DNA of 64,000 nucleotides, taken from assembly GCA_947561395.2 (NCBI GenBank), contig OX387187.1, positions 2,424,976 through 2,488,975 of the forward strand, written 5' to 3'. The stretch comes from Buxus sempervirens (taxonomy: Eukaryota; Streptophyta; Magnoliopsida; Buxales; Buxaceae). Under the pieces are notes generated by a model, which saw nothing but the letters and a program-made list of their open reading frames with translations, did no database searches and had not been told where the DNA came from. The translations under genes and the position numbers were made by a program. This document shows, in pieces, positions 1 to 64,000 of this stretch (position 1 is its first letter; the number at the start of each line of letters is the position of its first letter).

Positions 1-67
1 AAAAAATCTTCGCCGAAATCTTGTTAGATTTTCTGAGCGCATTTATTTTTTGAAATTATTGTGTTTA

Positions 68-188
68 TATCCGACATTTATGTCGAATACAAAGGAACTT
101 TAGTGTATCCGATCAACATGGTCTGATACAAGCAATATTAAGTGTATCCGACCTATGAGGTCGGATCCAAATTGGTGTTTATAAATAG
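68..188 (+). promoter_or_regulatory. U3 promoter: hairpin cluster followed by TATA box
   Basis: A TATA box (TATAAATAG) lies at 180-188. Three inverted repeats sit immediately upstream at about 68-90, 105-130 and 144-167. The clearest pairs ATCCGAC with GTCGGAT around a 7-nt loop. The promoter call is inferred from the TATA box inside an LTR. The hairpins are seen directly. Confidence 0.65.
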
Positions 189-1411
189 GCCAGCAACCCT
201 CCTAGCCGAGGGTTGCTGGCCTTTACCCCTTCTCCCCCTCCCTTGCTGGTGCGAACCCTTCTCCTTCCACCCCTCATTGCCTCCTAACCCCCCTAAACTC
301 ACCTAAAAGACCATTCTACCCCCCTTTTCTTCCTTCCATCTTCATCTCCATCACTTTGAAGCTTGAAGGAGGCCAAGGGTGTGCTGTTGGTGCAAAAGGG
401 GGAACTCTCCGGCTGCTGTTCTTGCTCAAAGGGGGTCCTCACACTCCACACAAGGGTTTAGACCCCAAGGTAATGTTCCCCACCACCTTCTATTGCACAT
501 ATATAAAAATGAGCTCTTTATAAGCATGTGGTATGTTTTTCCTCTTCAACTTGACATTCTCTTTATTTCAAGCATGATTAGTGCCTTTTCTCTCCATTTC
601 CATCTTTATATTGAGCATGGGAAACTCCCATGGTAAGGGGAGATTGCATGGACGGCTCCAAGGCAGAGAGAGGTTCCATTGTACATATTTCTAATGGCTT
701 TTAGGACCTCATGTTACCATTGATTGTTCATTAAAAGGGGGAGGAGTGTTCCCTCTTTGTGTGCATCTCTTGTACCCCATATTAACCTCCCCCTCCTTCC
801 CTTCTCTAGATAATCTTGTTTGGGTTATCTTATGTTTACTTTGGGCATAAAGTTGATGATGATGCATGCTTGTTTAGACGAGATCATATGCATGTTCATT
901 TAAGAATGCATGCTCTTCCGTCATCTTCCTTTTAGTGTTTCTAATTGTTGTTAGAAGAAATATGCATGCTTCCCATTTCCTTTTCATGCATGTCCACGTG
1001 CCATAAGCATGCTCATGTTCACTAGCATGAAATCAGCTCTCCCACTTTTGTATACATCAAGTGAGTACCCATTTCACCTCATATGCACATAGTACATGTA
1101 AGTGCACCAGGGTTTAGGGCATGCATCCTATGTTTGGTTATTTGGTCCTATACTTGTTTATTGTTGTGTGAAGTTGGAAGGACCAAGGTAGGGGCACTCA
1201 AGCCCCCACCTAGCTGTTGGAGAGATCCCAAGAGGGGAGAGGCAAAATCCTAGGCCTTCTCCCCCTTTGTTTGAATTCCATAAACCCAAAGAGACCAAGA
1301 AATAAGGTACCCCCTCATTCCCGAACCATTGTGGGCCCACACAATCATGGAAGTCCATGAGAGGCCTAGAAATCTGAGCCCGCGCGAAAACCCCAAAAAT
1401 GCATGCTGTGT

Positions 1412-1516
1412 TCTGATCCAACAACTCAGATCGGATCAGCCTATCTCTGTTTGTAGCCAACATCATAGGTCGGCTACACGAGTTTTGTGTGTAGCCGACA
1501 ACTAAGGTCGGCTACA
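1412..1516 (+). repeat. Cluster of three CCGAC-type hairpins in the A LTR
   Basis: The cluster holds TGATCC/GGATCA (about 1412-1439), TGTAGCCAAC/GTCGGCTACA (about 1452-1478) and the perfect TGTAGCCGAC/GTCGGCTACA (1490-1516, loop AACTAAG). The homologous place in the E LTR (50817-50883) carries hairpins with other stems but nearly the same loop. Confidence 0.85.
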
Positions 1517-2596
1517 CTATTGAAATTTCAATTTCCATATTTTTTGGTCTTGTGTAGTTTTCATACTCTTCTTAACTGAACCAAATGAACCAGTAGGGTT
1601 TCCGGGTCACCCAGAAACCCAAAATGGGACTAGTGATACACAGTGGGCCTTCCAACGGGGCCCACCAAGCCCGACAGATTCCCTTGAATGTAAATAAGAG
1701 AAATAAGTTAATTGAGTGGGCCGCACCATTCGAGGCCCACTAAAAGACCAAAATGAAGCATGCAGGCTTAGGCTAGGTGTGGTTTGGCCGAGACCGCGGG
1801 CTAGGGCCTATCGGGCCCGTCAAGCCCATTAACCAAACAAGGGTAGGGTTCCTAAACCCTAACCCAGAGTGCCTTGGGCTTTCAAGCCCCCGAACCCAGG
1901 ATCCGGGCCCCAAGCCCAATCCTGGCCCACCATGAAAGAAATTTAATAAAGATAACTCAAATCATTTGGTTACCATTGTGTGTGTAACGCCCCGGATCCG
2001 AGTCACATGAAAAACCCGTAACTCGTATCCAGAGGTTATTATAAACAACAGGATCGCACTACCAGAGTAAGGAAAACATGAATTAAATAGTGCTATGTAA
2101 CAGAGTGCGCTAAAATAACCCCAATGTAAAACTCACATGACCCAATTACACAATCCGCAATTATCGACTCTCCATACGTATCTGAAAAACAAACAGAAAC
2201 AAAAGAGTGAGATACGAATATCTCAGTGAGTAGCACGTGCATGCATCAATACAAATTGATCTAGTTGTAAATTTATGATCGAATAATCACACGAGAAAAC
2301 AGGAAATAACCCAGTGAAATTTGCGTAAACCCTTTGAAAATTTATTTGACCCAAGGGTCTAGGAAGCAAGTTAAACTGTACGTAATTTAACATCGGAAAT
2401 ACCTTCGTCAACAAAATTCCGATCAGTTCCAGAAACCATATCATTATATCCATGCTCCAAGAAAAGACAAATTCCACTACTTCTCCCATAGTATCTAAAA
2501 CAGATAAATGAATAATAAATCCACGTGGTCAATGTCATGCAAATATTTGATTGGTTAATCAACATGCCAGAGCGACCTCCACACCTCTATGTACAC

Positions 2597-2720
2597 AGTT
2601 CCGGCCTACTCAGGGTTTCGGATACTCTAAAATGACGGCCTACTCAGGGTTTCGTCATCCAATGCCGGCCTACTCAGGGTTTCGACATTGACAACCAGGC
2701 CTACTCAGAGTTTTTGGTTG
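2597..2720 (-). repeat. Four-unit hairpin array, constant loop, different stems
   Basis: The loop GCCTACTCAGGGTTT recurs four times. Its flanking arms are AGTTCCG/CGGATACT, ATGACG/CGTCAT (2632-2658), AATGCCG/CGACATT (2661-2689) and CAACCA/TGGTTG (2692-2720, loop with one change). Each left arm is matched by its own right arm. Confidence 0.92.
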
Positions 2721-3335
2721 CTCTACACCGGTCGTGGCAACACTCCATGGCCATGCCATTACTCCAATAAAATAAACGCATCACATTACTAAGCTTAGAC
2801 TCTGGATCCAAGACAAGCTAAACCAAAACAGTAAAACATCGTATAATCTCAATTTCAACATCAAAATAAAACCATTCATTCCACATCATGTATAACTTAT
2901 CACAGTTCATCACCTGTCCCTCTGGACCAAACAGTATCTCAAATACTTTTAGTATTTTCTCATTTCCGCAACACATGCCATTTGAATACAAAACACAGTT
3001 ATTCATACCAAGAAAAACCTTACAATACATTCAGAAATTTCCAAACAAGTGAAACCAGAAGTTAATAATTTCTCCATCAAAACAGTGTATAAATTTAAGG
3101 GAAAACTAATTAGGAACTCCCATTGTTTTGGTATCCAGCACAACACATACAAATAACCTAAACTCAACCTTAGAAGTCTTTAAGAATTTGCCACTAGATT
3201 TTCCTCTAGTAATTGAATAGGTAATGCAGGTTCCAAGGTTCCCAAACAAGTGATTGGTTAAGTGGTATAAACCTCAAGTCATCAAAATCCCCTTGGTTCA
3301 GTCAAGAATCAAATTCGGCAAGTATAATTGGGTAT

Positions 3336-3600
3336 GCGCTCACTTCCTGAAGTGAGCGCCAGTCGGCGAATAGGAATCAGGTGAACTTTAGACTATGTGC
3401 TCACTCGATACTAAGTGAGCGCGAGATGGGCGGGGAATGGGCGTGAGATGGGCGCCGGCTTCGCGCGAGATTCGCGCATACTTTTAAGTGAGCGCGAGCT
3501 GAGCACCAAGTGGGCGCCAGCTCAGCAGATAGTGTGATTTTAACAGGCACCTACTTCCTAAGTGAGCGCAAGTGAGCGCCAAGTCGGCGGATACTCACTG
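3336..3600 (-). repeat. GCGCTCACTT palindrome cluster in the B solo LTR
   Basis: A perfect 10-bp stem GCGCTCACTT/AAGTGAGCGC with a 4-nt loop lies at 3336-3359. A second, GTGCTCACT/AGTGAGCGC, is at about 3397-3422. Degenerate GAGCTGAG and GGGCGCC repeats follow to 3600. The cluster lies downstream of the B TATA box on the minus strand, probably in the transcribed leader of that element. Confidence 0.85.
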
Positions 3601-4010
3601 CGATTTTTGACTCTCTGTTATTTCGAGATCTCCATCTCTGGCCGATCTTTTTCGGTCTGTAATTGTTCCAATACACTCCTAATATTCCCAGAATACTTCC
3701 CAACCAGTTTTGGATTTAATCTAAACACATTTTATTTCAAGTTGTAATTCCCCCTCATGCTCGGACTCATGATATTCAGAAAACCCAGAAAACTCAGAAT
3801 ACAACCATGCAATCAGAATATTATCACGAATAAACTAAAACTTCAGTTGTAAATCAATGCTACTCACCAGTATTGAAGACCTTCTTCAAGCTTCCAGCCA
3901 TCCTTGATGGATTTTTATCTCGAAACCCAAACTGCTTGGCCGCCGCACTAATTTTTCTCCAGAGCAGCAACCTTTCCCCAAATCCCCGAAAATTTTTTAT
4001 ATGAGTTACC

Positions 4011-4018
4011 TATTTATA
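4011..4018 (-). promoter_or_regulatory. TATA box of the B solo LTR
   Basis: The minus strand reads TATAAATA about 340 bp inside the LTR start, a usual place for the core promoter. This also fixes the orientation of the solo LTR as minus. Confidence 0.6.
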
Positions 4019-4930
4019 GACACCGCAAGGGTTTAACCTAATTCACCCTTAACCCTCGGAATCCCCTTTCTACCCCTCATTCAGCTAGGGCTTTCCCGGG
4101 TTTTACTTATTGACTAATTCCTATTTACTGCCGTATTTTAAGTTCAGATATGACTTAAATATTAATATTCCACCTCATTCTCTTTTGAAAACTAATGACC
4201 ACAAATTTCTAGCAATAATAAATTTGATTTAACCTGTCCATAAATCCATATGTTCATACTCTTGCATATATTTTTATTTTATCTACTATTATTTTATTGT
4301 TTATTATTATTATTGTTATTTTATTTTATTTTTTTTTCTACTCAAAACTGGGGTTTTACAGTGTGGCCCACCTAGGGGCCCACAAATCAACCCAGACCCA
4401 CTTTGCAAGAAAATCAATTTAATGTTAAACTTGAACCCTAAATAAAACCAATTCATTGAACCAAAGCCCAAAGGGCCTCTCAGGCTTAGACTGAGGCCCA
4501 ACAAGAGGCATGTAGGCTGGAATCAGCCCATCAAGGAATCCGCGGGCCTTCCAACGGGGCCCTCCCAATCAAGCTCACATCACCTCAAGCTAAAAAGATA
4601 AAATCAAGCAAAAGGGGGACCCACACCACTTTGGCGGTCCCCGCCAGACTCAATAAAATGTGCATGTTGGAATAGGAACTGGGTGAGATAGACCAAGTTG
4701 ACTCAAACTAGGAAACCCGTGGGACCCGTCATTTGATGGGGCGGACCGGGGTGTCTGCGGACTTCCCCAGATCGTAACCGAGACCCTACTTAGAATCTCA
4801 AGCCGCAGACCGCCTAATAAAAAAACCTAGGCACCCAGGTGTTTTCCTGCACTTCATCAAGCAGTGGCGACTCCAAACTTCCCAAATTACCCTTCAGGAG
4901 GCATGCCCCCGCCATGCGACCATACGCACA

Positions 4931-5356
4931 CCACCGACAACAACCGTTTCACCTGCAAAGAGGGAATCATCTAGGTAACACGAGGCCCATAGGATCGATG
5001 CCAGCTTCGAGAGTGCAAAGGGAGGATAGAAGAAACAGGGTGTTCACGCTACTTCCCTACACACTAGGGGAACTTCTTCCCACACTGTTGAAAAATGGCT
5101 ACTTAAGGTTGATATCCCCTAACCCAAATGGGCATTGAATAGGAATTATGACCCTAAAGTAACTTGTGAATATCACATGGGGTCGTCGGGGCATGACACC
5201 AATCAGTGCTGGGCACTTCGGCATGCAATCCAAGATCTGATTGATACCAAGAACATTATTGTGGACCCTCCTACTCCGGTCAAAACTCCACCTACGGGCA
5301 TCAATCTAAATCCTCTTCTAGACCACAATGAGGCATCCTCCAACGGGACAAGCTAA
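4931..5356 (+). pseudogene. gag: gag C-terminal fragment of element A
   Basis: The fragment encodes the linker between capsid and nucleocapsid and the zinc-knuckle region of a Tat-type Gag. The text FTLLPYTLGELLPTLLKNGYL matches the same region of the E Gag (FTPLPYTLAELLPTLLREG). A frameshift near 5136 separates it from the zinc motif CEYHMGSSGHDTNQCWALRH, in which C, H, H and C are retained. The matrix and capsid parts are missing: the coding sequence begins directly after the LTR end at 4930. It cannot give a working Gag, and no pol follows, so A is a gag-only element reduced further by deletion. Confidence 0.85.
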
Positions 5357-6435
5357 GAGATGAAGCAGGGCTGCAAGGCGCAACCTCCACTAAACATAGA
5401 TCCACTCCGGACCCACCATAACCAAGATAAGTTTGAAACTTGCTTTTTTCTATCAACCTCTCCTGGTAGTTAGTCATTCTGTAAATATTTTACTTACTTT
5501 TACTTTCATGCGAGCTTTTGTAAAAAATAAAAGAACCTTCAAACTTTCGAAAAGAAAACTTTTGAAAAAATGCAAGTGTTTGGTTAGTGATGACATCATT
5601 CTGAGACCACCCTTCTTTTGGCACGACCATGATCATGGAAAATTGCTGAGTTGCTCAAAGATGTCTTTAGCTGGGTGCAACATACTACTCCCATGAGAAC
5701 CTTGACTAAGCCAGAGGCAACCTTTTCACTGATCCATGCCTTGATTTTCCTTCCAAACCTATCTTTACACTAGGACAGAATGATCCTTGAGAGAAAAGAG
5801 AGGAAAAGAGTGGAAGTGTCTAAACCAGCTAAGGGCAAAGGCCGGCTTTAACATCATGTCTTCAAGAGAGGCCATCTTCATGCATCCTGAATTTGAAGAA
5901 CCGCTAGTCAAAACACTGTGGGCTTGACAGTGTTATTCAAATACCCGTGTTATGTCTAACCACCCCACACTGAGGCAAAGCTGAAAAAAGAAAATAAAAA
6001 AGGATGAATAGATTCTTGAATGAATTTGCATGGACATTTCAACCAAGTTGTCACAAATTTTGCAAAAGGATGAAAGGCCATCCTTACTTTATCTTCCCAA
6101 TTTTCAAAATCATATCTCTAGTCAAATCATTTGAGCCTAACTTTCTTCTTTCTAACCCATTGAGTCATGAGCACTAAAAACGGTGCCTGGTAAAGAATAA
6201 AAGACATAAATGAGCAAAAAAAAAGGAAGAAAAAAAGAAAGAAGAAAACACACTGGGGCATGCAAAAAAGCCAAAATGACCCCAGAACAAAGGAAAGGAA
6301 AAGCAAAAATGCTAGTGGAAAAAAGCGAAGGTCAAAAGGCCTCGAAAAGAAAAATGAAGGAAAGTGAAAAGGTATTGGCAAAGCCCAAGCAGTCAAGAAA
6401 AGGGTAGAACATGATTCAACCCATTTACAAAGAGA

Positions 6436-6510
6436 CTTTGAGCCATATTCCTTTTCTTTCATAAATCAAAAACCCCAGCCTTCGTTTCGACCCATCAGAA
6501 AGTCCTTTTT
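6436..6510 (+). other. Conserved block shared by the A, C, D1, E and F 3' regions
   Basis: TTTGAGCC, a TTTCTTTC tract, AGCCTTCGTTTCG and AAGTCCTTTTTGATT occur in this order. The same order occurs at 16180-16262 (minus), 37668-37745, 61455-61532 and 61646-61722, and in part at 47281-47345 (minus). The function is unknown. Confidence 0.8.
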
Positions 6511-7816
6511 GATTGCAAAGGATGTGACAATTGAATTCATGCAGATCTATGAGGAAGGAATCTAGAAAGAAGAATGAGCTTTGATAAGACACAAAGTAAA
6601 ACCTGAAAATGAAAATATAAGAACTTGAGCCTTACAACCCATCATTTCGCAGACTGGAAACTAAGCCGATGTTTCATCCTAATTTCAAGACCTCTCTGAT
6701 CTATGAAACATGATGCACAAAACTCGGCCGAAAACCCTTAAACTGGGGCAGACACTGACCCTAAGGGAAAAGAAAATGGAGAAACCCTCAATCTTGAAAC
6801 CACCCTAAAAATTGGGTCGAGGTGAGAGAACTCAAAACTGGGAAAGGCGGAACACTCTTTGAAACACCCCTCATCTTGGAAACCCTTGCTGGCACAAGTC
6901 AAGAATCTCATGGGAATGCATGTTGAGTACACCATCCCAAAACACTTCAAGCTAACAAGGCAATTCACCATGGTCGCTGGTTCTGCCTTTTCTTTCACTT
7001 GTACAAAATTTCTGAAAAAGCTTTTGAAAAAAAAAAGAGATTTCATTTCAGTCATATGCACTCGCACACACAATAAAACCAAATAAGCCATAAGTGCTTA
7101 CAGTTTGAATTTCGGATACCTCACTACTTTGTGAGAATCTTTGCAGGCCCATACAAGGCAAAAAACCCGGAGGATGTCAAGAAGCACCTTGATACCGGAA
7201 GGAAAGAAAAGAATAACAAAAGAAAAAAGAAAAGAAGAAAGGCAAGGCGGAGGAAAGCCAATGTGGTAGTCCAAAGCACACAAAAAGGGGAATTGAAAGG
7301 AGTTCACTTATGCCTTACATATTCTTCCCCAAATAAAGAATTCATGTATCCCTAGTGGAGAACCATCCAAAACAAAGCTCAAGCAAGCTCAAGAACAAGG
7401 AATGAAGAACTTCTGGGCCAAGTGGCCCCTCTTGTAAAAATTGATTTCCCACTTTTGTAAATAGAATAAGACAAGTGTGCGAGTTCCCTTAAGGCACCGG
7501 ATAGCGCCAAGAGCACCTCCTCACCAAGAGCACCTCCTCCTTCTCTCCTTCTTCCTCCTACCTTCTACTTCCGTCCCACTCCATTACCAACCCTTTTTCC
7601 AACAAAAAAAAACTCTCTCTGAAGTCCTAAATCTGAAAAAAGGGAAGTGAAAGCTGAGATCACCTGAAAGGTCAAAAAAACAAAAAACCTAAAAAATTGC
7701 ACCCTCATTGAAATATGAAAATTGCATCCTCATTGAAATCTGAGAAGCTGAATCATCCAAAAACCCTAAAACCGGTGTACCAACATTAAAGCAATGCACA
7801 GGCACCCCAAAAACCT

Positions 7817-7930
7817 GAAAGATGTGCAAAGCGTCACTTCTTTCTCAAAAACCAGAAAGGTTCAAAGCGTCACCTTTTCCAAGAACTAGAATCTAGAAAA
7901 GGTGCAAAGCGCCACCTATTTCTAAGAACT
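7817..7930 (+). repeat. Three hairpins with CAAAGCG loop and different stems
   Basis: The motif CAAAGCG sits in three successive inverted repeats. The arms are GAAAGATGTG/CACTTCTTTC (7817-7844, one mismatch), AAAGGT/ACCTTT (7856-7877) and AGGTG/CACCT extended by AAA/TTT (about 7896-7921). The loop resembles CAAGGCG of the long array in E at 62450-63545. Confidence 0.82.
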
Positions 7931-8084
7931 AGAAACAGGAAAAGTACCACACGCGTAAGAAGCTTGCGTTAATTTGCTTTATCCCGCGAACAAAAAATCA
8001 ACTCCAAGGCTCTCTTAGAAAGATATGAGGAATTCAAAATTTGGGTTTCTTTTTTACTTTGTCGTTCACCAACAAGTGGCTCCG

Positions 8085-8099
8085 ACAAAGGGGGGCAGC
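8085..8099 (+). other. Polypurine tract of element A
   Basis: The tract ACAAAGGGGGGCAGC directly precedes the LTR start TGTAAGCACC. This is the usual site of second-strand priming in LTR retrotransposons. Confidence 0.85.
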
Positions 8100-9019
8100 T
8101 GTAAGCACCCAAATTTTGATCAAACCAAACAGTGCTGAAAATGGAAACCCTAACTAAAAAGTTAAACCCTAAGGGGACAAAAGTTGACTTTTTGATCAGG
8201 TGCAAATCCACCACCATACTTCTTCCCAATGATTAGGAAGTTCCGACACGATTCCAACGCAATTGAATTTGCCAGAATCGGGGTCCGTATCAAGGAGATA
8301 TGAGCAGAATAAGATTTCAGACGCGAGTTCGGCTTTTTGCTAAAAAACTTGAATTAGCTACCATAACCTGTCCTAGCAGATAGGAAATCTCGACACAGTT
8401 CCAACGCAATTGAGTTTGCCAGAATCGGGGTCCAGATCGGGCAGTTATGAGCAATTCAAGCCCTAGGACAAAAATGTAGATAAGCTGCCCATGTGGTAAA
8501 CTGTGCCACATGGTCGTCACCCTTTCTTAACCCCTAAGCAAACAAAAATAATAATAATAAGGGTCATCCAACATAACCCCAAATGGGGCTTGGGTTTGAC
8601 TTAAAGCCGAACTTGGCATCCCGTGGACCTTCCAACGAGGCCCACCTCAGACCAACATCACATGAATAAGAAGATAAAAACAAATAAAAGAAAGGGGACC
8701 CACACCTTTCAAGTGGTCCCCACCAGACCTAAAGCGTGCATGTTTTGGCTTAGGAATTGGGTGAGATAGACCAAAATGAAGTTGATTCGAACCAGGGAGA
8801 ATCATGGGACCCGTCAACCGACGAGGCGGACTGGGGTGTTTTCGGACTTCCCCGGACTGTAACCGAGAACTCAGCCCGAATCTCTAAAAGCCGCAGACCA
8901 TCAAATAGACATGTATAGGCACCTAGGTGTCTGCCTACACCCCATTAGGTAGTGGCGACTCCCAAATTTCTGAGGCACGCACTCCACGTGCGCCTCACCC
9001 ATGCGACAGACCTGGTTCT
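8100..9019 (+). mobile_element. Element A 3' LTR, internally deleted
   Basis: It starts TGTAAGCACC and contains two copies of the LTR motif TTCCAACGCAATTGA followed by an AATCGGGGTCC block (about 8250 and 8400). It carries the GGACCTTCCAACGAGGCCC hairpin (8622) and the U5 GTGGCGACTCCC segment (8951). It is about 0.9 kb, against more than 2.5 kb for the 5' LTR. The TATA box and leader part of U3/R are missing, so it could not drive transcription. The right end is cut by a B-type fragment near 9020; the exact junction is uncertain. Confidence 0.75.
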
Positions 9020-9825
9020 GCGTCGTTACATCACAAGTCCTACTAGTACTATTATATATTGGTTTATGATATGATCTTGGTTTGGAATTGCTCTTGAACA
9101 ATGAGAATTATATGGTTAATTATTCACATAAGGTGATTTATCTTGCTTGTATGTTGAGGAGGATATTGATATATTTTTCCGTGATTGGCCAACATTGTTT
9201 CTTCCACATTATTGACTTTATATTGAGTTGTTGTGTGGATCGGTTTTATTTGATTTATGGTTTGCTTTATCTATTAAGATTTTCATCATGTAATTATTTA
9301 TTTCTTTTGTCGAGCATGAAAGAATGTTATTTTTATATATGAACTATTTATACATGCATGTGCTGCTTATTAGGAAATTTGTATCTCACACCACGTTTTG
9401 CTTTATTTTGTTTTCAGTTGACCCACGCGAGGACGTGACTGGGATTGATCATCAGGGAGGAAAGATTCCTGATTTTGTTGCTAAGGATTATTATTTTCCA
9501 GATTAGTTTATTTTCTTTTGCTTGAGGTTATTATCAGATGTTTTGTTTTGATGGACTTATTATTGGATTTGTCTATGAGAGTGAGAGAGAGTTTAGTTTT
9601 ACCTATTTGTTACCAAACTTGGATATTATTTTATTTGGATGATTTGATTTTATTGGAGACCACGCTTATGGTTATTTGATTAATTGAATTTTATTTCTGC
9701 ACTCTAATATTAAATTGGAATCGTTTAAATTTGATTATCTAGTATTTAGTTGCTTTGGGCCACAATAGCACTTCGGGTACTAGTTTGGTGTATGTTTTGT
9801 ATAGACCCGGATTCGGGGCGTTATA
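9020..9825 (+). mobile_element. Truncated B-family LTR
   Basis: It reads in the same direction as 28578-29889. Shared text includes TGCATGTGCT, a GTATCTCA stretch and a TTGTTTTCAG stretch, and the end CGGGGCGTTATA resembles the B terminus. The start TGTAAAACC is absent, so the 5' part is lost. Two small open frames here have no recognisable product. Confidence 0.6.
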
Positions 9826-10363
9826 GTATGCTCTGAAATTTTGGAAGATGCTAGTTATTTGGGGTGTAAATTAGTTGATTTTCCTATGGAAACGAATTTA
9901 AAGTTACAAAGTGTTGATGAAGAATTACTTGCAAAACTTGAAATATATAAAGGTTAGTAGTAAGGCTTCTATATTTAACTACAACACAACCTAACATTTC
10001 TTATTCTATTGGGAAGATTAGCAAATTCATGGATAAACCACTCAAAACACATCTAAACGATGCTTATAGAGTATCGAGGTATATCAAACAGTCCTTGAGA
10101 CAAGGTTTATACTTCTTGTTGATTACAAATTGCATATTAAAACCTTCTATGGCTTGGATTAGGAATGTTGCAAGGATACTAGAAAGTTTATAATGGGATA
10201 CTGTATGTTTTTTGATAAAAGTTTGATATCATGGAAGTCAAAAAAAAAAAAAAAAAAAAAACAACCTACAGTTTCTAGATCTTTAGTTGAAGCATAATAC
10301 AAAGCTCTTGCTTCAGCAACATGTGAAGTTATGTGGTTAAAGTATTTACTTACTAATCTAAAG
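9826..10363 (+). pseudogene. Ty1/copia pol remnant: RT end and RNase H
   Basis: With frameshifts, the plus strand encodes text typical of copia pol. A stretch like LEDASYLGCKLVDFPMETN (end of RT) is followed by a region like ISYSIGKISKFMDKPLKTH. Then comes an RNase H end recognisable from [19 protein letters not shown] and ALASATCEVMWLKYLL. Several stops and frame changes and a 23-base A run interrupt it (about 10239-10261). It is a fragment without LTRs and belongs to a different superfamily from all other elements here. It is cut at 10364 by a B-type LTR. Confidence 0.8.
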
Positions 10364-11245
10364 TGTCACGACTCAGAACCAAGTCTGCCCCTCCAAGGCA
10401 CAACCCGTCCCAGACCGTGGCAAGTGGGCCATTACTCTTAACAAAACACGAAGGATTTTAAATCTTTTCTATACAAGTGCAAGTGCAACCAGTTTATACA
10501 TGTGCATATCAAAAGTGTGATCATATATATAGATTTGAAATGAGATGAGACATGAGAGTTTAGTTACAAAATTTTGGGTGACTAGTAACTCCTCTCAATG
10601 TAAAGAGATCCAAAACTATACATGCATTACAAAATAAAAGGAAAGCCTAAGGCCTATAAAAATCCTCCTCTCTATACCCTATAGCTTTCTCCTTGCCTCT
10701 ATCCCCAGCCTGGTCCTTCACACCGGACGTCGATGGATCTAAAAATAAGATAGAAAGCAACTGTGAGACGAATGTCTCAATAAACAACACATGCATGATT
10801 CGGTGAAAACACAGTTTATGCAGATATCTCTCAATAAACCATGACATGCGGGTAGTTTGATATTGCAAAATCCACGGCATCTCATGTGTTATACAATAAT
10901 GCATGCATGTGCTTTAGTGAACAGATAATTCATTTAATAGCAATCATGTATTCGACATTATCACTTGTTATCTAGGATGTTTATATATACTACACATGGC
11001 CTCATCTAGCATCACCAATTCCACGTGGTGGCTAGGCATCTACACCGATTCTCCTTGACGTAGGCATCCATACGCCGATTCCCCTTGATGTACAAGCATC
11101 CACTGTCGATTCCCCATAGCAAGTGGGCATCGGCCACCGATGATCCTGGTGCTGGGATGATATCACAATAGAGCATAACAGTAACAGTAACACTGGCCAT
11201 GGCATATATATACAAACATTCCCATTTAAGACTATGGATCCATAC
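10364..11245 (-). mobile_element. B-related LTR fragment (second subfamily)
   Basis: The left boundary TGTCACGACTCAGAACC resembles the B terminus TGTAACGCCCCGGATCC. The layout also matches B: a TGAGACGAATGTCTCAATAA stretch, a TGCATG-rich stretch and then a short repeat array. The right part is cut at 11245 by the C LTR end. The segment is otherwise without genes. Confidence 0.55.
11020..11150 (-). repeat. Short tandem array with palindromes
   Basis: Units of about 33 bp share GGCATC..CGATTCYCC. A perfect 6-bp stem CATCGG/CCGATG lies at 11128-11142, and CCACGTGG at about 11022. The array occupies the place that holds the constant-loop hairpin array in the other B LTRs (2597-2720, 29153-29276). 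Confidence 0.65.
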
Positions 11246-11957
11246 TGTGCGCATGTGAAATCGCACGGCGGGGCGCACGTGTCGTGTGTGTGCCTCCTAA
11301 GAATTGAATACTGGATTCGCCACTGCCTGAGAGGTACGGGCATACACAGGGTAACTTAACCGGGTCTATTTTGGTCTGCGGCTTGAGATTCTGGCTAAGT
11401 ACTCAGTTACGTTCCGAGGAAGTCCGAAGACAACCCGGTCTGCCCCGTCGGCTCAGCGGGTCCCTTGGGTCACCCTAATTTGAGTCAACTATATTCACCT
11501 TTGTCTTATTCCAGCATGTATTAGATTAAGTTTGTTGGGACTTTCTTCAGGTGTAAGTCCTTTTACTTATTTTTATCTTTTTAGTTATTTATGTGAAGTG
11601 GGTCGGATATGGGCCCTGTTGGAAGGCCCATGGGTAGACAAGCAGGGCTTTAAGTCAAGCCCATGGCCCATTAGGGTTATTGGGTAACCCTTGTTGGATT
11701 TGGTTTTGAATTAATTTAATCATGCAAATTAGATGGGTTTAAGATTTTTAAGGCCCAATGGGTTTGGAGTAACCCATGGGTGATTATCCGAATGACCCAT
11801 GACCCATTTATGAGAAATGGGCTTTGGTGTGGCCCAGTCTAATAGTGGGCCCCGTTAGAAGGCCCACTAAATCTTTGATGGGTCCAGGTGGGTCCAAATC
11901 TTAAAATGGGTTGCGTTTGACCCAGGAAGCCCAATAGGTTTATTTTATATTACAATG

Positions 11958-12057
11958 GGTTGGATCGGGTCCAACCGGGTCCTCAAAGATTAATTTTTAT
12001 AATTTGCAAGGGCCTAACCGCACTTTGCTTGTGGTCTGGGTCTGATCGCAGACCCAG
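11958..12057 (-). repeat. Two perfect hairpins in the C LTR
   Basis: GGTTGGA/TCCAACC lies at 11958-11976 with a 5-nt loop. CTGGGTCTG/CAGACCCAG lies at 12036-12057 with a 4-nt loop. They occupy about the same LTR region as the hairpins at 1412-1516, 50817-50883 and 46223-46305, with unrelated stems. Confidence 0.8.
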
Positions 12058-13624
12058 TGTGGTTCAACCCGCAAATCAAATATTGCTGGAATCTTTGCCT
12101 GAATCACATTCACCGGTCTTCCAAGGTGATCCGTCAACTGTTGCTAGCTCCAGAGACTTCTTACAATGGCTCAAAACTCACTATTTAGGCTAAAAACAAA
12201 ACTCTTTTTTCATGGGCTTGTCAAACAGTAAAATATTCCTACTTTTGAGCATTCTCTTTATTCTTAAAATAGAGACTCTAGGGGTCTCTATTTATCATGG
12301 ATGCAGTATCCTTCCTTCCCCTCTTTGAGGAAGTAGCATGAAGATTCACCATGCTACACCCTAATCAACCAATCCATTCGAGCATATCTTAAAAACAATA
12401 TAAAAACTAAACAAACACACACGACCATGATAATATGAAACATTTAAAATAGTAAATGAAACAAGTCAACTAGAGAATGAAAATATAATCTAAAAAAAAA
12501 AGTAAGTTAAGAATACTAAAAATAACTCCAAAAGTGTGTGCTAGTGAGTAAAGTAAAGATGAAATCCTCATTTACTCACATTTATTACATAATCACTCCT
12601 TTTACTTATCTAAAAAAACCTTTGACATAGAACTAAATATGTACGTAAAATTGAATCAAAAATTTCAAGAGTGTGGTGTTCTAAAAAAACATGTGCTTGT
12701 GAATGGAAACACAAAGTATTTCATGCTAACATCTAAAGTAGACAAACAAAACAAAGCAAAAGTAGATTTTTGAATATGCTTTTAATGTGTCATTAGTACA
12801 TGTGTGTTGTGTTCTTATCAAGGAAAGTAAGTAAAACGAAATGAAATCACATACACGTGCTCATGGTGTCTCTACTTCCTGTATACATGATCATGGAAGG
12901 AGAATATCAATTATATCAAAATAAATAAATAAAAAGAAAAGTAAAAATAAAAATAAAATAAATAAATAAGCAAATGAAGGGAATGGGGGAAAAAGAATGA
13001 AGGGTACATCAGATCTTTAAAGAGGACACTCCCTTTTCCAAATAGAAAACAAATCCATATACAAAAAAAAAAATATTCAAGATAATCAAGACCCTTCATT
13101 TTGTACAAGACCCCTTCTTCCTTCCTTACGTATGGAAGCCTCATCTACTTACCAAGATGATCTCATTCACATGACAAGGGAAACAAAGTGAGGAGGCACA
13201 AATATCAACGAATGAACACCAACATACGTAAAAACAAAGCTTACATATATCAAATTAATTTTTACACATGTTGAATAAAAGGGGATACAAAGTTTACGTC
13301 AACTTTACCTTGGTATTACCTTTGTCGCTTGAAGTGGTCCCCAAGTTGAAGCAAACAGTAGCCTCAAGACCTCTAGATGTTCTGGAAATGGCTTCTTATT
13401 TGTTTTCAAAAGATTAAAACAAAAGTAAAAGGTTGACAATGGATGCTTTGAGGGGTAATTTGGGAAGAAAATAAAGCTTGCAAGGTGAGGATCAATTTGG
13501 AAGCCTACTGCTTGTAAGAGAGTTGGTGAGGGATGAAAGAGACACTTAAAAAGATAAAAGATGGGTTGGACGAAAGGGATGGTCAAGAGAGATGATCCAG
13601 ATAGGTTGGTCCCCCCCCCCTGTC

Positions 13625-13900
13625 TATTTATACTAAAAAAATGAACTAAACAGTAAATTTTTTCTAACTCATAACCGAAAATAAAATATGCAAAATGAGA
13701 CATCTGGCGAGCTTAATAAATGTTCAAATGGACATCTGTCGACCTTATCCCCCCAACGCACATGGGTTTATCCCATGTGCGTTTAGCCATTGGTTTATTT
13801 ATTTATTTTTTTAATTTTTATTTAATTCAATTGCTTGAGTTTTATTTTTATATTATTTTACTCTTTTGATTTTTTTTGTTGAAGACGCACATGTGTCTTC
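13625..13900 (-). promoter_or_regulatory. C LTR promoter: TATA box with upstream hairpins
   Basis: The minus strand reads TATAAATA at 13632-13625. Upstream on the same strand lie a perfect 12-bp stem AACGCACATGGG/CCCATGTGCGTT (13755-13783) and the near-palindrome GAAGACGCAC..GTCTTC (13881-13900). A run of ten C (about 13610-13620) lies just downstream of the TATA box. Confidence 0.7.
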
Positions 13901-14521
13901 AAAATTTTTTATTTAATTTAATGATTAGATATTTATCATATAATGTTATTTTATTATTAGATTTTTATTTGATGTCCTTTCTTCAGCCTTTTGCCACGTG
14001 TGCCGATTTTCTGAGATTTTTGATTGCTCATAACTTCCTCATTTGATATCCGATTTCAAAAAAATTAGTGTCATTGGAATCAAGTTGAGATATTCCATCC
14101 ATTGAGCTAGAATTTAGCAGCAAATTTGGTTTTTTAGCAGAAGTGCAAAGTCGCGTCCCGGAGCCAGTTTTGCTCATATCTCTCTATCCGAGACTCCGAT
14201 TCCAGCAAACTCAGTTGCGTTGGAATCGTGTCGATGTGCTCTTTCTGCTGATATCCAATTGAGCAGCTAATTTGGGATTTAGCAGAAAGCAAATTTCTGC
14301 AATTTCCAGATTTGACTAGCCCCTAACTTCTTTATTCGGACTCCGATTTGAGCGAGCTCAATTGCGTTAGAATCGTATCGAAGTCCTTTTTTCAATGGTA
14401 TGAAGTTTGATGGACAATTCACACTGGATCAAAAAATCAACTTTTGACCCTTCCGGGTTTGACTTTTCAATTAGGGTTTCTATTTTCGGCACTTTCAGCG
14501 TGCAAAAATGAGGTGCTAACA

Positions 14522-14534
14522 GCTGCCCCTTTTT
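14522..14534 (-). other. Polypurine tract of element C
   Basis: The minus strand reads AAAAAGGGGCAGC immediately before the LTR start TGTTAGCACC. It has the same form as the PPTs at 8085-8099 and 39790-39803. Confidence 0.85.
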
Positions 14535-14927
14535 GTCAGAATCACTTGGGGATGAACGGCAAAGAAGAAAAAGAACCTTATTTTTGCGTCTTGCATTTTT
14601 GTTGACACGGTCGACAAGCTCAATCCTTAGAATATTTTCAATGAAAAGGGAAGTACCAATTGGGGTGTTACTTCTGATGGCTTCGGAGCCTCCCTACCCT
14701 TCTTGGGTTTTCCGTGGAGTGGATCCTCAACATTTGATTCTTGTCTTGCTTTGAAAAAGAGATAAGATTGGTTTGGAGGTCGTCAACTTTTTTTTTTTTT
14801 TTACGATGATGCAAGGTGCTCAATAATATTCTTTCTTCTTGCAGTTGCTCCATTAAAACTTTTAGGTGACTTCAAGCTTTGATTCAAGATTTTTTTTTTT
14901 TTTTTTTTTTGTTTTTTTGTTTTCGTT

Positions 14928-14960
<33 letters not shown>

Positions 14961-16585
14961 TTTAATTGTTTTGGCTTGGGGTTTGCTGGTGAGAAAGGTA
15001 GGAGGGTGAAGAAAACGGGAGGAAGCCCTTTCGCTGCTGTCCATCATCCTGGGGGACCACATATGCCTACTCTATCCTATCTTATTTACAAAAGTGGGAA
15101 ATAAAAATTACAAAGGTGAGGCCAAATTTGCCCAGCATATCTTCTTTTTGTCTTCATGTCTTGAAAAGTTGATCGCTTCTTTCTTCCTTGCACGTCCTTC
15201 TAGATTGTGAAAGAGCCTCTTCATTGATTCCTCCTTTTTTTTTTTTTGCCAAGGCGGAGGCTTCCCAGTTTGGAGCAACTTCATTGGGGACTGGTGGGGA
15301 CCCCTACCACCTTTTTTTCTCTTGCATAGCTTGTTCCTTTTCATTGGGTACAAGACAATGGGCTTCTACTGCGGACTCTGCTGGGGAGTCGGGAGGTTCT
15401 TTTTCACTAACGCAACCTCATGATGCGACGCTTCACCAGGGAGGCAAATCTATTGGGAGATGTAATCTTTGTGATGCTTCTCTTAGGTTTACAACTCCAT
15501 TGGGGAATTGGTGAAGAAAAGACCTTCACTGGGGCTTAGGTGCATTTCCTCTTTCATTTGTACCTGTAAAAAGAACAAGACTTTAGGCACAGGCTTACAG
15601 AGAGTATTTACAAAGTTCATTATTCTTCCTTTTCTAAGCCTTTTGCTCATCATAATCAAACGTGGCTTTTATCAAGGTTATGAATCCACTATCTAAGGTT
15701 GGCAGCACCACTGGAGAATCCAAAATAGTTAAGCAGAATAATTACAGAAAAATACAGATGTGTCGGTGTGTGCTTGTATTTGCACTTATCAAAAGGTTAG
15801 TCTCTAGACCAGATAGGTCTTGGTGTACTTGGTATTTTCAGTAACATTGTAATCATGGACCGCTGTGGAGTTCTGACTCAAACGCGGCTTGCCAGTCCAG
15901 ACCCTTTAGATCACCTTTCTTTCTTTTCTCAGTTCACTGCCCAATCTGTTTCTGTTTATTCCCTTTCTTTCCTTCTGCTGAATTGAGATATGACCATTTA
16001 TTGCATCCTTCTTTCTTCTTTCTTTCTCTTACTGCTTCCTTTTTTTTTTTGAACACGACCAACCCTTTTTGCACACAGTGCCCTTTTCTCGAGTTTTCAC
16101 TATGTCTGGTATTTTGAGGGGATGCCAACTTCGGTCATTACCCACAAATGCAAAATTAATTGTCCTACTCATGATCATCCTTCTTGAGATCTGAGAGGTC
16201 TTGGTAATGGGACGAAACGTAGGCTTGGTTCAGGTTTGAAAGAAAGATAGGTGGCTCAAAAAGGCTTTAACATTTGGGTATGCACAGTGCTCTGTTTTAT
16301 TGTTGGGTCTTACATCCTGGCTTATTTCTTTTGTGGGGTTCACATTTTCCCCCTCTCTACTATCTTTACTTTTCTTTGTATCCACTTTTCACAATTTTTG
16401 TGGTTGTTGTTTTTTTTGGGGCCAGGAATGCCTAGTTTGGTGTGTAGAACACATGTATTAGGTTGAAAAAATTATTTAAGGCTCAAAAGTGTTTAACTAG
16501 GGAAACCTTTAGGGGTGCTTGAAGGGATTGACCATCTAAGGGAGGATCAAGGATGGCTTCTCTTCATTTATCAATTGGAATGATC
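14535..16585 (-). mobile_element. Element C 3' non-coding region
   Basis: This is 2 kb between the end of integrase and the PPT without a recognisable coding region. It holds T-rich tracts on the plus strand (14770-14803, 14890-14965, 15235-15247, 16037-16051), which are A-rich in the element sense. The conserved block lies at 16180-16262. Confidence 0.75.
16180..16262 (-). other. Conserved 3' block, copy in element C
   Basis: In the element sense it carries TTTGAGCC, a CTTTCTTTC tract, CCAAGCCTACGTTTCGTCCC and AAGACCTCTCAGATC. It is the same ordered set as in A, D1 and E although the surrounding sequence does not align. It lies about 330-400 bp downstream of the integrase stop. Confidence 0.82.
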
Positions 16586-17830
16586 TCAAGCGTAATACAA
16601 TTTGATTGCATCTGCATTTATTGGCTCAGGAAAAATAGCTCCGTCCATCTCTTGTAGGATCAGAGCTCCTCTGGACAAAACTTTGTGAACTACAAATGGC
16701 CCTTCATAGTTTGGCTTGAACTTCCCTCTATTGTCTTCTTGGTGGGGGAAAATTTTCTTCAAGACAAGATCTCCCACCTTGAAGTGTCGTGGCTTCACTT
16801 TCTTATTGTAGGCTTGTGCTACTCTCTGTTGATAGAGCTGGCCATGACATAGAGCCTTAATTCTCTTCTCATCAAGTAGCTACAATTGGTCAAATCTTGA
16901 TTCTTCCCACTCAATGTCATCAATCTCTGCTTCTTTAAAAATTCTAAGTGAGGGAATCTGCACTTCCACAAGGAGAACTTCCTCCATTCCGTATACAAGT
17001 GAGAAAGGTATTGCCCCAGTCGATGTTCTGATCAATGTTCGATATGCATGCAGTGCGTAAGGCAATTTCTCATGCTAGTCTTTATAAGTGACTACCATCT
17101 TCTCAAGTATCTTCTTTAAATTCTTGTTGGTAGCCTTTACTACTCCATTCATCTTGGGCCGGTATGCGGTAGAATTCATATGTCTGATTTTCAAATCCTC
17201 ACACATCTTTTCCATATCCTTGTTATTCAAATTCTTCGCGTTATCAGTGATAATTGTTTCAAGTACACCGTGACGGCAGACGATGTTATTCCTAATGAAC
17301 TTAAGCACATGAGACTTCTTCACCTCCACAAAGAACATGGCTTCCACCCACTTGGTGAAATAATCGATCGCGACCAAAATGAACCGGTGTCCATTTGATG
17401 CCTTCGGGTAGATTTGACCAATCATATCAATCCCCCATATAGCGAATGGCCAAGGTGATGCCATGGAGTACAAAGTATTCGGTGGTGCATTGATATTATC
17501 TACATAAACTTAACACAGCTGACATCTCTTGACATGAGCATAACAATCTGATTCCATCGTCATCCAGTAGTAACCCATTCTCAGGATTTTTCTTGCTAAC
17601 ATATGGCCATTCATGTGTGCACCACACAAGCCTCCGTGGACTTCATCAATCAATTTCTGTGCCTCAGCTTCCTTGACGCATAGTAGCAAAGAGTCATTGT
17701 ATGACTTCTTATACACCTTGCCCCCACTGTAGAAGAACTGACCAGCTAGTCTCTGAATAGTACATTTTTCAGCTGCTGTAGCACCTTCTGGTAGAGCCCT
17801 GTCTTTTAGGTACCTTTCAATATCTACGTA
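16586..17830 (-). pseudogene. pol: Element C integrase
   Basis: This is the integrase part of Pol, which would insert the cDNA into the genome. Visible in order: the zinc-binding HHCC region (EVHGGLCGAHMNGH to KRCQLC); the catalytic core starting GIDMIGQI; the second Asp in TDNAKNLNN; and a C-terminal GPF module (NYEGPFVVHKVLSRGALIL). The catalytic Glu position, E in the F copy (NGAVEAANKN), is K here (NGVVKATNKN). In-frame stops lie at 17510 (TAA), 17075 and 16880 (TAG), where the F copy has Trp (17075) and Gln (16880). The terminal stop is TGA at 16586-16588. It is inactive by sequence. Confidence 0.93.
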
Positions 17831-18388
17831 CTAAGGTTCTTCCTTAGGCATACTTTTCTCAATGCTAAAGCAGTAAACAGGATAACGCCGCACTTCTATC
17901 TCTAGTGGTTGCACCCAGGTGTCATCGGTGATGGTTGCCATAGATGCTAGTGTTGCTAGGGCATCTGCAAACTGATTCCTATCCCGTGGCATATAATCGA
18001 ATGTCACGCTTTCAAACTGTTCCTCCAATTCCTTGATTAGTTCCTAATATGGCACCAACTTTGTGTCTCTAGTCCTCTAGTCTCCCATCACCTGATAGAT
18101 GATTAAACTGGAATCACCAAATACTTTTAATTCTTGTATATGCATTTCGATTGCTGCTCGCAAGCCTAACACATACGCTTCGTATTCTGCCATATTGTTG
18201 GTGCAATCGAACAAGAGCTTTGCCGCTATTGGGTGGTGGACTCCTTCTGGGGAAATGATCATGGCCCCAATTCCTTTTCCGTTGACATTGACTGCCCCAT
18301 CAAATAACATTCGCCATCCGGTTTCCTCCTGACCTTCTGCTGACTTAGTACACATCACATCTTCATCTGGGAAACCAGTATCAAGTGG
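17831..18388 (-). pseudogene. pol: Element C second (archaeal-type) RNase H
   Basis: A second RNase H domain lies between the RT-linked RNase H and integrase, a hallmark of the Tat/Ogre lineage. Catalytic acidic positions are visible: Asp in LFDGAVNVNG, Glu in NNMAEYEAYVLGLRAA, Asp in KVFGDSSLIIYQ and Asp in RNQFADALATLAS. Stops interrupt it at 18077 and 18044 (TAG); the one at 17831 (TAG) closes this part. All are in the same frame as the neighbouring domains. The domain would degrade RNA in RNA-DNA hybrids; its exact job in these elements is not settled. Confidence 0.88.
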
Positions 18389-20719
18389 CTAATAATCTGG
18401 TAAGGGGTGTTCTACCAAATGATCTGCTACCACTTGTCCTTTTATCGCCTTCCTTGTCGTATAGACGATATCATACTCAGACAAAAAGACCTGCCACTTG
18501 GCTACCCTTCTAGTGGAGATCGGCTTCTAAAAAATATACCTCAACGGGTTCAAGCTTGAAATTAATAGGACGGTGTGACTGAGCAGATAATGTCGAAGCT
18601 TCTGAGCTGCCCAGACTAAGGCGCAACATGTTTTTTCAAGCATGGTGTATCTCACCTCAAAGTTGGCAAACTTCTTGCTCAAATAATAAATTGCTCGTTC
18701 TTTTCTTCCAGTTTCATCATGTTGCCCTAGCACACATCCCACTGCCGTCTCTGAGACTGTCATGTACATGATCAAGGGTCGCCCTGGAACTGGCAGGACC
18801 AACGTCGGCGGACTCAGTAGATATGCCTTGATCTTATCAAATGCTTCCTGGCAATCTTCATTCCAGATTACTGGGTTGTCTTTTCTTAATAGTTTGAATA
18901 TTGGTTCGCACATGGGTGTCATCTGTGCTATAAACCGACTGATGTATTGTAGCTGGCCGAGAAAACCTCTCACTTCTTTCTCTGTTTACGAGGGAGGCAT
19001 TTCTAGAATTGCCTTGACCTTGACCTTGACTGGGTCAACTTCTATTCCACGCTTTCCAACAATGAATCCGAGTAGCTTCCATGAGGTAACCCCAAACACA
19101 CATTTATTCGGGTTAAGCCTGAGTTTGCACTACCTGAGTCCGTCAAACACCTTCCCGAGGTTCACCAAATGACTTTCCTCTTCCTTCGACTTTGCTATCA
19201 TGTCGTCCACATATACTTCCATCTCCTTATGCATCATATCGTGGAATAACAAAGTCATTGCACGCTGGTATGTAGCGCCTGCATTCTTTAACCCGAATGG
19301 CATCACATAGTAGCAATATGTGCCCCAGTGTGTGATGAAGGATGTCTTCTCCATGTCTTCAGGTGCCATCCTTATCTAGTTGTAACCAGGAAATCCGTCC
19401 ATAAATGAAAACATTGAATGCGTCGCTGTGTTATCCACTAATACATCAATGTGCGGCAATGGGAAGTCATCCTTTGGACTTGCCTTATTCAAATCCCTGT
19501 AATCAACGCACATCTTGACCCTTCCGTCTTTCTTGGGGACTGGCACGATGTTTGCTAGGTAATCCGTCACTTGCAAGAATCCAGCCTTAAATTGTTTAGT
19601 GACCTCTTCCTTGATCTTTAGGGCCCATTCTGGTTTCATGCGTTTGAGTTTTTGCTTCACAGGTGTGGCCTCAGACTTTATTGGCAACTGATGTACAACC
19701 AAGTCTGTGTCTAATCCAGGCATATCCTCGTATGAACATGCAAACACGTCAGAATAAGACTTAAGAAAATCAAATATCTGATTTTTCAGTAATTGCGATA
19801 GCTTTTTACCAATTTCGAGAATCTTTGGTTGTACTGCTTCACCTTCAGTTTCCTCAATATTGGCCTGGAGACCCTTTTCGTGTCTTTCCAAAGCAAATTG
19901 AATTTCAGGTGGGGTCTCCCTTGATTCGTCGTCGTCCTCAAGCTCAAACAGCTCATGGAGGACGAATTCCGAATCATCTGGCTTCGATGGGCCAGTGCCG
20001 CAGTTTGACTCGTGTTGAGAACTGTGCACCGACTCGTGCTTTTCTTCTATTATTGATTCTCTAATTGAATTTTTAATTTCCTTTTGCTCAGTTATGGCAA
20101 CCTGATTATTTATCTCGTGCCCCAGACCCTTCGGGTGTGCATCGAGATTGATAGTAAGGTTGTGAGATTTTGTTTGTTTGTTTGCACAATTAAAAGCAGA
20201 AACAGGCAAGTACTCAAAAGATATCATGCATTTATTGAAAAGTGCATTGATATCTACAATAGGGATTTCAGAAGTGGAGGAAACCCCCTTTGGGAGATCG
20301 GCTTTGCTGATGGCGAAAGGTGTCGAGCTCCAGTTCTATTGTGAATAGTTCTCCTGGCTGATGGCAGTCACTTCTTCTAGCTCTCCAATTTGTACCATGT
20401 TGACATCACTGTCAGACAAGATGCAGATGGGGTCATGAGCCTTTCCCTTCTCTGACTTATTCTGGCTTTGCTCTAATCTAGAAGCATGTTCTAATGATAT
20501 GCTTATCCATACGCCGCGGCGGGGAATTGCCATGGGTACTTCAATAGTGACTTCATTAGATGGTTCTACCCTAGGTAATGCCCTTGCTACGGGTATCTCT
20601 CTTCTGGTGGAAGAATGTTCATCTGGTGCCCCGTTTCCGTATGTCTCATGCTGGATCAGCTCCGGGATCAGTCCGAGCACTTGTGGCATCTGTTGGAACA
20701 TCTGGTTTAATTTGTCCTA
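18389..20719 (-). pseudogene. pol: Element C reverse transcriptase and RNase H
   Basis: A long variable linker (20719-19900) is followed by RT. Motifs visible include FPLPHIDVLVD, the substrate region MPFGLKNAGATYQRAM and the catalytic YVDD box (EVYVDDMIAKS). The RT-linked RNase H follows, recognisable from GCVLGQHDETGRKERAIYYLSKK and TMLEKTCCALVWAAQKLRHY. In-frame stops are at 20717, 20336, 19376, 19130, 18527 and 18389 (TAG) and 18986 (TAA). There is no frameshift. The YVDD box is intact, but the chain would be broken by the stops. Confidence 0.93.
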
Positions 20720-22765
20720 TGTCGCAGGGTGCAGCATGCGGGGAGGAGGTGGAGGAGATCTTCGCCTTGGAGTAGGTTCTCCTGAACTATCTTGGCTTTC
20801 CATCATGCAAATGTACATGACTGGATCTTCTTCTTCTTCTTATGGTACTTCAAGTACAGTTAATGGGCAAAAAGGTATTTCTTCAAGAATGACTGGTTTC
20901 TCAGTAGGTGCGATAGCGACTGTAACATAGTTGGTTGATTCCAGGGCGACCAAGGCAGGTAAGTCTTCTATTGCTTCTTTAGAGGCCAGCGGGCCTACTT
21001 CTACTGCATCACTAGTGATTCCCAGAGGCAAAGGGGGTTCCTCCCACATCGCTTGAATGAGTCCTTGTAGATCATTATCTTCTGCTCGATCATTGAATTC
21101 ATCACCCCATCCTTGGGGAATTATATTCTGGATGGCTTGTGCAGCCTCTCGCTCCATGTTGGTAAAATGGTGATATAACTGGCCATGCACAAAGATAGGC
21201 CAGTGTGGATCCCTTCCTTCAGTCCGAGCTCTTTTCCTTTCTGCTTTCATTTCGAAAAGCCTGGCATTGTCCTCAGGCTCAGGGTTAAATCCCAACCCAA
21301 ATCCAACAGCTTTATCATAAGGCTGTATGGCTGTCATGATGCCTTGTTTGTATTTTCCGAGTCCATCTCCTACCCGTAGGCCCCAATCGGCGCATTCAGT
21401 GACGCCAAACATGCTCTTTCTCTTCCTCTTGCAGGACTGTTCTGTTTTCCGAGGAGTAGTGACATGACTGACTTGCACCATTTCCACAGCTTGGAAGTTG
21501 AGCGATGTGGGTAGCTCGTAATCAACGAAAGGTACCCCAACCTTTTCAAATTCTTTGTGGTCCTCAGCATGGACCGTAATGAGCTCATTCTTTGAAACTA
21601 ACCGAACCATCTGGTGTAGAGTAGATGGGACTGCCCCTGTTTGATGTAGCCAAGGTCTTCCGATCAACAGGTTAAAGGAGGCATTAATGTCCATCAGCTC
21701 AAAAGTCAGGGTGAATGTTCGTTCAACAATCACAATATCCAAAACCACTTCTCCTAGGGAATCTTTCCGGGCATTATCAAACCCTCGGACATTGTGGGCA
21801 CTGGGTTTGATTAGGTTGGAGCTCAGCTGCAGGCTATGGAAGGTCCTGACTTGACAGATGTTCAGGGCCGATCTGTTATCAATCATGACTCGCTTCACTA
21901 TAAGGTCGGAGCACCTTACTGTAATGTACAGTGGCTCCGTGTGGTCACAACCTTCTGGCGGCAAATCCGTTGAGGAACAAGAAACAGCCTCGGGTGCCGC
22001 AATTACTGACATGACTGCCTCTAGCTGTTCAGGGCTGATATTATTTGGTACATGTGCATCATCCAGGGCCTTCATCAGTACATCTTTATGTTTCTCTGAA
22101 TCAAAAAGGAGGCGCATGATGGAGATTTGAGCGGGCACCTTGCTCAATTGCTAAACGAGATCATACTCCGGAGTGAAAACACTGTTGTGGAGTTCCGTGA
22201 TCTCCTCTTCAGGGGCCTTTCCCTTCTTTTTATGGGTCTGTGGCATTTCAGTTGCCACATCCTTCCCTTTTTCTCTCCTTTTCTTTTCTTCATCAGTCTC
22301 TTCCTCTAGTGCGGGCGAAGGGTCGGTGTTCATGTATCTACCAGATCGGGTGATCCGATCGACTTCTCTTTCAGTAGAATTGATGGTGGATTCATGGTAC
22401 ATAGGTAAAAATTGGTAGGGTGGAGGTACGGCACAATAGGATGGTTGGAGATGGAGTTGTGCCAGGTTAAAGGTGGGTGGCTCAAGTGAGAGGTCCATTG
22501 GGTCATTAAAGGGGTTGTTCATCATGTCAAAGATATTTAAGGGGGGTGAATCAGGGATGGGTGGAGGGTAGAAAGGTTCTAGTTCTGGAAGGTTAAAGTG
22601 TACCAGGGGGAATCCCAAGAAGGTTTTTTCATCATCGTCTCCTTCAATGACGCAAATCTGCTTGTGTTTTATCCCTTCTTGTAAGCATACCCTGATAATT
22701 TGCCCCAGTTGCCCGATCAGCAAAGATGGGTCAAATAGTACTTCACAATCATGGTCATTGATGAC
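20720..22765 (-). pseudogene. pol: Element C protease and G-patch region
   Basis: The part 22723-22151 is an acidic, Pro-rich linker. The aspartic protease follows; its active-site region near 21880 reads VMIDNRSALNIC. The family usually has Asp-Asn-Gly-Ser or Asp-Thr-Gly there, so the Gly position is Arg in this copy. Further on, RVGDGLGKYKQGI and GFGLGFNPEPE form a G-patch-like segment, common between protease and RT in plant gypsy elements. Stops lie at 22151 (TAG) and 20840 (TAA). Confidence 0.85.
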
Positions 22766-24253
22766 CTAATTTACAGATCCACTGGCGGAAGCCTTAGAAT
22801 GGTCCGAAAGAGGATTGGTGGCTGTGCCAGTAGGTGGAGTTGGTGCTGCTGGTTCTGGGGGATCTACACAGATCTTCTTACTGTCTATAAGATCTTGTAT
22901 GTCATGCCTCAAGTCCCAGCATCGATTAGTAGAATGTCCAGGAGCTCCAGAATGGTACTCACATCTTTCTGTTGCATTATAGTTTCGTGAGTTAACCATT
23001 TGAGGATTTTGAGGCTTGATCTAAAGATACCCCTTCTTCAGCAACATGGCCAACAACTCGGCTGGTGCGTATGGCAGTAGGCTGAACACCCTTTTCATTC
23101 TTGCCTCTACCTCTTCTCTGGTCCTTCTTACAGGTTGCCCCTGGCCTTGAGGTTCCACAGTTTCAGGCCTCTGAAAAAAGTGGTAAGGCTGTGTTGGTTG
23201 TACATAATTAATCGCCTGGGTTTCCTGCCTTTTGGGCTCTTGCCCCTGGTTTCTGCCACTCTGTCCTACTGCTGCCCTTCTCTGTGTAGGGCCCTGGCCA
23301 CTGCCATCTATCTTGCCAGCTTTTACAACATCTTCAATCCTATCTGCCGTCAGAATTAGGTCATTAAAGTCGGAAGTACTCTGCCCTAATAATAGAGAGA
23401 AGAATGGCTGCCCCAACGATGCAATGAATAGAGACGTCATCTCTTGTTCAAGTAGTGGAGGCTGAACTAGTGTAGCTAATTCTTTCCAACGTTTGGCATA
23501 TTCTCTAACCGACTCCTGTTTCTTCTTTGTCAGCCTTTGCAGCTCAGCCCTGGTTTGTACGATCGGACTATTCAACTGATACTGCTGGATGAATGCTGCC
23601 GCTAAATCATTCCAAGTCTTAATCTTGGTTTTCTCCATACTCAAAAACCAAGTATAAGCTGCTCCCGTTAGTGACCTTTGGAAAAACTGTACCATTATCC
23701 TCTCGTCCTTGGCATATTGGCACATATCTCCAGAGTATGATTGCAGATGATTCAATGGGCATCTAGTGCCATCAAACTGATGTAGATCAGGGCACTTGAA
23801 CTTGGGAGGAAGTTGAACATCAGAGAAGAAACAGAGGCTGTCCAAAGTAGCCTCAGTAGGAACCGTGCTAGGGCATAACTGCTTCAGTTCCTCTCGCAGG
23901 GCATCTACTTCTGCCTTGTTTGTTGCCATCTTTTATTCAAACTGAACCTACTGAGTCCTGTACCAATCATCTTCCTCTTGTCCCAGCTGGACAAGTGCAA
24001 TTGTTTGGGGAAGAGGTACTACTTGTGGAGGCGGTGGTGGCACCAGCGGAGGTTGATATACCAGGTTAGGTGGTGGAGGTTCTGTCTGTAGTGGTTGCTG
24101 CAAAGCCACTGGTGCAGCAGGGGAAGCCATCCTTAGCTCTCTTAATTCTGCCATTAATTCCTGAATGATGGTACCCATGCTATCAATCCTTTGTTGTAGA
24201 TCAGCCACTGTTTGTGTCTGACTGGATTCTGCCTGATCTTGACCTAATGGCAT
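22766..24253 (-). pseudogene. gag: Element C gag
   Basis: Gag forms the virus-like particle and binds the RNA. The N-terminus is a coiled-coil-like stretch (DLQQRIDSMGTIIQELMAEL) followed by a Pro-rich segment. The central capsid-like domain contains FKCPDLHQFDGTRCPLNHLQ, QFFQRSLTGAAYTWFLSM and EYAKRWKELA, as in the E and D1 Gags. The C-terminus has the zinc-knuckle-like CEYHSGAPGHSTNRCWDLRH. Stops in frame: 23948 (TAG), 23933 (TAA), 23021 (TAG; the related ORF in E has Gln there) and 22766 (TAG). The start is taken at 24253, the first Met in the open frame; a start at 23929 is possible. Confidence 0.9.
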
Positions 24254-24460
24254 CTGATCTCTTGACTACTCAATTTCAAGCCTTCTTCTAGATCTTAACA
24301 AGTATGGGCTTTGGAAAGCTATTTTGGTACCTGGGGAGAACAACCAGCGAATATTAGTGTAACTTATATTAAAGACTTGTAAAGCATGATTACTTAACTG
24401 TTCAAAAGAATTAATTTATTTGAATCATTTTAAAAATGATAAGGATTCCTGAACCTGATC

Positions 24461-24830
24461 TATTTTAGCCAAACGGCCAGGAAAGAGAACCCTTAGACTG
24501 ATCTATTTTAGCCAAACGGCTGGGAAAAGGAATCCGGTTTAGACTGATCTTTTTTAGCCAAACAGCTGGGAAAGAGAACCCGGAGTTTAACTTGGTCTAT
24601 TTTAGCCAAACGGCTGGGAAAGGGAACCCATGGTTTAACTTAGTCTGTTTTAGCCAAACGGCTGGGAAAGGGAACCCATGGTTTAACTGGGTCTGTTTTA
24701 GCCAAACGGCTGGGAAAGGGAACCCAAGGGTAAGTTGGTCTATTTTAGCCAAACGGTTGGGAAAGGGAACCCATGGTTTAACTTGGTCTGTTTTAGCCAA
24801 ACGGTTGGGAAAGGGAACCCAATGTTACTA
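24461..24830 (-). repeat. Tandem array, about 8 units of 40-50 bp
   Basis: Each unit carries TTTTAGCCAAACGGCTGGG followed by AAAGGGAACCC. Unit starts are near 24463, 24507, 24551, 24601, 24648, 24697, 24743 and 24791. Two small inverted repeats lie in each unit: AGCC/GGCT around AAAC, and TGGG/CCCA around AAAGGGAA. Confidence 0.9.
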
Positions 24831-24935
24831 GGTTGGTTTGAGCTCAGTATCACGAGTTTGGACCATGTAAAGTCTCCGCAGGGGGTGAGGTAAAAAGCAG
24901 CACCCAGGCGTATAGCAGACAATCTTCAGTTTAAT

Positions 24936-25400
24936 TACTAGTGGCGTTGGCACCTAAATTCGGCTAGTAGTTCCCGGGCGTGTCTTAACTAGTCGTTGGT
25001 TTAATTACCATTGACTTTGACGCCTCACAGCGGGGAAGGCTATGCCAGGATGATCCTTCACCAATTTTTTGGCTTAATTACCAGTGGTTTCAGTACACTA
25101 AAATTCGGCTAGGGATCCCCGGACGTACCTTAGTCGTTGGCTTAACTGCCATTGACTTTAGCACCACTCAACGGGGTATGCTATGCCAAGATGATCCTCC
25201 ACTCATTTTCTAGCTTAATTACCAGTGGCTTCAGTGCCCTAAAGTTCGGCTAGGGATACCCGGACGTACCTTAGTCATTGGCTTAATTTTCATTGACTTT
25301 AGCGTCACTCAACGAGGTATGCTATGTCAGGATGATCCTCCACCAATTTTCTGGCTTAATTACCAGTGGCTACAATGCCCTAAAAGGCTGACCGGATGAT
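24936..25400 (-). repeat. Tandem array of about 141 bp, 3 copies
   Basis: Units begin near 24936, 25079, 25218 and 25359 (last one partial). They share TTAATTACCAGTGG, TTCGGCTAGGGAT, CGGACGTACCTTAGTC and ATGCTATGCCA. They probably belong to the untranslated spacer upstream of gag. Confidence 0.88.
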
Positions 25401-25766
25401 CTTAAAAAGAAACATTCAGGTGTGATCTGAGCTCAAAGGGTTGGGTGTTCTTTATTTAGAACACCTACTAGGTTTCAAGATTTTGATGTCATCTGATTGA
25501 TGAAAATTTAAAGATGGTGGCCTTTTGAGGCCAAATTGTTTATGGAGAACTTAACTTGTTTCATTTTGTCTTTGAAGATTAAATTCAACACAAGGTAATG
25601 GATTGAAAAAGAAATTTCATACTTGAGAATTACAACATCAAAGTTCAAGTACACAAGTATTTTACAAAAAGTACAACAATCCCAGGGTCTAGCTAGGCTG
25701 GTCATCATCATAGTGACAGGACACATCTTGCCTTCTAAAGGCACGCAGAAGTTTATTTTGCAGACG

Positions 25767-27122
25767 TTAGTCCTCTTTTGCGCGTTTGTGCATGGTGTCA
25801 AGTTCCTGTTGGAGGGCCTCGTTGGCCTGCCTGTTTGCACGTTCAGAATCCACATATGCACGGTGGATTCGGAAATGAGATTCCCGCAGTTCGGCCACCC
25901 TATCTCTATATGTGCCAGGGGTCAGAATTGGGATGTCGCTAAAGGCAACAAGATGAAGAGGTGGTGGGCTGTCGAGGCCAATCTGTTAAGAAATCCATTG
26001 TTCGTAATTACGAACATCGGATCCAGTGAAAATGTCTTCCTACAGTATGTGCACGTGTTGCCATTCCTTCACCAATTTTTTCTCCAATTCCAATTGTAGT
26101 GAGCCAGTTAATCCTTCCACATCGTCCTCGTGTGGTATTCCCTAAGACTTCCCAAATTGCCTCAAAACTCGAACCGGATAGTATGGCATGGCATGGGTGA
26201 GGCCTATTAAAGCTAGGCAGTGTCTTTTCTTGAAAGCTATGATGGGGGTATATGTTTGGTCAAATGTGCCTCCCCATCTTATATCAGTTTCTCCGTTCAT
26301 TTGGAGAAAGTGGTCGAACCAATCCTCTCTGGAGGGCAAGTCTGGTCTAATCTCTCTCCAGGCCATCAAGGTGATGTTGTCACGGACGTACCCATAGTGT
26401 GGACTGACAGGTTCAGCAACCATCAGGTGATCTTGTAACCAAATGTGTAGGAGAGGAGCGCATCCCTAAAACCTCCTAGTTCCGTTCTTGGTCATGGTCA
26501 AAGCATGGTATAGTTGAGCAAGGATCAATGGCATGATTCGAAATTTTTCCTGGAGTTGGTCTATAATTTCCATGAGGGCCAAATTAATGGTGTCTCCCCC
26601 AGTAGGAAAGAAGAGTTGTGACAGAACCACGAGGGTGAAGGTGTCCCAACAAACACGGGGTCTTTCCTACTTTTTGTCCCTTATCTTTTCAGCAAGGAAG
26701 GTTTTAGAGACCTGCGTGAATACCTGGTCACCTCCTAAGGTCTGAAATTCCCTTCTTGGTAGGCCAAAGAAAGTACAAGCTTCATTCTTATAACTATCTT
26801 TGAGACTTGGCCTAGCGGGTTCTCCATGGTCGCGAAGTCGGAGGAATAATTCAAATTCCTCGATTGTGAGAGTCAACTCATTGATCCCAAACCTAAAGAG
26901 GGAAAAGTGGGGATCCCAGAAAAGCAGGGCTGCTTGGATCATGTCCCAATTAATTGGCACATTTAAGAGGGACAGAGTTTGTCCCATGTGGTATTTTTGT
27001 TCCCATTGAATCTGCTCATCTCCTTGCAATTGCCTTGTCCAAGAACGGATCTAAGGGATATCAAAGGCACACTTCTCTATCTTGGGGAAGCGGACTTTCT
27101 CAGTTGAGGATGAGGATGCCAT
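25767..27122 (-). pseudogene. Element C ORF1 (upstream of gag)
   Basis: A 452-codon frame starts at the Met of MASSSSTEKVRFPK (27122) and ends TAA at 25767. It contains LNVPINWDMIQAALLFWDP, LTLTIEEFELFLRLRDHGEP, HCLALIGLTHAMPYYPVRVLRQFG and a charged, coiled-coil-like end. This pattern resembles the DUF7745 / plant-mobile-domain-like proteins that plant databases often list and that match ORF1 of Ogre-type elements; the assignment is from memory. The function is unknown. In-frame stops: TAG at 27051, 26667, 26466, 26142 and 26040, TAA at 25986. No frameshift is present. Confidence 0.8.
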
Positions 27123-28577
27123 GCTGACTATCCGATTGAAATTCCAAGTCAATTTAGGGTTTTTCACCAAAACTCTAAATTAGTCTAGGGCATGCATCAT
27201 GAAATGCAAAAATTAAATCATTGTCTAAGCAGTTCATCACTTATGCAACAATTAATTACAGAAATTAAATCCAGGCACTCAAGGTGTGTGGTCCTAAGGG
27301 TTGTGACCTCTAGACATTTTAGTATTCGGGAAGCACATCTAAGTCTTAGTCGACCTTTTCCTTTCATCTATTCCTGGTGTCGGACAACAACATTTACAAC
27401 TTGCCTTCGAGGGCAAAATTTACAAGAATAAATCTGCAAAGAGAATCACCTTTAGGGTTGTTGGGAACCCAAAAGAAGGGTACAAGTTTGCTTCTTTGGT
27501 AGGTGGGCTGAAATCCTAACTCCAGGGTTTTTCTGCCCCTAATCTGTTCGGATCTATTTTTGTCTGATCTGGCCGGCTTTCAACTGTACAAAGGCCGATT
27601 AAGACTTAAGGTGCTTCCAGTAGACTTAATGGGTCAAGGCCCATGGCTCACAGAACTCAGATGCATGGATCTGGGTCATACCCCTGATCAAATTGGGTTG
27701 GCTTCCTAAATTAGGGCTAAGGCAGCCCATGGTCTAATTCTAACTCAGTTTGATGCAAATAAGGACGGGGGTTGCTGCCCTTGATGGACTCTTGGGTTTT
27801 ACATAGATTTTACCCTTATTTGATCATTCACATTCAAATTCGCATCTAGGCTCACATTCAATCATATTCACACCATCAGGGTTTTTTAGAAGCAATAGAT
27901 GGGGAATGATACCCAGCCCGAGGCATCTGCCTGCAAGGGTCTGAGCCAAGTACTAGATTCCTTGTGTATCACGGCAAGAAACCAGTGGCACATGAGGAAT
28001 CTAGAAACCTGGGGAGATGGGTTTACCCTGCTTTCCCCGGCAAGCCACGGGAGCGTAAGGCTAATACCATCCCAAAAGTAAGTTTTTCGTTTGAAGAAGG
28101 GTGGCTGCTAAAGAGATCTAGGTCTTGGTTAAGAGAAGCATTCACAGTTTATGCAGAGGCATTCAGTTTGGATCATCCACGCAGACTCCCTCGTGCATGT
28201 CACCCCACGCAGTTAAAAATTCATTCACGGTGTAATGAGGTGTTCATGTGTGCAGTGGGTTAGAGTGTTGTATCTATTCAGGTGACTCTAGGATAAGGGC
28301 CAACAAAGGGTTCCTTAGTGTCACATTTATAGTAAAAGTACAGAACAGCATGTAATACAATGTCTGGGTGGATCCCCAGGTAAGTGGGCAAGTCATATCG
28401 GTCCCTGTTAAAAACCACTTACCTTAGGCGATTATCATGTCCGTTTGACAGGATCCCCCAATATCATGTAATTACATGAGTTTCATACCTTACTAAGGTT
28501 GGACAAAAAGTACTTTCTAAATTAGCCTATATCCTTCTAGTTGACTCATTTGATAATCAGGGTCCAACTGGGTCTAG
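27123..28577 (-). mobile_element. Element C 5' leader
   Basis: This untranslated region aligns over about 1.2 kb with the E leader (52000-53218 and 56998-57060, opposite strand). Shared landmarks include ACCAGTG (27980), GCAAGCCACGGGAGCGTA (28042) and the structured part at 28378-28478. It stops at about 28577, where the PBS would be expected, and joins a B LTR fragment. Confidence 0.8.
28378..28478 (-). ncRNA. Predicted leader RNA structure, copy in C
   Basis: The arms AGGTAAGTGG/CCACTTACCT (28378-28387 and 28415-28424) are perfectly complementary. CATGTAATTACATG (28465-28478) is a perfect 14-bp palindrome. E has AGGCAAGTGG/CCACTTGCCT and ACACGTAATTACGTGT at the same places. A role in packaging or dimerisation is inferred only. 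Confidence 0.6.
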
Positions 28578-29889
28578 ATTTTGATATTTTGAGGGTTCAA
28601 TCACTTTGCCAATGACTTGTTTAGGATCTTAGAAATACTATTTCTTGTTCAAATATCCTGAGATTATTAAGTGGAATTTCTGGTAATCCTTAGGAGTTTC
28701 CAAGGTGAATTTTTGGGCTATCGGTAGGTGATGTTATTGTTCCAAACACTAGGAATACATGATTTAGTTTCCCTTTGTTTATACACTGTACTTGATTTAG
28801 AATTTATTTAACTTGGTTTTACTTGATTGAAAGTTCTGAAATGTATTTATAAAGATTCTCTTGGTGTGAGTAAATGGGTTATTACATCTGGTCTGGTGTT
28901 ATGAGATTTGAGTAAATACTGAAAGTACATGAGGTACTGTTTTGGTCCAGAGGGACAAGTAGTGAGCTGTGTTGTGTTATACATGATGTTGAACATATTG
29001 AATTATTGTGATGTCAAAGTTGAGATTATACGTTGGTTTTCTGTTTTGGTTTAACTTGTCTTGAATCCAAAGTCTAAGCTTAGTAATGTGATGTCTTTGG
29101 TTTTATTGGTGTAATAGCATAGCCATGGAGTGTTGCCACAACTGGTGTAGAGCAGCCAGAAACCCTGAGTAGGCCTGGTTGTCAATGCCGAAACCCTGAG
29201 TAGGCCGGCATTGGATGACGAAACCCTGAGTAGGCCGTCATTTCAGAGTATCCGAAACCCTGAGTAGGCCGGAACTGTGTACATGGAGGTGTGGATGTTC
29301 CTCTGACGTGTTAATTAACCAATCTAAATAACTACATGACATTGACCAAATGTTGGGTTTTGTTTTATTTAGCATGAGACATATTATTGGGCTGTTGTAG
29401 AAAATTTGGTTTTCTCGAGACTTGGTCATAATGATATTGGTTCTTTTGCGATTATGCGGATTTGTTGACAACCGTATTCAGATTTAAATATACATTGATT
29501 TTCATTTGCTATATCATTGTGTCAAACAAATTATTGGAAGTTTAGTCGGATTTATCGAGTTATTGCCATCGTTACTCGTGTAATTATTCGATCCATATTT
29601 TTACAACTAGTAAATTGTATTTGTGCATGCATGTGCTACTCGCTGAGATATTCGTATCTCATTCCTATGCTTTCGTTTGTTTTTCAGATACGCCTGGAGA
29701 GCTCGATACTTGCGGGTAGTTTACTTGGTCATGTGAGTTACTACTTTGGGGTTATTTTAGCTCACTCTGTTTTATAGTTATTGTTATATTCATGTTTTCC
29801 TTCACTCTGAGAGTCCGGTCCTGCGTTACATAATAATCTCTGGATACGAGTTATGGGTTTTCTACGTAACTCGGATTCGAAGCATTACA
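28578..29889 (+). mobile_element. Truncated B-family LTR
   Basis: It is the reverse-strand relative of the solo LTR 1983-4360: the hairpin array, the TTGGTTTAACTTGTCTTG stretch (29045) and the terminus GAAGCATTACA at 29889 all match. The first about 1 kb, including the TATA box, is missing. GTGTG follows directly. It sits between two copies of the C-type leader. Confidence 0.8.
29153..29276 (+). repeat. Four-unit hairpin array, second copy
   Basis: The loop AAACCCTGAGTAGGC recurs with arms CAGCCAG/CTGGTTG (29153-29181), AATGCCG/CGGCATT (29184-29212), ATGACG/CGTCAT (29215-29241) and AGTATCCG/CGGAACT (about 29247-29276). The same four stems occur in the same order in the solo LTR at 2597-2720. 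Confidence 0.92.
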
Positions 29890-30194
29890 GTGTGTGAGTG
29901 CACATGTGTGCAAGTGAAGGAATTTTTGCTGCCTCATATAGTAAAGTGAAGAATTGGTACACAAATCAATGTTTTGGGAAAGTCCCCAGGAAACTGAAGG
30001 GGTCACAAAGGTCCCGCTTAAGACCCAGTTTCCTTAGGTCATTTAAGTCTTGTTTGACAGAACTTCCCCAAAATATGTTTTTGCGTATATTCTACACTTA
30101 CTAAAGTAAAGCAACAAATCTCCTTAGACCAATGTGTGCAAGTGTATGCATATGTACAAAGAGAGTGTGCGTGCATGTGCAAGTGTGTGCACAT
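29890..30194 (-). mobile_element. Third copy of a C/E-type leader, fragment
   Basis: In the minus sense it aligns with 52100-52250 of E (TACCAATTCT, ACTATATGAGGCAG). It has its own long-range stem AGGAAACTG/CAGTTTCCT (29988-29996, 30026-30034). TG-rich repeats fill 30120-30194. It is cut by the D1 LTR at 30195. Confidence 0.7.
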
Positions 30195-32016
30195 TGTAGA
30201 CACCCCAAATTGCACTAAAATGAGAAAATAATTGAAAATATTAATTGGAATTTGAAACAGGTCAAAAAAGTATAAAATCTGGCCAAACTAGTCATGCCCG
30301 TATTTTTTTTACGGTCTGGTCATGCCCGCAGTTGATATACGGGCATGGCGTGCCCGTATTAATAATACGGGCAGGGCGCGCCCGTAATATATATACGGGC
30401 ACGGAGGTTTTTGTGCGAATTTATCCTTTCTCGATTTCTGAGCCTTATCTGCATCCAAATATATCTCTGGGATATGCGAATCCTCTTATTTATCCATTCG
30501 AATCTCTTATTATCCTATTTGACAAAGGATTGGCATTATCCTTGTGTTTAACTCAAACTGAAACTCTATCTTGCCAAACCTTGGACCAACCATAGCCCTG
30601 TGTTTGCCTATAAATATAGGGCCTCTCCTCAAGCAAAAGGCCACGAAAATTTGAAGTCTAAGAAGTTCCAAGAGAAGAAGAGGAACCCTTGCTGCTTTGC
30701 TTGCTCAATCCAGGTAAGTCCCTTTTCCCTTTTATTTTCTGTCTTCAATTCTAGAGATAATAGGATCTTCTCTATTGCTGTAGAATAAGGCCATCTTTTG
30801 TACTTGTATTCCTAAACTTGCCTCCAAGTACCTCAAGAGTCTCTCTAGCCGTAAAACGTGAAGAGAGAGCTAGGGGAAAAGAGAACAGGTGGATCCCTAG
30901 AATAGAACCCCATATCTGTTTTTCTCATTTTTTATAGAATAAGGCCTTTGATTGTGTTTGTATAACCAAACCTATCTCCAAGTACCTCAAGAATCCTCTC
31001 TAGCCGTAAAACGTGAAGAGAGAGCTAGGGGAAAAGAGAACAGGTGGATCCGTAGGGTAGACCCCCATGTGCTCTAATCTGTGAGATGTGGCTGCTTTGA
31101 TATCCTGATCATGTTTTAATGGTTTTTATGATGAATCTGAATGAATCACATGAATCTATGATGTTTATAGCATGAGATCCCCACTTTTTTATAAAATTTG
31201 TATTTTTCCCACTTTTGCACCTACAGCACTGTTTTCGTGATTTTTGTGATTTTAGGCTAAGATCCTGGATCTATCATGATCAATATGATAGATCTGGATC
31301 CAGAAGCCTGAAAGTAAATTCTAGGGTTTCATGATGTGGTTTTTAAATTGTTTTTTCATTATTGAGAGAAGACCATACGGTCTAAATTCTCCCCTTTTGA
31401 TGTTCTTCATCAACGTGGGTATTTTTTGTTTTGATTTTCAGATTTAATGTGAAATATGGGCTTTATCTATGTCCTGGACTATTCAAGTTCAATTTTGAAA
31501 TATTTTATAAAAATCATATTTTTCTAGATTTCTAGAATTTGACTTGAAGCCAGATTTTTGGATTTTTCACTTTAAATTGATTTTATTTGATTTTATCTCA
31601 ATATTATTTTGATCATGAAACCCTAGGAATGGTATGATCATATTTGAAAGTTCTAGATCAATCAGACTATTCGTATGAAAAAAACCATACATCTTTCTCT
31701 TTTTTATGATTTTTCATGATTTTTATAGCAAGCCTTTTTTTTCTTTATTTTAACATGAACAATGCCTGGCAACCACCTTGTGTGGATGAATAGGGGTGCC
31801 TAACACCTTCCCCTGTTCATAACTTAATCCCCTTACCCATCTCTGGTTGTTTTGTTTTTAGGAAGGTTATTTTTATCCTAAAATTGCCTTTTGTGCTTAT
31901 TTAATATTTTGGTGTCCATTCACACCTAAATTGAATGGTGGCGACTCTTTGTTTTATTTAATCCCGTGTGATGATTGAGGAAGTCAAAGGTTTTTAATTT
32001 TTTCCCATGTCTCACA
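30195..32016 (+). mobile_element. D1 5' LTR
   Basis: It starts TGTAGACACC and ends CTCACA, 1822 bp. The start is repeated at 39804 after a PPT, and the end lies two bases before the PBS. Two copies of a block of about 157 bp (30784-30940 and 30941-31070) share CCTCAAGA, CTCTCTAGCCGTAAAACGTG and AGAGAACAGGTGGATCC. Confidence 0.92.
30300..30618 (+). promoter_or_regulatory. D1 promoter: GCCCGTA hairpin cluster and TATA box
   Basis: Hairpins CATGCCCG/CGGGCATG (30321-30347), TGCCCGTATTA/TAATACGGGCA (30351-30373, perfect 11-bp arms around one base) and CCCGTA/TACGGG (about 30380-30400) lie about 210-310 bp upstream of TATAAATATA (30609-30618). Confidence 0.75.
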
Positions 32017-32018
32017 AC

Positions 32019-32036
32019 TGGCGACTCTGCTGGGGA
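32019..32036 (+). other. D1 primer-binding site
   Basis: TGGCGACTCTGCTGGGGA lies two bases after the LTR end. The TGG start fits pairing with a tRNA CCA end. Tat/Ogre-type elements are often reported to use an Arg tRNA; the tRNA was not checked here. Confidence 0.85.
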
Positions 32037-33308
32037 CCTGAGGATTTGAGCCTTTTGGTGTTTTAGTTCATGTTTTTGATATTTTTGGATTTGCTTGCTA
32101 TTTTGTGTTTTTAGCATATTTTTGTTTTGCCTGCTATTTTGTGTTCTTAAGCATGTTGAGTATGTTTTAAATCTGAATTATTGCTTAAGAATTCATGGGG
32201 GTAGAAACATGCTTAATTTTGATTTATAGGATTGTTTCTACAAACATGCGTAAGGGAGGTTCGTTTTGCTGAACCATGTTATTTCTTGCTATATTTTTAT
32301 GATAGCATATTTTAATTTTCAGCACGATCTCCATGATGCGTTTTTGGGTGTATAACATGATCATATGTTTGCATGATTAGATGATTTTTTTTCATAAGCA
32401 TGTTTTAGGTGCTATAGGATTGTTTGTGTATTTGTTTACTTTAAATATGCTTTCATATTATGCCTTGGTTTGTTTATGCATGGCTACGAAAAGAGTGGCA
32501 AGGGTTTGGGACGTTGTGAATGCACCTTATTTTTACAATGCACTGTGCACATTTTATTTTTTACACAGCCTACCCTTAACCTATAGGAAGTTGAACCCAA
32601 ATGTGTGTAGCTTGGCACAACGAGGTCGATACTTCGGAAAGCGAAAGTGAAAACATTCACCTTAGAACTTTGAGCTAATGATGTGATGATAACGTGGATC
32701 TGTGATTCTGGTCATCGCTAGGCTTGAGTGATAAGTTGCCATTAAGCCAAAACCCAAAACCCCTACGATTGAAGGCGGAGTTACACGTTTTTGGCTAAAG
32801 TACACAATTACGTGGGGATATGGGCTTGTAATTGTGAGAAAGCCGTTTGCATGGCTTACAAACCAGGGCATAATGTGGATGCCATGTTGAAGGTAAACAA
32901 GGTAACAAGGTAATCATATTGTTTTGCATTATTTTCATGTCATAGGGGTGTCATGGTGCCCATTGGTTCGGGATAAAATTGGTCCCAAAATATGCAAGTT
33001 TTCTAAAATTGGTGCAGCCCATAGGAAGAGTTTCTAACTCTGTTTAGAATCAATCCTACCCAAGGTTCATGCAAGAGTCAACAAAAAGGGTACCAAATTC
33101 TAGAATATGGTGTCAATTGGGAGGGTACATGTGCCCTCCTAAACATGTGTTTTAGCAAAAAGGTCAAAGTCCACTTTGGGACAGTTTAGAAGCCCTGCAC
33201 TGGGTGAACCGTATGTTTGGATGAGCAATTAAAGTGATCAAACCATGTGAAAACTGGAAAAATATAACAGAGTTCCGTAAAACCGCATTTAGTACACGGG
33301 CTGAGCTT

Positions 33309-33416
33309 GCCCGTATCGGTTATACGGGCTGGGCTCGCCCGTGTTTTCCATACGGTCACGGCTGGCTCGTAATTTGAATACGGGCAGGGCTGGATCGTAC
33401 TGTGTATACGGTTTTC
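33309..33416 (+). repeat. GCCCGTA hairpin cluster in the D1 leader
   Basis: GCCCGTAT/ATACGGGC (33309-33329) is a perfect stem. Further imperfect CCCGTG/TACGG and CGTA/TACG pairs follow to 33416. The same stem family is used in the D1 U3 (30300-30400) and in F (47127-47229). Confidence 0.8.
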
Positions 33417-33565
33417 TCGGAAAATTCAATTTTAATCAGTTTTTCCCACTAAAATCTTCCTTTAACCTTTAAATAATGATAAAGGGAAATGAGTTTGAAT
33501 AAAATGCTTCAAAAAAAATATAAAAAAATAAATGAAAAAAAATGTGAGAGAAAATCCTTTAGGCC

Positions 33566-34664
33566 TCTGAAAGCCTTTGAATTTCAGACTTTTTCTCAAA
33601 AACTCTCTAGGCCTCTGAAAGCCTTTGAATTTCAGACTTTTTATCAAAAATCCTTTGGGCCTCTGAAAGCCTTTGAATTTCAGATCTTTTTCCTCGGGCC
33701 TCTGAAAGCCTTTGAATTTCAGATCTTTTTCCTTTGGGCCTCTGAAAGCCTTTGAATTTCAGAACTTTACCCCTAGGCCTCTGAAAGCCTTTGAATTTCA
33801 GACTTTTCCCCTGGGCCTCTGAAAGCCTTTGAATTTCAGATCCTTTTTCCATTTCGGGACCTGTTGGAAGCCCTAGAATATTCCAACAAACCTTTGCTTG
33901 GGCCGTCTAAAAGCCTCTGAATTTTAGACAATCATTTCTTTGGGCTGTCTATAAGCCTCTGAATTATAGACACGTATCCTTTGGGCCGTCTATAAGCCTC
34001 TGAATTATAGACACATATTCCTTTGGGCCATCTAAAAGCCTCTGAATTTTAGACACAATCTCTTTGGGCCGTCTAAAAGCCTTTGAATTTTAGACACAAT
34101 CTTTTTGGGCCATTTAAAAGCCTCTGAATTTCAAACATCCATCTCTTTGGGCCGTCTAAAAGCCTCTGAATTTTAGACAACCTTTTTGGGCCGTCTAAAA
34201 GCCTCTGAATTTAGACAAATCATTTCTTTGGGCTGTCTAAAAGCCTCTGAATTTTAGACAAATCATATCCTTTGGGCCGTCTAAAAGCCTCTGAATTTTA
34301 GACAAATCATATCCTTTGGGCCGTCTAAAAGCCTCTGAATTTTAGACACAATTCCTTTGGGCCGTCTATAAGCCTCTGAATTATAGACACATATCCTTTG
34401 GGCCTCTGAAAGCCTTTGAATTTCAGATCTTTTTCGTCGGGCCTCTGAAAGCCTTTGAATTTCAGACCTTTTTTCAAAAATATCCCTGGGCCTCTGAAAG
34501 CATTTGAATTTCAGACCTTTTTCAAAAATACCCCTGGGCCTCTGAAAGCCTTTGAATTTCAGACCTTTTGCACAAAAAATATCCTTGGGCCTCTGAAAGC
34601 CTTTGAATTTCAAATCTTTTTCTCTTTTTGTGGGACCTGTTGGAAGCCCTAGAATATTCCAACA
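33566..34664 (+). repeat. Hairpin array, about 26 units of about 41 bp, constant loop and four stem types
   Basis: Each unit is an inverted repeat around GCCTCTGAA or GCCTTTGAA. Type a: TCTGAAA/TTTCAGA (33566-33588 and others, also 34402-34610). Type b: GTCTAAAA/TTTTAGAC (33905-33929 and others). Type c: GTCTATAA/TTATAGAC (33947-33971 and others). Type d: TGTTGGAA/TTCCAACA around GCCCTAGAATA (33862-33888 and 34638-34664). Units are joined by short T-rich spacers with GGGCC. The repeated open frames it generates on both strands are not genes. Confidence 0.95.
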
Positions 34665-34849
34665 ATTCTAAAAAAAAAAATGAAGCAAATAAAGAAAAAA
34701 ATCCAAACTTGTGTTCACCCTGCTTGCACATAGGCATTCATAGGCATGTGAATGAGATTAAATGGGCACTGATATTTTCCATTTATTTTTGCCAGGTACC
34801 AAGTACACTTGCAACCATAGATCCTGTAACCAGATCAAGAGCTCGTGCC

Positions 34850-36106
34850 ATGAATCCCATTGAGACTGAAGCTGATGCTCCTCACCCAGATTTAGCCTTG
34901 CTTCAGGAGCAGGTGGCAGGACTAGCCCGAATGCTAGAGAACATACTATCAGTGCAGGCCCAACAAGTCCAAGCCCAGAACCAAGCCTCCACTTCCAACC
35001 AAGCACCTCCACCCCAAATCAATATTCCACCTCCGATTCAACCTATTCCTGAACCCGTTTATGAACCCACCCCTGAACCTATACTGATCAGGGATGAGAC
35101 AATGGAGTCAGACAAAGCTAAGGAAAAGGAAAGGATGTGGGAAGAAGTTGAAAGGAAGTTCATGCACAGACTTGAAATGATCCAAGACGAACTGAGGGAA
35201 GTACAAGGGGTGAACAACTTCGGGGGCACCAATTTTGAGGACTTATGCCTGTACCCTAATGTTAACCTGCCAGTTAAGTTCAAGTGCCCAGACCTGGACA
35301 AATACGATGGCACTGGCTGCCCAATGAGCCATTTGAAGTTATACTGTGGGGCCCTGTGCCAATTCGGTCGGGATGATGGCATACTGATTCAGCTCTTCCA
35401 AAGGAGTTTAACTGGAACTGCTTTGAGGTGGTTTGCCACTTTGGATCATGGGAAAATAAGAAGGTGGAAGGATTTAGCAGATTCCTTTTTGGCACAATAC
35501 AAGTTTAACTCGGAGATCGTGCCAAACCGGTATGACATGATGAGGATGACAAAGAGAAATGATGAGACCATAAGGCAATATGCTAAAAGATGGAGAGAGA
35601 CTGCCTCTCAAGTCAGGCCACCTATGCTGGAGCCAGAAATGATCTCCACTTTCATCATGACATTGGGGCAACCATTTTACAGTCACTTGGTGGGTCGAAC
35701 TACCACCAACTTTGCTGCCCTAGTGCAAGTGGCAGAAAAAATTGAAGATGGGATCAAGTCTGGGAAAATAGTTGATTACTCTGCAGTGTTGAACCAGGAA
35801 GCTTCCACCACTTTCTCTACACAGAAAAAGGAGAATGGTAATGGAAAAAGAAAGAATGAAGAAAGGAGAGAAGCAGAAGTGAATATAGTACAATTTCCCA
35901 GGGAACCCTTTCAAATCAATGTCCATCCACCTCCTATCAAGCCAACCCATCAAGTTCCTTTGCTGCCTATCCAAATTAATGTCCCTTCTGCACAGCCTGT
36001 GAAGGAGGAAACAGAAGTAAGGAAGAGAAGGGAATTTTCAAAACTGCCTATGAGGCATGACTTTAAGGTTGCCAAATCCTCACGCAAGCAAGGGGAAGGG
36101 TTATGA
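34850..36106 (+). CDS. gag: D1 gag
   Basis: This Gag has a coiled-coil-like N-terminus (LLQEQVAGLARMLENIL), a Pro-rich segment, a charged helix (KAKEKERMWEEVERKF) and a capsid-like domain with FKCPDLDKYDGTGCPMSHLK, QLFQRSLTGTALRWFATL and QYAKRWRETASQVRPP. The start is put at the Met of MNPIETEAD. The frame is open upstream, and DPVTRSRARA before this Met resembles APVTRSKARA in D2, so translation may begin earlier or from a spliced exon. The frame ends at 36106; the zinc motif follows in another frame (36057-36560), which suggests a small deletion near 36055. Confidence 0.85.
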   Translation: MNPIETEADAPHPDLALLQEQVAGLARMLENILSVQAQQVQAQNQASTSNQAPPPQINIPPPIQPIPEPVYEPTPEPILIRDETMESDKAKEKERMWEEVERKFMHRLEMIQDELREVQGVNNFGGTNFEDLCLYPNVNLPVKFKCPDLDKYDGTGCPMSHLKLYCGALCQFGRDDGILIQLFQRSLTGTALRWFATLDHGKIRRWKDLADSFLAQYKFNSEIVPNRYDMMRMTKRNDETIRQYAKRWRETASQVRPPMLEPEMISTFIMTLGQPFYSHLVGRTTTNFAALVQVAEKIEDGIKSGKIVDYSAVLNQEASTTFSTQKKENGNGKRKNEERREAEVNIVQFPREPFQINVHPPPIKPTHQVPLLPIQINVPSAQPVKEETEVRKRREFSKLPMRHDFKVAKSSRKQGEGL

Positions 36107-36560
36107 TTCATCTGCAATATGTGATTATCATATGAGCACTCCAGGGCATACCACTGATCGTTGCGTAGCCCTAAAGCATGCAATCCAGGATTTGTTGGAT
36201 AATAACTCCTTATCATTCAATTCAGTCACTCCCATCTCACCTATCGATAACAATGGGGTAGGCAGCTCAAATGCAATAGGGGCAATTTTCTCTAGAGAAA
36301 GAAGATTTGACCCTTCTCAGCTTATCGCTCCTATTGGTCCAACAGTCAGGGTTTATCTTAAAAGAAATGCTCCTGGTTATGAGCAGGAAGGCTTGCCTCA
36401 CTCAGCAGGAGAAAGAAATTATCAGAAAAGGGAGAAAAGTCAAATTTTGCCTTTGAGAACAGGGGCAGTTTTCGAACTCTCGCGTTCTCTGAAAAGAAAC
36501 CTGCATGAGAAGAATGCACATTTCCTGAGGATCCTAAGGAGCGTTGTTCTTAGGAAGTGA
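36057..36560 (+). pseudogene. gag: D1 gag C-terminus with zinc motif, frame-shifted
   Basis: The frame encodes ICDYHMSTPGHTTDRCVALKH, the C-H-H-C zinc-knuckle-like motif of this Gag family, then a tail ending RILRSVVLRK. It overlaps the end of the preceding gag frame by 50 bases. As other Gags in this window keep both parts in one frame, a frameshift or deletion is the likely cause. A programmed frameshift cannot be excluded. Confidence 0.75.
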
Positions 36561-39500
36561 TTTTAATAAAGGCTCTTCAAAAAAAAAAAAGATTTTTCAC
36601 TTTAACATTTTTCTAGAAAAAAAAAAGTTTTAAGCAAGGTCCTTTTACTTATGAATCATATCTCTTATTGAATTTCATTGAGTTGAATATGACTTTGACA
36701 TTGGGCTCAATTTTGAGACCAAAATCGAAGAAAAAGACATTTTATGTGAAAATTCAAATCTTTTTAAGTGTCATGAGAAGAATATTCTGCAAAATTATGA
36801 AGTGACCAATTTTATGGCCTTTGGAACCAAAGATGACCCACAGTCTTCAATAGAAAAGATAGAAGAAGATTTGGAGTTTTTTCATTAGAATACAGAAAGG
36901 ATCGCACCACTTGCTAATTCGTTCAAAGGGAGGTTGATAATATTGTTTGAAGAAATTTTGGGGCTTTGCACTTGAAAATATGGGAGAAGATCTGACCTTT
37001 TCGATGGAAATAGAATTGGGCATCATTTGATGGAAAGAATCCAAATTCATAAGATTGATCAAAAGGTGAAGAACTTGTTCATAACAGAGGTTCTATTTAA
37101 AGAGGCTTTCATGTTGACAGAAGGTGATTAAGAAGAAAAAATCCTGAGCCAGTCATGTAGTGCAACTCTACCAAGTCTGAAAATTCAATTTTTTCTTAAA
37201 ATGATAAGAGGCTTTTCTTTCTTATATCCCTAAAAATTTTGAAACCCCTAGTTAGACCATTTGAGCTTGATACATTTTTCTAAGTAACCTAAACTGAGAA
37301 TTGTAACCCCACACTGGGGCAAATTTATTAAGGCATAAAAAAAAAAGGAATGAAGGGACAATTATTGAAGTTCAAAAGGGATTTTGAATATGTTTTCATA
37401 AAATGGGGCAAAGAAATGAAAAGAAAAGAAGAAGAAGAAAAAAAAAAAGGAAGAAAAAAAAAAGATAATCAAATGCTATTTGGAGAATGTCTTCAAAATT
37501 GTGAAGAAAAGAACGGAAAAAAGAAGTTCAATACTGGAGAATAAGTTTCAAATGAAGAAATCAAATTGAAGGAAGAGCTTCATTACTGGGGGCAATTTTG
37601 TATTCATTCCAAAGGAAAAAATGCCTTCAAAATTACAATTTCAGTTAACCCATTTGATCATAGGGTATTTGAGCCTTTTATTCCTTTTCTTTCTAAACTA
37701 ACACCAAGCCTTCGTTTCGTCCTATTCATAAGTCCTCTTTGATTAAGAAATTTTGAATTAAGGCAGTTTTGACTACATGGTTGCTGGTGATGAACAAAAA
37801 AAAAAGAAAAAAGAAAAAGAAGAAAAAAAAAGAAAAAGGAAAAAATGAAGGAAATGTAGTGAAAACCTAGAAGGACGCTATAGGGCAAATAATCAGCTAT
37901 CTACAAGAAGGAAATCGTCAGAGAGGAAAGTCCAGAATTGGCATAGATCCAGGTGAAGTCCTCATGTTGGTGGTTATTTTGAGATACCGTCACTCTTCAA
38001 GTGATTGGGGAAAATTCTCTTTTCAAGACTGAAGCAACATAATTAGAACTATGATATGAATCATCTATAAACAAGTTGATGGCCATCAAAATTGCCATTA
38101 GGAAATTATTGCTGAAGTTGAAGTCATAAATTCTCATATCATGGATACAATGGAGAAACAATTGCTCTTCAATTGGATGAAGGAAAATGTCTTTCTAGAC
38201 TGGGGCAAAATAGTCAGATTGAAAGAGTCGTCATATCTAGAGCATCAATTGACAAGCCGATGGTCATGGGAATGATTCTAAAGGTTCCAAAGGCTTATTT
38301 CGGTCTTTCTTCATTTTCTGAAATAATCTTCTCATTATTCAACTTGATTTTAATTCCTTTGGACTATATGCTAATAAGTGATTGGATCATTTTTTCAAAA
38401 AAATATTAAAACACAAAAAAGCAAAAAATATATTTTTGGCCTATGATGAGAATCTATATCTTTTCATAAAACATTGGTTTCGCAAGCATTAGAGAATTTT
38501 GAGGCCACTAGTATAAAACATATTTTCTTATGTTTGCATTTGCATTCTTCTATTAGGGTTTCTTTTTGGCAAAGGTTAAGAAAAATAAAAAAAAATAAAA
38601 AACAGAAAAAAAAGAGAAAAAAAAAGAGAAAAAAAGAAAGAAAAAGAGAAAAAGGAAAAAAGAGGATCATCTTTACTGAGAGGCAAATACTTCTTCAAAC
38701 AATCAAAACCGGGGCATGCTCAATGTCTTTCCTTCTGGGTTTTCATTGGAATGAATTCCAACATCTGGAAGAAGCAATCAAGCTTTAGTCTTCGAATTTG
38801 AAAGAAAAAAAAGGCTTCGAAGCAATGGCATGTTTTCTTCATTAAACAAGGGTTCCCAATTCTTCAATCATGAAGAAGGATTTTACTGGGGCAGCAAGAA
38901 GACATGAAAGACAGATCATGGGTTGTAAAGGCATGAGGTTAGATCAATAGATCATGATCCATCAATCAAGATGGGGGCATTCACTTGGGCAATTAAAAAG
39001 CATGGAGACAGGTTATGGGCAATAAGGGCACATACATCATTATTGAGAGAGCAAAAAGATAAAGAAGCAAAAGCAAGTTGCAAAATATTCAAGCACAGGT
39101 TCGGCCATCAAATTGCACCCAGGTATATCAAATAAGAAAATCAATCAAGAAAATTCAAAAAGTGAAAAACATCAAAATCAATTGAGTTTGCAGTGGTCAA
39201 TATTAAATCCACATTCTTTTCAAAATTTGCTTGTCTCAGATTTCTTTTCATAGCCATGAGAGCTCCAAGAAATCTGAGATAAGGAAGAGACGCCACCCCA
39301 TCAGACTTCAAGCAGGGGTTTCATTGGCTATTTTCGAATCCATGTTTTTATCATTTCTTTGTTTGACCAAAGCAAGTTCAATTAATGAGATGTCTTTCAA
39401 ATGTGCAATTTTGAGTTGTGTCTATTCTTTACTGTTCATTGTGCTACAATTGCAGGCCTCCCAGAAAAATTGTCTTTTTCATCATTTTCTCCACACTTTT

Positions 39501-39789
39501 CAGGAGATTAATGTTTAGATTAGTTGTAAGTTGCAAGGATTGCAACCCTACCCACTTTTGTTTTAAAATTTGTCTCAAATCTCACTTCATAGCCACGAGT
39601 GCTCAGTGAGACTAGAGAGGAGGATTTGGCCCTTAAGGTTAGGGACTTTTCAGCAAATCCTCCACACAAATTCTTTTTCCAAAATCATCCTTATAATCCT
39701 TGCAAATTGCAATTAGCTAGACAAATTTCAAAAAAGTGCAATCTGTGGGTCTTTTTACTCTCTACTGGTCATTGGTTCCAATCACCAGC
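36561..39789 (+). mobile_element. D1 3' non-coding region
   Basis: This is 3.2 kb without pol. It is rich in A and purine runs (36580-36626, 37420-37465, 37797-37840, 38580-38665). The motif ACTGGGGCA recurs (37313, 38204, 38886). The conserved block lies at 37668-37745. Small open frames here show no recognisable domain. Confidence 0.75.
37668..37745 (+). other. Conserved 3' block, copy in D1
   Basis: In order it has TTTGAGCC, a TTTTCTTTCTAAAC tract, CCAAGCCTTCGTTTCGTCCT and AAGTCCTCTTTGATTA, as in A, C and E, although D1 is a different family by LTR sequence. Confidence 0.85.
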
Positions 39790-39803
39790 AAAGAGGGGGC
39801 AGG
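39790..39803 (+). other. Polypurine tract of D1
   Basis: AAAGAGGGGGCAGG lies directly before the LTR start TGTAGACACC. Confidence 0.9.
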
Positions 39804-39922
39804 TGTAGACACCCCAAATTGCACTAAAATGAGAAAATAATTGAAAATATTAATTGGAATTTGAAACAGGTCAAAAAAGTATAAAATCTGGCCAAACTGG
39901 TCATGCCCGTATTTTGTTTACG
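39804..39922 (+). mobile_element. D1 3' LTR, first 119 bp only
   Basis: It matches 30195-30312 almost base for base and stops inside the first GCCCGTA/TACGG hairpin. The next bases belong to the D2 gag on the other strand. Confidence 0.9.
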
Positions 39923-40831
39923 TGCCCAAATGTTGTAGAAGGGCTGCCCCAGTGTGCCCATAAATGTTGAGATCATTTCAGGCTCCAGCATAGGCGGCCT
40001 GACCTGGGAAGCGGCCTCTCTCCATCTCTTTGCGTACTGCCTTACAAACTCATCTTTCCCCTTACTCATCCTCATCATGTCGTACCGGTCTGGCACGATC
40101 TCAGAGTTAAACTTATATTGGTCCAGGAAGGCGTCTGCCAAGTCCTTCCATCTTCTGATCCTTCCGTGGTCCACCGTGGCAAACCACCTCAAAGTTGACC
40201 CTGTCAAACTCCTCTGAAAGAGTTGGATCAGTATGCCGTCATCCCAACCAAACTAGCACAATGCCCCACAGTACAATTTCAAATGGCTTAATGGGCAACC
40301 CGTGCCATCAAATTTGTCGAAGTCCGGGCACTTGAACTTGGCCGGTAGACATATGTCAGGGTACATGCACAGGTCGTCGAAGGTGGTACCTCCATAGCTG
40401 TTTCCCCCCTTCACCTCTTTCAGTTCTTCCTGGATCCTTTCTATCTTGTGCAGGAGTTTCCTTTCCATCTCCTCCCTGGCTTTTTCCTTCTCCATTTCTT
40501 TTTCAGATTCTCCAGTGTTTTCCCTGATCAGGATAGGCTCAAGGACCGATTCAGAAATGGGCTCAGGCATGGGTTGAACTGGAGGCGGAATGTAGGCCTG
40601 AGGTGGTGGTGCCTGATGGGAAGTCGATGCTTGATTTTGGGCCTGGGCCTGAGCTGCCAGTAAGTCCCCCAGCATTTTGGCCAGGCCGGCCACTTGCTCT
40701 TGCAGCTGAGCAAAGTCTTGAGCGGGTACAGTGGCTTGAGCTTGGTTCTCTTCAGTATTCATGGCTCGGGCTTTGGATCTAGTCACGGGAGCAATGATGG
40801 CAAATAAGTGTACCTGGGTAAGGAAAATCAA
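39923..40831 (-). pseudogene. gag: D2 gag, truncated
   Basis: The minus strand encodes a Gag close to that of D1: LQEQVAGLAKMLGDLLAAQ, FKCPDFDKFDGTGCPLSHLK, QLFQRSLTGSTLRWFATV and QYAKRWREAASQVRPP. A TAG at 40253 interrupts it where D1 has Gln. The protein breaks off after LGQPFYN at the junction with the D1 LTR, so the zinc motif is missing. The Met corresponding to the D1 start is at 40762; an earlier in-frame Met is at 40831. Compared with D1, Arg is Trp shortly after the stop, another transition. Confidence 0.87.
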
Positions 40832-40975
40832 AGAAACTTGTCAGTTTCCATTTAATTTGAGTTACACCCCTATAAATATAGACAAGTAGGTTAGGTGAAC
40901 ACAAGTCTGGGTTTATTTGCCCCCTTCTTCTTTTTTTCATTTTTTTTGTTTTTTTGTTTTTTGTTTTTGATTGGT

Positions 40976-41830
40976 TCTCGTGACCAAACAAAGGTTTTTG
41001 GAATATTCTGAGGCTTCCAAATGTCCTAAAATTTTTTGACTTTGAGTGGTTCTCGTGACCAAACAAAGGTTTTTGGAATATTCTGAGGCTTCCAAATGTC
41101 CTAAAAAAATTTTGACTTTGAGTGGTTCTCGTGACCGAACAAAGGTTTTTGGAATATTCTGAGGCTTCCAAATGTCCTAAAAATGTTTTGATTTTGAATG
41201 GTAAAAATAACCAACCAAAGGTTTTTGGAATATTCTGAGGCTTCCAAATGTCCTAAAATTTTTTTGATTTTGAATGGTTCTCGTGACCAAACAAAGGTTT
41301 TTGGAATATTCTGAGGCTTCCAAATGTCCTAAAATTTTTTGACTTTGAGTGGTTCTCGTGACCAAAAAAAGGTTTTTGGAATATTCTGAGGCTTCCAAAT
41401 GTCCTAAAAATGTTTTGATTTTGAATAGTAAAAATAACCAACCAAAGGTTTTTGTAATATTCTGAGGCTTCCAAATGTCCTAAAATTTTTTTGATTTTGA
41501 ATGGTTCTCGTGACCAAACAAAGGTTTTTGGAATATTCTGAGGCTTCCAAATGTCCTAAAATTTTTTTGATTTTGAATGGTTCTCGTGACCAAACAAAGG
41601 TTTTTGGAATATTCTGAGGCTTCCAAATGTCCTAAAAAATTTTTGACTTTGAATGGTTCTCGTGACCAAACAAAGGTTTTTGGAATATTCTGAAGCTTCC
41701 AAATGTCCTAAAATTTTTTTGACTTTGAATGGTAAAAATAACCAACCAAAGGTTTCTTGGATTATTCTAGGGCTTCCAAGTGTCCCACAAATGTTTTGAT
41801 TTGATTGATAAAAATAACCAACCAAAGGTT
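40976..41830 (-). repeat. Tandem array, about 11 units of about 76 bp, upstream of D2 gag
   Basis: Each unit carries an inverted repeat with arms TTTGGAA/TTCCAAA (for example 41072-41096). In the gag sense its loop is GCCTCAGAATA, the same loop family as the D1 array. A second small inverted repeat in each unit pairs GGT with ACC around TCTCGTG or AAAAATA. Several phantom open frames arise from it. Confidence 0.92.
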
Positions 41831-43909
41831 TTTTCCTTTTCTGAATTTTCTCAGTTTTCAAGTTCAAAAGCTTGATTGAAACATGTTTGAATTGAATTGG
41901 TATCAAAAAATATGACACCTTGGTTCCCTCTTTGAGTTTTAAAATTAGGTTAAATCCTGAAAGAATAGTTTATTTTATTCTTTTTTTTATATTTTTTTAT
42001 TGTTTTTTTATTTTGTATTTTTGGAACATTTTTATTTTGAATGTATCTGGCATGAAATGCCGGATAAGGCTATGGCTTGTTGTATCCGACATAATTAGCC
42101 GGATACACGCATAGGTCCTTGTAACCGACAATATATGCTGGATATGAATAAACTTATTCTTAACCGACCTGAGTTGCCGGTTAATGCCGAAATGGCCCTT
42201 TTTGACTCATTTTTTCACCAGATTATGTTGTTTTCATTCCCACTTGATGTTCACCTTGACTTGGCCTTTAAAACTTGCCCCAAATTGGGCTTTGACATCA
42301 TTCTAACTAAAATTACCAAATTCATGAGGGTACTTGTACCCTCCAAAGTTACATACCAATTGTTGGACTTTGTACACTTGGTTGCCTCTTGCTTGGACTT
42401 TGGGAAGGATGACCATTAAATTGAGTTGGAAACTCATCCTATGGGTTACACCAACCTTAGGTTATATACATTTTTGGGAAAAATTTCATCCCAAGCATAT
42501 GGACACCATGGCTTTTAATTTATATGAAAATAATGGACAGAACATGGCTTTACCTTGCCACCTTGTATTACCTTCAATATGGTGTTATACCTTGGCCTGT
42601 GAACATGCAAACGGCCTTCCCACATTTACACCCAATTCCCCAAACACAATTGTGTAGTTTTAGCTGAAAACGTGTTTCTCCACCTTCAAGCGTATGGTTT
42701 TTGGGTTTTGGCTTAATTGGAAACTTAGAACTCAAGTCTAGTGATGCCCGGAATCGAATCATAGATCCCATTGTCATCACATCATTGACTCGAATTCTAA
42801 AGTGAATGTTTTCACTTTCGCTTTCCGAAGTATCGACCTCGGTGCACCAAGCTACCCACATTCATGGTTCAACTTCCTATAGGTAATGGGTAGGCTGTGC
42901 AAAGTGTTTAAAGTGCTCAAGTGCATTTAAAATTGAGGTACATTCACAACGTCCCAGCCCCTTGCCACTCTTTTTCGTAGCCATGCATACAATTCCAAGC
43001 CAAGGCATATACAATCATCATATTGGAAGCAAAGTACAAGCCAACAAGATAGAAAACACCCAAGCATGCTTATGACAATCATATACCCAAAAGTGGTACC
43101 CAAAACATGATATTGTGCAAACAACAATTAAAACATGGAAAGCATGCTTGAAATCCCCAAAAGTGTTACCCAAATTTCCAAACTTTCATGCTTTTTCTCA
43201 TGTTCAAAGTGTATCATTTCTACCCAAATTGAAGCCTAAAAATTCAGCAACTACTTGACATGGTATAAGAAAGGTTTTGATAGTTGAAACATGCTTGAAA
43301 TCTCCCAAAATATACACTAAATTTCCAGATTTCATGTTCTTCATTTTTTGTGCTCAACATGCATTATTCCTACTCACATTGAAGCCTAAAATACAGCAAC
43401 TAACAATTTGGCACAATAGGTGTTTTAATTAGGGAGAACATGCTTGAAAAGTTCCAAAATAGCTACTGATTTTCCAGATTTTTTTTCTTTTTCCTCATTG
43501 TTTTTATGCTCAAATCAAGTCCCCCTATACCCCAAATCAAAGGCATGGCATAAAAAAAATATTAAGCACAAGAAGACATTGTTCATGGGAATCATGTTTG
43601 AATACCCCTAAAATTCTGAACTCCTAGATTTCATGCTCCTAATTTTTACTTTTAAACCATGGCATTAAAATTCAAATTAGAGAATGTTATCACCAAATGC
43701 ATCAAAATCATGCTTCAAGATAGGCTTCTCTTAAAACAATCTCTAGGCAACATCAAGCAACACATACATGTCTTGATCCATATAAATTTCAGAGCATCCC
43801 AATCTGATTTGAAATACAAAAATATGCACAAATAAAGTAAGCAAAATAGCAAGCATCCAAAAGTAGAGAAAAGCATGAACAAATACACAAAATGGCTTAA
43901 ATCCACAAG
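41831..43909 (-). mobile_element. D2 leader
   Basis: Untranslated; it aligns in part with the D1 leader (42690-43000 with 32460-32880). It holds the hairpins at 42042-42184. The remainder (43140-43700) is AT-rich with nothing recognisable. Confidence 0.75.
42042..42184 (-). repeat. CCGAC-type hairpin cluster in the D2 leader
   Basis: Pairs visible: TATCTGGCAT/ATGCCGGATA (about 42044-42066), TGTATCCGAC/GCCGGATACA (42081-42107, 7-nt loop) and TTAACCGAC/GCCGGTTAA (42160-42184). The loop of the last reads AACTCAG in the gag sense, the same as in the E LTR hairpin at 50817-50847. In D1 the equivalent place holds GCCCGTA hairpins instead. Confidence 0.85.
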
Positions 43910-43927
43910 TCCCCAGCGGAGTCGCCA
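43910..43927 (-). other. D2 primer-binding site
   Basis: The minus strand reads TGGCGACTCCGCTGGGGA, two bases after the LTR end CTCACA at 43930. It has one change relative to D1. Confidence 0.87.
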
Positions 43928-43929
43928 GT

Positions 43930-45495
43930 TGTGAGACATGGGAAAAATCACTGGAGATGATTCCCCCTCCGTCAACACACGGGCTCAACGTAAAATGGGA
44001 GAGTCACCACCATTCAGAATTTTGAGGTGAGAATGGACACCAAAAGATTTCAAAACTGATCAAAAAGAGCTAAAAGGCCAATTCTAGAGTAAAAATAACT
44101 CTACTTGAAAATAAAATCCAGAGATGGGTAAGGGGATTAAATTATGAATGAGGGAAGGTGTTAGGCACCCCCATTCACCCACGCAAGGTGGTTGCCAAGT
44201 GTTTGTTCATGCAAAAAAATAAGAAAGCTTGCTAAAAATCATTAAAAACCTTGAAAAAGGACAAATGTATGATATCTTCACATGAAGATCCAAATGGATT
44301 CCAGATCCTCTCTTATGTCAATATCATTTCTGGAATATCCCAAATAGATAGAAATCAAAGCAAAATTTGCACAAAACCAAGTTGAGTGAAATCCAGAAAA
44401 TTCGGTAAAAGATAATGCCATTTGTCTTAAAATCATTCAAATCTAATTTCAAATTGAATCAAACCAAATCCATTTGAAAGATTATGGTAAATAAGAGACT
44501 CATGCAAAATTTCGATTGAATCCGGTTGAAATCCTAGGAGTTATGCTCCTTTAAAATCTGCTGCTGTAGATGATTAAAAGTGATAAGTGGGCAACTTTGG
44601 AAAATTATCTAGAAATATCAGCTTCATATAAATCCATGAAATTTGGTGTGAGTGAAGTCTGTATGGCCATACTTCAGATGAAAATAACCTCATACAAAAA
44701 TTCATTCGGATGTGCCCTGGGTGGTCCCCCGAACAGGCCCCGAAGATCACAGATTTACCCAGAAAAATGCTGATGAGCAGTTCTGAGTAAATCGGTTACC
44801 AACAGCACAAATGGAGTCAACAAATTATGAAACCAATTGGATTTGAAAATAGACTCATAAAGCAGTGCTCAGAAACAAAAATCACTTGAATCGAACTTAA
44901 AACGAACACATGGCGCTCAGTCGAAGTGACAACTTCTGTATTCAGATCAGAACTGACCTATCAACTTTGACAGAGAGGTGTCAAACATCTGCTTGATAGA
45001 AATTAATGAAATTTGGTAGGCATAAACTAGACAGCCTCACCTTTCCCATGGTTCTGGAATCACTCCAAAATTCATCCGGACGATGAAGTTATGAGTGTCC
45101 AAAGTCGGGGTACAGTTGCTGTCAAGTTAAGCCATTTTTGGTGAAAACCAACTCCAAATAGTGATAAAGTGTGTGTGATCCGTGCAAGATTAATCAAACT
45201 CCATTAAAAAACATTTGAAAACATTCCAGAATTGATTGAGGCTATTTATTTCAGATTTATCACAATAAACGCAATAAATCCAAAATATGAGCCTATCCCG
45301 CCAAAATCATGTGCTATGTATGTGTAGGTGTAAAAACCATTCCAACAACGTAGCAAAGATAGCATGCATTCATATCAATCAAAATAAGGTTCTAAAACAA
45401 CCTAGGGTTCCGTTCCATTATCGTTTCCCTTAGTTCTCTCTCCCCGTTAAACACGGTTCTTCAAGATAATCTTGGGGTACTTTGAATATGAAAGG
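43930..45495 (-). mobile_element. D2 5' LTR, U3 missing
   Basis: It aligns with the downstream part of the D1 LTR: the CTCTCT..AGAGAG stretch at about 45430-45460 equals 30840-30880 in D1. About 0.6 kb with the TATA box is missing because the F LTR end is joined at 45496. One open frame at 44570-44773 has no recognisable product. Confidence 0.78.
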
Positions 45496-46222
45496 TGTGC
45501 GCACCTAAACCTGGCCTAGATCGCACACGGGGTGCATTTTCGGTGCGTGCCTCGGGACTTTCGGAGTCACCACTGCTTGAGAGGTGCAAGCAGACACGGT
45601 GTTTGCCCTATCCGGGTCTAAGTCTGGTCTGCGGCTTTTCAGAGTTCTAGCTAAGTCCTCGGTTACGTCCGGGGAAGCCCTAAGACACCCCAGCCCGCCC
45701 CATCGGTTCGACGGGTCCCTCGGGTCTCCCTGGTTTTTTAGTCAATTTCACCCTTTTCCTAGACCAGCATGCTGCCTTGTTAGGTCTGTCGAGGCCCTCT
45801 GGAGGTGTGGGTCCCTTTTAGTTTGATTTTATCTTTTTATTTAATGGAGTGGGTCGGACCCGGGTCCCATTGGAAGACCCGCGGGTTGCCATGATTGGGC
45901 TTGGGGCCCAGTTGGGTTATTGGGTAACCCATTTGGTTATTTATTTAAACTATTTACACATGCAATGGGCTTAGTGGGCTTGGATTTGGCCCATTAGCCA
46001 AGGGTCAAAGGGCCTGGGCCTGTTTATTGAAAACAGGCCTAGTATAGGCCTGTCAAAAGTGGACCACTCATGTGGGCCAAAAGGAGGTCTTGGTGGGCCC
46101 ACGGTCCAAAGATGGGCTTAAGATAGCCCAAATTGCTTAAGGGACTGGTTCAGGCCGGTTCAGGTCGAATCAAGTTCAACCAGGCCAAATAAATTAGTCT
46201 TTTAAATTATGTTCACATTGGC

Positions 46223-46305
46223 CCGTATTTGTTATACGGTCCACCCTTGCCCGTGAACGAAGTCCGGTTTGGCTCGCCCGTGAAGAAAATACGGTCCTGC
46301 CCGGA
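46223..46305 (-). repeat. GCCCGTA-type hairpins in the F LTR
   Basis: CCGTAT/ATACGG lies at 46223-46239, followed by imperfect GCCCGTG and ATACGG pairs to 46305. This LTR region holds CCGAC-type hairpins in A and E. Confidence 0.7.
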
Positions 46306-47102
46306 CCGCTCTGAGTTTACAGACATGGCTAGTTTTTCATTTCTGCTGCCGATTCTGCTTGGGATCAGTTCCGTGGCCTCTTTGGAACTTTCTGTAACTT
46401 CTGTGGTAGTTCTGGTGCCTTCTAATATGGCACACTAGCTTCCTTCACCCTCTTCAAGTCCTCTTTTGTTGGTGCTTGAGAATGGGACTAAGCCCCATTT
46501 TCTTTAGATCATGCCATCTTCCAATAATGTAGTAAAAGAAAGGGAAATGGTAGTGGGGAGGGGATTACATAGGAGGGTTTAAAGAAGCACTTATAAATTC
46601 AACCCATTAAATAAGACATGTTATTTTTTTTTTTATGTTAGTTTTATGGTTCCATCCCCTTCTTATCCCATAAGAAGATGCTCATTTGCATGGGAATTCT
46701 TCAACAAACAGTGAAGCCAATGAGTTAGTAGTACAGTAATAAAATAAAAGAGAATTTAAATGAAATGGTTCATATATATTAAAAAAAGGAAGTTGATATA
46801 AAAGTTACCACACTAGTACTCCTTTGATTTGGTGATGTAGTGACTCTCTAGAGATTTTGGCAACGCTTCCGCGTCCTCCAAATTTTATAAGGACGAAATG
46901 GAAAGAGGTGGGGAGGGTAGTTCATGCATGGAGGCAAGAAATGAAGAGTTTTAGGCCTACAAGGGCATTTTGGGTATTTTGGTGTTTGGGATTGGGGTGG
47001 TGGCACTTGGACAGGGGTTGGCCGTGGTTTGTAGGAGAAGGAGAGAGTGGAGGCCTTGGGGTTCAGGCTTGTTGAAATGGGGGGGAGGGGGGGAGGCCTC
47101 TC

Positions 47103-47229
47103 TATTTATAGGCAAAAAGGGGCGTGCCCGTATTTGAAGTACGGGCGTGCCTTGCCCGTACTTCAAGTACGGGCGTGCCTTGCCCGTACTTCAAGTACGG
47201 GCGTGCCTTGCCCGTAATTCAAATACGGG
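47103..47229 (-). promoter_or_regulatory. F promoter: four-unit GCCCGTA palindrome array and TATA box
   Basis: Palindromes lie at 47127-47145, 47155-47173, 47183-47201 and 47211-47229, spaced exactly 28 bp. The two middle ones are perfect, CCCGTACTT/AAGTACGGG around one base. On the minus strand the TATA box TATAAATA (47110-47103) lies immediately downstream. Confidence 0.85.
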
Positions 47230-47280
47230 CGAAAAACGCACATTTGCAAATCTCGCGAATCAGCCGTACGAGACGCGTGT

Positions 47281-47666
47281 CCCGCCGTACAACGAAATGT
47301 AGGCTAGGCTGGGGTTTTGAAAGAAAGATAAATGGTTCAAAAGGTTGTACTTTATGGGTTTGTACAGTGCTCCTTTTATTGTTGGGGCTTACATCCTGGC
47401 TTATTTTGATGTGGGGTTCTCATTTTCCTCGTTTTATTGTGCCTTTTTATTTTCTTTTTCTTACTTTCTTCGCAATTGCTCTTTCTTTTTTTTGGGGGGC
47501 CAGAAACGCACATTTGTTGTGAAGGGACACCTGTACTAGGTTAGAAAAGAAATTGTCAGTCCCAAAAGTGTCTAACTAGGGGAAACCTTTTTGGGTATTT
47601 GGGAGGATTTACAGGCTTGGAGGAGAGTGAAGGATGGCCTCTCTTCATTTCCCAATTGGAATTATC
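47281..47666 (-). mobile_element. F 3' non-coding segment
   Basis: It aligns with 16210-16585 of C (CAGTGCTC, GGGGCCAG and GTGTCTAACTAGGG stretches). It contains part of the conserved 3' block (47281-47345). Confidence 0.8.
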
Positions 47667-48397
47667 TCAAGGGTAATACAGTTTGACTGCATCTGCATTT
47701 ATTGGCTCAGGAAAAATAGTTCCGTCCATCTCTTGTAGGATCAGTGCTCTTCTGGACAGAACTTTGTGCACTATGAATGGTCCTTCATAGTTTGGCTTGA
47801 ATTTCCCTCTATTGTCTTGTTGGTGGGGGAATATCTTCTTCATTACAATGTTTCCCACCTTGAAGTGTCGTGGTATTACTTTCTTGTTATAAGTCCGAGC
47901 TGCTCTCTGCTGATAGAGTTGCCTGTGGCACAAAGCCTTAATTCTTTTCTCATCAAGCAACTGCAACTGGTCAATCCTTGATTCTTTCCATTCAACATCA
48001 TCAACTTCTGCTTCCTTCAGGATTCTGAGCAAAGGGATTTGCACTTCCACGGGAAGGACTGCCTCCATTCCATATACAAGAGAGAAAGGAGTTGCTCCGG
48101 TTGAGACCCTGATTGAGGTTCGGTATGCATGCAAAGCATATGGCAGCTTCTCATGCCAGTCTCTGTAGGTGACTACCATCTTTTCCAATATCTTCTTCAG
48201 ATTTTTGTTGGCAGCTTCTACTGCTCCATTCATCTTGGGCCGATATGCTGTGGAATTTAGATGTCTAATTTTCAAATCACCACACATCTTGTCCATGTCC
48301 TTGTTATTCAAATTCTTGGCATTGTCTGTGATAAATGCTTCAGGTACACCGTAGCGACAGACAATATTGTTTCTGATGAATTTCAGTACATGGGACC
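47667..48397 (-). pseudogene. pol: F integrase fragment
   Basis: The frame is open from 48397 to the TGA at 47667. It encodes the second half of the integrase core (FITDNAKNLNNKDMDKMCGD with the second Asp, and NGAVEAANKN with the catalytic Glu) and the C-terminal GPF module. It is about 85-90% like the C integrase by eye and has no stop in 243 codons. The N-terminus is cut off at 48397 by the E LTR. The rest of F should lie beyond the window, on the far side of E. Confidence 0.92.
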
Positions 48398-48783
48398 TGT
48401 AAGCACCTTATTTTTGCGCTCCCGGAAGTGCCGGGAATGCAAACCCTAGATAGAAAGTCAAACCCTAAGGGGTGAAAATTTGACTTTTTGATCAGGTGAG
48501 AATTGACCATCTTGCTCCATGTCAGTGAATAGAGGACTTCAATACGGTTCCAATGCAACTAAGTTTGCTGGAATCGGAGTCTGGATGAGGGACTTCGAGC
48601 CGGTCAAACTTGAGAATGAGCCGAAAGTTGACTTTTTGCCGAATCCCAAGCCAGGTGTTTAGCCCAATCCCAATGGATAGAGGACTTCGATACGGTTCCA
48701 ACGCATTTGAGTTTACTCAAATCGGAGTCCGAATGGAAAAGATATGAGCAGTCAAAGCTAAGGGCATTATGGGAATTTTAGCG

Positions 48784-48870
48784 ATGCCACATGGGATGCC
48801 ACGTGTGCACAAGGAGTGCTCACATGGGATGCCACGTGTGTGCATGGGAGCTCCACATGGGAGGCCACGT
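48784..48870 (+). promoter_or_regulatory. Cluster of ACGTG (G-box-like) motifs in the E U3
   Basis: GATGCCACGTGTG occurs twice and GGCCACGTTG once within 90 bp. The solo LTR has GTCCACGTGGCATCC and CACACGTGGCATCC in the same place (56400-56450). ACGTG cores bind bZIP and bHLH factors in plants; control by stress hormones is inference. Confidence 0.55.
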
Positions 48871-48892
48871 TGACCCAATGAGTGCTTCACAT

Positions 48893-49345
48893 GTGTCACC
48901 TCCCAAGCAACCCTTCCTTTCCCCAAGACATGTGTCACCTCCAATGCAACCTTCCACCTCCCAAGCAACCCTTCCTCTCCCCAAGACATGTGTCACCTCC
49001 AATGCAACCTTCCACCTCCCAAGAAACCTTTCTCTTCCCAAGCACCCCTTCCTCTCCCCAAGACACCTTTCCTCTTCCCAATGCAACCTTCCACCTCCCA
49101 AGAAACCTTTCTCTTCCCAAGCAACCCTTCCTCTCCCCAACACACCTTTCCTCTTCCCAAGCAAACCTTTCCTCTCCCCAAGCAACCCTTCAGCTCCCCA
49201 TGGAAACCCTTCAGCTCCCCATGCAACCTTTCCTCTCCCCAAGTAACCTTTCCTCTCCCCAAGCAACCCTTTCACCTCCCCATGCAACCTTTCCTCTCCC
49301 CAAGCAACCCTTTCACCTCCCAAGACATCTTTCATCTCCCCAAGG
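48893..49345 (+). repeat. Pyrimidine-rich tandem array in the E U3
   Basis: Units of about 20-36 bp built from CCTTTCCTCTCCCCAAGCAA repeat for 450 bp. The minus strand is rich in GGGG and GG runs. Related G-rich repeats lie at 55960-56370 in the solo LTR. Confidence 0.9.
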
Positions 49346-50816
49346 CAACCATCCATCTTCCATGATTTAAAAAGGAAATTTTCTCCAACACATGAGGGGG
49401 GGCTACCATTTTCGAATTCTCCAACTCTCTCTCCCACTTCTCTTCACTTCAAGCTCTCCAAGACCAGCTCCCATTCGAACTCCTCTCTCTCAAGAGCTCT
49501 CTTCCACCCTCTCCAATCTCCTCCATTCAAACCACTCCCCTCCATCTCTCTTGGCTTCTCACAAAATTACCTCTCCTTTATCTCTTCCTCTCCATCTCCA
49601 TCCAAGAAAGTGGAAGTGCTGTTGTGTTTGGTGCTGCCAAGGAGGAGGTTACAGCTACGTTTTGGCTTCAAGGAGGTGTCTCCATCTTGCAAAAACACCC
49701 AAGAACCACCAGGTATCACTTCTTGGTCATTTTTACCTTACATATATGAAAACGGGGACTTTCCGAGCATGTTAATATGTTTGTTCTTTCTCATAGTGGC
49801 ATATTCATGTTAATCTCACTTTTCCATACATTTTCTTCTTTTTTGGTACTATGGAGACCTCCAAAGGTAAGGGAGTCTCCATGCACGACCCCATGAGAGG
49901 AGGAGAGTTTTATTGTTTTACTCGAATGCCATGCAAGTCACTATCGTAGGCTATCTACGGGATATTTTAAAAAGGGAGCCTGTTCCCTCTCCTCATCCAA
50001 TGTACCCCTACATAAACCCCCCTCCTCTTCCCTTTCTCTGCATGTTCGTTAGGCCTAGGCATGATTCTTAGGTCCAGACATTGCTAAGATGTGTAGAAAA
50101 TGTATGTTAGGCTGTGTTTTTAGCATGTGTATGGTTCTTTTGTTCTTATTTTGTTGTTTTTATCCTTTCTTGCATGCATGTGGAATGGGGGATTTTCGAG
50201 AACCTCTCTTGTTGATCTCCTGCTGAAAAGTATCATTACATGAGGACGCATGCCAATGCCATGATCCCTTCATTTCCCCAAGCTTGCTGTTTTCTCTTCA
50301 TACTATTTTAGGCATATTGCTAAATGTGTGTAGTGATCATGCCCTTATTGTTAGTCATGTTTTTTTGTATGTACATAAGCATGTTCCCCTCACCCCCGAA
50401 GGCCTTCACTACTCTCTACATGTCCCAACAGGCTGGGAATCCTTGGACCACCACAAGCATGATCCCATCACCCCTTTGAGTCCACTGTCATGGTCAATAC
50501 AAGCTGTTGTTGGGTGCAACAGCAGCAACACCTCCACCCCTTAGCCTCCACTGTCCCAGCAGGTTTGGGAACCCCACGCCATCCCTAGTAGCAACCCATC
50601 GGTGCCATGGAGGAGGGGCCACACAGCCCACTCCCCTCCCCCCCCCCCCCCCCCTTTTTGCTTTTGCTAAAAAGCCCAAAAAAGAAGCCCAATGGGGCTT
50701 CTCCCCTGAACCTGAACCAGTGTGGGCCCATCCAGGGGCCCACACAGCTTATGGAAGACTCCTAGGAAGCCCAGGAAACCATCCCAAATGGCCAAACCCC
50801 GAAAAAGCCTACTTTA

Positions 50817-50883
50817 AGGTGATCCGGCAACTCAGGCCGGATCACCTAGGGCCCATGCGTATCCGGCCACCAAGGCCGAATAC
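50817..50883 (+). repeat. Two strong hairpins in the E LTR
   Basis: AGGTGATCCGGC/GCCGGATCACCT (50817-50847) is a perfect 12-bp stem around AACTCAG. GTATCCGGCC/GGCCGAATAC (50859-50883) has one mismatch and a 5-nt loop. Confidence 0.9.
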
Positions 50884-51914
50884 ATATAGAAATATAAGTT
50901 TTGTGAGTTTTGATGATTCTTTGGCCGAATTTTGTGGTGATTTGAACCAAATCAAATAAACCAACAGGGTTTCCGGGTGGCGACTTGGACCAATGTCCAA
51001 CTTGGAAACACTTGCGGGCCTTCCAACGGGGCCCACCAAGCCCGATAAACCTCAAAGCATGTAAATAAGCAAGTTAAAATGAAATGAACCGATTGAATCG
51101 GATGGGCCAAACCCAGTGCGGCCCGCCCGAGCCTTGATGTGTGGAATAATGTTTAAACTGCGTGGTTTGGCCGAGACCAAGGGCTAAGGCCTATCGGGCC
51201 CGCCAAAGCCCGCTAACCGAACCAAGTTAGGGTGCACGCCCTAGACTTCAAAGAACTGGGCTTTCAAGCCCAAACCTGGATCACGGGCCCCAAGCCCAGT
51301 GACCAGCCCATTTTGGCAAGTTTGAATAAAGCAAATCCAAAATACTTTGGCAACCACCATGGGGGTCCACCTAGGGGCCCGCAAACCAACGTCGGCCCAC
51401 TATTGCATGAAAATCACATAAGGCTCCAACTTGAACAAACCAAATAGAACCAACACACTTAACCAAAGCCCACAGGGCCTCCTAGGCTTAGACCGAGGCC
51501 CACATGGGCACACGGGCTTACCCTAGCCCACCAAGGGCACCGTGGGCCTTCCAACGGGGCTCACCCAGTCAGACTCAGATCACCTAAATTAAGCAAAGAT
51601 AAAATCAACTAAAGGGACCCACACCACTCAGGTGGTCCCGCCAAGACTTAACTAAAATACATGCTGGATTAGGAATCGGGTGAGAACCAAGTAGAAAGCT
51701 GACTCAAACCAGGGAACCCATGGGACTTGTCATCCGACGGGGTGGACGGGGGTGTCTACGGACTTCCCCCGACCACAACCGAGAATCAACTTAGAATCTC
51801 AAGCCGCAGACCAGACTAATAGACAAGACTAGGCACCCAGGTGTCCGCCTACACCCCATCAGGCGGTGGCGACTCCGAACTCTCCCGTGCCGCATTTCCC
51901 ACGGGCGCACAGCC

Positions 51915-51932
51915 TGGCGACTCCACTGGGGA
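51915..51932 (+). other. Element E primer-binding site
   Basis: TGGCGACTCCACTGGGGA lies three bases after the LTR end. It differs from D1 and D2 by one or two bases. Confidence 0.87.
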
Positions 51933-53218
51933 CCCCCCAACCTAGTAGGACCCTGTTTAGACTGAATCAGCTTAAGAGGGATTTAGGGGATATTTAGGAA
52001 CTCTTGCTACCCCGTATAGCAAGGCACAGAATACACGTAATTACGTGTTCTGGGGAATCCTGTCACAAGGACGCGATAATTGCCTAAGGCAAGTGGAATT
52101 TAAGTGGTCCCCTGTGACCCTCCACTTGCCTGGGGATTCTCCCAGGACATCGTAAAACGTACCAATTCTGCACCTTACTACACGAGGCAGTAGGGATTCT
52201 TTTATCACCTAAATCCAGACAAAACTCACCCGTGTAGACACAGCACTCAGCCCAACTGCACACAAGGGCACACCACCACACCGTGGATGGATTTAATTTT
52301 CAATTTTTGTGATAAACTGCGTGGGGTGACACGCACGAAGGAGGATGCGTGAATGATCCGACCCTGAATGATTGAGTGAATGCGGACACTGCTACTTCTT
52401 TACCAAAACTTAGACCTCTCTAGCAGCCTACCCTTCTGATTCCTACAAACTGATCTTTGGGATGGTATTAGCACCTACGCTCCCGTGGCTTGCCGGGGAA
52501 AGCAGGATAAACCCATCCCCCCAGTTTTCTGGAGTCCATTAGTAACACTGGTTTCTTGCCGTGGCACGTGAGGATCCAGTATTGGTCCAGACCCTTGTAG
52601 GCTTATGTCTCGGGCTGGGTATCCTTCCCCACCTAATGTTTCTGAGTAAATTATGCGCTGAGCATGTGAGGGTGAGAATGTCGTGAATGATGAATATAAG
52701 AGGAGTAAAATCGGAATAAAATCCAGAGTCCATTAGGGGCAGCAACCCCCGCTTTTTGCATCAAATTGAGTAAACCATAGATCACGGGCGACCTCAGCCC
52801 TAATTTAGGAAACTCACCTAATTTTAATCAGGGGAACCACCCCAGATCCATGCATGGAGTCCTGTATGCTATGGGTCTTGACCCATTAGAGTCCGCCGGG
52901 AGCACTTTAAGTCCAGATTGGTCTTTTAGAGCAAACGAAAGCCGGCCAGATCAGACAAAGCAGACGAAAGCAGGCCAGATCAGAATAAGGGCACTAAATC
53001 CTAGATCTAGGGATTTTTAGCCTACCCGCTTTGGAAGCAACTTGTACCCTTCTTTGGGGCTCCCGACAGCCCTAAAGATGAATTCTTTGCAGCTTTCGTA
53101 AATATCATGTAAATTTCGCCCTCGATGGCAAGTTGTAAAGTTGATGTGAACCGATACCACAAAGTAGAGGAAAGAACAGATGAAAAACAAAAGGCCAGTC
53201 GGGACTTGGACGTGCTTC
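51933..53218 (+). mobile_element. Element E leader, first part
   Basis: Untranslated; it aligns with the C leader (28577-27340, opposite strand). It includes the structured segment 52033-52131. It is continued at 56998 after the solo LTR. Confidence 0.85.
52033..52131 (+). ncRNA. Predicted leader RNA structure, copy in E
   Basis: A perfect 16-bp palindrome ACACGTAATTACGTGT (52033-52048) is followed by the long-range stem AGGCAAGTGG/CCACTTGCCT (52087-52096, 52122-52131), which encloses GGTC/GACC. It lies about 100-200 nt after the PBS, where retroelements often carry dimerisation and packaging signals. Confidence 0.65.
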
Positions 53219-55952
53219 TGTGCGTGCCTGAAAAATGGTCGCACTGGTAGAAAACGGGAAATCGGAGTCGCCACCGCCTGATGGGGTGCAGGCGGACACC
53301 TGGGTGCCTAATCTTATCTATTGGTTTGGTCTGCGGCTTGAGATTCTGAGGCAGGTCTCGGTTGCGGTCTGGGGAAGTCCATAGACACCCCAGTCCGCCC
53401 CGTCGAATGACGGGTCCCGTGGGTTCCCTGGTCTGAGTCAACTTTCTATTTGGTTCTCACCCGATTCCTAATCCAGCATGCCATTTAGTTAGGTCTTGGC
53501 GGGACCACCTAAGTGGTGTGGGTCCCTTTAGTTGATTTTATCTTACTTAGGTGATCTGGGTTAGATTGAGTGGGCCCCGTTGGAAGGTCCACGATGTCCT
53601 TGGTGGGCTTGAGTAAGCCCATGTACCCATGTGGGCCTCTGTCTAAGCCTAGGAGGCCCTGTGGGCTTAGGTGAAATGAATTGATTTTATATTAAGGTTT
53701 AAGTTTGGAACTTAAGTAATTTTCATGTCAGAAGTGAGTCGGCATTGGTTTGCGGGCCCCTGGGTGGGCCCCCATGTGGGTTGCCAAAAAAAGGTTTAAC
53801 GTATCTTGCTTATATTGGCCAAAATGAATTGGACATCGGGCTTGGGGCCTGTAGTCCAAATTTGGGCTTGAAAGCCCGGTTCCTTGAGGTTTAGGGTTTG
53901 CACCCTTCTTAGGTTTAGTTAATGGGCCTTGGCGGGCCCGATAGGCCCTTACTCGGACTCTCGGCCAAACCACACAATTCAAATATCATTCCACAAAACA
54001 AGTCCGGGTGGACCGCATTGGGTTTGGTCCATCCGGTTTTATTGGTTAAGTTTACTCAACTTGTTTAATTGCATGCTTTTGGGTTTATCGGGCTTGGTGG
54101 GCCCCGTTGGAAGGCCCACTAATGTGCCAAATTGGACCGGTGGTCCATGCCCCGAGTTGGGTTTCCGGATGACCCAGAAACCCTGTAGGTTTGTTTGGCT
54201 TGATTGTAAACATCAAAAGAAATGCAACCACAACAGGAAAATAAGAAAGCCATACGTGCATACATGGATATAAGCAAAACAAAGCAAAAGCAAAGTGAAC
54301 ATGCTAAGACAAAAGGGGAAGAACAGCAACTAGGCTTGGGGACTAGCATGCTTGTCATACTTGGGGATGACATACAAGGAGGTGGGGGTGAGGGGAGCAT
54401 ACTCATTGCATGACAGTCATAGGGCTGCCCTGGAGGTACACGGGCACTTGGTCATGCATGCTGGAAAGTGGGGGAGTGGCAGCAAGGTGTCTTGGGGGAA
54501 ACGGGGGGCATGGCATGCAACTCTTTTAAGAACAAGGAACAATGGGGGCTGTAGCTGCTACCAGCAGCAGCCCCAAAAAGGTCTACATGCTTACCAATTT
54601 GTCATAAAAAACAGTAAAAAAAACACATGTTGCATATTCATGAGAAACTAACAACAACAAAAAAAAACCACCGTAAACGGGTGGACAGCAACTATTACAT
54701 TGAGCTTGGTGAGGCTTGTCTTGCTACCGGGGATGGGAAGCGCTGCTGCTGCCTCCAGCAGCAGCTCATGCATACCATGACTATGGGTTAGGGGTAGTGG
54801 GAGCATGCTTACATATGTATGCCCAGAAAAAAAAAACAGCAAGTGACAACGACAAGGTTAGTGCACCTAGTCGGCAGCACACTTGGTTTTATATAAAAAC
54901 AGCAGCTATGCATAGGGTGGAGGTGTACATGATGATCATGCTATCAAGGAAACAAGCCATACGAACACAAATGGAGAAAATGCATGCTGTAAAATAATAA
55001 TAAGAAAGGGAACAGCAATTATAAATGGGGTTGGAGACATGCTTAACAGGCTAGAAATAACACAAAGTGGTGTGGAGGAGGGGGATCCTTCATGCATGGG
55101 GTTAGGATACCAAACTAGGGAGTGTGGGTGGTTGAACCTACCGAAAACAGCAGCTGTCCAAGGGTTTTAGGCATGATAAAAAACAGCATGTATAAAGGGG
55201 GAAGAGGCCATGCTTGTACATACTCACATACACCATAAATGAGCACACAAAAATGAGAAGGGATGAAAACCGTACAACACAAAAAAACAGTAGGAGAAGG
55301 GATAGAGGGGCTTATAGAGGGGGGTACATGAGAGTGGATGTTAGGGGGAACATTCTCCCCACTTAATGGATGAAAATGCTGCTGGAACCCAAAATAAAGA
55401 GAAGAAAACAGCATATTTAAACTACATGATCTTCTCTCTCTCACATTAAACCTCCGGGGACTTACCTATCTCACCATGGAAGAAGCATAACCCATGGAGA
55501 GCACGGATAAGCAATCAAATAGAGTGAAAACCCATGCCTCATTCAAAGAACAACCCCCCAACAACATGAGGAACTCATATGCTTCAAATGAACCGGAATT
55601 TATATATGTTAAAAAGAAACCTACTAGAAAGCTTACCTTTGAGTTTACAAGTGGTTTCTGAGGTGGGCTTCAACCTCCCTTGAGCATGGATGGAGTTGGA
55701 GCACCTCTTTGCAATCCCCACAGCAACTAACCTCCTTGGTCTTCTTTTTTGAGTAAAAAAATGAGGAAGATGGGGAGGAGAGGAGCTTGAGATAGGTTTT
55801 TCTTTTAGTGTCTTGGGAAGAAATGAAGAGAGATTTCTTTTCTGTTGGAGGAGACGAATGGGAGAGATGGAGAGGGTGGGAGAGCTTGGGAGAGAATGGG
55901 GAAAGAAGGGGTTCGAAATGGTGGTCCCTCCTTGTGTTGGAAATAAAATGGT

Positions 55953-55960
55953 TTTTATAC
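55953..55960 (-). promoter_or_regulatory. TATA box of the solo LTR
   Basis: The minus strand reads GTATAAAAAC, about 1 kb inside the LTR start and just downstream of the G-rich repeats on that strand's upstream side. Confidence 0.6.
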
Positions 55961-55984
55961 CATGGGAGATGAAGGGTTGCATAG

Positions 55985-56215
55985 GGAAGTGAAGAGACTC
56001 ATTGGGGAGGTGGATGGTTGCCATGTGGAGAGGAAAGGTTGGGGGAGGTCAAGGGTTTTTCTCTTGGGGAAGTGGAGGGTTGCCATGTGGAGAGGAAAGG
56101 TGATGGGAGGTCAAGGGTTTTTCTCTTGGGGAAGTGGAGGGTTGCCATGTGGAGAGAAAAGGTGATGGGAGGTCAAGGGTTTTTCTCTTGGGGAAGTAGA
56201 GGGTTGCATTTGTGT
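55985..56215 (-). repeat. Tandem repeat of about 66 bp, 3 copies
   Basis: Each unit contains GGTTGCCATGTGGAGAG, GGAGGTCAAGGG and TTTTTCTCTTGGGG. It lies in U3 upstream of the TATA box. The remainder to 56370 is made of shorter GGGGAAGTGAAGGGTT-like repeats. Confidence 0.88.
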
Positions 56216-56509
56216 AAGATGGAGAGAGGGTTGTTTGTGTTGGGGAGGTGAAGGGTTAATGGGAGTTGGAGGATTGGTTGGGAAGTGAAGAGACTCATGG
56301 GGAAATGAAGAATCTTTATGGGGACATGAAGGGTTTTATGGGGAAGTGAAGGGTTGGGAGGTGAAGGGTTAGGAGGTGCCACGCGTGCATCCCTCATTGT
56401 GTCCACGTGGCATCCTATGTGGAGCCCCCATGCGCACACGTGGCATCCTATGTGGCATTGCCAAAAATCCAGAAATGCCCCTAGCTTTGACTGTTCATAT
56501 CTTTTTCAT

Positions 56510-56885
56510 CCGGACTCCGATTTGAGCAAACTCAATTGCGTTGTAATCATATCGAAGTCCTCTATCCAATGGTATAGAGCAAGGTACTTGGCACGGAAAT
56601 CGAGGAAAAGTCAACTCTCGGCTCTCCCTTAAGTTTGACTGCACGCAAAACCTTCATCCGGACTCCGATTTGAGCAAACTCAATTGCGTTGGAATCATAT
56701 TGAAGTCCTCTATCCAATGGTATAGAGCAAAGTACTTGGCACGGAAATCGAGGAAAAGTCAACTCTCGGCTCTCCCTTATGTTTGACTGCCCGCAGAACC
56801 TTCATCCGGACTCCGATTTGAGCAAACTCAATTGCGTTGGAATCGTATCGAAGTCCTCTATCCAATGGTATAGAGCAAGGTAGCC
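56510..56885 (-). repeat. Tandem repeat of about 147 bp, 2.5 copies, near the LTR start
   Basis: Each unit contains CGGACTCCGATTTGAGCAAA, TCAATTGCGTTG and GAAGTCCTCTATCCAATGG. Single or multiple copies of this motif lie near the start of every LTR of this family (8250-8440, 14040-14400, 48545-48720). Confidence 0.9.
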
Positions 56886-56997
56886 AGATTTCTTTTGATC
56901 GAAAGGTCAACTTTCAACGCTTCAGGGTTTGACTTTTTAGCAGGGTTTTGCATTTCCGGCACTTCCAGGAGCGCAAAAATGAGGTGCTTACAGCTTC

Positions 56998-58011
56998 CTT
57001 ACACAAGTATGTCTAGGAGTCGTGCCTTGATAGGCACCAACCATTTTTAGGACTGTGCACACACTTTTGGGTGTTTTTTATGATTGTTTAATAACATAGA
57101 TTTGCTAGATGTTAATAGGATTTGAGTACGTTTTGCTTATGTACATGCCTGTTTATATATTAAGTGCACGCACTTCGAGATCATTTGCACAAATGTTTTT
57201 GGCCAAACCGCTTTCAAAAGTGCACAAAAGAATTTCCTAAACCAAAGTCGCCTTTGGGCGTACATCAAATCGCCTTTGGGCGTACATCAAGCCGCCTCCC
57301 AAGGCACACATCAAAGTTGCTTTTTCAAAGCATACAATAAAGTGGCCTCCAGGCCTACATTGAATTGTCTCCCATGACATAAACACCGTCTCTGGTGACG
57401 CACAATAAACCGTCATCTGTGGCATATTGGGCTAGCCATATAGACAAAAATTAAATCACTTTTGGCGCACATTCTCCATGCCTGGCATGGCATGATGCGG
57501 GCTGTCCAAAATGCATTTTCTGATCTTTATAATTCATTTGCCATTGCATGATTTTAAAGGATTTTACAATCGCTGTTGATCAAGACATGAAGTTTGAGGT
57601 TTAGTCCTCGCAACTTTTTCTCAAGGATTTCCACGCATAAAGCACATGTTGCACGCTTTTTGAAAACTGCCAAGTACGGCAGGGTCTCCAGAGCTTCAGA
57701 TCTCTGAAAGACCATATTACAAGGTTTAAACTTTACATCCTAGGGGTTCTCCGATCAACCGGTGCATTGTCACACTTTCTTCACAATATTGTTTTGTCAA
57801 GTCATGGTTTTTATGCATGAGCCGCATCGTATTTGTTTTCGCCAAGCACGGCACAAAATCACCGCTCAGTGTAATGATCTCGTCACACACGACACTTCAT
57901 TCATAATTAAGGAAGGAACTGATCAAAATTTCTCTTAACCAGGTACAATTTAGATAATTCACATTTAGAGCACCATTCGTAACTTGGCCTTCACAGTGAG
58001 AGAGGACTGCA
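56998..58011 (+). mobile_element. Element E leader, second part
   Basis: It continues the leader after the solo LTR and ends at the gag start. It contains the hairpin array 57249-57425; the rest has no recognisable gene. Confidence 0.8.
57249..57425 (+). repeat. Hairpin array in the E leader, seven or eight different stems
   Basis: Inverted repeats follow each other every 20-25 bp: CGCC/GGCG twice (57249-57260, 57271-57282), GCC/GGC (about 57295), GCTTT/AAAGC (57319-57331), GGCC/GGCC (57344-57355), TGTC/GACA (57366-57379), CGTC/GACG (57387-57400) and, with one wobble pair, GTCA/TGGC (about 57412-57423). The linkers resemble ACATCAAA or ACAATAAA. Confidence 0.85.
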
Positions 58012-59418
58012 ATGAATCCCGCCGAGGCCCCAATTCCATCATCATCACAGCAAAGGGCCAAAGAACAGCCGGCCATAACGGATCCAAGCCCACAGGCAGC
58101 TGTGATGCATGCCACAGGGATTCAAATGCCAGAAATCCCACAGGGGCAACCACCTCAGCCAGCACCCAGGGCAGGGCATCCGCCGCCACAAGACGCTCCA
58201 GTTCCTATCCCTCCTCCATAGCAAGAGCCGTTTGTGCCTATCCAACTGAGACAGGAAGAGCTAGACTGGAATAAGGCACGGGAAGCCCGGTTGGAGGAAA
58301 GATTGGCAGCAATCAAAGAGGATCACATGCTGCAGCTGACGGCAATAAAGGAAGATAGCAGGGCACAGATGGCCGCCATACGTGAGGACCTTTTGAAGCA
58401 GCTTCAACCAAGCACTGTTCGGAACAAGGCTACGCTAGAAAGTCTTTGCTTCTTCTCGGATATCCAGTTCCCAGCCAAGTTCAGATGCCCTGAACTGCAC
58501 CAGTTCGACGGCACAGGCTGTCCATTGAACCACTTGCAATCCTATGTTGGCGACATGTGCCAATATGCGAAGGACGAGAAGATTATGGTTCAATTCTTCC
58601 AAAGATCTCTAACTGGGGCAGCATACGCTTGGTTCTTAAGTCTGGATAAGCAGAAGGTTAAGGCATGGAATGACCTCGCCGCCGTGTTCATTCAGCGGTA
58701 CCACTTAAATAGCCAAGGGGTTCGGACCAGGACTGAATTGCAGAGACTGTCAAAGAGAAACTGCAAATCTGTGAGAGACTATGCTAAGAGGTGGATGGAA
58801 CTGGCAAACGTGGTGCAACCCCCTCTTCTCGAACAAGAGTGGACTCCCCTGTTCATATCCTCGTTGGGGCAACCATACTTCACAATGTTATTGGGACAGT
58901 GCACTAAAAGCTTCACTGACCTAATCATGGCAGCAGAAAGAATTGAAGATGCGATTAAAATGGAGAAGCTCGGAGGCCCCATGACGAGTTTGTTGCATGG
59001 AACAATCCCAAGTAGCATGAGGCAAGAGAACGACGACAACGCAAGTGCAGTCAACCATGTACAACCTTCTGCGCCATTTCACATCCCTTCCTCAAGAAGC
59101 GTGAGCTTCCACTCCACCCACAATGCTCTGTCTCGCCTCAGGGGTCGTCTCACCAAAGAGGAAAGAAAGAATCAGGAGTTCACTCCACTTCCGTACACGC
59201 TGGCTGAATTGTTACCAACACTCCTGAGAGAGGGACACCTGCAATTGGCAACACCGAATCCTAAGGTGTCGAAAATGAAGGACTATGATCCAAACAAGAG
59301 CTGTGAGTACCACATGGGCGTACAAGGCCATGATACTGATGGATGTTGGGGCCTTCGTCATGCAGTCCAAGATCTTCTAGAAGCTGGGGAACTCAAAATC
59401 GATCCTCCGTCGGATTAA
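58012..59418 (+). pseudogene. gag: Element E gag (one premature TAG)
   Basis: The N-terminal part (58012-58218) is Pro- and Gln-rich. A TAG at 58219-58221 follows, then the frame stays open for 394 codons. It shows a coiled-coil-like stretch (ERLAAIKEDHMLQLTAIKED) and the capsid-like domain (FRCPELHQFDGTGCPLNHLQ, QFFQRSLTGAAYAWFLSL, DYAKRWMELANVVQPP). Then come FTPLPYTLAELLPTLLREG and the zinc motif CEYHMGVQGHDTDGCWGLRH. A start at 58234 would give an almost complete Gag, so the protein may still be made. Confidence 0.88.
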
Positions 59419-59548
59419 AAAAAAAGAGAGAGAAGAAAAAAAAACCAAAAAAAAAAGAAGAAGAAAAATCATCATTTCCATGCATCTTATCATGTATTCT
59501 GCTTCCTAATGTCTGTTTCTCCTACCAGGAACTCCATTAACAACCAGC

Positions 59549-60310
59549 ATGGACCGTACCCCAGGGACAAATCATGATGTAACCCAGCAAATAACCACCA
59601 TAGTAGCCTCTCTACAGAGCCTACTACGGACAATAACAATCAAGGAAGAAACGATGGACAAATGCTTGGAAGCATTAGGAGAAGAAAATTTCGAGCTGCG
59701 TTCCTGAGTGAAGGCTCTTGAAGGAGAAATTGAAAGCATGAAGGGAAAGAGGCCCCGGAACAGACAAGAAGTGAGCCTTCCGCCCACATTTGCAAATGGT
59801 CGGATGCAGAGGGAGAAAGGAAAAGCCGTCGCGGCAGATGGTCTCCACCTCACAAAGAAGCTGAATGTCTACCGCGGCAAGGGGCAGCATGACAAACTGA
59901 TGGATCATTCGAAGGGTCCCCCAAGGAGAACAAAAGAAGAAATAGAGGCTAGAATGAGGAGGGCCTTTACCCCACTACCATGTGCACCGGTAGAGTTACT
60001 ACCGACGCTGTTGAAGGAGGGGTATGTGCAGATTAAGCCCCCGAACCCTCGGTTGGTTAATGCCAGAAGCTACAACGCCGCAGAACGGTGTGAGTACCAT
60101 TCTTGTGCTCCAGGGCACCACACAAGCCGGTGTTGGGATCTGCGGCACGACATTCAAGATCTGATTGATCAAGGATTCTTGAAGGAAATACTCGAGATGC
60201 CAAGGTCCATCAAAGAACGGGACATCTCTGACAAGTTGGCACAGATGCAGATATCTGACCCAGCCATTTTCCCGCAAGAGGGAGAAGATGATAACAAGGA
60301 AAGCACTTAA
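59549..60310 (+). pseudogene. Element E second ORF: coiled coil plus Gag-like C-terminus
   Basis: The frame starts at the Met of MDRTPGTNHDVTQQ, has one TGA at 59705-59707 and ends at 60310. The N-terminus looks like a coiled coil (IVASLQSLLRTITIKEETM, ALEGEIESMKGK). The second half repeats the Gag C-terminal region: KEEIEARMRRAFTPLPCAP, EGYVQIKPPNPR and a zinc-like CEYHSCAPGHHTSRCWDLRH. It is closer to the C Gag than to the E Gag just upstream. No capsid domain is present. A pyrimidine tract with CTACCAG (59520-59527) upstream could be a splice acceptor. The function is unknown. Confidence 0.8.
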
Positions 60311-61454
60311 AGGCTTCCTCCCAGGGCATGCAACTGAATTCCAAGAACGCCGATCTATGTCAGCCATTCCTTGCATAGCTTGCCGCTCTGTTTTGTTTAT
60401 CTTTTCTTTTCTTTTGAATTCAGAACTTGATGATATGTTTATTTTGCAAACTGATGAAATCTTTTGGGAAATCACTAGAGTGTTGGACCACACCAAGGCA
60501 TGACGGTGATCTCGGGCCAAACCTAAGCAATCAAATTTGACAAATGGAATGTGCCAAACAGCACAAACTGTGCGGGTCTCGACATAGCCAAGGGATCCCC
60601 CGCCAGCACCACATTTGAACCCTTCCATGCCAAACACAAGGGGCAAGTTGTGATATGAGAGGAAAAAAGAAAGGGCAAGGTGCCCCATACCAGTCTAAGG
60701 TCACTAACATGATCCAGGATCAATGATCTCGATGAAATGATGAGAGGCCATTTCTTGGCTAAGATGATTCAAATAAATTCCACTAGTTAAATGTGTTGAG
60801 CTTGATCGTCTCATTTCTAACCCACGTTATGTCTAGCCACCTCAAACTGGGGTACAGCCAAAAAGCAAAAAAAAAAAAAAAAACAAAATGAACAAAGAAG
60901 AAAATGGTTCTTGAACCAGTTAATCGTGCAAAAATCATTAAGTGTTACATTCTTTGTGAAAGGATGGAAGGACATCCTTGATCTTCTCCAAAAAAATCAT
61001 CTGACACAAGATGAAACCCTTGCAAAACACTTTGAGCCTAAAAATTCCTTCATTAACCCTACCATGTCTTGTCTTCAAAACTGGGGCATGAAGCTTCGTG
61101 CAATTGGAGAGGCAAAGAGGATGAAGGTGACGATAGGGCAAAGCGAAAAGTACCCTAAGAACAAAGGGGACAGAAAGGAGGAATGGGGAGAACCCAGAAA
61201 GCAAGAATTCAAAGAAAGAACTGGGGCAATCCCTCGAAAGAAAAAAAAAAAACAAAAGCCGGGGCAAACTCCGAGAGCAAGAATCAAGAATTGGGGCAAA
61301 AGACCCAAGAAAGAAGGGAAAGAAAGCAAAGAACAAAGATGGAAAAAGGAGAAGAAGCTAATCAAAGTTGAGTGTAAAGTTGCAGGAACAAAGGTGAAGC
61401 AAGCCCTAACAAAAAAGGGTGGACAGGACATGGCTCTTACCCCAGTCATCAATT

Positions 61455-61722
61455 TTGAGCCTTCATATCATTTCTTGTAGACCCTTGAACCCAGCCTACA
61501 TTTCGTCCTACTGTGAAGCCCTTTCTGATTACAGAGAATGTAACATTGAATATTGGACAAACTGGCAATGACAGAACAAAAAAAAGATAGAAAAGAACTT
61601 TGGCTAGACATAATGGTTACCCATAGAGTGAAGCTATATAGGGTTTGAGCTTGTTTATCCTTCATTTCTAAACACTGGAACCAAAGCCTACATTTCGTCC
61701 TACTAATAAGTCCTCTCTGATC
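61455..61722 (+). other. Two copies of the conserved 3' block in E
   Basis: Both have TTTGAGC, a TTTCTNN tract, AGCCTACATTTCGTCCTACT and AAG(C/T)CC..TCTGATYA, at 61455-61532 and 61646-61722. The other elements have one copy each. Confidence 0.85.
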
Positions 61723-62449
61723 ATTGGATCATGATCCGTGGAAATTGACAGAGCCCTCGGACTGGGGTAAGGCACCAAACTCGAATGAGGGAGCCGATGA
61801 GAAAAACATTCCACAACCCCTAACCAAGGGTGGGAAAAAGAAAAAGAGAGAGATCAAGGAAAAGCCAGGGCGAGGCAATGCCAAAGAAACCCCCTGAACC
61901 TAAACATTCCCCTTCGTCCCTACATGGGGCATGCTATTTTAAGGCAAAAAAAAATGTTGAAACCCTTACAGGGAGTGCCGGGAGGCATAACTTCCTAAGT
62001 CTAAATGAGAGTGTCAGGTAACTGACCCAAAGATTACTGGTTCTGCCAATGGACCCACCTGAGGGGGAAAAATCCGAACACTTTAGGAATTCCCAGGAGA
62101 TTTTAATCAAAGAAAAAATTGCTTGAGCTTGCATATAATTTTGATAAATAAATTCCAATTGACTGAATTCCACATGAATTTTTCCAGGTACCAACCAAGA
62201 CCTGAAATAGACAGCCAAAGGCATCACAGCGTATCTCACACGTTGGATGGAGAAAAGAATCGCCACCATGTATTCTCACACGGGGCGCAGAAAGAGTCAT
62301 CACAGTGTATTCACACATCGGTTGACCAAGTTTGTGAAGCCAAAGCCACTGGCGAATGAGTCAGAGATTGGTGAAGGCAACTTTGAATGCAATCAAGAAA
62401 GAAAAAGAAATAACCAAGTCAGAATAAGTAATGGACAAAGACAGAATGG

Positions 62450-63545
62450 AGCAAAGAGCCTCCAAGAATTGAAGAATTAAGGAGCAAGGTGCCTCCCAAC
62501 CCTAACAGAGCAAGAAGCCTCCAAAATTTAAAGACAGAATGGAGCAAAAAGCCTCCAAGAGTGAAGAATTAAGGAGCAAGGTGCCTCCCAACCCTAATGG
62601 AGCAAGAAGCCTCCAAAATTTGAAGACAGATGGAGCAAGAAGCCTCCCAACCCTAATGGAGCAAGGTGCTCCAAGAATTAAAGGCAGCAGGAGCAAGGTG
62701 TCTCCCAACCACAGAGAGCAAGGCGTCTCTCAAGACTGAAAGGGCAAGGCGTCCCTGGAGCAAGGCGACTCCAAAACTAATGGAGCAAGGCGACTCCCAA
62801 CCACAAATGGAGCAAGGTGTCTCCCAACCACAGAGAGCAAGGCGTCTCTCAAGACTGAAAGGGCAAGGTGTCCCTAGAGCAAGGCGACTCCAAAACTAAT
62901 GGAGCAAGGCGACTCCCAACCACTAATGGAGCAAGGTATCTCCCAACCACAGAGAGCAAGGCGTCTCTCAAGACTGAAAGGGCAAGGCGTCCCTGGAGCA
63001 AGGCGACTCCAAAACTAATGGAGCAAGGTGTCTCCCAACCACAGAGAGCAAAGTGTCTCTCAAAACTGAAAGGGCAAGGCGTCCTTGGAGCAAGGTGACT
63101 CCAACACTAAATGGAGCAAGGCAACTCCCAACCACCAAGAGCAAGGCAACTCCCAACCACCAAGAGCAAGGCGACTCCGAAACTAATGGAGCAAGGCGAC
63201 TCCCAACCACCAAGAGCAAAGTGTCTCTCAAAACTAAAAGAGCAAAGCTTCCCTGGAGCAAGGCGACTCCGACCATTCGAATCACACGGAAATATGTCCG
63301 TAAGGAGCAAGACGTCTCCCACCATTTGAATGACACGGAAATGTGTCCCTCAGGAGCAAGGCGTCTCCCACCACTTGAAATACTAACGAACAAGGCGACT
63401 CCCACTTTTGAAATCCCTAAAGAGCAAGGCACCTCCCACATCTAATTGGCACAGGAAGGTGTCCTCATGGAGTAAAGCATCTCCCAACGCTGAAGGACAC
63501 GGAGTCCCCAGAGCAAAGTGTCTCCACAAAGCCGAACAAGTTGTC
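62450..63545 (+). repeat. Long hairpin array with CAAGGCG loop and several stem types
   Basis: About 45 short inverted repeats lie in 1.1 kb. Three neighbours show the principle: AGAG/CTCT (62715-62730), AGGG/CCCT (62741-62756) and GGAG/CTCC (62757-62772), all around CAAGGCGT or CAAGGCGA. Another type, GACAC/GTGTC around GGAAAT, lies at 63332-63347. Early units (62460-62700) have AAGAAGC or AAGGTGC in the loop. All apparent open frames across it are repeat artefacts. Confidence 0.93.
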
Positions 63546-64000
63546 CCCATTCCTGGAAATGATAGAGAATCAAGACATGAAGAAGAAGGCAAAATGACGA
63601 ACCATCGGGCAAGATGGCCCTTTTTGTAATTTTTGATTTCACACTTTTGTAATTAGAGTAGAGCAGGTGTGAGAACCTCCTAGAAGCACTGGACAGCGCT
63701 GAGAGCACCTCCTCACCGGCAGCAGCACCTCCTCCTCTTCTCTTCTCTCCGTCCTATCACTCTCTCCACTTCCCAAATCATCTCCTAGCCGAACAGTTAA
63801 AAAAAAAATTTTAAAGACACTTAAAAGCTTTAATGGAACAAACAAGAAAAGAAGAATATTGTCAAGTGCCTGGCATCAACGCCGAAACAGGTTGGCGAGC
63901 TCAAGTCCAATCTAATCTCTTTCAAACATAAACTAAATGCTAAAGAGTTGCCCCGCAAAAACCCGAAAAGCAAAGGGTAAGGAAACTCCGAAGCTTGGAA

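Follow-up and report, generated by a model that had tools for sequence, protein, structure and literature searches.

Hairpins in a 64-kb window of Buxus sempervirens: paired arm changes around constant loops are clear at some places and weak at others

Inverted repeats and hairpin sets in the window

Do the hairpins of this locus follow one rule, in which the loop is conserved while both arms of the stem change together? The window, which is the whole 64,000-nucleotide stretch analysed here, contains pieces of Ty3/Gypsy elements, and the original prediction described such a rule in at least six unrelated repeat sets. The window was compared with shuffled sequence, and selected patterns were counted across the 676.5-Mb genome. 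The prediction was partly confirmed: paired arm change is clear for the AACTCAG and GCC-loop sets, real but small for the AAACCCTGAGTAGGC and E leader sets, and weak for the CAAGGCG and TTCCAACGG sets. This is not a general rule of the window: besides the two weak sets among the six, there are sets with the opposite behaviour, a constant stem and a variable loop (the GCCCGTA/TACGGGC sets at 30323-30401 and 47125-47231, and the TATCCGG clusters). The results suggest that hairpin arms covary between element families while the tip can stay constant, and that active elements need the hairpins.

The window is rich in inverted repeats compared with dinucleotide shuffles. With perfect arms of at least 7, loops of 4-16 and low-complexity arms discarded, it has 152 inverted repeats against 43-58 in five shuffles (about a 3-fold excess), and 12 with arms of at least 10 against 1-2. 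The loop was used to pick the hairpin sets, so its constancy is partly a matter of ascertainment. An Rfam search of the 64 kb returned 0 matches at the gathering score, from a database that may not include such elements. The features are listed in Table 1.

Table 1. Hairpin sets and associated sites in the window; z compares folding stability as RNA with shuffled sequence.
Feature	Positions	Strand	Context	z
AACTCAG/AACTAAG-loop cluster, stems CTGATCC, TGTAGCC	1405..1520	+	probably LTR	-5.7
Four hairpins around loop GCCTACTCAGGGTTT	2597..2720	+	LTR-like piece	-0.5
CAAAGCG-loop hairpins, small set	7817..7930	+		-3.5
Homologous four-hairpin set	29153..29276	-		-2.5
PBS-like TGGCGACTCTGCTGGGGACC, element A	32019..32038	+	leader start; presumed PBS	
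ACGGGC/GCCCGT hairpin cluster, loops TGGGCTC and others	33290..33420	+	element A leader	-5.3 (sense RNA)
GGGCC-stem-GCCTYTGAA-stem' array, ends TGTTGGAA-GCCCTAGAATA-TTCCAACA	33554..34665	+	element A leader, directly before gag (ATG ~34850; gag match)	
TTTGGAA-GCCTCAGAATA-TTCCAAA array, 76-bp units, one stem	40957..41833	-	element B leader	
TTAACCGGCAACTCAGGTCGGTTAA and TATCCGG-type hairpin cluster	42030..42180	-	element B leader	-5.4
PBS-like TGGCGACTCCGCTGGGGAC, element B	43908..43927	-		
AGGTGATCCGGC-AACTCAG-GCCGGATCACCT	50817..50847	+	~1.1 kb upstream of PBS-like site at 51915; probably LTR	-6.3 (50810-50900)
E leader hairpin set	57249..57425	+	upstream of gag frame 58222-59418	-2.7
CAAGGCG-loop array, three main stems	62450..63545	+	weak case	+2.9 (62690-62889)

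Covariation in the AACTCAG hairpins

The AACTCAG hairpins are the strongest of the sets. The pattern CCGRC-AACTCAG-GYCGG occurs at 9,081 places in the genome, with 0 for the reversed-pattern control, and the covariation score is 0.370 against 0.133+-0.017 after shuffling, a value reached by 0 of 500 shuffles and approached by no slid register (at most 0.103). Across 36 distinct rows, which were kept apart from the illustrative hairpins chosen by pairing, pairs 6-10 are Watson-Crick in 155 of 180 cells, compared with 101+-6 and a maximum of 127 in 1000 arm shuffles. This loop had also been claimed at 1490-1516, where it is in fact AACTAAG.

The inner pairs 1-5 of these hairpins show no excess (157/180 vs 151.2+-2.9 shuffled, maximum 159), nor do pairs changed on both sides (7 vs 6.9), and both results count against the explanation preferred below. 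The outer 4-bp stems of perfectly paired rows are of few distinct kinds (GTAT 14, TGAT 9, TTAA 3). Between stem classes the 5' flanks score 10-18 in 14 of 15 comparisons, where the shuffled median is 14 and the 95% point 19, a result that speaks for the preferred explanation. Against it, the 3' flanks score 21-27 in 4 of 15, and the classes ATAA and TTAA are one pair in which both flanks align. When 12 leaders were taken from PBS sites, AACTCAG hairpins were found in 4 and GCC-loop hairpins in 5; both counts also speak against it.

Arrays in the leaders of elements A and B

The arrays of elements A and B lie, judging by position, in the transcribed leader that runs from a PBS-like site to gag; we take TGGCGACTCTGCTGGGGACC to be the PBS of element A because of where it lies and of its likeness to PBS sequences of plant Gypsy elements. 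Both arrays had been assigned the loop GCCTCTGAA with variable stems, which stands for one of them. At 33566-34664 the loop is present as GGGCC-stem-GCCTYTGAA-stem' with three main stems (TCTGAAA, GTCTAAAA and GTCTATAA, the change from GTCTAAAA to GTCTATAA being a paired transversion) and with TGTTGGAA-GCCCTAGAATA twice. The minus-strand array at 40976-41830 has the loop GCCTCAGAATA, with GCTTCAGAATA once, and all nine hairpins with arms of at least 7 have the stem TTTGGAA, so there is no stem variation. Over the GCC-loop leader units, 145 of 161 pairs are Watson-Crick, compared with 118.2+-4.2 and a maximum of 134 in 1000 shuffles. Within one subfamily, the stems of these units trace to few ancestral units or stem types, an outcome that had been named in advance as speaking against the rule and that was found here in part.

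Smaller sets

The AAACCCTGAGTAGGC loop was found as predicted at 2597-2720 and 29153-29276, with four hairpins in each set and stems that differ, in loci that are homologous in opposite orientation (1983-3289 vs 29889-28577, 76.7%). Hairpin 3 of this set is readable in 16 of 22 loci, and by hand count of the sense rows one of its pairs is A-T in 7, C-G in 8 and T.G in 1; half of the 8 loci with C-G (4) have C.A at the adjacent pair. In the E leader, non-overlapping 4-bp hairpins number 7, while 500 shuffles average 2.0+-1.2 and never exceed 5; the greedy choice included 4 hairpins of those described (stems CGCC, GCCT, GGCC, TGTC) along with 3 others. The stems of this leader mostly differ within the one array, but it is a single copy, two units have one stem in common, and the loop is no more constant than the spacer.

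The CAAGGCG array has 27 loop matches, of which 21 carry GGAG/CTCC, AGAG/CTCT or AGGG/CCCT and 6 are mispaired. Its 14 distinct rows hold 49 of 56 pairs, above the shuffled mean of 40.9+-2.3 but equal to the maximum of 1000 shuffles, and when 4-bp hairpins are counted freely in the array their number is ordinary (7 vs 8.2+-2.5). The TTCCAACGG set is a weak case of the compensated stems claimed for it: its stem GTGGGCC, shared with L107 and L108, is nearly invariant, with one outer pair different (ATGGGCC, 11609) and one longer stem (11843).

Folding stability as RNA

Four clusters fold better than their shuffles, with z from -5.3 to -6.3 (33290-33420, 42030-42180, 1405-1520 and 50810-50900), and so does the CAAAGCG set, while 62690-62889 in the CAAGGCG array folds less well than its shuffles do. 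For the A and B arrays the RNA stability is unremarkable (z -2.3, +0.6 and +0.1), which counts against the preferred explanation.

Single and paired changes in genomic copies

The 28-base type-1 unit of the GCC-loop arrays is present in 15,882 exact copies in the genome. At the two pairs examined there are 2,504 single-arm changes and 72 paired changes, where 49 are expected (1.4-1.5x the product expectation): 34 vs 22.8 at pair 2, or 1.49x (CI 1.04-2.12), and 38 vs a hand-calculated 26.3 at pair 4. The excess of about 23 may include an effect of age, since copies of unequal age would also raise the number of doubles. Paired differences fall between types and subfamilies, and copies of one abundant unit decay arm by arm.

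Genome-wide, type-1 mispairs show no G.U preference (1,166 G.U vs 1,338 A.C), which counts against the preferred explanation and rules out an argument for RNA-level selection from a local G.U excess. That excess, 38 G.U via C-to-T and 12 A.C via G-to-A, was seen in a sample of related arrays: 435 type-1 units, taken from the window and 29 loci. The outermost pair of type-2 units is opposite, with 28 A.C and 0 G.U, and a C-to-T excess looked for in regions outside the arrays was not found.

Possible explanations

The explanation that we prefer, at a probability of about 0.5, is that these are cis-acting hairpins in the LTRs and 5' leaders (PBS to gag) of several Ty3/Gypsy families, selected during element replication. 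The hairpin would be needed while the element replicates, so that a lineage that lost pairing would be replaced by one that restored it, and copies fixed in the chromosome would escape this selection. The AACTCAG and GCC-loop arms covary between types far beyond shuffled controls, which fits a stem selected as a structure, as had been proposed, except that the inner AACTCAG pairs do not share in it. In these two sets the conserved loop would be the likely contact, presented by the stem. The hairpins would most likely act in the full-length transcript and possibly in DNA; from their position we guess that Gag or a host RNA-binding protein may bind them, for packaging, dimerisation or the control of translation. 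The tandem arrays would have grown by duplication of few stem types. The proposal of one shared process across the element families was not supported.

Duplication may also be the whole story. Hairpins could have arisen few times, been tandemly duplicated and passed between elements as modules, leaving covariation that reflects inherited stem types and no continuing selection. The three main stems of array A, the many exact copies of the type-1 unit, the constant stem of the B array and the few outer AACTCAG stems all agree with this, but AACTCAG pairs 10-12 and 6-9 have two to four Watson-Crick types each, which indicates a series of paired changes and not a single origin, and the flanks between AACTCAG classes mostly do not align; we consider it rather unlikely. 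Pairing could instead matter at the level of DNA, without a role in the transcript, at sites of DNA-binding proteins or in hairpins extruded in the LTR. The two clusters that probably lie in LTRs fold about as stably when the antisense strand is taken (z -7.7 and -6.1), three such hairpins stand just before a TATA-like TTTATAAATA at ~178-187, a putative TATA box, and mispairs lack strand asymmetry, a weak point since unselected dead copies cannot show asymmetry. However, a protein that reads the arms should not allow variable arms beside the constant spacer AACTCAG, and the leader too has related clusters, over 1 kb downstream of the PBS-like site; a function in DNA seems unlikely.

Self-templated arm copying, in which one arm serves as template for the other through template switching (when DNA is replicated or RNA reverse-transcribed) and stems stay paired without selection, had been offered in the original prediction and is now disfavoured. 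The process itself has been described (Monttinen and Loytynoja, PMC8794818), and paired transversions of the kind it would leave are present in array A and in hairpin 3 of the AAACCCTGAGTAGGC set, as are the differing stems of the E leader and the small excess of doubles at type-1 pairs 2 and 4. Singles outnumber doubles so heavily in the type-1 unit, however, that arm copying is probably infrequent in genomic copies, and we regard it as very unlikely to account for the sets.

Relation to known systems

To our knowledge, the packaging and translation signals of plant retrotransposons are poorly known. If active elements need these hairpins, then thousands of genomic copies naturally record which features the transcript of a plant retrotransposon is required to contain. 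Setting paired change between lineages against unpaired decay in fixed copies is a simple way of telling selection and arm copying apart, in any hairpin family of high copy number.

The retroviral and LTR-element packaging and dimerisation signals (MMTV, PMC8096270; barley BARE, PMC3735527) share with elements A and B a leader position before gag, and they have hairpins in common with these leaders, which here hold many each. Conserved base pairing is likewise found, within the limits set out above, in the AACTCAG and GCC-loop sets. Unlike those signals, as they are described there, the hairpins here form long tandem arrays with several stem types, are known from sequence alone, and have similar counterparts in probable LTR pieces (1405-1520, 2597-2720, 50817). 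Retand-lineage elements (PMC11963269) are plant-type Gypsy with family-specific tandem arrays in a long internal region, as here, but their arrays follow pol and precede the 3' LTR, while A and B have theirs in the stretch from PBS to gag; 'hairpin' has 0 occurrences in the main text of that paper. Template-switch hairpins (PMC8794818) also show paired arm changes around a conserved loop, but single-arm changes far outnumber paired ones among the copies that were counted. Titles and abstract openings of the papers listed in literature searches describe no covarying hairpin arrays in plant LTR-element leaders, which is weak evidence of novelty since most subscription journals lie outside the coverage.

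Tips and prefixes

Kissing loops were considered, in which AACTCAG would pair with an inverted copy 117 bp off, but 2 such pairs among the 100 places listed (one in L108) are too rare for generality. The tip ACTCAGG is found in CCGRC-AACTCAGG-YCGG in Gypsy LTR pieces and leaders and in CCGGCCTACTCAGGGTTTCGG in another LTR family. The 7-base sharing was noticed post hoc and may be due to chance, and it seems quite unlikely that the tip marks one recognition system across LTR families, read by one host or element protein with family-specific stems.

It is speculation that the leader units may be H-type pseudoknots in which the prefix GGGC would pair with the loop GCC(T). Type-1 units vary at both ends of their GGGCC prefix (the first G and the last C), and the middle bases are nearly invariant; an argument for the pseudoknot from this constraint was set aside because the cytosine contexts, CHG in the stem and CHH in the prefix and loop, could alone explain unequal decay. 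Between families, the prefix GGG goes with GCCC in some and AGG with GCCT in another.

Hairpin sets in the window

The window holds pieces of Ty3/Gypsy retrotransposons, from which its DNA is judged to be that of a plant, and none of its 64 kb matched an Rfam family. Genome-wide searches covered 676.5 Mb in 247 contigs, with the window at G000:C9:2424976-2488975; the primer-binding-site-like (PBS-like) sequence TGGCGACTCYRCTGGGGAC was found at 3,557 places, and its reversed-pattern control at 0. The hairpin arrays of Gypsy elements A and B lie 1.5-2.7 kb and 2.1-3.0 kb past a PBS-like site, both directly ahead of gag, and are therefore in untranslated leader.

Retrotransposon features and leader arrays in the window
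Feature	Position	Strand
gag match	23021-23932	-
gag match	34607-36106	+
gag match	58222-59418	+
Integrase match, weak	47667-48407	-
RT-RNase H match	18527-18985	-
PBS-like TGGCGACTCYRCTGGGGAC	32019	+
PBS-like TGGCGACTCYRCTGGGGAC	43927	-
PBS-like TGGCGACTCYRCTGGGGAC	51915	+
Array of element A	33554-34665	
Array of element B	40957-41833	-

The window contains 152 inverted repeats vs 43-58 in five dinucleotide shuffles, an excess of about threefold. The original prediction was a window-wide rule of constant loops and jointly changing arms in at least six loop sets, but the six sets named vary greatly in strength. The AACTCAG set and the GCC-loop types follow it, but paired variation is slight in the CAAGGCG and TTCCAACGG sets, and the GCCCGTA and TATCCGG sets reverse it, with a constant stem and a variable loop. 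Some cis elements in these retrotransposons do have the property, but a rule for the window as a whole overstates it and is not supported.

Other repeats were seen in the window. At 178-222, TATA-like TTTATAAATA directly precedes a hairpin with 15 bp of perfect pairing (AGGCCAGCAACCCTC-CTAGCC-complement), possibly at the transcript start of an LTR. Directly past another TATA-like stretch, at 47106-47231, GCCCGTAC-TTCAA-GTACGGGC hairpins in 28-bp units have a constant stem and partly differing loops. LTR-like pieces at 50986-51888 and 53254-54147 are 81% alike in opposite orientation. Upstream of a gag frame, tandem repeats of 48 bp (24452-24821, minus strand) carry AGCC-GTTT-GGCT, with uncompensated arm variants AACC, AGCT and GGCC.

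Paired change in the AACTCAG stems

CCRRCAACTCAGRYYGG occurs at 9,081 places genome-wide (control 0). Rows were chosen by CCRRCAACTCAGRYYGG alone from all collected DNA, dropping matches near locus ends, and 70 occurrences gave 36 distinct rows with 12-base arms. Pairs 6-10, outside the search pattern, were Watson-Crick in 155 of 180 cells vs 101±6 with the arms re-dealt; pairs 1-5 (157/180) showed no excess over their own shuffles. Overall, 84.3% of cells were paired (67.9±1.4 in shuffles), 69 were altered in both arms (31±4), and the covariation score of 0.370 (0.133±0.017) upholds joint change of the arms. The number of pairs altered in both arms (7 vs 6.9) and further pair types (19 vs 16.5) did not differ significantly from shuffles. 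The shuffles do not correct for relatedness among the rows; slid registers preserve it, and covariation there was at most 0.103.

When six stem classes were compared pairwise, their 5' flanks scored no differently from shuffled sequence in 14 of the 15 cases. In 4 of those 14 the 3' flanks exceeded the 95% point, which may reflect the next hairpin of the cluster; classes ATAA and TTAA have plainly homologous flanks. The hairpin is present both in LTR-like pieces, as at 50817 with a PBS-like site 1.1 kb downstream, and in the leaders of element B and of loci L111, L112, L116 and L117 among 12 leaders. Folding was more stable than in shuffles for four clusters, some containing AACTCAG and some not (z -5.3 to -6.3), with six control stretches at -2.1 to +0.4.

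Among the matches listed, seven AACTCAG hairpins at 15.3 kb spacing (G000:C1:8476221-8568172) form a tandem array of whole stretches, and several minus/plus pairs on the same contig are separated by about 1.0-1.3 kb. Three gag matches at 50.7 kb spacing (C8:37443082-37545266) form another such array.

The AAACCCTGAGTAGGC and E leader sets

The AAACCCTGAGTAGGC set comprises two homologous pieces, each with four hairpins in the same order, and CGAAACCCTGAGTAGGCCG occurs at 5,906 places genome-wide (control 0). The predicted constancy of its loop is not strict, since in hairpin 3 the loop also differs in 6 of 7 A-T-form loci. A hairpin of this set, ATTCCG-GCCTACTCAGGGTTT-CGGAAT, stands in tandem at locus L102, where it recurs three times at intervals of about 117 bp and is mispaired in one copy. 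The hairpins of the E leader set are significant for its size, but the set is a single copy.

GCC-loop units and the origin of paired change

GCC-loop units (GGGCC-stem-GCCTYTGAA-stem') were selected on their prefix, the length of the 5' arm and the loop, leaving the 3' arm unused, from all loci then collected other than L002-L038; this gave 65 distinct forms. In 23 distinct arm pairs, each from at least 2 loci, 145 of 161 pairs were Watson-Crick vs 118±4.2. Fully paired types in at least 2 loci were TCTGAAA, TCTAAAA, TCTATAA, TTTGAAA, GTTGGAA, CTTGGAA and TTTGGAA. Paired change between types is real, but few events suffice for it, and types within an array arose by amplification. Folded as sense RNA, the leader arrays show little extra stability over shuffles (z -2.3, +0.6 and +0.1). 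A leader at L112 that carries GCC-loop units also has a further array (1933-2430 in sense orientation), TTGATTGGT-CTCCTTTTT-ACCAATCAA, built of units roughly 76-81 bp long.

Compensatory change can arise by template switching, as described in PMC8794818, and the original prediction had offered arm copying as one possible cause. The exact 28-base type-1 unit, with 15,882 genomic copies, bears on this. Its arms are reverse complements, so C-to-T and the opposite-arm G-to-A share a local context and differ solely in product, G.U or A.C. Pair 2 showed 566 G.U, 641 A.C and 34 doubles (both arms changed; 22.8 expected), and pair 4 showed 600, 697 and 38 (26.3 expected by the same product calculation). 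Decay of the genomic copies thus affects one arm at a time, with no G.U preference; the G.U/A.C ratio of 0.87 is close to the ratio of C-to-T to G-to-A rates outside arrays (0.82-0.94), and a local G.U excess vanished in genome-wide counts. Doubles exceed expectation 1.4-1.5-fold, which could reflect a small amount of copying or copies of differing age, but they are few beside single-arm changes, and arm copying is unlikely to be the main cause. Because genomic copies decay singly, the paired differences between types were most likely fixed while the elements replicated, and this timing speaks for selection over frequent arm copying in genomic copies. The counts at pairs 2 and 4 are compatible with the RNA or DNA level alike.

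Under such selection, hairpins in the transcript would most likely offer their loop to Gag or to a protein of the host, and the arms could change so long as pairing holds. Given their place before gag, the hairpins may plausibly serve packaging, the formation of dimers or the control of translation. PMC8096270 and PMC3735527 describe leader signals in retroviruses and BARE, respectively, and PMC11963269 describes Retand, a plant Gypsy element with tandem arrays between pol and the 3' LTR.
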